Virus record (IMG/VR): IMGVR_UViG_3300044618_000344
Location: 1-31,089 of that record
From: a virus
Length of the DNA: 31,089 bases
Direction: 5' to 3' (one strand)
This document shows, piece by piece, positions 1 through 31,089 of this stretch. The first letter of the stretch is position 1. Every line of letters begins with the position of its first letter. The translations under genes and the position numbers were made by a program. The notes beneath the pieces were generated by a model. The model saw only the letters and a program-made list of their open reading frames with translations. It was not told where the DNA came from and searched no databases.

Positions 1-127
1 CAGCAGGGCGAGCAGCTTCAACTGCGGCAGCCTCAACTGTAGGTGTTGCTTCGACTGCTGGAGTGGTTTCCACTGTGGCTGTCTCGCTTTCTGTTGGTAG
101 GGTTTCTTCAACGGCTTCATCTTCAGA
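1..127. repeat. Exact 127-base direct repeat of 15525-15651 at the left window edge
   Basis: The first 127 bases match 15525-15651 without a mismatch; base 128 is C against T at 15652, and the copies then differ every 10-20 bases. The segment encodes the alanine-, glutamate- and threonine-rich linker of the capsid fusion. A 127-base perfect overlap at a contig edge equals a commonly used largest k-mer size, so it may be an assembly-graph overlap. Confidence 0.9.
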
Positions 128-577
128 CGCCGCTATATCAGTGACGGCTGCTGACTTAAATGCGGCGGCCTGCACTAAACTTACTTCGAGAAGGTCAGCA
201 CTCGATACATACAGCACGCCATTCTTAGGCTTTGCTGCATTGACCATAACGCCGACTGAAAGACCAGTACGGAGTTCTTCGCTAGCTTCGATTAGAGCAT
301 CGGTGCCACGGGATGATTTAGAGATCTTGAAAGATGCAAAGATGCCATCTTCTGTTTCATTAAAGAATTGAGCGCGGCCGATTGGCTGCTTAGGATCATG
401 CTCTAATAAGAGTTTCACTTTGCTTGAATCAGCTATGTTAATCGCGCCACGCTCAAAGACAACTGCGCCAGCTGAGGTGTTTCCGACCTCGCCGTTAAAA
501 GGGACTATCTTGCCAGAGATCGTGCGCTCTGACGCATCTGCTGTAAGTTCTGCAGAGAATGTAAGCATCTCGCTCAT
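1..577 (-). CDS. Prohead protease-major capsid fusion, N-terminal part, unit 1 (cut by window edge)
   Basis: The visible 192 codons encode the S78-type prohead protease domain and the start of an acidic Ala/Thr/Glu-rich linker. They match residues 1-192 of the intact gene at 14557-16101, including the histidine in LLEHDPKQPIGRA and the serine in ELRTGLSVG, the expected catalytic pair of this family. The protease cleaves scaffold or delta segments during head maturation. The ATG overlaps the portal stop as ATGA. The reading frame is open to base 1, so the gene is truncated only by the window. The capsid domain would continue in sequence equivalent to 15524 and below. Confidence 0.85.
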   Translation of the reverse strand, partial: MSEMLTFSAELTADASERTISGKIVPFNGEVGNTSAGAVVFERGAINIADSSKVKLLLEHDPKQPIGRAQFFNETEDGIFASFKISKSSRGTDALIEASEELRTGLSVGVMVNAAKPKNGVLYVSSADLLEVSLVQAAAFKSAAVTDIAASEDEAVEETLPTESETATVETTPAVEATPTVEAAAVEAARPA

Positions 578-1695
578 ATCATTCCTTCGCTTCCGTTAGG
601 TGTTAGGTCTGTCATTTCCATAGCTTGTTCTTGGGTGATCAACTGGAGATCAAGTAGTTCACGAATGATTGAAAGTTCTTTAAGTGGATCTACGCGCAAG
701 TAATTACTGTCAAGATCAAATTTTACAATGTTGCCGCGAGCTGTAATGTCATCCATTGACAGACGATCCTCTATTGCGGAAACGTAAGGCTGCAGGGATA
801 GCGTGAGAAACTGAAGCCTCTCGTCTTGGACGTTTGCATAGGTCATTGTCGTGTTCTGATCTGCTGAAACGTAATAAGGAGGGATGTTGCATAGGCGAGC
901 AATCTCTGTTGCAAGATTTTGAATTGCTTCGTTGTACATCATATCTTTAGGGCTAAATCCGACTGCCTCATATTGCAAGGTAGATGTCAGGTAAGCTGTA
1001 GAACGATTTTGACGTGCTGACTTCCATGCTGAAAGTAATCCTTGGACTTCTGCAGGTGGAAGATCGGCTCCAGAGTTGCGGATGTAACCTGTTGCCATAG
1101 GTGTTGCCGCTGCAACTACGCTAGCTTTTTGGATGTCCAAAGCTGCGCGAATTGTCGATGTGCCGGTGTTAAGAATGCCATCGGTAAGTGACTGGAATGT
1201 AATAAGAGAGCCGAGCCCGTCCATTGGCACTGTTGATCCGTCGATTGCATAAGACTTAACGAATACATTGTCGCGATCAAGTGTTGCCGTTACGCGGCTG
1301 TTAGCAATCCATTCAAAGCGTGATGGGCGTCCATCTTCTTGATAGGTTTCGACAACTTGCCAGAAGGCTTGCCCATAAAATAGAAGTGAATCAACTGTGT
1401 AAGCAATAGTAACTGAACGAGGCTGTGAATATGAAGGTTGATCTAGCCATAGTGGCTTGCCTAATTCTTCGCCCGTAGATTTTTTGTAAAGCTCAAGTGG
1501 AATTGTGCCAATCGTGCCAGCAAGTAGGTTACGGCAACGTGCCAGAGCAGGTACGCCCATAGCTTCTGTGCGACCAACGTAGGCAAATTGAAATGGCATC
1601 GCATAAGGAGAATACTCACCTAGTACCTGTGGAGCATACTGAGCTTCAACATTGGCTTTTGGTGCTGCACCTGTAAGGCGCGAAAGGATACCCAT
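574..1695 (-). CDS. Portal protein, HK97 type, unit 1
   Basis: A 373-aa protein that forms the dodecameric ring at one head vertex through which DNA enters and leaves and to which the tail attaches. The N-terminal half carries blocks usual in HK97-family portals (residues around MGVPALARCRNLLAGTIG, then IPLELYKKS and a YGQAFWQVV segment). It sits directly between terminase and the protease-capsid gene, the usual order. A TTG three codons upstream (1704) could also start the frame. I prefer ATG at 1695: a TATAAT box lies 8 bases before it and no ribosome binding site is visible, which fits a leaderless message. It is nearly identical to the unit 2 copy. Confidence 0.9.
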   Translation of the reverse strand: MGILSRLTGAAPKANVEAQYAPQVLGEYSPYAMPFQFAYVGRTEAMGVPALARCRNLLAGTIGTIPLELYKKSTGEELGKPLWLDQPSYSQPRSVTIAYTVDSLLFYGQAFWQVVETYQEDGRPSRFEWIANSRVTATLDRDNVFVKSYAIDGSTVPMDGLGSLITFQSLTDGILNTGTSTIRAALDIQKASVVAAATPMATGYIRNSGADLPPAEVQGLLSAWKSARQNRSTAYLTSTLQYEAVGFSPKDMMYNEAIQNLATEIARLCNIPPYYVSADQNTTMTYANVQDERLQFLTLSLQPYVSAIEDRLSMDDITARGNIVKFDLDSNYLRVDPLKELSIIRELLDLQLITQEQAMEMTDLTPNGSEGMI

Positions 1696-1703
1696 AGAGG
1701 GCA

Positions 1704-1709
1704 ATTATA
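1704..1709 (-). promoter_or_regulatory. Putative -10 box (TATAAT) for a leaderless portal transcript, unit 1
   Basis: The 19-base gap between terminase stop and portal ATG contains TATAAT on the minus strand, ending 8 bases before the ATG. This spacing would put the transcript start at or next to the start codon. No good -35 element is seen 17 bases upstream, where the sequence is still terminase coding. The same box and spacing recur in unit 2 at 17228-17233. Leaderless genes with this layout are common in Actinobacteria. Promoter activity is inferred. Confidence 0.5.
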
Positions 1710-1714
1710 CACTA

Positions 1715-3130
1715 TCAGATGTAAATAGCTGCTGTTTGTTGTGGTTTCATTAACATGGAAACTACCATGGCAAGAGAGATCGGCGCTGATACATCTCCGG
1801 CGCTCTTACGTTTGACAATGCGCCAGCTTGAATCGTTTGTCTTAGCCGCGCAATTATTCATCTGCTTAATCAATTCTTCTTGCCCGTTATGGACTACTCG
1901 ACCATTGACTAAACCATCAAGTAAGTCGGAGCAGGCCTGATAGAACTGCTGGCCTGACACGTCTTGCGTTATCTGTCCGGCATTGGCTAAGCGTTCACTA
2001 ATTGATTGCGACGTGTACTTATCAAAACAGATCATCTTTGGCCGATACTGATCAGCCCAACCTTTGATCTCCGCTGCTATTTTGAGATCATCGACTGAAA
2101 CTTGCGACTCCCATGTCTGCAAGATTCCCACTCCGATTCGTCCGTCGCCCATAATCTGACCAGCAACGAGGCTCGCATTGCGGCGAGATGGAGATACATC
2201 AAAGCCAAATACTGTATAGCCACCGACCGGAATTTCGAGCGACGCATCACTGGTCGCCTCAAGTACGCCATGAGGCCACGGACTTTGTAGAGAATCAATC
2301 CATTGACATAGAAGCTCTGTTCTAGTGTCCTCAATCTTATTAGTTGCGACAGCTTCTTCAAGTGACTCCTCCGTTATCGTATGACCGAGTGCTGGATTGG
2401 CCATTGCCCATCCATTGCGGTCTGTAATCTTGCAGTATTGCGGTGCTGAGTATTCGTAGAATCCAAATGACTTGGGAGGCGCAGAGAGCGCCCTCTCTCG
2501 TAAATTATTGAGTGTTTCTGAGAAGGCATCGCCAGCATTGCTACTCAAGAAGGTTTGCGAGTTAGGTCTTGCGCGAGTGGTCGGAATTGCAGCGGTGTAG
2601 CCATCCTTGCTGATCTCTCGAACCTCATCGATCCATAGGAAATCTGCCGTGCGGCCACGAGATGAGTCACGCGTGTCAGATACTAGGTCAAGGGTTGCCC
2701 CGTTAAGTAGCTCTATTCTTTCGCCACCGTTTGCATACCGGATCGCTTTAGTGCCAGCCTTAAGATGAGGCGCATTCTCGATGATCCATGCGATCTCACG
2801 AAAGGTCATCAAGGCTGTGGCTCGGTTAGAAGACATGATCAGATGCTTCATCTCGCCACCGTAAAACAGCCCCCAAATGACGCGCATACGTCCTAGATGG
2901 GACTTGCCATTCTGACGGGCTACTAATAGCAGGGATGTCTTGCGAATGTACATGCCTTTAGCATCCACTCGCATCATGTCATCCAAGACCCACTTCTGCC
3001 ACGGCATCAAGGGAGTTCCTAGATCATCTGCAAGTTTGGCAACCTCGTCTGCTCGTGTTTTACCCTTGAGAAGTGGACTGTGAAGCCTTGCTTTGATTGC
3101 CCCTCGTCGCGCCTGTTTACGAGCTGCCAC
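1715..3130 (-). CDS. terL: Terminase large subunit, unit 1
   Basis: A 471-aa packaging motor and nuclease that pumps DNA into the prohead and cuts the concatemer. The N-terminal ATPase shows a Walker A-like ARQNGKS at residues 71-77 and Walker B LWIDE ending at residues 168-169. The C-terminal RNase H-like nuclease begins near residue 305, with the first acidic residue in FGFDVSPSRRN (D311) and another in MICFDKY. Length is in the usual range for small siphoviruses. The start is GTG overlapping the HNH stop as TAGTG. An HNH gene lies immediately upstream, as in many HK97-type packaging modules, but no recognisable small subunit is present. Confidence 0.93.
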   Translation of the reverse strand: MAARKQARRGAIKARLHSPLLKGKTRADEVAKLADDLGTPLMPWQKWVLDDMMRVDAKGMYIRKTSLLLVARQNGKSHLGRMRVIWGLFYGGEMKHLIMSSNRATALMTFREIAWIIENAPHLKAGTKAIRYANGGERIELLNGATLDLVSDTRDSSRGRTADFLWIDEVREISKDGYTAAIPTTRARPNSQTFLSSNAGDAFSETLNNLRERALSAPPKSFGFYEYSAPQYCKITDRNGWAMANPALGHTITEESLEEAVATNKIEDTRTELLCQWIDSLQSPWPHGVLEATSDASLEIPVGGYTVFGFDVSPSRRNASLVAGQIMGDGRIGVGILQTWESQVSVDDLKIAAEIKGWADQYRPKMICFDKYTSQSISERLANAGQITQDVSGQQFYQACSDLLDGLVNGRVVHNGQEELIKQMNNCAAKTNDSSWRIVKRKSAGDVSAPISLAMVVSMLMKPQQTAAIYI

Positions 3131-3471
3131 TAGTCAGAACTATCTGTGACTGGTCGGGCAGTAAAGGGTGAATCTCGCATCGTTCTGGACTGCGTTGGGG
3201 ATATATTGCCAGAAAAGACAGGGGGGGTGGACTGTTGTGCTAAAAAAACGCCTTCTGATCGGCTTCCCTTGCGTGAGTTGCACCTTGCACAACATGACAC
3301 GAGATTATCGTACGCAATAGGATCACCGCCTTTAATGATAGGGATGATGTGATCCACTGTCGTGGCTGGTTGTCCACAATAGAAGCATGACCACTGATCA
3401 CGTTGCAACACCTCTAACCTACGCTTCTTGTATGCCCTAGTACCACGAGGATCACCGCGCTTTGTACTCAT
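3130..3471 (-). CDS. HNH endonuclease beside terminase, unit 1
   Basis: A 113-aa protein with the full HNH core: CFYC at about residues 30-33, VDHIIP, then NLV and CCARCN before RKGSRS, giving two zinc-binding Cys pairs and the DH catalytic pair. HNH proteins next to the terminase help the large subunit cut at packaging sites in HK97-like phages. The start overlaps the lysozyme-like gene stop as ATGA; an ATG two codons upstream (3477) is also possible. The tail (SPFTARPVTD) is shared with the unit 2 protein, but the unit 2 protein has about 85 extra N-terminal residues that are absent here. The coding strand holds a run of seven C that is kept in both units. Confidence 0.85.
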   Translation of the reverse strand: MSTKRGDPRGTRAYKKRRLEVLQRDQWSCFYCGQPATTVDHIIPIIKGGDPIAYDNLVSCCARCNSRKGSRSEGVFLAQQSTPPVFSGNISPTQSRTMRDSPFTARPVTDSSD

Positions 3472-3926
3472 TGCCATCCTTTAGTCTTTAGATGATGCAA
3501 TGCACCACAGTAGTTAGGATCTTCATACTCAGTCCATCCATACCTACGTCCTACATAGTGATAGTACATCCAAAATTGTGTGATTGCTGAGCTTCTCTTT
3601 AGGCTCTCAGTTTTCATCTGATAGAGCCCATAGACCCTCTTTGTGCCGCTTAGGTTACCTACTGCTTTATAGTTCCATCTTGATTCTCTATAGACAATCT
3701 CATGATGACACTTCTCTTGCTTCTCAGTTAATTGATAATCAGCTAATAGTTTTGCATATCTAATCTCTTTAGTGGCATCTATTGAGCCACTTGAATCAGG
3801 AGCTATGCTCATGAATAGAGCTGTCCCAATAACGAAGGCGACCACTCGCGCTCTGCCCTTACGGGCGCGTGCTGAGCCCCTGAAGGGCTCTCGCCTGAGA
3901 GTACCATCTGTGTCAAATACGTTCAT
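3468..3926 (-). CDS. Secreted or membrane-anchored lysozyme/transglycosylase-like protein, unit 1
   Basis: A 152-aa protein with a basic N-terminus, a hydrophobic segment at about residues 27-45 (VVAFVIGTALFMSIAP) and a C-terminal domain resembling SLT/lysozyme-type muramidases. The block IVYRESRWN gives a candidate catalytic glutamate at residue 81, followed by YGLYQMK and a conserved WTEY region. Cys73 and Cys140 could form a disulphide outside the membrane. The start at 3926 has AGGAG nine bases upstream; an ATG three codons earlier lies too close to that site. It ends in the HNH start. It may weaken the wall during lysis or after entry; the exact role is unknown. Confidence 0.65.
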   Translation of the reverse strand: MNVFDTDGTLRREPFRGSARARKGRARVVAFVIGTALFMSIAPDSSGSIDATKEIRYAKLLADYQLTEKQEKCHHEIVYRESRWNYKAVGNLSGTKRVYGLYQMKTESLKRSSAITQFWMYYHYVGRRYGWTEYEDPNYCGALHHLKTKGWQ

Positions 3927-3959
3927 GTGTAGCATCTCCTACAATCTCACTATGTGGAA

Positions 3960-3975
3960 TGTGAATTGGATCACA
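3960..3975. promoter_or_regulatory. CRP/GlxR-like palindromic operator TGTGA-N6-TCACA, unit 1
   Basis: TGTGAATTGGATCACA is a perfect 5+6+5 palindrome, the half-site layout of CRP-family regulators (GlxR in corynebacteria). It lies wholly inside the 50-base gap between the FmdB-like gene and the lysozyme-like gene, 34 bases before the latter's start. Unit 2 has no such site at the same place. Regulation by a host cAMP-type regulator is inference. Confidence 0.4.
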
Positions 3976-3976
3976 T

Positions 3977-4165
3977 TTATCTATTGTCAGTTGAATAGAA
4001 GCCTGAGCCTTTGAACGATACCCCTATCGAGCTGTAGACCTTATGCATAGGTGAATGACAGAATGGACACTCAAGGTCATGAGGTTCTGTGATGCTTAGC
4101 CATTCTTCTATGCGTGCATTGCTTTCACACTTCTCATTGTCACACTCGAACTCATAAGTTGGCAT
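3977..4165 (-). CDS. FmdB-like zinc-ribbon protein, unit 1
   Basis: A 62-aa protein that begins MPTYEFECDN and carries two cysteine pairs (CDNEKC and CPFC), ending VGVSFKGSGFYSTDNR. This is the layout of the FmdB regulatory-protein zinc ribbon, a short family found in bacteria and actinophages whose molecular role is not settled. The start chosen matches the family's MPTYE beginning, has GAGG upstream and overlaps the nuclease gene by 14 bases; an ATG five codons upstream is less likely. The unit 2 copy is the same length. Confidence 0.75.
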   Translation of the reverse strand: MPTYEFECDNEKCESNARIEEWLSITEPHDLECPFCHSPMHKVYSSIGVSFKGSGFYSTDNR

Positions 4166-4592
4166 CGGGATCAACCTCACACGTCCTGCATAGCGGTGTG
4201 AACGCCCATGCGCCGCACATCTTGCATCTCATAGGCTCTAGTGTATCTCGATCACCCTTGAAATCCCCGTAACCTGAACTGAGCAATAGATCGACCAAAT
4301 CACCAAGCCGCATAAAGGCCAAATAGTCTTGTGGACTAGCTTCTCCCTGACCATTTAAGCGACACACCACGATGGGCAAGTCTTGGGACTTGCTAGCTCT
4401 TTTGGTGACTTGATCGATCCATGCCTTTGGCTGGAACGCCGATCTAGCCTTAACTTCCATGTCGAACGGGACATGTGTTATATCTTTTCCAGCCCCTCTC
4501 CCGATGTCTGCATGTGGCCACCACTCCGAAAGGTAACGTGCGACCACACGCTCGGTTGAGAATCCTCTGTATTTACGGCTTTGTGAGGCCAT
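4152..4592 (-). CDS. PD-(D/E)XK-type nuclease, possible Holliday junction resolvase, unit 1
   Basis: A 146-aa protein whose first half shows a restriction-endonuclease-like active site: D37 in GKDITHV, then E46 and K48 in FDMEVKAR, after an N-terminal FSTERVVARYL helix. This is the D-(n)-ExK pattern of small resolvases and RecB-type nucleases. The C-terminus adds a CKMC...CRTC zinc pair. It lies among DNA-processing genes, so resolving recombination or replication branches before packaging is plausible. Family assignment rests on motif reading; a repair-type nuclease is an alternative. Confidence 0.65.
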   Translation of the reverse strand: MASQSRKYRGFSTERVVARYLSEWWPHADIGRGAGKDITHVPFDMEVKARSAFQPKAWIDQVTKRASKSQDLPIVVCRLNGQGEASPQDYLAFMRLGDLVDLLLSSGYGDFKGDRDTLEPMRCKMCGAWAFTPLCRTCEVDPDANL

Positions 4593-4803
4593 TGACCGCG
4601 TGACATTTCTCGCAAGACCATGACTTATTCACTAGGTTCACTTTAATGTCTTTGTAAGGGATTGAATCATTACATAGACAGCATCTAGTGGTAAATGTAA
4701 ACTCCTCTAAGATAGCGATGACTTCCTTAGATCGGTGAATCTCATCCTCTGTTGGGAATGACTCCCATTCACCATCTTGATTCTGAAACTGTAAGCGTCC
4801 CAT
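4573..4803 (-). CDS. Small zinc-ribbon protein, unit 1
   Basis: A 76-aa protein with two CxxC knuckles (CCLC and CEKC) about 27 residues apart near the C-terminus, after a charged N-terminus (MGRLQFQNQDGEWESFP). This suggests one zinc ribbon. It starts at a TAATG overlap with the ssDNA-protein stop and overlaps the nuclease gene downstream. I do not recognise a named family. Its placement between two DNA-processing genes hints at nucleic-acid binding, which is inference. Confidence 0.65.
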   Translation of the reverse strand: MGRLQFQNQDGEWESFPTEDEIHRSKEVIAILEEFTFTTRCCLCNDSIPYKDIKVNLVNKSWSCEKCHAVNGLTKP

Positions 4804-5480
4804 TACAGTCTAACCTGCCTTTGCCACGCCCCGGTTTCTTTATTGATCTCATACCAGACAGGATCTTTGCATTGATCTATTCTGCTTGACGTACACTTGA
4901 AATGAGCCCATGGTTTACCAGCCTTTGAAGTACCAGTTTTCCATGCCATCTCGCCATGAGGGCAATACTGGATGTCCGTCTCTTTCTGGCCTCCAATGAT
5001 CTCTTTCACCGTCGCAACAGCTTCCCCCATTGTGGGCGGCATAGTCGCTGGTTTGATAGTCCATGGATCATCCTCCTTTACTACGGGAATGTATTCGCCG
5101 GATGTCTGCGCCATCTTGGCCTTTGTCTCATCGATAATTGACTCAGTTTTCTTCATCGTTGCTACCTTGCTCATCTCTTCTCGAGAAGCTCTTTTACCCT
5201 TTGTTGCGTACCCTGCATTAGCCAAAGCGCGACCGATAGCAGATGTCTCACAATTCTCAAGCGCAGACGTCGCATTGACACCGCGACCCTGGACTGTCTC
5301 TTCCGCAAGTCCTGTAGTCCAAGGGCGTGAATCTGCCTCTGTGCGATAAATTTCAGCAAGGACAATAAAGCGACCTGAATCCTGATTGAGAAGCTTTGTG
5401 TGTATCTGACCATCGGGATGATCCTTCCAGTACTTAATAAGTCTTTCTTCTACTGTCTCATAATCTTCTAGATTAAACAT
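4803..5480 (-). CDS. Putative ssDNA annealing/binding protein (ERF/Rad52-like), unit 1
   Basis: A 225-aa protein. Residues 1-20 (FNLEDYETVEERLIKYW) and the block GRGVNATSALENCETSAIGRALANAGY resemble phage single-strand annealing or ssDNA-binding proteins, in which the E-x-SAIGRAL block is a hallmark. The C-terminal 60 residues contain a probable zinc site (CPHG...HFKC...QCKD) followed by WYEINKETGAWQ. It starts three codon-lengths after the 52-aa gene ends. With the nearby nuclease it would form a minimal recombination pair in a phage that lacks its own polymerase. ERF is my best guess; the family is not certain. Confidence 0.55.
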   Translation of the reverse strand: MFNLEDYETVEERLIKYWKDHPDGQIHTKLLNQDSGRFIVLAEIYRTEADSRPWTTGLAEETVQGRGVNATSALENCETSAIGRALANAGYATKGKRASREEMSKVATMKKTESIIDETKAKMAQTSGEYIPVVKEDDPWTIKPATMPPTMGEAVATVKEIIGGQKETDIQYCPHGEMAWKTGTSKAGKPWAHFKCTSSRIDQCKDPVWYEINKETGAWQRQVRL

Positions 5481-5484
5481 TATT

Positions 5485-5643
5485 TCACACCCTAACTGTT
5501 AAGTAATATGGCCCTAAAGTAATGTGAATTTCGCATTCCCACCAGCGATAATCATTAAAATCATCGCGTGTAAGGTCTAAGCCCAAACCAACCGTGTTTC
5601 TTAGCTTAAAATAATCAAATCGCTTTTCTCCATATTTAGACAT
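5485..5643 (-). CDS. 52-aa hypothetical protein found only in unit 1
   Basis: ATG at 5643 overlaps the end of the DUF6378 gene in another frame, with GGAG nine bases upstream, and the frame runs 52 codons to a TGA five bases before the ssDNA-protein start. The product is rich in aromatic and charged residues (DFNDYRWWECEIH). No family recognised. In unit 2 the DUF6378 end runs straight into the ssDNA-protein start, so the gene is a clean insertion or deletion. Confidence 0.6.
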   Translation of the reverse strand: MSKYGEKRFDYFKLRNTVGLGLDLTRDDFNDYRWWECEIHITLGPYYLTVRV

Positions 5644-5911
5644 AAAGCTCATTCTCCTCTGTGTGTAGTTGTCCGGCTATTGCAAGATAGGCAGCAGCGT
5701 CGATGTATGTATCGACTTTTGCAGACTCCATGCTTCGTGCGAGCTTGACCAATGCCATGCATGATGCCACTTGATAGTCAGTAATAGGCATTTGGAGGAA
5801 TGCTGACCAGAGACATGCTGTTCTGGACATATTGTCCGACGGGTGTCCGTAGTCCATTCCACGATCTTGAATTGTTGCCTTTGCTTCGTTGAGGAAATCA
5901 CTTGCTTTCAC
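5636..5911 (-). CDS. DUF6378 domain protein, unit 1
   Basis: A 91-aa protein with the DUF6378 pattern: AKATIQDRGMDYGHPSDN, then LWSAFL, then a conserved ALVKLAR and DTYIDAAAYLAIAG helix. This family is common in actinophage early regions and its fold is thought to resemble all-alpha NTP pyrophosphatases; a role in nucleotide handling is possible but unproven. Translation starts at GTG overlapping the previous stop as GTGA. The next gene starts inside its end. Confidence 0.75.
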   Translation of the reverse strand: MKASDFLNEAKATIQDRGMDYGHPSDNMSRTACLWSAFLQMPITDYQVASCMALVKLARSMESAKVDTYIDAAAYLAIAGQLHTEENELYV

Positions 5912-6063
5912 ACTTTTACCCTTTCCTTTGATGCGTAGTAAGCCCTAACAGCTTTGCGGCCTTTAAGATAGCCAACGCGGATGCCGACGATACGGCCTAA
6001 ATGGAACCATAGTGCAGATAACAGGATCATTACAACTGCATCGCCTAGAGATGGATCGAACAT
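5908..6063 (-). CDS. 51-aa single-span membrane protein, unit 1
   Basis: ATG at 6063 opens a 51-codon frame with one hydrophobic span at about residues 8-27 (AVVMILLSALWFHLGRIVG) and a basic C-terminus (YLKGRKAVR). Unit 2 encodes the same length at 21502-21657 with the same beginning (MFDPS) and end. The stop overlaps the GTG of the DUF6378 gene. A small inner-membrane protein of unknown role; its distance from the endolysin argues against a simple holin. Confidence 0.7.
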   Translation of the reverse strand: MFDPSLGDAVVMILLSALWFHLGRIVGIRVGYLKGRKAVRAYYASKERVKV

Positions 6064-6116
6064 GATTGCCCTTTCTTATCGACGCCCTTCGCCGATGAGA
6101 TAAGGATGACAGATGT
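6064..6116. other. Non-coding gap, unit 1
   Basis: This 53-base stretch between the acidic mini-gene and the 51-aa membrane gene is the largest or nearly the largest truly gene-free gap in the unit. It holds a weak CTTATC/GATAAG inverted repeat (6075-6080 and 6099-6104). I see no convincing promoter boxes. The gap in unit 2 (21658-21722) has different sequence. Confidence 0.5.
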
Positions 6117-6218
6117 CTAAGCTAGGTCAAGGATATTTAGATAACGAAATGGTAACGATTCTGCATCGTCTATGTGGTCATCGATCGACCGGGCTAGGTC
6201 GTTATCTAGGTCGTCCAT
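6117..6218 (-). CDS. 33-aa acidic mini-protein overlapping the phosphoesterase end, unit 1
   Basis: An ATG inside the last codons of the phosphoesterase, in another frame, opens 33 codons rich in aspartate (MDDLDNDLAR...HIDDAESLPFRYLN). Unit 2 keeps the same start and most residues but ends four residues earlier. Conservation of MDDLDNDL and DDAESLPFRYLNI supports a real gene, though part of the 5' sequence is constrained by the overlapping gene. Function unknown. Confidence 0.5.
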   Translation of the reverse strand: MDDLDNDLARSIDDHIDDAESLPFRYLNILDLA

Positions 6219-6948
6219 ACCGCTTGCCTGATACTACGAATGTCCCATCTTTCTCAATGTAAATAAGATCGACTTGTACGTTCTTGCCGTCCACATACAT
6301 GATGGCAAAACCTGACTGCCAGTTTGCAGAGCCTTTCGTGTAACTTGCCTTCGAAAAGTCCATAAGATTTCCCACTTCGACCCCATGCAGGACACGGCCT
6401 AAACGGCCTCCAGATGCCTCTGAGAACGACGATCTACCCATCCTGTGAGTATGACCTGAGATAACGCTTTTACCGTGCCTACGGGCCGCCTCAAGGGCTG
6501 AGAGACCCCCTTGAGACTTGATAGGGGTATGGTCGCCATGGACTGCTATCCAGCCCGGCGCGATGTTATAAGGCTTCTTATGAAAGGTGATCCCAAGCTC
6601 ATCGAATCTCATAAACTTCTCGAAGCGTAACTCAGGCAAGGATAGGAATGAGGGAATCTTCCTCATGATCTGATTGTAGAGGCGGTCTGTGTGATTAGAC
6701 CTTATGGTTTGCGTGACCTGTAAGTCGTAAAGGACTTGAACAGCTTCATCGCGATCATCTCCAAGAGTCTGCTCATAAGCCTCTGGCGTCCCCTCTGACC
6801 ACTTGCTAATCGTGTTGAAATCAATCTCGTCGCCGATCGTTACTACCTCGTGCGGCTTAAACTTACTGATAAAGCTGGCTAGATTCTTAACTGCGTGTCT
6901 ATCGTGGAAGGGAACCTGTAGGTCGCTCACTATGACAATGCGCTTCAT
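6202..6948 (-). CDS. Calcineurin-like metallophosphoesterase, unit 1
   Basis: A 248-aa enzyme with the full set of metallophosphoesterase motifs: SDLQVPFHDRH (D9, H15), GDEID (D40, D43), SNHTD (N85, H86), VHGDH near 137-140 and SGHTHR (H166, H168). These bind two metals and hydrolyse phosphomono- or phosphodiesters. The substrate is unknown; related actinophage proteins are annotated only as metallophosphoesterases and could act on nucleic acid or nucleotides. The start at 6948 is fixed by a TAATG overlap with the 72-aa gene and matches the unit 2 start; a longer upstream reading is less likely. Confidence 0.88.
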   Translation of the reverse strand: MKRIVIVSDLQVPFHDRHAVKNLASFISKFKPHEVVTIGDEIDFNTISKWSEGTPEAYEQTLGDDRDEAVQVLYDLQVTQTIRSNHTDRLYNQIMRKIPSFLSLPELRFEKFMRFDELGITFHKKPYNIAPGWIAVHGDHTPIKSQGGLSALEAARRHGKSVISGHTHRMGRSSFSEASGGRLGRVLHGVEVGNLMDFSKASYTKGSANWQSGFAIMYVDGKNVQVDLIYIEKDGTFVVSGKRYGRPR

Positions 6949-7166
6949 TAATCCTCGTCGTCGTCCTCGTAGGGTATGCGATCCACTCGGTCGGGGATCG
7001 ATGGCAAGATCCAATCAGGATAGGCATCTTTGTCGCTAATGAGTGCGAGTGAGATATCGACTGCAAAACCTGCACGCCGAAGCGCACGATACATCTCATG
7101 GAGACTGATAGCCCATTGATCTAAAGCGTTGTAAGTGTCTAGGTCGATGACCTTCTTCTTAGCCAT
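6948..7166 (-). CDS. 72-aa conserved hypothetical protein, unit 1
   Basis: Starts MAKKKVIDLDTY, has a probable helix (HEMYRALRRAGFAVDISLALI) and ends in an acidic tail (PDRVDRIPYEDDDED). Unit 2 has the same length and ending. It is coupled to the phosphoesterase by TAATG. I do not recognise a family; its place suggests it works with, or is simply co-expressed with, the phosphoesterase. Confidence 0.7.
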   Translation of the reverse strand: MAKKKVIDLDTYNALDQWAISLHEMYRALRRAGFAVDISLALISDKDAYPDWILPSIPDRVDRIPYEDDDED

Positions 7167-7174
7167 GTCGAAAA

Positions 7175-7324
7175 TTATCGCTCTAAGAGTATGTTATAGA
7201 TCTCATCGACACGCGAGTTGAGTCGCTTAATCTCAGACAGTAGATGCGTTATGACATAACCTGCAAGTCCACCGATCACGGCAAGGCTGGCAAAGTAAAG
7301 AGTAAAAAAGTTTTCTTGAGTCAC
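7175..7324 (-). CDS. 49-aa membrane protein with C-terminal helix, holin/lysis candidate, unit 1
   Basis: GTG at 7324 overlaps the stop of the preceding holin candidate as GTGA and opens 49 codons. The product has one membrane span (about residues 6-26, FTLYFASLAVIGGLAGYVIT) and a C-terminal heptad-like helix (LSEIKRLNSRVDEIYNILLER). The unit 2 protein is identical in all residues although 14 codons differ synonymously. Location right after endolysin and holin suggests a lysis function such as second holin or spanin-like partner; inferred from context. Confidence 0.7.
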   Translation of the reverse strand: MTQENFFTLYFASLAVIGGLAGYVITHLLSEIKRLNSRVDEIYNILLER

Positions 7325-7506
7325 TTTTTATTTACGCCAAATGATGCATCGCTAGGATTGAGCCAGCGTAGAATTACAGGCGCCACGGCTGCGATTCCAG
7401 CCATTGCTAAAGTCTTAGGGTCTGTTACCCCTGCCATGTATAGCGCCAATGCAGCTGCTAAGAATGATCGTGCCCATGATGCTGCGAGTGACTTTGCTTG
7501 TTCCAT
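7321..7506 (-). CDS. Holin candidate, 61 aa, unit 1
   Basis: A 61-aa protein with two hydrophobic stretches (about residues 11-27, WARSFLAAALALYMAGV, and 33-49, LAMAGIAAVAPVILRWL) separated by a short TDPKT turn. This is the two-span layout of many actinophage holins. It starts directly at the endolysin stop. The unit 2 gene at this place is shorter and not evidently related, so the position was probably filled by exchange. Holin assignment rests on size, spans and neighbour. Confidence 0.7.
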   Translation of the reverse strand: MEQAKSLAASWARSFLAAALALYMAGVTDPKTLAMAGIAAVAPVILRWLNPSDASFGVNKK

Positions 7507-7934
7507 TATTTGCCTCCTAGTAACGGGATATTAAAGAAAGAGCCGTCCGTATCGCCTTGCTTAGTGAAAGAAAAGTGGCAATGCGCCCGATGCGGATTGC
7601 TTCCCGAATACTTTCGCCAGCGCCAGCCCATGCGAGACGATGCAATTCGTCCGTCGAAGATAATGTAGGCAATGCGCTTCTCGCCTGCCTTTGCCGCGAG
7701 TCGAAGCTGATCTGCAATATCGGGCATGAGGTCGGGCTTGCCTGACTTATGTACATCTCGATCGACATCGATGGCGCGAACCATCCCTGACGATGGATCA
7801 GGATTGTGGTCAGAAGGACGCGCTGAATGACGGAGATCGCCGATCCAGCCATCGGAACGCCTATCACGATCTGGAAAGGTGTCATCGAACTGTTCGCGAA
7901 GTTGGATGGCCGACTTACTTAGGCGAGGCTTCAT
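7506..7934 (-). CDS. Endolysin, M15-like peptidase, unit 1
   Basis: A 142-aa protein with the zinc-peptidase pattern of the VanY/L-Ala-D-Glu peptidase group: H43 in SDHNP, D56 in VRAIDVDRD and the closing HRAHCHFSF block (H118, H120). It would cut peptide stems of the host wall at lysis. There is no cell-wall-binding domain and no signal peptide, so export needs a holin, consistent with the two membrane genes that follow. The start overlaps the upstream gene by 20 bases. Confidence 0.8.
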   Translation of the reverse strand: MKPRLSKSAIQLREQFDDTFPDRDRRSDGWIGDLRHSARPSDHNPDPSSGMVRAIDVDRDVHKSGKPDLMPDIADQLRLAAKAGEKRIAYIIFDGRIASSRMGWRWRKYSGSNPHRAHCHFSFTKQGDTDGSFFNIPLLGGK

Positions 7935-8172
7935 ATTTGCTCACATAAGGATCTGAAGATACTTCTAGACCATCGCTGTAGATGTCATCGATCAAAGCTC
8001 GAACGTCATTTTCTGAAACAATTGTTGGCTGAACATAATCGGTAACAATCACGCTCCCCTCAATAACATGACCATTTTCATCAACGGATGGCTTGGGTAG
8101 GCTAAGGGCATTCTTGATAATGTCATGCCAATTATTAAAATTTTCTAGCGAATCCCATTTAACCCATAACAT
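7915..8172 (-). CDS. 85-aa hypothetical protein between tail tip and endolysin, unit 1
   Basis: The start is fixed by a TAATG overlap with the LamG-like gene (product begins MLWVKWDSLENF); an earlier in-frame ATG is less likely. The middle is proline- and valine-rich (ALSLPKPSVDENG, TDYVQPTIV) and the end charged. I recognise no family. Unit 2 carries an unrelated 105-aa gene at this place, so this is part of the swapped block. It could be a tail-tip accessory or chaperone. Confidence 0.65.
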   Translation of the reverse strand: MLWVKWDSLENFNNWHDIIKNALSLPKPSVDENGHVIEGSVIVTDYVQPTIVSENDVRALIDDIYSDGLEVSSDPYVSKYEASPK

Positions 8173-8915
8173 TATGGTGTGCCCCATTTCGTTTTGAGAT
8201 AAGCCTCAACAAGATTGCGATCGCCTGTCGATAACTGCGATGGATAAATAATAACTTCACAGATGTTTGAAATAAATCCTTCTATGCCACCTGCTGCAGC
8301 TCCTAGAACTGCGCCTGTAGCTGTGGTCGTTGATGGAGAGGTTACTGGATTATTGGTATCGGTTGATCCGTTAAAAAACAAATTGGCAACAACGGTAGAT
8401 CCAGAATATCCAGCCGTGACAAAAGCAAGAACATCGGCGTTGCTGCCAGTCATTTGAGAATTAAACTTTATTAGTCCTGCTCCTATGTTGAAAATAGCCA
8501 ATTGATTAGTATCGGTTGGAGGGTTGGCTCCAATTCCATAACCCCATTGACCAGTTGCTCCCGTGCCAGTTCCCAAAATAACTTGATAACCTGTGCCACC
8601 TGCATTTTCTTTAGCGACGATAAAGAATGTTGATGCAGACGAACCCCAGTTATAAGTTGTGTTAACTAATAAATCGCCGTTAAAATCAAGGGCGGGCAAA
8701 CCATTTTGGACGTTAGTGTTGCGCGTAGGTTGTAGCCCTACTGTAGCTTGAGTAAAGTTGCGACCATTGCCAGACTTATCATTCCATTGAGAAACTAAAG
8801 AACCCGAAGAATAACTAAAAGTCGTAGCATCTGAAGCGTCAAGCCATAAAGCTGCGCCAGATACGGGAAGTCCACCGCTAGGTGTTCCCAATAGCCCTAC
8901 AATTGAGTTGAGCAT
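8172..8915 (-). CDS. LamG/concanavalin-like tail-tip protein, unit 1
   Basis: A 247-aa protein. Residues 1-10 (MLNSIVGLLG) match the start of the otherwise different unit 2 protein. From about residue 20 it shows the LamG-like jelly-roll pattern of phage and bacterial surface lectins: ALWLDASDATTF, QWNDKSGNGRNFTQ, PALDFNG, then IGGIEG/FISNICEVIIYPSQLS and ending VEAYLKTKWG. Likely binds surface glycan of the host and sets host range. Start at 8915 by TAATG overlap; an upstream ATG nine codons earlier is less likely. Confidence 0.72.
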   Translation of the reverse strand: MLNSIVGLLGTPSGGLPVSGAALWLDASDATTFSYSSGSLVSQWNDKSGNGRNFTQATVGLQPTRNTNVQNGLPALDFNGDLLVNTTYNWGSSASTFFIVAKENAGGTGYQVILGTGTGATGQWGYGIGANPPTDTNQLAIFNIGAGLIKFNSQMTGSNADVLAFVTAGYSGSTVVANLFFNGSTDTNNPVTSPSTTTATGAVLGAAAGGIEGFISNICEVIIYPSQLSTGDRNLVEAYLKTKWGTP

Positions 8916-9304
8916 TACCCAATAGCTCCAACGATGTACCAAGTATCGGTAGCGGTCTTAATGCAGGCTGCTGACTTGTATTGTGCAAGGGTAGGCTGTG
9001 CAGCTACTGCGCCAGCCGATAAAACTGTTGTCGTGCCAGATGTAACGGCCTTAATTGTGACAGCCCCTGCGCCCTTGTTAAGCACTGTAATGACTGACCC
9101 TACTGGTATGGCTGCTGTGGCATTTGTTGGAATGCTTAAATTGACGGCTGTTGCCTTGTTCATCGGAATGAGTACCTGATAGGAGTCAGCCAGAGCGATG
9201 GTGTAGTCAGCCGTCTGGTCTGCCTTGACCTCGAAGGTTACTAGGCCGTTATAGTCTGCGGCCGTAAAGATGTCGCCTGTTGTCGCTGGAAAGCCTGTTG
9301 CCAT
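8915..9304 (-). CDS. 129-aa tail-tip or tail-surface protein, unit 1
   Basis: A small beta-rich protein starting MATGFPATTGDIFTAADYNGL, a beginning seen in tail-fibre and decoration proteins, with repeated Thr/Val/Ala strands (SVITVLNKGAGAVTIK, SGTTTVLSAGAVAAQ). It resembles the C-terminal domains attached to phage fibres. It lies between the minor tail protein and the variable tip protein, so it may be the adaptor holding the tip. The unit 2 copy has the same length with scattered changes. Confidence 0.6.
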   Translation of the reverse strand: MATGFPATTGDIFTAADYNGLVTFEVKADQTADYTIALADSYQVLIPMNKATAVNLSIPTNATAAIPVGSVITVLNKGAGAVTIKAVTSGTTTVLSAGAVAAQPTLAQYKSAACIKTATDTWYIVGAIG

Positions 9305-9313
9305 TGTTTTCTC

Positions 9314-10558
9314 CTAGTATCCCATTATGGATTGTCCGATTATACCGTAAGTCGATGATCCTATGATGAATCCTTCTACTATAGGCTCAAGTGTTGTAAC
9401 TGTGCACTTCATTGAATTTGGGGTGATGTCCCATGCTAGACCCTGCACCTGCAAAGTCTTGACGATCGTAGAGCCATTCTCCTGCACATTGGTGATCTGT
9501 AGATTATCAAAGTAATCGAGGCCGATCATAGTATCCGTAGGAACATCCGTGTCCAATAGATCGACTGTCATGGCATCGATTCTGATATCGGTTTGGGCTC
9601 GCGTGGCGACATAGATTCGAGCAATGTCTAAGACTTGAGCATCTGTCTCAGGGATCATCTCTGTCAGAGTAGTGCCATGAGGAAAGTACTTAGCCGATGA
9701 ATCAACGTTAGCAACGACTTGAGCTGTGCCACCAATGCGTTGCATGCTGGCCTGATTGATGATCAATTTGTCATCGAAGGCATAACGAAGGTCAGAGTAT
9801 GGAATACCTGTAGTTTGATTAAACTCAATCGGCGTAGCCGCTAAAGATCCCACGACATCGTTGCGATCCTTGAATTCTGCCGTGCCATCGGTACGGATAA
9901 AGAATGCGCCTTGCTCTGCGAACTCGGCCGCCTTCAAGGCTTGCAAGGATGTGCGAGCTGTAGCAGGATCGGCTTGAACTGTCGTAGAGCCTGTGTCTGT
10001 AATTCTCATCGATGTGGGGAATGAAACTTGATCTAGAATCTTTGTGATGCGCGTTCCTGTAGTTTGACCAGCTGTAGCCCCTGAGATGGTCGAGACGTTA
10101 GCCATAGCGAACAATCTAAAGGCATCACTAGAGATTATATCGACATAACCTAATTCTTGACCAGTAGGAAAAGAGTATTTGTAGGAATCGACGTAGCCTG
10201 AAAATAAGAAGTGCTGAGTGGTTGGAGTAGTAGCTGCGACACGAATCTTACGAAGCGGAGTCAGGTAGCCAAAATAGGGTGAAGATGTGTTCTGTGGATT
10301 AAAATCACCATTCTGATCAATAACTCTGACAGTACATGTGCCCGTCTCATAAGTGTCGCGCATGATACTTCTTCCGCGCTGGATCTTTATTGATCGAGTA
10401 GTGCTACTGAGATCAACTACAGGATCAGGGACTTCGGTTGAAGCAAATTGAGATACGCCAATGACGCCGTTGATCGAATCGCCAATAGTAAAAGGAAAGC
10501 CAAATGTAGCACCTTGACTAAAGTCGAAAGATACCGAGATCGTGGCAGGTAGGCTCAT
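9314..10558 (-). CDS. Minor tail protein, Dit/Tal-like, unit 1
   Basis: A 414-aa protein directly after the tape measure, where siphoviruses encode the distal tail and tail-associated proteins. The block IKIQRGRSIMRDTYETGTC, then NGDFNPQN and LFSGYVDSYKY is typical of actinophage minor tail proteins with a tail-hub fold. The long C-terminal part is rich in short strands. It starts within the tape-measure stop (ATGA). It would form the tail tip to which the adaptor and receptor-binding proteins attach. Unit 2 has the same length. Confidence 0.8.
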   Translation of the reverse strand: MSLPATISVSFDFSQGATFGFPFTIGDSINGVIGVSQFASTEVPDPVVDLSSTTRSIKIQRGRSIMRDTYETGTCTVRVIDQNGDFNPQNTSSPYFGYLTPLRKIRVAATTPTTQHFLFSGYVDSYKYSFPTGQELGYVDIISSDAFRLFAMANVSTISGATAGQTTGTRITKILDQVSFPTSMRITDTGSTTVQADPATARTSLQALKAAEFAEQGAFFIRTDGTAEFKDRNDVVGSLAATPIEFNQTTGIPYSDLRYAFDDKLIINQASMQRIGGTAQVVANVDSSAKYFPHGTTLTEMIPETDAQVLDIARIYVATRAQTDIRIDAMTVDLLDTDVPTDTMIGLDYFDNLQITNVQENGSTIVKTLQVQGLAWDITPNSMKCTVTTLEPIVEGFIIGSSTYGIIGQSIMGY

Positions 10559-12075
10559 TTGATAGAAGGCGCCCCACGGCCGTTATATCGGCTCACGTCG
10601 CTGAATGTACCTGATAGAGACTGATTGACTTGAGTGTTTGTGACTGCTCCGCCTACTACGTCACCATCAAGATTGACAATTACATTGATGGTTGAAGCCG
10701 CATTGGCACCGCCTAGAGCCCCTATGCCTAAATAATCCGCGGCAATAGTTGAACCCATGCCACCAGTAGGTACATTAAAAGCAGGTGGCATCCAGTTGCG
10801 ATAAGGATTTGGAGCTTCAGGGGTTGTCAGCAACGCAGTCTTAAGCTCATTCTGACGCTTGGTTGCCTCTGTCAATTCTGCAGATAACTTGAGTGCTTGC
10901 GACTCATTCTTGTCAAGCAAGGCAAGCTGTAACTGTAAAGATAGGCGATCAGTTTCGCTGATCTGTCCGCGAAGTGCCGCTGTGACGCTAATGCGATCTA
11001 GGTCTAAAACTTTTGAAGCCTTAGTCAGAGCGTTCTGTTTCTTCTGAGCGTCAAGCTCTTTCTTCTTCATGTTCAATAGAGTTTTAGCGCGCTTTTCTGC
11101 TTCGCTCTCTATTCTTGCACGAGTGGCATTAGCAGGGTTGCCGAGGCGACCCATATGCTCGGTTATGCGACCTTCAAGTGGTCTTGCGGCTGCACCCATT
11201 TTAGAAAATTGATCTAAGGCTCTGACTAGGGGTGAGTAAGTCTTGAGGAAGCCATCGCCTTCTATACCACCGAGGAGTGAACCTCCGGGTAATGATTTGA
11301 GCTGAGTAACCATGATGCCTAATCCGTAGATAGCATCGCCAAGCCAAACGCCAAATTCTTGCATAGAATCGGCTAAAGGTTGGATACTGTTCCCACCGCC
11401 TGAAACTAGAGCTAAAGCATCTACTAGGCCTTTACCGATAGATTCTTCTGCCTCGTTAGCGGCATTAGATAAAATGCCGATCTTGCCAGCATAAGTTTCA
11501 AGATAGACTGCATTAGCGCCAGTGAATTGTTTTGTAAGCTTTGATTGAACGTCTGCAAAACTCATCGTCTTAAGCTCGGCTTGACTCAAACCTAAATAGT
11601 ACTTACGAAGTCCACGAGTCTGACCAACGTAGGCCATGCTAAGGTCATTGACGACTGTTTCATAGGCAACGCCTGAACCACGAGAAATGTCTAGAGCTTG
11701 AGTAAGTAGCTCCTGAGATTTAGCAACTGAGCCCGTGGTCTGCAATAGTTTCTGCATCGCTGGGCGCAGTTGATCATCTGCTACCCCTGAGACTCTAGCG
11801 AGTCCACTTATGAACTGCTCAATGCGTGGAGTTTCAAAGGCTAAACCTAAATTCTTAACCGAGATGGCTAATTGCGATGCGGCTTTGTCATCCTCTATAA
11901 AGGCTTTAGCGGCATTCTTAGCAAACTTGAGAAGCTGAGTCGCTCCAAAGGTGATAGCTAGTTGGGCGCCTAATTTCTTAACGCCTTTTTGTAAAGTTGA
12001 TGTGGCTGTGTTTGCTTCTTTAAAAGCCTTCTTACCTTTAAACTCAGTGATAATCGGGATGCGTAATTCAGCCAT
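10555..12075 (-). CDS. Tape measure protein, unit 1
   Basis: A 506-aa protein that sets tail length and is ejected into the host. The N-terminus (MAELRIPIITEFKGKKAFKEA), helical amphipathic stretch (GAQLAITFGATQLLKFAKNAAKAF), central glycine- and alanine-rich region and the long charged coiled coil (about residues 330-420) fit the family. At roughly 1.5 angstrom per residue the tail would be near 75 nm, an estimate only. Unit 2's copy is 41 residues longer with a different central part, so the two phages would have slightly different tails. Confidence 0.88.
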   Translation of the reverse strand: MAELRIPIITEFKGKKAFKEANTATSTLQKGVKKLGAQLAITFGATQLLKFAKNAAKAFIEDDKAASQLAISVKNLGLAFETPRIEQFISGLARVSGVADDQLRPAMQKLLQTTGSVAKSQELLTQALDISRGSGVAYETVVNDLSMAYVGQTRGLRKYYLGLSQAELKTMSFADVQSKLTKQFTGANAVYLETYAGKIGILSNAANEAEESIGKGLVDALALVSGGGNSIQPLADSMQEFGVWLGDAIYGLGIMVTQLKSLPGGSLLGGIEGDGFLKTYSPLVRALDQFSKMGAAARPLEGRITEHMGRLGNPANATRARIESEAEKRAKTLLNMKKKELDAQKKQNALTKASKVLDLDRISVTAALRGQISETDRLSLQLQLALLDKNESQALKLSAELTEATKRQNELKTALLTTPEAPNPYRNWMPPAFNVPTGGMGSTIAADYLGIGALGGANAASTINVIVNLDGDVVGGAVTNTQVNQSLSGTFSDVSRYNGRGAPSIK

Positions 12076-12584
12076 TAGATATTGCCTCTCGCGTTAAACT
12101 TGGCGGCTGCTTTTTCTAGCGCCTTAATTACTCCAACTTTGGCTTTACCTTCATCTTCTTTGTAAGCCTTAAAGATAGATCTGCCTTTCATCTGTCCTTG
12201 ACCTGTAAGAGTTCCGGGAAGAACAGAAACGAACTTGTCATTTGATTTGCGGCCTGACCATTCGTAAATAACCCCAGCAGCGGTTTTATTGTGAATTGAT
12301 ACTGCTTGCACCCATCCGCGCCGATCAGGCTTAGTAGGTGTGAGCTTGTAACCTACTCCGCGGCGTGCCTCGGCTGCATCATACATTGGAAACTTTGCAG
12401 TCTTAACTTCATGCTTGACAAAGCCTGAAGGCATAGCCGCATTGGATGGCATAAAGCCTCTAGCCTTTTTGACCAAGGGCTTTAGGAATCCAACCATTTC
12501 ATCACGAGTCTCTTTATCTAGATCAGGCGAAAATTGCTTGAGAGCCTTGCGAAGCGCACTAGCGCCTTTTAGCTCTGTAGGCAT
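12075..12584 (-). CDS. 169-aa tail or neck protein, unit 1
   Basis: A basic protein (MPTELKGASALRKALKQF) whose general layout recalls HK97 gp10-type tail-completion proteins, but its position after the chaperones and just before the tape measure is not the usual one for those. It begins inside the last codons of the frameshifted chaperone and ends at the tape-measure start. The first half is nearly the same in unit 2 and the segment around residues 105-130 differs. A structural tail role is likely from context; the precise family is uncertain. Confidence 0.55.
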   Translation of the reverse strand: MPTELKGASALRKALKQFSPDLDKETRDEMVGFLKPLVKKARGFMPSNAAMPSGFVKHEVKTAKFPMYDAAEARRGVGYKLTPTKPDRRGWVQAVSIHNKTAAGVIYEWSGRKSNDKFVSVLPGTLTGQGQMKGRSIFKAYKEDEGKAKVGVIKALEKAAAKFNARGNI

Positions 12585-12980
12585 CGCTCTGCTCCTTCGC
12601 TCGGTCTTTCAACGCTTTCAATAACATTTGAAGCATTGATGGATCTAAATCAATCAAATCTTGTGGAGCGATAGCCGTCTCAATGCTCAAGCGAGCAATG
12701 AGGTAGTGGATGCTATCGCGCCCTAGACCAAAGGGTCTGACTCTGCAACCTCGACACTCTTTAGAATATCAAGAAAGTCAGGACCAAATGGCTTGACTGT
12801 GACTCCACTAAGTCTAAGGCCTTCCCATGCAAGCCAATAGACTGATGTTTGCATCTCATCATCTCGCATGGATTTATGAAATCCTTTTTTATGATGCAAT
12901 TCATATGAGTATTCAAGACGAGGCGTGATTTCTATATCATGCACCGTATTGTCTGTCATCGTTACTATTAGTTTTGCCAT
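12559..12980 (-). CDS. Tail assembly chaperone, long form by -1 frameshift, unit 1
   Basis: The 85-aa chaperone frame contains a slippery heptamer C CCT TTG (12729-12735) two codons before its stop. Moving back one base continues through GLGRDSIHYLIARLSIETAI and ends 58 codons after the slip site, giving a 140-aa product. This matches the gpG/gpGT arrangement of lambda and the chaperone pair of most actinophage siphoviruses; the extension has the usual pattern. The long form would bind tape measure and major tail protein during assembly. The same arrangement is conserved exactly in unit 2. Confidence 0.85.
12723..12980 (-). CDS. Tail assembly chaperone, short form, unit 1
   Basis: An 85-aa acidic and hydrophobic protein (MAKLIVTMTDNTVHDIEITP...) just downstream of the major tail protein, with AAAGGGG before its ATG. 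It is the zero-frame product of the gene described as the long form and would be made in excess. It ends SDPLV, just past the slippery site. Confidence 0.85.
   Translation of the reverse strand: MAKLIVTMTDNTVHDIEITPRLEYSYELHHKKGFHKSMRDDEMQTSVYWLAWEGLRLSGVTVKPFGPDFLDILKSVEVAESDPLV
12729..12735 (-). promoter_or_regulatory. Slippery site CCCTTTG for -1 frameshift, unit 1
   Basis: On the minus strand the heptamer reads C CCT TTG in the zero frame, the canonical X XXY YYZ form. After a -1 slip the two tRNAs re-pair on CCC and TTT. The zero-frame stop follows six bases later. The unit 2 copy at 28579-28585 is identical. Confidence 0.8.
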
Positions 12981-13003
12981 GCTGTGCCCCTTTGTTTAGT
13001 TTA

Positions 13004-13423
13004 TTAGAATGTGCCTGTTGAAGCTACTACTGTAGTACCTGAGACGTTAAATGTCAGGCTCTGCATTGCGATGTCAGCGACTGAGCCGTTGATGTCTGTA
13101 GTTCCATTGATTAGGCATGTCATTGTGTAAAGAGGGTTTGTCGCTGATACAGCGGTTCCCTTTTCCTGTAGTAGGACTACTGTGACGTTGGTTCCCCATG
13201 CAGCTTGCAATGTCGCTAGGACGTTAGCTGTAGCTGTGTCATTAAGGAAGTCGATTGTGACTGAAGAAGCCTCAAGGCCTTTGACGAACTTGTGTCCGCC
13301 ATCGCCCATTGCTGTTACTTCAAGCTCATCAAAATTGCGGTTAAGTGTTACTGCTGTAACGTGGTCTGAAAGATCGACTGTGTTAATCTTCACGCCGACC
13401 TTGTTGTTTAGAAATACAGCCAT
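13004..13423 (-). CDS. Major tail protein, unit 1
   Basis: A 139-aa protein with the size and layout of short actinophage tail-tube proteins: an N-terminal MAVFLNNKVGVKINTVDLSDH strand, FDELEVTAMGDGGHKFVKGLE, VTIDFLND, and a beta-rich C-terminus ending FNVSGTTVVASTGTF. It would stack as hexameric rings of the tube. It is followed, after 23 bases, by the tail chaperone, as expected. It differs from unit 2 at scattered positions only. Confidence 0.85.
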   Translation of the reverse strand: MAVFLNNKVGVKINTVDLSDHVTAVTLNRNFDELEVTAMGDGGHKFVKGLEASSVTIDFLNDTATANVLATLQAAWGTNVTVVLLQEKGTAVSATNPLYTMTCLINGTTDINGSVADIAMQSLTFNVSGTTVVASTGTF

Positions 13424-13427
13424 GAGA

Positions 13428-13529
13428 TTATTCCTCGTCTTTCTTAGTAGTTACTGGCTTAGGTGTTGATGGTGCTACCTGCCCGATCTTGATCAGGAAG
13501 GCTTCTTGCTCTTTTTCCCACTCGGACAT
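13428..13529 (-). CDS. 33-aa basic/acidic peptide, unit 1
   Basis: ATG at 13529 with GGAG eight bases upstream opens MSEWEKEQEAFLIKIGQVAP and ends TTKKDEE. Its stop lies just before the major tail protein. Unit 2 keeps all but two residues. It lies between tail terminator and major tail genes; a role as assembly factor or simply a small structural peptide is unknown. Conservation of the frame and ribosome site support a real gene. Confidence 0.6.
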   Translation of the reverse strand: MSEWEKEQEAFLIKIGQVAPSTPKPVTTKKDEE

Positions 13530-13530
13530 T

Positions 13531-13920
13531 TTAGCTCCAACTCGTTAGGACTGAGATATTGATGTTACATGTAAGTAGATCACCTGAGACGGCACTCAGG
13601 ACGGCCGGAGCCGATACCTCTGTGACGTTGTAGGTGTATGAGGATGCAGCGAGTAGATTGAACACTCGGACTACATTGTCCTCAATTCCATTGAGATTGC
13701 CTTCGTTATCGAGCAACGGCACCATGACTGAGATTGTGAAGTTAGCCATTGGTGAGATAGATGCGTGCCATCCGTTAGACGGCGAAATGTAAGGATCGCT
13801 AGGTGCGACGATGACGCTGTTAGCAATAGGGGTTGCAGGTGGGAAGCTAAAGACTGACCACTTGGCATTGTCAATAAGGGCTGTTGCTAATCCTGCTCGG
13901 AGTGTTGATATGGCGGCCAT
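13531..13920 (-). CDS. Tail terminator-like protein, unit 1
   Basis: A 129-aa protein starting MAAISTLRAGLATAL and containing SNGWHASISPMANFTISVMVPLLDNEGNLNGIEDNV, the style of short alpha/beta tail-terminator proteins that cap the tail tube. It lies between the connector and the major tail protein, the usual place. Its start overlaps the connector stop. Assignment rests on size, position and general pattern. Confidence 0.65.
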   Translation of the reverse strand: MAAISTLRAGLATALIDNAKWSVFSFPPATPIANSVIVAPSDPYISPSNGWHASISPMANFTISVMVPLLDNEGNLNGIEDNVVRVFNLLAASSYTYNVTEVSAPAVLSAVSGDLLTCNINISVLTSWS

Positions 13921-14492
13921 TAGCCCACCATCGATCTCGGATCGAGATAAGGTGCAAGCAATCCACGAACACGGGCTAAGAGTGTGTTACCCATGCGGTA
14001 TGGGCTTGGCTGATAGCCGTCGATGGTAACGCCACCGCTTGATGGAGCTTGGCGAGACTGCCAGATGTCGATAGAGATCATGAGCGATGCTTCTTGGATC
14101 GCTGGAATTGTTGTGTAATCTGTGTAAGTCTCGGCGGCAGCAATTCCAAAAGGCTCGACTGTATGGCGCGGATTGTCAGATGTGTGTGTGGTGGTTATGT
14201 TAAATGATCGAGCATCGACGCCTGTAATTGTCTTTGTGCCATTGTACTTTGTGCCAGCACCGGAGATCACTACTGATTGGCCAACGTAAAATACTTCGCG
14301 AATGTTTTGATCAAAGTAGAGAGTGCCGACTGTGCCTGTGTTGCCGTGGGCAATGATGTACTGCTGATTTTTCCATAGAAAGGGCAATAAGACATTATCT
14401 GCAGCGTCGCAGACAGATTGCAAGACTGCATCGGTGTAAAGAGTGCCTACACCTAGAGCCGTGCGAAGTTCTGCAACTGTTGTCAAAGCCAT
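13920..14492 (-). CDS. Head-tail connector protein, unit 1
   Basis: A 190-aa protein beginning MALTTVAELRTALGVG, which is the start of gp6/HK97-like connector proteins, with a beta-rich insertion (about residues 50-120) and a C-terminal helix (IPAIQEASLMISIDIWQSR). It is the first gene after the capsid and would sit under the portal. Only one residue (K to R) differs from the unit 2 copy. The start is preceded by AGAAAGG and by the conserved hairpin. Confidence 0.75.
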   Translation of the reverse strand: MALTTVAELRTALGVGTLYTDAVLQSVCDAADNVLLPFLWKNQQYIIAHGNTGTVGTLYFDQNIREVFYVGQSVVISGAGTKYNGTKTITGVDARSFNITTTHTSDNPRHTVEPFGIAAAETYTDYTTIPAIQEASLMISIDIWQSRQAPSSGGVTIDGYQPSPYRMGNTLLARVRGLLAPYLDPRSMVG

Positions 14493-14512
14493 ATTATTTA
14501 CCTTTCTAAAGA

Positions 14513-14543
14513 CTGGCAGGGTAGAAGGGCACTACCCTGCCAG
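14513..14543. terminator. Perfect 12-bp hairpin after the capsid gene, unit 1
   Basis: CTGGCAGGGTAG and CTACCCTGCCAG pair perfectly around a 7-base loop, AAGGGCA on the plus strand. It lies in the 64-base gap between capsid stop and connector start. On the minus strand it is followed by TCTTTAG and not by a long U-run, so it may be a partial terminator or an mRNA-end stabiliser that favours high capsid output. Two base pairs have changed in compensation in unit 2 while the loop is the same. Confidence 0.75.
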
Positions 14544-14556
14544 CGACTTAGTTGGC

Positions 14557-16101
14557 TTACGCCTTGTTATTCTTGAATGCGCCTGCTGCAACCTTGGTCG
14601 CGATTGCGCCAAAGCCGTAGTAGCCGATGGTCACCTGACCTGCGGCTGTTGATTCGGCGCGCAAGCGGTAGGTAGGGCTTTCGTACCATGTGTACGCATC
14701 TGGGTTTACGATAAGGATTGTTCCATCTCCATCGCCACCGTTTGTTGGATCAACGTAAAGGTTGAGTCCAGCGACGTTACCTGTAAGTGATGTAGGTGCT
14801 ACTGCTCCGCCTGCATTCATTGGCTGTGAAGCTGTGTAGATTGGGCGTCCTGCATCGTTAAGTGACATGATGTTTGACCATTGTCCTGTAGATACGACCA
14901 TGTTACGAGCAAATGGATTTGGAAGTCCTGCTGTTGCGCCGTAAACAGATGCTGATCCGCGAGCAACGATTCCGAGGAGTTCTGCTGCTGTTGGGTAAGT
15001 TACTGTTGTTGTTGCATCTGCAGTTGCGCCTGAGATAAGTGCAGCGTTTACTGCTGCGTTAGTTGTCTTTGCGTAAGCCGCTGCCATGTTGCGAACGAGC
15101 TCATCGAAGAATGCTGGAGATGTACGATCTAGCAATTCAACTGAGAATGTCTGCTGTCCAGCGTACTTCTGTACTGTTACTGAAAGGAAGCTTGAGTTCT
15201 GATCTGTGTCGCTGAATGCGTCGCCTTCTGGCTCGATTGCAACTGTTGGCATCTGTGTGATCTTTGGGATCTCGAAAGTCATACCGGCATCTGGAAGCAC
15301 TCCACGAGAGATTGCATCGATTGATGGACGGATTGTTGTTCCGAGTGGGTTGATGATCTCAGAAAGTTGACGTGTTGGTACAAGACCAGCGTTGTCTGAG
15401 GTATCTGCCGCTGCTGCGATCCATTGACGAGCTGCGTCGTCTCCGAGTGCTGCGCGGATTGTGTTCTCTGCATACTTTGCAGCTGTTACTTCAATGCGTG
15501 GCTTTGTGTAAGCCATTGCTGTTACAGCAGGGCGAGCAGCTTCAACTGCGGCAGCCTCAACTGTAGGTGTTGCTTCGACTGCTGGAGTGGTTTCCACTGT
15601 GGCTGTCTCGCTTTCTGTTGGTAGGGTTTCTTCAACGGCTTCATCTTCAGATGCCGCTATATCGGTTACGGCTGCAGACTTAAAGGCTGCTGCCTGAACC
15701 AAACTTACTTCGAGCAGGTCAGCGCTCGATACATACAGAACGCCATTCTTAGGCTTTGCTGCATTGACCATAACTCCGACTGAAAGTCCGGTGCGGAGTT
15801 CTTCTGAGGCTTCGATGAGAGCATCTGTGCCACGGGATGACTTAGAAATCTTAAAAGATGCGAAAATGCCATCTTCTGTTTCATTAAAGAATTGAGCACG
15901 GCCAATTGGCTGCTTTGGATCATGCTCCAAAAGGAGCTTCACTTTGCTTGAATCAGCGATATTAATTGCGCCGCGCTCAAAGACAACTGCACCGGCAGAG
16001 GTGTTTCCGACCTCGCCGTCATATGGCACGATCTTGCCAGAGATAGTGCGTGCTGCGCTATCTGCAACGAGTTCTGCTGAGAATGTAAGCATTTCGCTCA
16101 T
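14557..16101 (-). CDS. Prohead protease-major capsid fusion (intact copy at the unit junction)
   Basis: A 514-aa fusion. Residues 1-145 form an S78 prohead protease (H60 in LLEHDPKQP, S107 in RTGLSVG). Residues 146-190 are an acidic Ala/Thr/Glu linker with repeated PAVEATPTVE-like units. Residues 195-514 are an HK97-fold major capsid protein (AALGDDAARQWIAAA, IDAISRGVLPDAGMTFEIP, ELVRNMAAAYAK). The protease would process and release the capsid domain. The gene spans the junction: its N-terminal part matches that of unit 2's upstream genes and its C-terminal part leads into unit 1's tail genes, so it may be a composite of both. Starts at an ATGA overlap with the portal stop. Confidence 0.9.
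   Translation of the reverse strand: MSEMLTFSAELVADSAARTISGKIVPYDGEVGNTSAGAVVFERGAINIADSSKVKLLLEHDPKQPIGRAQFFNETEDGIFASFKISKSSRGTDALIEASEELRTGLSVGVMVNAAKPKNGVLYVSSADLLEVSLVQAAAFKSAAVTDIAASEDEAVEETLPTESETATVETTPAVEATPTVEAAAVEAARPAVTAMAYTKPRIEVTAAKYAENTIRAALGDDAARQWIAAAADTSDNAGLVPTRQLSEIINPLGTTIRPSIDAISRGVLPDAGMTFEIPKITQMPTVAIEPEGDAFSDTDQNSSFLSVTVQKYAGQQTFSVELLDRTSPAFFDELVRNMAAAYAKTTNAAVNAALISGATADATTTVTYPTAAELLGIVARGSASVYGATAGLPNPFARNMVVSTGQWSNIMSLNDAGRPIYTASQPMNAGGAVAPTSLTGNVAGLNLYVDPTNGGDGDGTILIVNPDAYTWYESPTYRLRAESTAAGQVTIGYYGFGAIATKVAAGAFKNNKA
15143..15651. repeat. Inferred shared capsid core that joins the two units
   Basis: Both ends of this 509-base segment match the window edges exactly (127 and 95 bases); the middle 287 bases (15238-15524) occur only here. 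It encodes capsid fusion residues about 151-320. An identical segment of this size in two otherwise divergent genomes would make an assembler join them. That the middle is also identical in both genomes is inference. Confidence 0.6.
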
Positions 16102-17219
16102 ATCATTCCTTCATTTCCGTTAGGTGTTAGGTCGGTCATTTCCATCGCTTGCTCCTGGGTGATTAACTGGAGATCAAGGAGTTCACGAATAATTGATAGT
16201 TCTACGAGTGGATCTGTGCGGAGATAATTTTTATCGATGTCGAATTTTACGATGTTGCCACGAGCTGTAATGTCGTCCATTGATAAACGATCCTCGATGG
16301 CTGAGATAAATGGCTGCAATGAAAGTGTGAGGAATTGCTTGCGCTCATCGGTCACGTTTGCATAGGTCATTGTTGTGTTTTGATCTGCTGAAACGTAATA
16401 AGGTGGAACGTTGCAAAGGCGAGCGATCTCTGTCGCTAGATTCTGGATAGCCTCGTTGTACATCATGTCTTTAGGGCTGAATCCGACTGCTTCATATTGT
16501 AAAGTCGAAGTTAGGTAAGCCGTCGAACGATTCTGGCGTGCACTCTTCCATGCAGCTAGTAATCCTTGGACTTCAGCAGGTGGTAAGTCAGCGCCAGAGT
16601 TGCGGATGTAACCAGTAGCCATTGGAGTAGCTGCTGCGACTACAGAAGCCTTCTGGATGTCGAGTGCTGCGCGGATTGTCGATACGCCTGTGTTAAGAAT
16701 GCCATCGCTTAGTGACTGGAAGGTGATAAGTGATCCAAGGCCGTCCATTGGGACTGTTGTGCCATCGATGGCGTAAGACTTTACAAATACGTTATCGCGA
16801 TCAAGTGTTGCAGTAACGCGGCTGTTAGCGATCCACTCAAAACGAGATGGGCGACCATCTTCCTGATAAGTCTCAACAACTTGCCAGAATGCTTGGCCGT
16901 AAAATAGAAGTGAATCAACCGTGTATGCGATAGTCACCGAACGCGGCTGATGATAAGAAGGTTGATCGAGCCAGAGTGGCTTACCAAGTTCTTCACCTGT
17001 TGACTTCTTGTAAAGTTCAAGTGGGATTGTGCCAATAGTTCCAGCGAGCAGATTCCGGCATCGTGCTAAAGCTGGTACGCCCATTGCTTCTGTGCGTCCG
17101 ACGTAGGCAAATTGAAAGGGCATTGCATAAGGTGAATACTCGCCCAATACCTGAGGTGCGGCTTGAGCCTCAATAGTGGCTTTTGGTGCTGCACCTGTAA
17201 GGCGCGAAAGGATACCCAT
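16098..17219 (-). CDS. Portal protein, HK97 type, unit 2
   Basis: A 373-aa protein nearly the same as the unit 1 portal and with the same role. Changes are conservative and scattered (for example TIEAQAAPQ for NVEAQYAPQ at the N-terminus and FISAIEDRL for YVSAIEDRL). The start was chosen by the same logic: TATAAT at 17228-17233, 8 bases before the ATG, and no ribosome binding site. Its stop overlaps the intact capsid gene, so this portal lies in front of the only complete capsid gene. Confidence 0.9.
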   Translation of the reverse strand: MGILSRLTGAAPKATIEAQAAPQVLGEYSPYAMPFQFAYVGRTEAMGVPALARCRNLLAGTIGTIPLELYKKSTGEELGKPLWLDQPSYHQPRSVTIAYTVDSLLFYGQAFWQVVETYQEDGRPSRFEWIANSRVTATLDRDNVFVKSYAIDGTTVPMDGLGSLITFQSLSDGILNTGVSTIRAALDIQKASVVAAATPMATGYIRNSGADLPPAEVQGLLAAWKSARQNRSTAYLTSTLQYEAVGFSPKDMMYNEAIQNLATEIARLCNVPPYYVSADQNTTMTYANVTDERKQFLTLSLQPFISAIEDRLSMDDITARGNIVKFDIDKNYLRTDPLVELSIIRELLDLQLITQEQAMEMTDLTPNGNEGMI

Positions 17220-17227
17220 AGAGGGCA

Positions 17228-17233
17228 ATTATA
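17228..17233 (-). promoter_or_regulatory. Putative -10 box (TATAAT) for a leaderless portal transcript, unit 2
   Basis: The 16-base gap between terminase stop and portal ATG contains TATAAT ending 8 bases before the ATG, as in unit 1. The stretch TAGTGTATAATTGCCC and the bases following to the ATG are the same in both units, although the codons just upstream differ. No clear -35 is visible. Confidence 0.5.
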
Positions 17234-17235
17234 CA

Positions 17236-18654
17236 CTACTCAGTGTAAATCGCTGCGATCTGTTGAGGTTTTAATAACATAGATACAACCATTGCTAAAC
17301 CGATCGGTGCAGAGATATCGCCAGCACTTTTGCGCTTTACGATTCTCCATGCTGAGTCATTGACCTTGGCGGCGCAGTTGTTCATCTGTTGGATCAATTC
17401 TTTCTGGCCATTGTGAACCACTCGATGATTAACCAAACCATCAAGAAGATCCGAGCAAGCCTGATAAAACTGCTGGCCTGAGACATCTTGAGTTACTTGT
17501 CCGGCATTGGCCAATCTTTCAGCGATCGATTGCGTTGCATACTTGTCGTAGCAGATCATCTTAGGACGATACTGATCAGCCCATCCCTTGATATCAGCTG
17601 CGATCTTCAGATCATCTACCGAGACTTGGCTTTCCCACGTCTGGAGGATTCCCACACCGATCCGTCCATCACCCATAATCTGACCAGCAACGAGGCTCGC
17701 ATTGCGGCGAGATGGAGATACATCGAACCCAAAGACCGTATAGCCACCGATCGGGATCTGGAGCGTGGCATCGGAGGTCTCCTCAAGTACCCCATGAGGC
17801 CATGGACTTTGGAGAGAATCAATCCATTGGCATAGAAGTTCAGTTCTAGTGTCTTCAATCTTGTTAGTCGCCACAGCTTCTTCAAGTGATTCCTCCGTTA
17901 TTGTGTAGCCGAGTGCTGGATTAGCCAGCGCCCATGCATTGCGGTCTGTGATCTTGCAGTATTGCGGTGCTGAGTATTCGTAGAGTGCAAAAGACTTTGG
18001 CGGGTTAGATAACGCTCGTTCGCGTAAGTTATTTAGGGTTTCAGAGAAGGCGTCCCCGGCATTGGAAGTCAAAAAGGTCTGAGAATTGGCACGGGCACGA
18101 GTTGTGGGAATAGCAGCTGTATAACCTTCCTTGCTAATCTCTCGAACCTCATCGATCCAGAGAAAGTCAGCTGTGCGACCACGAGATGAGTCGCGAGTAT
18201 CAGATACCAAGTCAAGAGTGGCTCCGTTGAGTAGTTCAATGCGCTCGCCACCATTGGCGTAGCGAATTGCCTTAGTGCCAGCCTTGAGGTGAGGTGCGTT
18301 CTCGATGATCCATGCGATCTCTCGAAAAGTCATAAGAGCAGTCGCTCTGTTGGAGCTCATGATCAGATGCTTTGTTTCGCCACCATAGAACAAGCCCCAG
18401 ATCACTCTCATGCGGCCTAGGTGGGACTTACCATTCTGTCGAGCCACTAGAAGTAAACAGGTCTTGCGGATGTACATGCCTTTAGCATCGATCCGCATCA
18501 TGTCGTCCAAAACCCACTTTTGCCACGGCAATAGAGGCATGCCTAGATCATCTGCAACCTTGGCGATCTCATCTGAGCGCGTTGCGCCCTTGAGAAGTGG
18601 ACTGTGAAGCCTTGCTTTAATTGCCCCTCGTAGCGCTTTCTTACGAGCCGCCAT
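17236..18654 (-). CDS. terL: Terminase large subunit, unit 2
   Basis: A 472-aa motor-nuclease with the same landmarks as the unit 1 copy: ARQNGKS at about 71-77, LWIDE before 169, and nuclease residues in FGFDVSPSRRN and MICYDKY. It ends YTE one residue later than unit 1. The ATG is joined to the HNH stop by TAATG (unit 1 uses GTG). It would cut and package this unit's DNA together with the HTH-HNH protein upstream. Confidence 0.93.
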   Translation of the reverse strand: MAARKKALRGAIKARLHSPLLKGATRSDEIAKVADDLGMPLLPWQKWVLDDMMRIDAKGMYIRKTCLLLVARQNGKSHLGRMRVIWGLFYGGETKHLIMSSNRATALMTFREIAWIIENAPHLKAGTKAIRYANGGERIELLNGATLDLVSDTRDSSRGRTADFLWIDEVREISKEGYTAAIPTTRARANSQTFLTSNAGDAFSETLNNLRERALSNPPKSFALYEYSAPQYCKITDRNAWALANPALGYTITEESLEEAVATNKIEDTRTELLCQWIDSLQSPWPHGVLEETSDATLQIPIGGYTVFGFDVSPSRRNASLVAGQIMGDGRIGVGILQTWESQVSVDDLKIAADIKGWADQYRPKMICYDKYATQSIAERLANAGQVTQDVSGQQFYQACSDLLDGLVNHRVVHNGQKELIQQMNNCAAKVNDSAWRIVKRKSAGDISAPIGLAMVVSMLLKPQQIAAIYTE

Positions 18655-19250
18655 TACTGGCCATCATCCGTGACTGGTCGGGCGGTAAAGGGTGAGTCTT
18701 GGAGCACTTCCGACTTCATCGGGGATAAATTGTCGATAAAGACAGGGGGGGTGAAAGATGCACCTAGAAAAGCCGCTTGTGAGCGTGATCCCTTGCGGCC
18801 ATTGCACCTCTTACAGCATGCCACCAGATTCTCTAGTTCATGACCTCCACCCTTAGCTCGTGGAATGATGTGATCTACTTCCGTTGCTGGTTCGTGGCAG
18901 TACACGCATTCATAGAAGTCACGAACTAGCACCAACTCACGTTGTCTCTTCCATTGACGTGTATGTAGTTCTCTTTTACCCACGATCCCTCGTTCCTTCA
19001 TCATGCCCATGATTACTGGATGATCTATAGGTAGGTAACACTTATCACCATACCTTATGCGCTTAACATACTTGATCTTGCCCTTGAGGCTTCTACCTCG
19101 ACGATCATGCTTAGGCTTTAAGCTGATCCTATGCCTATAGGCTACATTGACTACAGTACTGTACTTGAGCCCTGTCGCTTCTGCTATTGACTTAGCCCCA
19201 CAATGAGCATAAGTCTTTATAAATTCTAGTTGTTCATCTGTTATGGCCAT
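18654..19250 (-). CDS. Helix-turn-helix/HNH endonuclease fusion, unit 2
   Basis: A 198-aa protein in two parts. Residues 1-45 form a probable helix-turn-helix (ITDEQLEFIKTYAHCGAKSI, ATGLKYSTVVNVAYRHRIS), followed by a basic linker (HDRRGRSLKGK). Residues about 110-170 are the HNH core (CVYC, EVDHIIP, NLVACCKRCN, RKGSRS), and the end SPFTARPVTD matches unit 1. Unit 1 lacks the first ~85 residues. Such HTH-HNH proteins occur as homing nucleases, but here, next to terminase, it may help recognise and nick the packaging site. The start is set by TAATG with the lysozyme-like stop. Confidence 0.8.
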   Translation of the reverse strand: MAITDEQLEFIKTYAHCGAKSIAEATGLKYSTVVNVAYRHRISLKPKHDRRGRSLKGKIKYVKRIRYGDKCYLPIDHPVIMGMMKERGIVGKRELHTRQWKRQRELVLVRDFYECVYCHEPATEVDHIIPRAKGGGHELENLVACCKRCNGRKGSRSQAAFLGASFTPPVFIDNLSPMKSEVLQDSPFTARPVTDDGQ

Positions 19251-19681
19251 TACTGCCATCCCTTAGTCTTTAAGTGTTGCAATGCCTTGCAATAGTCAGG
19301 CTCATCATACTCTGTCCATCCATACCTATGTGCTACATAGTGCCAATACCACCACCATTGTTTAATGGTAGAAGCATTCTTTAGACTTTTAGATCGACCT
19401 TGATATAACCCATAATGAGAGCCGTTCTTAGCTCTTGGATTCCATCTTGATTCTCTATAGACAATCTCATGATGGCATAACTCTTGTTTATCAGTTAATT
19501 GTTCTTTTGCTAAATCTTTAACGTATCTAATACTAAGGTTTGACGCCTGTGCATCTAAGGGCATTGCCATAGATAGAGATATCCCAATAGCGATGGCTAC
19601 CCCGCAGGCTTGCCGTGAACGGCCTGCGGTGAGCCCTTGATGGGCTCTAGCCAGAGAGCGTACCATGGCAGTCAAGTTCAT
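19250..19681 (-). CDS. Secreted lysozyme/transglycosylase-like protein, unit 2
   Basis: A 143-aa protein with a clear signal peptide: basic start, hydrophobic core at about 26-40 (CGVAIAIGISLSMAM) and an AQA-S cleavage-like site near residue 46. The mature part carries IVYRESRWNPRA with candidate catalytic E77, YGLYQ and WTEYDEPDYC, close to unit 1. Cys69 and Cys131 could pair. AGGA lies eight bases before the ATG. The signal sequence itself differs from unit 1, while the catalytic half is conserved. Confidence 0.7.
   Translation of the reverse strand: MNLTAMVRSLARAHQGLTAGRSRQACGVAIAIGISLSMAMPLDAQASNLSIRYVKDLAKEQLTDKQELCHHEIVYRESRWNPRAKNGSHYGLYQGRSKSLKNASTIKQWWWYWHYVAHRYGWTEYDEPDYCKALQHLKTKGWQ
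19602..19647. other. Two strong hairpins inside the lysozyme-like signal-peptide region, unit 2
   Basis: CCGCAGGC (19602-19609) pairs with GCCTGCGG (19622-19629) and encloses a second pairing GCCGT/ACGGC; then GAGCCC (19631-19636) pairs with GGGCTC (19642-19647) around five bases. Unit 1 has the same GAGCCC/GGGCTC arms at 3874-3890 with a different loop. They lie within the first 30 codons. Codon use for arginine and alanine could explain part of this; an RNA effect on translation is possible. Confidence 0.4.
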
Positions 19682-19712
19682 TTGTAAAAGTCCTGTTCAG
19701 AGCGGTGTGTCG

Positions 19713-19901
19713 TTATCGGTTGTCGGTAGAATAGAATCCTGATCCCTTGAACGAGACCCCTACAGAGCTGTAAACCTTGTGCATTGATGATTGGCAATAA
19801 GGACATATCAAATCGTGTGGCTCATTGACTGAGTACCATTGTTCTATTCGAGCATTGGACTCACAGTTTTCGTTATCGCACTCAAACTCATAAGTTGGCA
19901 T
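19713..19901 (-). CDS. FmdB-like zinc-ribbon protein, unit 2
   Basis: A 62-aa protein with the same start (MPTYEFECDN), two cysteine pairs (CDNENC, CPYC) and end (FKGSGFYSTDNR) as in unit 1. The start at 19901 is preferred to a more distant upstream one because it fits the family and overlaps the nuclease gene as in unit 1. The CRP-like palindrome found after the unit 1 gene is absent here. Confidence 0.75.
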   Translation of the reverse strand: MPTYEFECDNENCESNARIEQWYSVNEPHDLICPYCQSSMHKVYSSVGVSFKGSGFYSTDNR

Positions 19902-20328
19902 CTGGATCAACCTCACATGTTCTGCATGTTTCGATGAACGCCCATGCGCCACACATCTTGCATCTCATAGGCTCTAGTTTAGCAAGATCATTGCTGAAAT
20001 CACCGTAACCTGCACGAAGCAATAGATCGACCAGATCACCAAGTCGCATAAAGGCCAAATAGTCTTGGGGACTACCTTCTCCTTGACCATTAAGACGACA
20101 TGTAACAATAGGCAACCCACCAGTTTTAGCTGCCCTCTTTGTGACCTGATCAATCCACGCTTTTGGCTGGAACGCCGATCTAGCTTTAACTTCCATGTCG
20201 AACGGGACATGAGTTATATCTTTTCCAGCCCCTCTACCGATATCTGCATGTGGCCACCAGTTCGAAAGGTATCTGGCGACAACACGCTCGGTAGAGAATC
20301 CCCGGTATTTACGGCTTTGTGAGGCCAT
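19888..20328 (-). CDS. PD-(D/E)XK-type nuclease, possible Holliday junction resolvase, unit 2
   Basis: A 146-aa protein matching the unit 1 nuclease, with the D37, E46 and K48 active-site pattern and the CKMC...CRTC zinc pair kept. Most changes lie after residue 65 (AAKTGGLPIVTC; RAGYGDFSNDLAKLE). Retention of all active-site residues suggests the enzyme is under selection in both units. Confidence 0.65.
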   Translation of the reverse strand: MASQSRKYRGFSTERVVARYLSNWWPHADIGRGAGKDITHVPFDMEVKARSAFQPKAWIDQVTKRAAKTGGLPIVTCRLNGQGEGSPQDYLAFMRLGDLVDLLLRAGYGDFSNDLAKLEPMRCKMCGAWAFIETCRTCEVDPDANL

Positions 20329-20539
20329 TGACCGCGTGGCACTTAGAACATGACCAGCTCTTATTGATGAGGTTCACTCTAATGTCCTTGTAAGGTATTG
20401 AATCATTACAGATGCAGCATCTAGTCGTGAATGTAAATTCCTCTAAGATGGCTTGGACTTCTTTGGATCGTTGAATTTCATCATCTGTTGGGAATGACTC
20501 CCACTCACCATCTTGGTTCATGAATTGCAAGCGTCCCAT
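20309..20539 (-). CDS. Small zinc-ribbon protein, unit 2
   Basis: A 76-aa protein with CCIC and CSKC knuckles, otherwise like the unit 1 copy. The start at 20539 is set by a TAATG overlap; a longer frame upstream is unlikely because it would run through the preceding gene's end. Function unknown, probably nucleic-acid linked by context. Confidence 0.65.
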   Translation of the reverse strand: MGRLQFMNQDGEWESFPTDDEIQRSKEVQAILEEFTFTTRCCICNDSIPYKDIRVNLINKSWSCSKCHAVNGLTKP

Positions 20540-21237
20540 TATGCTCTCGCCTTCTGTCGTTGCCATGCGCCTGTTTCTTTGTTGATCTCGTACCAGATTA
20601 CATCGTTAGGAGATGGGCATCGAGTGAGTTCACCAGTTACAGCATAAGAACACTTGAAGTGACCCCATGGCTTGCCAGCCTTACTCTGACCCGTTTTCCA
20701 GATCATGTCTCCATGTTGGCACCGGGGAATGTCCTTCTCGGTCTGGCCGCCAATGATTTCTTTCACCGTCGCAACGGCTTCCCCCATTGTGGGCGGCATA
20801 GTCGCTGTGTTGATAGTCCATGGATCCTCTTCCTTCACTACTGGAATGTAAGTGCCCGATGTATTAGCCATCATGGCTTTTACCTCTTCATTTCTGATTC
20901 TTACTTCTTGCGACTTAGCGACTTTGTCCATTTCTTCGCGGCTAGGTCTTTTTCCTTTTGTAGCATAACCCGCAGAAGCCAATGCACGACCAATCGCGGA
21001 AGTCTCTGCATTCTCAAGTGCGCTAGTCGCATTGACGCCTCGACCCGAGATAGTTTCTTCTGCGAGCCCCGAAGACCAAGCATGTTGATCCACTTCAGTT
21101 CTGAAGATGTAAGCTTGAACGATAAAGCGCGTAGCACTCGCCTCAATGATCTTAGTATCAATACGGCCATCTGGATGATCCTTCCAAAACTTGATTAGAC
21201 GTTCTTCGACTGTCTCATAATCTTCTAAGTTAAACAT
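20539..21237 (-). CDS. Putative ssDNA annealing/binding protein (ERF/Rad52-like), unit 2
   Basis: A 232-aa protein with the same FNLEDYETVEERLIKFW start and GRGVNATSALENAETSAIGRAL core as unit 1, and a C-terminal zinc-like part lengthened by a few residues (CSYAVTGELTRCPSPNDV). I chose ATG at 21237, which equals the unit 1 start and has GGAG at a sensible distance; an ATG three codons earlier has its ribosome site too close. The start lies inside the DUF6378 gene end because the 52-aa gene is missing. Confidence 0.55.
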   Translation of the reverse strand: MFNLEDYETVEERLIKFWKDHPDGRIDTKIIEASATRFIVQAYIFRTEVDQHAWSSGLAEETISGRGVNATSALENAETSAIGRALASAGYATKGKRPSREEMDKVAKSQEVRIRNEEVKAMMANTSGTYIPVVKEEDPWTINTATMPPTMGEAVATVKEIIGGQTEKDIPRCQHGDMIWKTGQSKAGKPWGHFKCSYAVTGELTRCPSPNDVIWYEINKETGAWQRQKARA

Positions 21238-21505
21238 AGAGCTCATTCTCCTCCGTGTGTAGTTGTCCTGCTATTGCCATATAGGCTGCACCGTCGATGT
21301 ATGTATCGACTTTTCCCGACTCCATACTCCGTGCGAGCTTGACCAAGACCATGCATGACGCCACTTGATAATCACTAATAGGCATCTCGAGGAATGCTGA
21401 CCAGAGTCGTGCTGTTCTGGACATATTGTCTGACGGGTGTCCGTAGTCCATTCCACGATCTTGTATTGTTGCTTTGGCTTCATTAAGGAACTCACTTGCA
21501 TTCAC
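21230..21505 (-). CDS. DUF6378 domain protein, unit 2
   Basis: A 91-aa protein matching unit 1 along its length (AKATIQDRGMDYGHPSDN, LWSAFL, VLVKLARSMES). It starts at GTG overlapping the membrane gene stop as GTGA and ends ELYV within the next gene's start. Same family and same uncertainty about activity as in unit 1. Confidence 0.75.
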   Translation of the reverse strand: MNASEFLNEAKATIQDRGMDYGHPSDNMSRTARLWSAFLEMPISDYQVASCMVLVKLARSMESGKVDTYIDGAAYMAIAGQLHTEENELYV

Positions 21506-21657
21506 ACTCTCACCTTGTCTCTTGTCTCGTAGTATTCGCGGACTGCTTTACGTCCTTTGAGATACCCTATCCTCATCCCGACAATACGACCAACATGGAA
21601 ATAAATAACAGCCATTGTAATCATGACTAGAAAATCACCTACTGATGGATCAAACAT
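21502..21657 (-). CDS. 51-aa single-span membrane protein, unit 2
   Basis: Begins MFDPSVGDFLVMITMAVIYF, giving a membrane span at about residues 8-26, then IVGMRIGYLKGRKAVREYY. GGGAG precedes the ATG by six bases. A longer reading to 21705 exists but would lack the unit 1 equivalent. The hydrophobic half has diverged from unit 1 while the basic tail is kept. Confidence 0.7.
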   Translation of the reverse strand: MFDPSVGDFLVMITMAVIYFHVGRIVGMRIGYLKGRKAVREYYETRDKVRV

Positions 21658-21722
21658 TTTTTCTCCCTTGTGTAAGTTGTTTTGCTTACTGGAGAACGAT
21701 CTCATGCCCTAATGGGGAAAAT
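21658..21722. other. Non-coding gap, unit 2
   Basis: A 65-base gene-free gap. It contains GTAAG and CTTAC arms around eight bases on the minus strand and the ribosome site of the next gene. No clear promoter seen. Its sequence is not shared with the unit 1 gap. Confidence 0.45.
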
Positions 21723-21812
21723 CTAGATATTAAGATAACGAAATGGTAACGATTCTGCGTCGTCGATGTGATCATCGATGTCCCGATCTAGGTCGTTATC
21801 TAGGTCGTCCAT
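21723..21812 (-). CDS. 29-aa acidic mini-protein overlapping the phosphoesterase end, unit 2
   Basis: Starts at the same place relative to the phosphoesterase as in unit 1 and reads MDDLDNDLDRDIDDHIDDAE and on to YLNI. It ends with TAG four residues before the unit 1 protein. The residues beyond the overlap with the phosphoesterase are also kept, which favours a real peptide. Confidence 0.5.
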   Translation of the reverse strand: MDDLDNDLDRDIDDHIDDAESLPFRYLNI

Positions 21813-22542
21813 AGCGTTTACCTGAGACCACGAATGTGCCGTCCTTCTCCAGATAGATAAGATCGACTTGGACGTTCTTTCCATCGACGTACATGATAGC
21901 GAATGCCTGTTGCCAGTTCGCTGAGCCCTTGGTGTATGAGGCCTTGCTAAAGTCCATGAGATTGCCTACTTCGACTCCATGCAGAATGCGCCCTATACGG
22001 CCTCCAGAGGCCTCTGAGAAGGACGATCTACCTGCCCTGTGAGTATGTCCTGAGATAACGCTCTTGCCATGCCTACGAGCCGCTTCTAGGGCTGATAAGC
22101 CCCCTTGTGATTTGATAGGGGTATGGTCGCCGTGGACTGCAATCCAGCCCGGTGCGATGTTGTAAGGCTTCCGATGAAAGGTAATGCCCAATTCTTCTAG
22201 CTGCATAAACTTCTCAAAGCGAAGCTCTGGCAAGGATAGAAACGATGGGATCTTACGCATAATCTGTGAGTACAGGCGATCCGTGTGATTGGATCGAATC
22301 ATCTGGGTTACTTGTAGATCGTAAAGTACCTGAACAGCCTCATCGCGATCATCTCCAAGAGTCTGCTCATAAGCCTCTGGCGTCCCTTCTGACCACTTGC
22401 TAATCGTATTGAAATCAATCTCGTCGCCAATCGTAACGACTTCGTGCGGCTTAAACTTGCTGATAAAACTAACTAGATTCTTGACTGCGTGTCTATCGTG
22501 GAACGGCACTTGTAGGTCGCTCACTATGACTATTCGCTTCAT
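21796..22542 (-). CDS. Calcineurin-like metallophosphoesterase, unit 2
   Basis: A 248-aa enzyme with all metal ligands of the unit 1 copy (SDLQVPFHDRH, GDEID, SNHTD, VHGDH, SGHTHR). Substitutions are few and conservative (FMQLEELGITFHRKP for FMRFDELGITFHKKP). It starts immediately after the 72-aa gene stop. Substrate not predictable from sequence. Confidence 0.88.
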   Translation of the reverse strand: MKRIVIVSDLQVPFHDRHAVKNLVSFISKFKPHEVVTIGDEIDFNTISKWSEGTPEAYEQTLGDDRDEAVQVLYDLQVTQMIRSNHTDRLYSQIMRKIPSFLSLPELRFEKFMQLEELGITFHRKPYNIAPGWIAVHGDHTPIKSQGGLSALEAARRHGKSVISGHTHRAGRSSFSEASGGRIGRILHGVEVGNLMDFSKASYTKGSANWQQAFAIMYVDGKNVQVDLIYLEKDGTFVVSGKRYGRPR

Positions 22543-22761
22543 TTAATCCTCGTCGTCATCCTCATAGGGTAGGCGATCCACTCGGTCGGGGATCGATGGC
22601 ATAAGCCAGTCTGGGTAAGCATCTCGGTCAGTAATAATCGCTAGACATAGATCAACGGCAAAACCTGCTCGCCTGAGACTCTTATAGAACTCATGCATGC
22701 AGATAGCGTATTGATCAAGCTGTGAGTAAGTATCGAGATCGATGACTTTCTTTCGTGCCAT
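22543..22761 (-). CDS. 72-aa conserved hypothetical protein, unit 2
   Basis: Same length, start (MARKKVIDLDTY) and acidic end (RLPYEDDDED) as in unit 1, with changes in the middle (SQLDQYAICMHEFYKSLRR). No family recognised. It stays in the same place beside the phosphoesterase. Confidence 0.7.
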   Translation of the reverse strand: MARKKVIDLDTYSQLDQYAICMHEFYKSLRRAGFAVDLCLAIITDRDAYPDWLMPSIPDRVDRLPYEDDDED

Positions 22762-22769
22762 GGTAAAAA

Positions 22770-22919
22770 TTATCGCTCTAAGAGGATGTTATAAATCTCA
22801 TCGACACGCGAGTTGAGTCGCTTAATTTCAGACAGAAGATGTGTGATTACATAGCCTGCAAGCCCACCGATGACGGCAAGGCTGGCGAAGTAAAGAGTGA
22901 AGAAGTTTTCTTGCGTCAC
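22770..22919 (-). CDS. 49-aa membrane protein with C-terminal helix, holin/lysis candidate, unit 2
   Basis: Identical in amino acids to the unit 1 protein although 14 codons differ synonymously. It starts at GTG overlapping the preceding small membrane gene's stop. Layout: one membrane span then a charged heptad-like helix. It is the fixed member of the lysis block, while its upstream neighbour differs between units. Confidence 0.7.
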   Translation of the reverse strand: MTQENFFTLYFASLAVIGGLAGYVITHLLSEIKRLNSRVDEIYNILLER

Positions 22920-23059
22920 TTTTTAGGGCTCGCGTATCCGAAGACTCCAGCAACGATCGATCCAAGGATGGCGCGATAGTCCAGAGCAAAGTTAGAGGTT
23001 GTACCCCAGACGGCTAAGAATGCTCCGATTGAGATTACTACTGGGTGCTTCATGTTCAT
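22916..23059 (-). CDS. Holin candidate, 47 aa, unit 2
   Basis: A short frame starting at a TAATG overlap with the endolysin stop: MNMKHPVVISIGAFLAVWG, then TTSNFALDYRAIL and GSIVAGVFGYASPKK. Two hydrophobic stretches (about residues 6-19 and 31-43) suggest a small two-span holin. It is not evidently related to the 61-aa gene at the same place in unit 1. Holin function is inferred from position. Confidence 0.6.
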   Translation of the reverse strand: MNMKHPVVISIGAFLAVWGTTSNFALDYRAILGSIVAGVFGYASPKK

Positions 23060-23487
23060 TAGTTTCCACCTATCATCGGGATATCAAAGAACGAGCGATC
23101 TTCATCGCCCTTTGTAGTAAAGCTGATGTGTGCATGGTGATTATGCTTATTGATCCCATCATAAGGACGCCAAGCCCAAGCCTTTTTAGATGAGGCGATG
23201 CGGCCATCGAAGATAATGTAACTGATTCTCTTATTGCCAGATTTTGCAGCGAGTCGAATCTGATCGACCAGATCAGGCATGAGATCGGGCTTGCCTTTCT
23301 TACCTGCAAGGTCGCGGTCAACATCAATGGCACGTACCCATCCCTGTGCATCTGGATTATGATCAGACTTGCGAGCAGCGTGTCGGGTATCACCGATCCA
23401 GCCGTCCGAAGTTCGATCTCTATCTGGGAATGAGTCATCGATCTGCTCACGCAGTTGGATCGCTGAGTGACTTAAACGCGGCTTCAC
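23059..23487 (-). CDS. Endolysin, M15-like peptidase, unit 2
   Basis: A 142-aa protein with the same zinc-peptidase pattern as unit 1: SDHNPDAQG, VRAIDVDRD and the closing NHHAHISF block. I chose GTG at 23487, which aligns with the unit 1 start and leaves a GGGAG at a workable distance; GTG at 23496 has that site too close. It overlaps the upstream gene by 41 bases. The closing block reads HHAHISF where unit 1 has HRAHCHFSF, so the last ligand region has shifted slightly. Confidence 0.8.
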   Translation of the reverse strand: MKPRLSHSAIQLREQIDDSFPDRDRTSDGWIGDTRHAARKSDHNPDAQGWVRAIDVDRDLAGKKGKPDLMPDLVDQIRLAAKSGNKRISYIIFDGRIASSKKAWAWRPYDGINKHNHHAHISFTTKGDEDRSFFDIPMIGGN

Positions 23488-23764
23488 AGTCTGCACACTC
23501 CCATCGCTTTAGATCATTTAGTAATACAGAATTATGTCCACAGTTAGGCATAGGCGCGATGAATGCATCGTCAATGGGATCGTAGGTATAACCAATGCCT
23601 GCATAGTTATAGCGAATCTTCCCGTTGTAACTCGTCTTGATCCAGTTACCACCAAGGTTATCTATAAGCCATTGATAGCCCTCATCGCCTGCTGGATCAT
23701 TATTGTCTCCAACGACAACGCGCAAAACTTTATTAGTCTCGTCTAACTCTGCCCAATGGCTCAT
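23447..23764 (-). CDS. 105-aa tail-associated protein with zinc ribbon, unit 2
   Basis: Begins MSHWAELDETNKVLRVVVGD and contains NDPAGDEGYQWL, WIKTSYNGKIRYNYAGIGYTYD and FIAPMP, a pattern I associate with a widespread small protein beside tail-fibre genes in aquatic phages. The C-terminus adds a probable zinc ribbon (CGHN...CADCE). Unit 1 has an unrelated gene here. ATGA overlap with the glycine-rich gene suggests coupled expression. Function unknown; a tail accessory or chaperone is likely from context. Confidence 0.65.
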   Translation of the reverse strand: MSHWAELDETNKVLRVVVGDNNDPAGDEGYQWLIDNLGGNWIKTSYNGKIRYNYAGIGYTYDPIDDAFIAPMPNCGHNSVLLNDLKRWECADCEAAFKSLSDPTA

Positions 23765-24636
23765 ACTGGATACCTCACAATTACAATTCCAGATCCACCT
23801 GAACCACCAGTTTGTGATTGTGGGCCACCGCCGCCGCCGCCGCCTGTGTTGGCTGCTCCGGCAGAACCGTTATTGCTTGGCGCGCCAGCCGCACCACCAC
23901 CACCTAATCCTGGAGTTCCCAAAGTTCCAAGGAAAAAAGTTCCTCCTGCACCGCCGCCTGCATAATATCCTGATACACCTGTGCTAGTTGCTGTCGCCCA
24001 ACTTGAATAAGTATTCAAACCATCACCACCATTGCCTGCAACTGAGGCACTTGTTGCGTTTCCTCCAACATTACCTGCGCCACCACCGCCGCCTGCGGCA
24101 TATGGACTGGCTGTAAAACTTCCATTTGAACCGCCAGCATTACCTTGACCAGATGGAGAAGCTGCACCGCCAGAAACTAAAGCACCGCCAAAACCATCAG
24201 TAGATGCCGCACCACCGCCTGAACCGCCAGCACGACCATTATTTGCACCGGGAGCGCCGCCGCCAGCTCCACCGCCGCCTGCGGCATTTGTTAAGCCTGT
24301 AAAAGTTGTGGCATTACCATCTGCGCCTGTAGTTGAAGCAGCAGGGGCAGCACCACCTGCGCCAATTACTATGGAATAACTTCCCAATAAACTTTGAGCA
24401 GATGAATAAAGAAGTCCACCTGCACCGCCACCGCCGCCTGAATATGTACCACCAGTTCCTGAACCACCGCCAGCAATTCGTAATACATCGCAAGTAATTG
24501 GTATGCCACTAATACTTAAAGTTCCATTAGCAGTAAATACTCGATAATTATAGCCGCCAGAAGTGTATAAAGTACCTCCCGTAACTATTGCAATTTGAGT
24601 GGGAGACAATAAGCCTGTAATTGAATTGGCGATCAT
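23761..24636 (-). CDS. Glycine-rich tail-tip protein, unit 2
   Basis: A 291-aa protein. The first 10 residues (MIANSITGLL) resemble unit 1's tip protein start. Then comes YNYRVFTANGTLSIS and DVLRIAGGGSG, and long Gly/Ala/Ser runs (many GGGGGAGG blocks) ending GGSGGSGIVIVRYPV, the layout of phage glycine-rich tip domains built from polyglycine helices that act as adhesins. It would replace the LamG-like protein as host-recognition module. The start is fixed by TAATG; a start nine codons upstream is less likely. GC-rich triplet repeats lie in the coding sequence near 23827-23843. Confidence 0.75.
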   Translation of the reverse strand: MIANSITGLLSPTQIAIVTGGTLYTSGGYNYRVFTANGTLSISGIPITCDVLRIAGGGSGTGGTYSGGGGGAGGLLYSSAQSLLGSYSIVIGAGGAAPAASTTGADGNATTFTGLTNAAGGGGAGGGAPGANNGRAGGSGGGAASTDGFGGALVSGGAASPSGQGNAGGSNGSFTASPYAAGGGGGAGNVGGNATSASVAGNGGDGLNTYSSWATATSTGVSGYYAGGGAGGTFFLGTLGTPGLGGGGAAGAPSNNGSAGAANTGGGGGGGPQSQTGGSGGSGIVIVRYPV

Positions 24637-25025
24637 TATCCTATTGCACCCACAACATACCAAGTATCTGTGCCAGTCTTAATACATGCTGCGCTCTTAT
24701 ATTGTCCCAAAGTAGGCTGAGCCGCTACTGCACCTGCTGAAAGAACTGTAGTTGTGCCAGAAGTGACGGCCTTGATTGTGCAAAGACCAGCACCGATATT
24801 GAGAACTGTAATGACTGTGCCGATTGGGAATGCTACTGAAGCGTTGGTTGGGATGTTGAAAGCGATCGCTGTAGCCTTGTTCATAATCTCTAAGACCTGA
24901 TAGGCGTCAGCGATGACTGCCGTGTAGTCGGTCGTGTTAGCTGCGCCTACAGTAAAGGCTACTAGGCCGTTATAGTCGGCGGCTGTAAAGATGTCGCCTG
25001 TTGTTGCTGGAAAGCCTTCTGCCAT
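24636..25025 (-). CDS. 129-aa tail-tip or tail-surface protein, unit 2
   Basis: Same length and ending (TWYVVGAIG) as the unit 1 protein, with most changes in residues 23-60. It keeps MAEGFPATTGDIFTAADYNG. Its conservation while the neighbouring tip protein is swapped supports an adaptor role between hub and adhesin. Confidence 0.6.
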   Translation of the reverse strand: MAEGFPATTGDIFTAADYNGLVAFTVGAANTTDYTAVIADAYQVLEIMNKATAIAFNIPTNASVAFPIGTVITVLNIGAGLCTIKAVTSGTTTVLSAGAVAAQPTLGQYKSAACIKTGTDTWYVVGAIG

Positions 25026-25034
25026 GATTTTCTC

Positions 25035-26279
25035 CTAGTATCCCATAATGGATTGTCCGATTATACCGTAAGTCGATGATCCTATAATGAATCCCTCGAC
25101 TATAGGCTCAAGTGTTGTGACTGTGCATTTCATGCTGTTAGGGGTTATGTCCCACGCCAAGCCCTGCACCTGCAAGGTCTTAACGATTGTCGATCCGTCT
25201 GGCTGAACGTTAGTGATCTTGACGTTATCGAAATAATCTAGGCCGATCATTGTGTCGGTAGGTACGGCAGTATCAAGTAGATCGACAGTCATGGCATCGA
25301 TGCGGATAGTTGTCTCAGCTCTAGTGGCTACATAGATTTTGGCAATGTCTAGAACCTGAGCATCTGTCTCAGGAATCATGTCTGTGATAGTCGTGCCATG
25401 AGGAAAATACTTAGCCGATGAATCGACGTTATTAGCAGTCTGGGCTGAACCACCAATGCGAGTCATATTGGCTTGATTGACGATCAACTTATCGTCGAAG
25501 GCATACTTCAAGTCTGAATATGGAATACCTGTAGTCTGATTGAACTCAATAGGTGCTGGAGCCAAAGACCCAACTACATCGCTACGATCCTTGAACTCCG
25601 CGCTACCGTCACTACGGATAAAGAATGCGCCCTGCTCTGCAAACTCTGCCGCTTTGATTGCTGCTAAGGCAGTACGAGCTGTGCCCGGATCGGCTTGGAC
25701 TGTTGTTGATCCTGTGTCCGTGATTCTCATCGAGGTAGGGAATGAGACTTGATCAAGGATCTTGGTAATGCGTGTGCCTGTGGTCTGGCCTGCCGTTGCT
25801 CCGCTTATGCTGGCCACGTTAGCCATCTGAAATAGTCTGAAAGCATCATTGCAGACGATATCGACGTAGCCAATCTCTTGACCTGTTGGGTAGTAATACC
25901 TGTAAGAATCAACGTAGCCTGAGAATAAGAAGCTCTGCGTGGTTGCAGTAGTAGCCGCTACTCGGATCTTGCGTAGTGGAGTTAAGTAGCCAAAATAAGG
26001 TGATGACGTATTCTGAGGGTTGAAATAAGAATCAGGGTCTAGCACCCTGATTATGCATGTGCCAGATTCGTAGGTGTCGCGCATGACGTTACGGCCTCGA
26101 CTGATCTTGATTGATCGAGTGACGTCGCTGAGATCGACTACTGGATCAGGTACTTCTGTAGCCGCGAACTGAGATACTCCGATGACTCCGTTAATTGGAT
26201 CGCCAATAGTAAAAGGGTAGCCGAATGTAGCGCCTTGGCTAAAGTCAAAAGATACCGAGATACTGGCAGGCAGCGTCAT
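25035..26279 (-). CDS. Minor tail protein, Dit/Tal-like, unit 2
   Basis: A 414-aa protein collinear with unit 1 and with the same landmarks (ISRGRNVMRDTYESGTC, LTPLRKIRVAATTATTQ, LFSGYVDSYRYY) and an identical C-terminal stretch ending IGSSTYGIIGQSIMGY. Begins at the tape-measure stop. Role as tail hub inferred from position and pattern. Confidence 0.8.
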   Translation of the reverse strand: MTLPASISVSFDFSQGATFGYPFTIGDPINGVIGVSQFAATEVPDPVVDLSDVTRSIKISRGRNVMRDTYESGTCIIRVLDPDSYFNPQNTSSPYFGYLTPLRKIRVAATTATTQSFLFSGYVDSYRYYYPTGQEIGYVDIVCNDAFRLFQMANVASISGATAGQTTGTRITKILDQVSFPTSMRITDTGSTTVQADPGTARTALAAIKAAEFAEQGAFFIRSDGSAEFKDRSDVVGSLAPAPIEFNQTTGIPYSDLKYAFDDKLIVNQANMTRIGGSAQTANNVDSSAKYFPHGTTITDMIPETDAQVLDIAKIYVATRAETTIRIDAMTVDLLDTAVPTDTMIGLDYFDNVKITNVQPDGSTIVKTLQVQGLAWDITPNSMKCTVTTLEPIVEGFIIGSSTYGIIGQSIMGY

Positions 26280-27922
26280 TAGAGAGCAACCGCGCCTTTA
26301 TATTCTGATCGATTTAAGGAACTGAACGTTCCTGATAATGAATCATTTTGTTGTAATTCCGTAAGCGCTCCAGCTATAACATCGCCATCTAAAACAACTG
26401 TAACGTTAATAGGATTGACGCCAGCAATTACTCCAGCGCTTAAGCCTCCCATTGGCCCAACCTGTCTGCGACTATTGGAAGGAACATTAAAATCAGGCAT
26501 AACGCCGCCGGGGCCTTTACTCTTGTTTGCAATAGTGCCACCTATGCCAGCACCGCCACCAGCACCGCCACCTGTATCTGAACCAACGAGAACGCCTCCA
26601 CCACTTGCTAAGATAGGGGGAATAGGTGGGATCCATTGAGCGTAAGGGTTAGGTGCTAGTGGTGTAGCAAGTAGGGCTGCTCTTAATTCATTATTGCGCT
26701 TGACGGCTGCTTCTAGATCAGCAGATAACTTAGTTGCAAGTACATCGTTCTTATCCAAAAGGGCTAATTGCAATTCCAAAGACAGACGATCGGTCTCGCT
26801 GATTTTACCCTTAAGCGCCGCTGTCGCTCCAATGCGATCTAGGTCAAGAGTCTTTGATGCTTTAGTAAGCGCGTTCTGTTTCTTTTGACTATCTAAAGTT
26901 TTCTTTTGAAGTGCTGCTAATTCTTTAGCGCGCTTGAGTGCATCGGCCTCAGCCTTTTTACGAGCTGCTGCATTTGGATCAATATAGCCCGGTCCTAAAG
27001 CAGACGATGGATACCCACCCATTCTGGGACGATCGCCCTGCTTTTTTGCAAAACTTAAAGCGTCGCCAAATACAATGGAATCAAAGAATGGTTGAGTATA
27101 GGTAATAAATTTCTCGAAAATTGTGGCTATAGGGCCAACCGTATCTTGTATCCCTTTGCCGAATTTGGCTAGATTGGTGAGCGCTAGTGCGGTGTTATCA
27201 GATAATTCTTTCATAGTCGTTGCTAGATCGGCGACAGTAGTATCGCCTGAAAGAATCATAAGGGCATCGATTAGACCCTCACCTATAGTCTCTTGAGCCT
27301 CGCCAGCGGCGGTGGTAAGCAATTCCATCTTGCCAGCATAGGTTGTAAGGTAGGCCGCATTCGCTCCAGTAAATTGTTTAACAAGCTTTGCTTGAACGTC
27401 TGCAAAACTCATGGTCTTTAATTCTGCCTGAGTTAGTCCTAGAGAATACTTGCGAAGACCTCGTGTCTGGCCTACATAAGCCATGCTGAGATCGTTGACC
27501 ACAGTCTCAAAATCAACTCCAGAGCCACGTGAAATGTCTAAGGCTTGAGTAAGTAGTTGTGTGGACTTAGTAAGTGAGCCAGTAGTCTGCAATAACTTCT
27601 GCATTGATGGACGAAGTTGATCGTCGGTAACGCCAGAAGCTTTAGATAGTTGGCTGATAAATTCTTCAATGCGTAAAGTATCAAAGGCTAAACCTAGATT
27701 CTTAACTGCTTGGGCTAATTGAGTTGCAGCCTTCTGATCTTCCATAAATGCCTTGGAAGCATTCTTAGCGAACTTGAGAAGTTGTTGGGCTCCAAAGGTT
27801 GCAGCAAGGCTTGCACCTAATCGCTTGACGCCTTTATCTAGCGCGCTAAGGCTTTTGTTGGTGTCGCTAAATGCTTTCTTGCCTTTGTTTTCGACGACAA
27901 TCGGAATCCGTAACTCAGCCAT
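26279..27922 (-). CDS. Tape measure protein, unit 2
   Basis: A 547-aa protein, 41 residues longer than unit 1. The first ~220 residues and the coiled coil (QKKTLDSQKKQNALTKASKT) are related to unit 1; the middle (about 225-320) is different, and a glycine-rich insertion (VGSDTGGGAGGGAGIGG) lies near residue 455. Expected tail length is a little greater than in unit 1, by estimate near 82 nm. Confidence 0.88.
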   Translation of the reverse strand: MAELRIPIVVENKGKKAFSDTNKSLSALDKGVKRLGASLAATFGAQQLLKFAKNASKAFMEDQKAATQLAQAVKNLGLAFDTLRIEEFISQLSKASGVTDDQLRPSMQKLLQTTGSLTKSTQLLTQALDISRGSGVDFETVVNDLSMAYVGQTRGLRKYSLGLTQAELKTMSFADVQAKLVKQFTGANAAYLTTYAGKMELLTTAAGEAQETIGEGLIDALMILSGDTTVADLATTMKELSDNTALALTNLAKFGKGIQDTVGPIATIFEKFITYTQPFFDSIVFGDALSFAKKQGDRPRMGGYPSSALGPGYIDPNAAARKKAEADALKRAKELAALQKKTLDSQKKQNALTKASKTLDLDRIGATAALKGKISETDRLSLELQLALLDKNDVLATKLSADLEAAVKRNNELRAALLATPLAPNPYAQWIPPIPPILASGGGVLVGSDTGGGAGGGAGIGGTIANKSKGPGGVMPDFNVPSNSRRQVGPMGGLSAGVIAGVNPINVTVVLDGDVIAGALTELQQNDSLSGTFSSLNRSEYKGAVAL

Positions 27923-28434
27923 TAGATGCCTCTCGAATTAAACTTAGCGGCGGCCTTTTCTAGCGCTCGGATAACTCCGACCTTAGCCTTGCCTTCATCT
28001 TGTTCATAAGCCTTGAACATTGCACGTCCTGCCATCTTTGCACGCCCTGCAAGTGATCCTTGAAATCTAGGGGTGAAGTTGCCAGAGATACCGGACTTGC
28101 GTCCAGCGGTTTCCACGATCGCACCAGCTGCGGTCTTGTTATGAATCGACACGCTCTGCACCCATCCTTGGCGGTTAGGCTTGGTAGGTGTGAGCTTGTA
28201 GCCAATACCTCGACGAGCCTCGGCCGCGTCATACATTGGGAACTTAGCGGTCTTGACTTCGTGCTTTACGAATCCAGAAGGAGCCTCTGAATTAGATGGA
28301 AGAAACCCTCTAGCCTTTTTTACCAATGGCTTTAAGAATCCGACCATCTCATCACGAGTCTCTTTGTCTAGATCAGGCGAGAACTGCTTGAGAGCCTTGC
28401 GAAGCGCACTAGCGCCTTTTAGCTCTGTAGGCAT
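27922..28434 (-). CDS. 170-aa tail or neck protein, unit 2
   Basis: Nearly identical to unit 1 over residues 1-100, then diverges (ETAGRKSGISGNFTPRFQGS) before the shared C-terminal helix (GKAKVGVIRALEKAAAKFN). It starts within the frameshifted chaperone end and stops at the tape measure start. Structural role likely, family uncertain. Confidence 0.55.
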   Translation of the reverse strand: MPTELKGASALRKALKQFSPDLDKETRDEMVGFLKPLVKKARGFLPSNSEAPSGFVKHEVKTAKFPMYDAAEARRGIGYKLTPTKPNRQGWVQSVSIHNKTAAGAIVETAGRKSGISGNFTPRFQGSLAGRAKMAGRAMFKAYEQDEGKAKVGVIRALEKAAAKFNSRGI

Positions 28435-28830
28435 CTGCCTGCTCCTTTGCTCTATCCTTCAGCGCCTTGAGTAGCATCTGAAGCATCGATGTATCTAGAT
28501 CGATCAAAGATTGTGGAGGGATAGCCGTCTCAATGCTCAAGCGAGCGATGAGATAGTGGATGCTATCCCTGCCTAGGCCAAAGGGTCAGACTCAGCAACC
28601 TCTACACTCTTGAGAGTTTCGAGAAAGTCCGGACCGAATGGCTTGACTGTGGTTCCACTTAACCTAAGGCCTTCCCATGCCAACCAATAGACATCTGACT
28701 GCTTCTCATCATCGCGAAACGCTTTGTGAAAACCCTTTTTAGCATATAGCTCGAACGCGTACTCCAATCGAGGGGTAATCTCGATCTCGGTAACGCTGTT
28801 GTCCGCTAATGTGACTATTAACTTTGCCAT
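28409..28830 (-). CDS. Tail assembly chaperone, long form by -1 frameshift, unit 2
   Basis: The same slip (C CCT TTG at 28579-28585) extends the 85-aa frame by 56 residues to a 140-aa product that contains GLGRDSIHYLIARLSIETAI and ends AYRAKRR as in unit 1. Stop position relative to the slip is identical in both units. Conservation of both frames is strong evidence of use. Confidence 0.85.
28573..28830 (-). CDS. Tail assembly chaperone, short form, unit 2
   Basis: An 85-aa protein (MAKLIVTLADNSVTEIEITP) ending SDPLA just past the slippery site. It differs from unit 1 at scattered residues in the middle. It is the common product of this locus. Confidence 0.85.
   Translation of the reverse strand: MAKLIVTLADNSVTEIEITPRLEYAFELYAKKGFHKAFRDDEKQSDVYWLAWEGLRLSGTTVKPFGPDFLETLKSVEVAESDPLA
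28579..28585 (-). promoter_or_regulatory. Slippery site CCCTTTG for -1 frameshift, unit 2
   Basis: Identical heptamer and phase to the unit 1 site, six bases before the zero-frame stop. Confidence 0.8.
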
Positions 28831-28853
28831 GCTGTGCCCCTTTGTTTAGTTTC

Positions 28854-29273
28854 TTAGAATGTACCTGTTGTGGCAACTGCGATAGTACCAGAGACGTTGA
28901 AGGTGAGGCTCTGTGTTGAGAGATCGCCTACTGCGCCGTTGATGTCTGTCGTGTTGTTGATAAGGCAAGTCATTGTGTAAAGAGGGTTAGTCGCACCTAC
29001 TGCGGTTCCCTTTTCCTGAAGTAGAACGATTGTGACGTTTGTTCCCCATGCTGCTTGAAGTGTTGCAAGTACGTTCGCTGCTGCTGTGTCGTTAAGGAAA
29101 TCGATTGTGACCGATGATGCCTCTAGACCCTTGACGAACTTATGGCCTGAGTCACCCATTGCGGTTACTTCAAGCTCATCGAATGCGCGGTTAAGTGTTA
29201 CTGCGGTAACGTGATCTGATAGATCGACTGAGTTAACCTTCACGCCGACCTTGTTGCTCATAAATACAGCCAT
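28854..29273 (-). CDS. Major tail protein, unit 2
   Basis: A 139-aa tail-tube protein like unit 1 (FDELEVTAMGDSGHKFVKGLE, VTIDFLND). Differences are clustered toward the C-terminus (GAVGDLSTQSLTFNVSGTIA). The spacing to the chaperone and its AAAGGGG ribosome site is the same. Confidence 0.85.
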   Translation of the reverse strand: MAVFMSNKVGVKVNSVDLSDHVTAVTLNRAFDELEVTAMGDSGHKFVKGLEASSVTIDFLNDTAAANVLATLQAAWGTNVTIVLLQEKGTAVGATNPLYTMTCLINNTTDINGAVGDLSTQSLTFNVSGTIAVATTGTF

Positions 29274-29277
29274 GAGA

Positions 29278-29379
29278 TTATTCCTCGTCTTTCTTAGTAG
29301 TTACTGGCTTTGGTGTTGATGGTGCTACCTGCCCGATTTTCTTCAGGAAGGCTTCTTGCTCTTTTTCCCACTCGGACAT
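29278..29379 (-). CDS. 33-aa basic/acidic peptide, unit 2
   Basis: Same start, ribosome site and length as in unit 1; the two changes are LI to LK and K kept (FLKKIGQVAP for FLIKIGQVAP). It sits between tail terminator and major tail protein. Function unknown. Confidence 0.6.
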   Translation of the reverse strand: MSEWEKEQEAFLKKIGQVAPSTPKPVTTKKDEE

Positions 29380-29380
29380 T

Positions 29381-29770
29381 TTAGCTCCAACTCGTTAGGA
29401 CTGAGATATTGATATTGCATGTAAGTAGATCACCGGACGCGGCACTCAGCACGGCTGGAGCCGATACCTCTGTGACGTTGTAGGTGTAGGTCGATGCAGC
29501 GAGCAGGTTAAAAACCCGGACGATGTTATCTTCCATCCCGTTAAGGTTGCCTTCATTATCGAGCAAGGGAACCATGACGGAAATAACGAAATTGGCCATA
29601 GGCGAGATCGATGCATGCCATCCGTTAGACGGCGAGATGTAAGGATCTGCTGGCGCTACGATCACGCTGTTGGCGATCGGTGTTGCAGGTGGAAATGAAA
29701 AGACTGAGTATTTTGTATTATCGGTAAGAGCTGCGGCTATACCTGCGCGGAGTGTTGATATGGCGGCCAT
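29381..29770 (-). CDS. Tail terminator-like protein, unit 2
   Basis: A 129-aa protein with the same pattern as unit 1 (SNGWHASISPMANFVISVMV) and few changes, mostly in the N-terminal 25 residues. Placed between connector and the 33-aa peptide. Confidence 0.65.
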   Translation of the reverse strand: MAAISTLRAGIAAALTDNTKYSVFSFPPATPIANSVIVAPADPYISPSNGWHASISPMANFVISVMVPLLDNEGNLNGMEDNIVRVFNLLAASTYTYNVTEVSAPAVLSAASGDLLTCNINISVLTSWS

Positions 29771-30342
29771 TAGCCCACCATCGATCTCGGATCAAGATAA
29801 GGTGCTAAAAGGCCACGCACGCGCGCTAGCAGCGTGTTGCCCATCCGATAAGGGCTTGGCTGATATCCATCGATGGTAACGCCGCCGCTTGATGGCGCTT
29901 GACGGCTCTGCCAGATGTCGATGGAGATCATGAGAGACGCTTCTTGAATCGCTGGAATCGTTGTGTAATCTGTATAAGTCTCAGCTGCTGCAATCCCGAA
30001 AGGCTCGACTGTGTGACGTGGATTATCGCTTGTGTGAGTCGTGGTTATGTTAAATGATCGAGCGTCAACGCCTGTGATTGTCCTGGTACCGTTGTACTTA
30101 GTACCCGCACCTGAGATTACGACTGATTGTCCGACGTAAAATACTTCACGAATGTTCTGATCGAAGTAGAGAGTACCGACTGTGCCTGTGTTGCCATGAG
30201 CAATGATGTACTGCTGATTCTTCCATAGAAAGGGCAAGAGTACGTTATCTGCGGCATCGCAGACAGATTGCAAGACTGCATCAGTATAGAGAGTGCCAAC
30301 GCCTAGGGCGGTGCGTAATTCTGCAACTGTGGTCAATGCCAT
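29770..30342 (-). CDS. Head-tail connector protein, unit 2
   Basis: A 190-aa protein that differs from unit 1 at a single residue (NGTRTITG for NGTKTITG) while many codons differ synonymously. It is the most conserved large protein I compared, as expected for a part that contacts portal and tail at once. Confidence 0.75.
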   Translation of the reverse strand: MALTTVAELRTALGVGTLYTDAVLQSVCDAADNVLLPFLWKNQQYIIAHGNTGTVGTLYFDQNIREVFYVGQSVVISGAGTKYNGTRTITGVDARSFNITTTHTSDNPRHTVEPFGIAAAETYTDYTTIPAIQEASLMISIDIWQSRQAPSSGGVTIDGYQPSPYRMGNTLLARVRGLLAPYLDPRSMVG

Positions 30343-30362
30343 GCTCTTATCCTTTCTAAAGA

Positions 30363-30393
30363 CTGGTGGGGTAGAAGGGCACTACCCCACCAG
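30363..30393. terminator. Perfect 12-bp hairpin after the capsid gene, unit 2
   Basis: CTGGTGGGGTAG pairs with CTACCCCACCAG around AAGGGCA. Compared with unit 1, the C-G and A-T pairs in the stem have become T-A and G-C, so pairing is preserved through two compensatory changes and the loop is unchanged. Same location, between capsid stop and connector start. Confidence 0.75.
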
Positions 30394-30408
30394 CGACTTA
30401 AGGGTGGC

Positions 30409-31089
30409 TTACGCCTTGTTGTTCTTGAATGCGCCTGCGCCGACCTTGGTAGCAATTGCTCCGAAGCCGTAGTAGCCGATTGTTACCTGACCTGCGGCTG
30501 TTGACTCAGCGCGTAGGCGGTATGTTGGTGACTCGTACCATGTGTACGCATCTGGGTTAACGATGAGGATTGTTCCATCGCCATCGCCGCCGTTTGTTGG
30601 ATCAACGTAAAGGTTAAGTCCGGCAACGTTACCTGTGAGTGAAGTTGGAGCAACTGCTCCGCCAGCGTTCATCGGATTTGTCGCTGTGTAAATCGGACGT
30701 CCTGAATCGTTGAGAGACATGATGTTTGACCATTGTCCTGTAGATACGACCATGTTGCGAGCAAATGGATTTGGAAGTCCTGCTGTTGCGCCATAAACAG
30801 ATGCTGATCCGCGAGCAACAATTCCGAGAAGCTCGGCTGCTGTTGGGTAAGTTACTGTTGTTGTAGCATCTGCAGTTGCGCCTGAGATAAGTGCAGCGTT
30901 TACTGCTGAGTTAGTTGCCTTTGCGTAAGCTGCTGCCATGTTGCGAACAAGCTCATCGAAGAATGCTGGAGATGTACGATCAAGCAATTCGACAGAGAAT
31001 GTCTGCTGTCCAGCGTACTTCTGTACTGTTACTGAAAGGAAGCTTGAGTTCTGATCTGTGTCGCTGAATGCGTCGCCTTCTGGCTCGAT
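30409..31089 (-). CDS. Major capsid protein, C-terminal part, unit 2 (cut by window edge)
   Basis: The visible 226 codons are the C-terminal part of the capsid domain (ELLDRTSPAFFDELVRNMAAAYAK onward to GAFKNNKA) and align with residues 289-514 of the intact gene. Few residues differ (NSAV for NAAV, NDSGRPIYTATNP for NDAGRPIYTASQP). The frame is open to the right edge. The protease domain would lie beyond the window or be supplied by the sequence matching 15238-16101. Confidence 0.88.
   Translation of the reverse strand: MEPEGDAFSDTDQNSSFLSVTVQKYAGQQTFSVELLDRTSPAFFDELVRNMAAAYAKATNSAVNAALISGATADATTTVTYPTAAELLGIVARGSASVYGATAGLPNPFARNMVVSTGQWSNIMSLNDSGRPIYTATNPMNAGGAVAPTSLTGNVAGLNLYVDPTNGGDGDGTILIVNPDAYTWYESPTYRLRAESTAAGQVTIGYYGFGAIATKVGAGAFKNNKA
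30995..31089. repeat. Exact 95-base direct repeat of 15143-15237 at the right window edge
   Basis: The last 95 bases match 15143-15237 exactly; the base before (A at 30994 against T at 15142) differs. Together with the left-edge repeat, it brackets a capsid core of 509 bases (15143-15651) that both units appear to share and that is present in full only once in the window. Confidence 0.9.

Follow-up and report, generated by a model that had tools for sequence, protein, structure and literature searches.

A 31-kb IMG/VR virus record is very probably a chimeric contig of two related small phages

Arthrobacter phage Decurro and its relatives (Decurrovirus) have genomes of 15,524-15,556 bp, which is the size of one unit of the DNA described here. 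As for the assembly of such genomes from mixed samples, chimeras of co-existing viruses with similar regions have been documented for viromes (PMC5610896), and conserved regions are known as places where de Bruijn assemblers fragment or mix strains (PMC11443906). Is a virus record with a doubled gene order then a double genome, or a product of this kind? The window, by which we mean the whole stretch of 31,089 nt that was analysed (IMG/VR virus record IMGVR_UViG_3300044618_000344), consists of two diverged, collinear copies of one phage gene order. By self-BLAST, positions 1-3371 match 15525-18892 and positions 11417-15237 match 27264-31089, both at 82%, and weaker collinear blocks lie between the two matches. 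The offsets between the copies are exactly 15,524 and 15,852 nt. The boundaries, the offsets and the two-copy gene order given in an earlier note on this DNA are thus borne out. Each unit has one portal, one terminase, one metallophosphoesterase and one phrog_5313 protein, and tail genes occur in each (Table 1). The same note described the copies as diverged with swapped genes. This agrees with the 82% blocks and with several modules that are unlike between the units, for example 8172-8942 in unit 1 versus 23761-24663 in unit 2; the HNH genes also differ in length. Its placing of a single-copy 287-nt core at the junction, with both edges in the capsid gene, proved exact. It further took the cores of the two units to be identical. 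The printed core agrees with that of unit 2 in every letter; the window does not contain the core of unit 1, whose identity with the printed one is assumed.

Table 1. Coordinates of the features in the window
Feature	Position	Strand	Remarks
Unit 1 (genome A)	1..15237		Self-BLAST; lacks its own capsid core; closure via an equal-length core would give 15,524 nt
Capsid core, 287 nt, single copy	15238..15524		Identical to the core of unit 2 / L113
Unit 2 (genome B)	15525..31089		With the core, equals the stand-alone 15,852-nt genome L113
Portal, unit 1	574..1704	-	phrog_12
Portal, unit 2	16098..17228	-	95% aa identity to unit 1 portal
Large terminase, unit 1	1715..3130	-	phrog_9
Large terminase, unit 2	17236..18654	-	phrog_9
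HNH endonuclease, unit 1, 115 aa	3130..3477	-	PF01844; spans probable cos site
HNH endonuclease, unit 2, 201 aa	18654..19259	-	Spans probable cos site
Capsid-protease fusion gene at inner join	14557..16101	-	phrog_2263; PF04586 + PF05065
Unit 1 capsid gene, N-terminal part, cut by left contig end	2..577	-	
Unit 2 capsid gene, C-terminal part, cut by right contig end	30409..31089	-	
Left contig end	1..127		Equals 15525-15651 exactly; first difference at 128; length equals largest k (127)
Right contig end	30995..31089		Equals 15143-15237 exactly, 95 nt
Probable cos site, unit 1, 13-nt cohesive sequence CCCCCCTGTCTTT	3214..3226	-	Contig breaks; inside HNH gene
Probable cos site, unit 2, same 13 nt CCCCCCTGTCTTT	18738..18750	-	Inside HNH gene

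The main evidence on the nature of the record comes from contigs that contain unit 2 on its own. One of them, L113 (IMGVR_UViG_3300042507_000101), is 15,885 nt long with a 33-nt direct terminal repeat, which implies a circle closing at 15,852 nt. This is the size predicted from the window (31089 minus 15237). L113 is identical to window positions 18711-31089 over 12,379 of 12,379 nt and to the core over 287 of 287 nt, and it matches 15525-18743 at 3,218 of 3,219 nt; the lone mismatch, at 16926, is the only one in the whole circle. In its capsid gene, unit 2 sequence leads into the core and continues on the other side of it. L113 is thus the same as unit 2 in sequence and closure but, unlike the window, it is without unit 1. 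In L003 (3300042366_000292), which comes from another sample, the core is likewise flanked by unit 2 on both sides (99.9%), and L083 follows unit 2 at 99.98% and ends at 15642, within the shared stretch. Unit 2 is therefore a complete separate genome that spans the join without a partner. We conclude with high confidence that the window is a chimeric metagenome contig of two separate related small phages, A of about 15.5 kb and B of 15,852 nt. The earlier note had offered, as one of two options, that an assembler merged sibling genomes at the capsid stretch, and this option is strongly favoured by the finding that unit 2 occurs elsewhere as a closed 15,852-nt genome re-entering itself via the core. 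It should be noted that L113, L003 and L118 (see below) are records other than the window; they show that the genomes exist apart and are not the reads of this sample.

The other option was true adjacency of the two genomes as a new genome arrangement. This option is without support, and nothing calls for it. Both ends of the contig coincide with the borders of the shared stretch, and the relatives that are nearly complete measure about 15-16.4 kb and have one portal. Real adjacency is almost certainly wrong. One form of it would be a stable element, such as a tandem prophage array or a phage-plasmid cointegrate, for which the contig itself is the sole support. Against such an element, the window showed neither host DNA nor a tRNA or plasmid gene, no relative of the portal turned up in 84,980 bacterial and archaeal genomes, the relatives that are close to full length measure one unit, and unit 2 alone forms a closed genome, so that for the unit 2 sequence the idea is contradicted by L113. 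We regard it as extremely improbable.

How could two genomes have been joined in this way? The capsid gene at the inner join takes its N-terminal part and the core from unit 2 and its C-terminal part from unit 1, and both contig ends repeat the inner copy, so the outer limits of the contig coincide with the borders of the stretch through which the units are joined. Under the chimera explanation, A and B would both have been in the sample, with up to 509 nt of capsid sequence (15143-15651) in common, and in the assembly graph each genome would form a loop through that stretch. The assembler would have come out of loop A, passed through the shared stretch, gone around loop B and stopped on meeting the shared stretch again. 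On such a path the core would appear a single time, at the centre, with the contig beginning and ending at its borders. While we infer the walk itself, the self-closure of unit 2 elsewhere, the end overlaps and the common words all fit it. With A closed by the printed core, which is an assumption, 127-mers common to A and unit 2/L113 occur only in the 509-nt capsid stretch. With the same closure, two further short blocks are common to unit 1 and L113 at k=55, and there are no further ones at k>=77. To judge from the usual source of IMG/VR, the window was probably made by a pipeline of the bbcms/metaSPAdes kind. The k values were taken from papers running the same bbcms/metaSPAdes command line, which give 33,55,77,99,127 for a published metagenome run (PMC11584781) and the same series for an NMDC workflow run (PMC12993620). 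The exact left overlap fits a k=127 pipeline. The exact right overlap does not fit cleanly and counts against the chimera explanation: for a clean k=127 branch the contig would have to run on for another 32 nt. There are additional mismatches at distances of 98, 107 and 140 nt from the contig end. As for the ends of relatives' contigs, 11 of the 18 that lie in the capsid gene fall within 15143-15651, while about 6 would be expected by length; the comparison was made post hoc, and the clustering is modest evidence.

For unit 1 there is a partial match. Contig L118 (IMGVR_UViG_3300035680_000240) agrees with unit 1 at every position of 2950-12945 (9,996 nt, 100%), is without unit 2 sequence and ends after 31 nt of the core. 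There is a sharp mosaic break at 12946, past which, up to about 15000, the identity of L118 to unit 1 is just 83-89%; this L118 segment is matched by no other fetched contig above 90%. Natural recombination or another chimera separates L118 and unit 1 past 12946. A contig closing the unit 1 head module was not found with exact capsid-flank patterns or with protein searches using unit 1's 506-aa gene and portal; in these searches only L118 matched the rest of unit 1 at 100%. This negative result counts against the chimera explanation, in which unit 1 would presumably close through its own core. There is a further question, whether unit 1 is itself a single genome. It may have been put together from two lineages, with a break near 12946 and perhaps another at TerL, before it was joined to unit 2. 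Two observations point in this direction, namely that L118 shares the 2950-12945 part exactly and has a different head module, and that no fetched contig is at least 98% identical to the unit 1 head module in 400-nt steps while the rest of unit 1 is matched at 100%. On the other side, the chimera might be L118, or either contig might have arisen by natural recombination. An origin from more than two genomes is therefore a tentative and rather doubtful proposal; it would refine the explanation of the window as an assembly chimera and does not compete with it.

A probable cos site gives another view of the genome ends. About 25 contigs from many samples begin within a few nt after CCCCCCTGTCTTT (e.g. 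L004, L005, L016, L025, L104 and L143), and two, L144 and L149, end just before it. The motif lies upstream of TerL and is nearly invariant across the group. The 13 nt are lost on both sides, which fits a 3' cohesive overhang. From these contig boundaries, CCCCCCTGTCTTT is probably the cos site, and the phages would be cos-type small siphophages. This bears on a second form of real adjacency, in which a co-infected cell would have held replicating head-to-tail A-B DNA, produced by recombination of A with B inside the capsid gene. If such a concatemer were real, the terminase would cut at each cos site and package 15,524-nt A/B hybrid particles. Consistent with it, each unit has an intact probable cos site, with a spacing of 15,524 nt between the two, the hybrid capsid gene stays open across the join, and the relatives look mosaic, as in the change of L118 from full to partial identity with unit 1. 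But it leaves unexplained why both contig ends sit at the edges of the same shared stretch, and it does not account for the exact 127-nt overlap at the start. Moreover, there is no second contig with the hybrid join: an exact 129-nt core pattern was found in 6 other viral contigs, and in no other contig from the exact core search does unit 1 join unit 2, whereas L113 and L003 join unit 2 to itself. We consider a recombinant concatemer very unlikely, and an assembly chimera remains the preferred explanation.

Is a double length usual in these phages? The group is small and widespread, with contigs in many IMG/VR samples. Near-full-length relatives are 15.1-16.4 kb long with one portal each, so one unit is the rule and a double length typical of the group was rejected. 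Among 39 portal-counted records, three others (G015, G025 and G037) have two portals, each pair from different lineages; the portals have the same orientation in G015 and opposite orientations in G025 and G037. None of the three is a tandem of near-identical copies. G015 (L115 + L116, 29,664 nt) is a head-to-tail double contig whose shared genes are about 61-65% alike. Its two genomes meet around 15348-15360, on or close to the cos motif, and the part to the right opens in the way that L074 naturally starts; the library step or the assembly may have linked different phages there through cohesive ends of identical sequence. G037 (L169 + L170, 27,155 nt) and G025 (L035, 11,133 nt), with opposite-orientation portals of different lineages, are probably further chimeras. 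An over-long contig with one portal, G008 (L051 + L117, 24,694 nt), is possibly composite. Since other two-genome contigs occur, records of 24-31 kb in this phage group should be treated as suspect. The window is a warning in this respect: a 31-kb record may seem to be a double-sized phage or a new tandem arrangement, and length and gene count then mislead.

Which known phages are these genomes like? The best cultured matches are actinophages. Judged by gene order and size, the phages are probably small siphophages of the cos type, like 15-17-kb actinophages such as Decurro. They share with phages of the Decurro kind the genome size, about 15-16.5 kb, and the presence of TerL, portal, capsid-protease fusion and an HNH gene at the right end. 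In Decurro (15,524 bp) as in the window units the order is TerL, portal and capsid/protease fusion, and the HNH gene lies at the right end, beside the genome end. The likeness in sequence is low. The capsid is about 43% identical to that of Decurro in amino acids over about 30% of its length. The portal is about 28% identical to those of small Arthrobacter phages similar to Decurro. The best TerL matches are about 28% identical, and Decurro is not among the matches listed. On the capsid and TerL figures, membership in the genus Decurrovirus was rejected. No repressor/excisionase block was identified in the window, another difference from Decurro, and the window phages, unlike Decurro, are known here from metagenome sequence. 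As to the host, isolated phages of Nanopelagicales are about 39 kb (PMC10202952), so assigning the window phages to that order stays a guess.

Compared with known viral-metagenome chimeras (PMC5610896, PMC11443906), the window is likewise made of two genomes joined via a conserved stretch, with contig ends at the edges of that stretch. The difference is that here both partners are nearly whole, and the product therefore looks like a tandem double genome.
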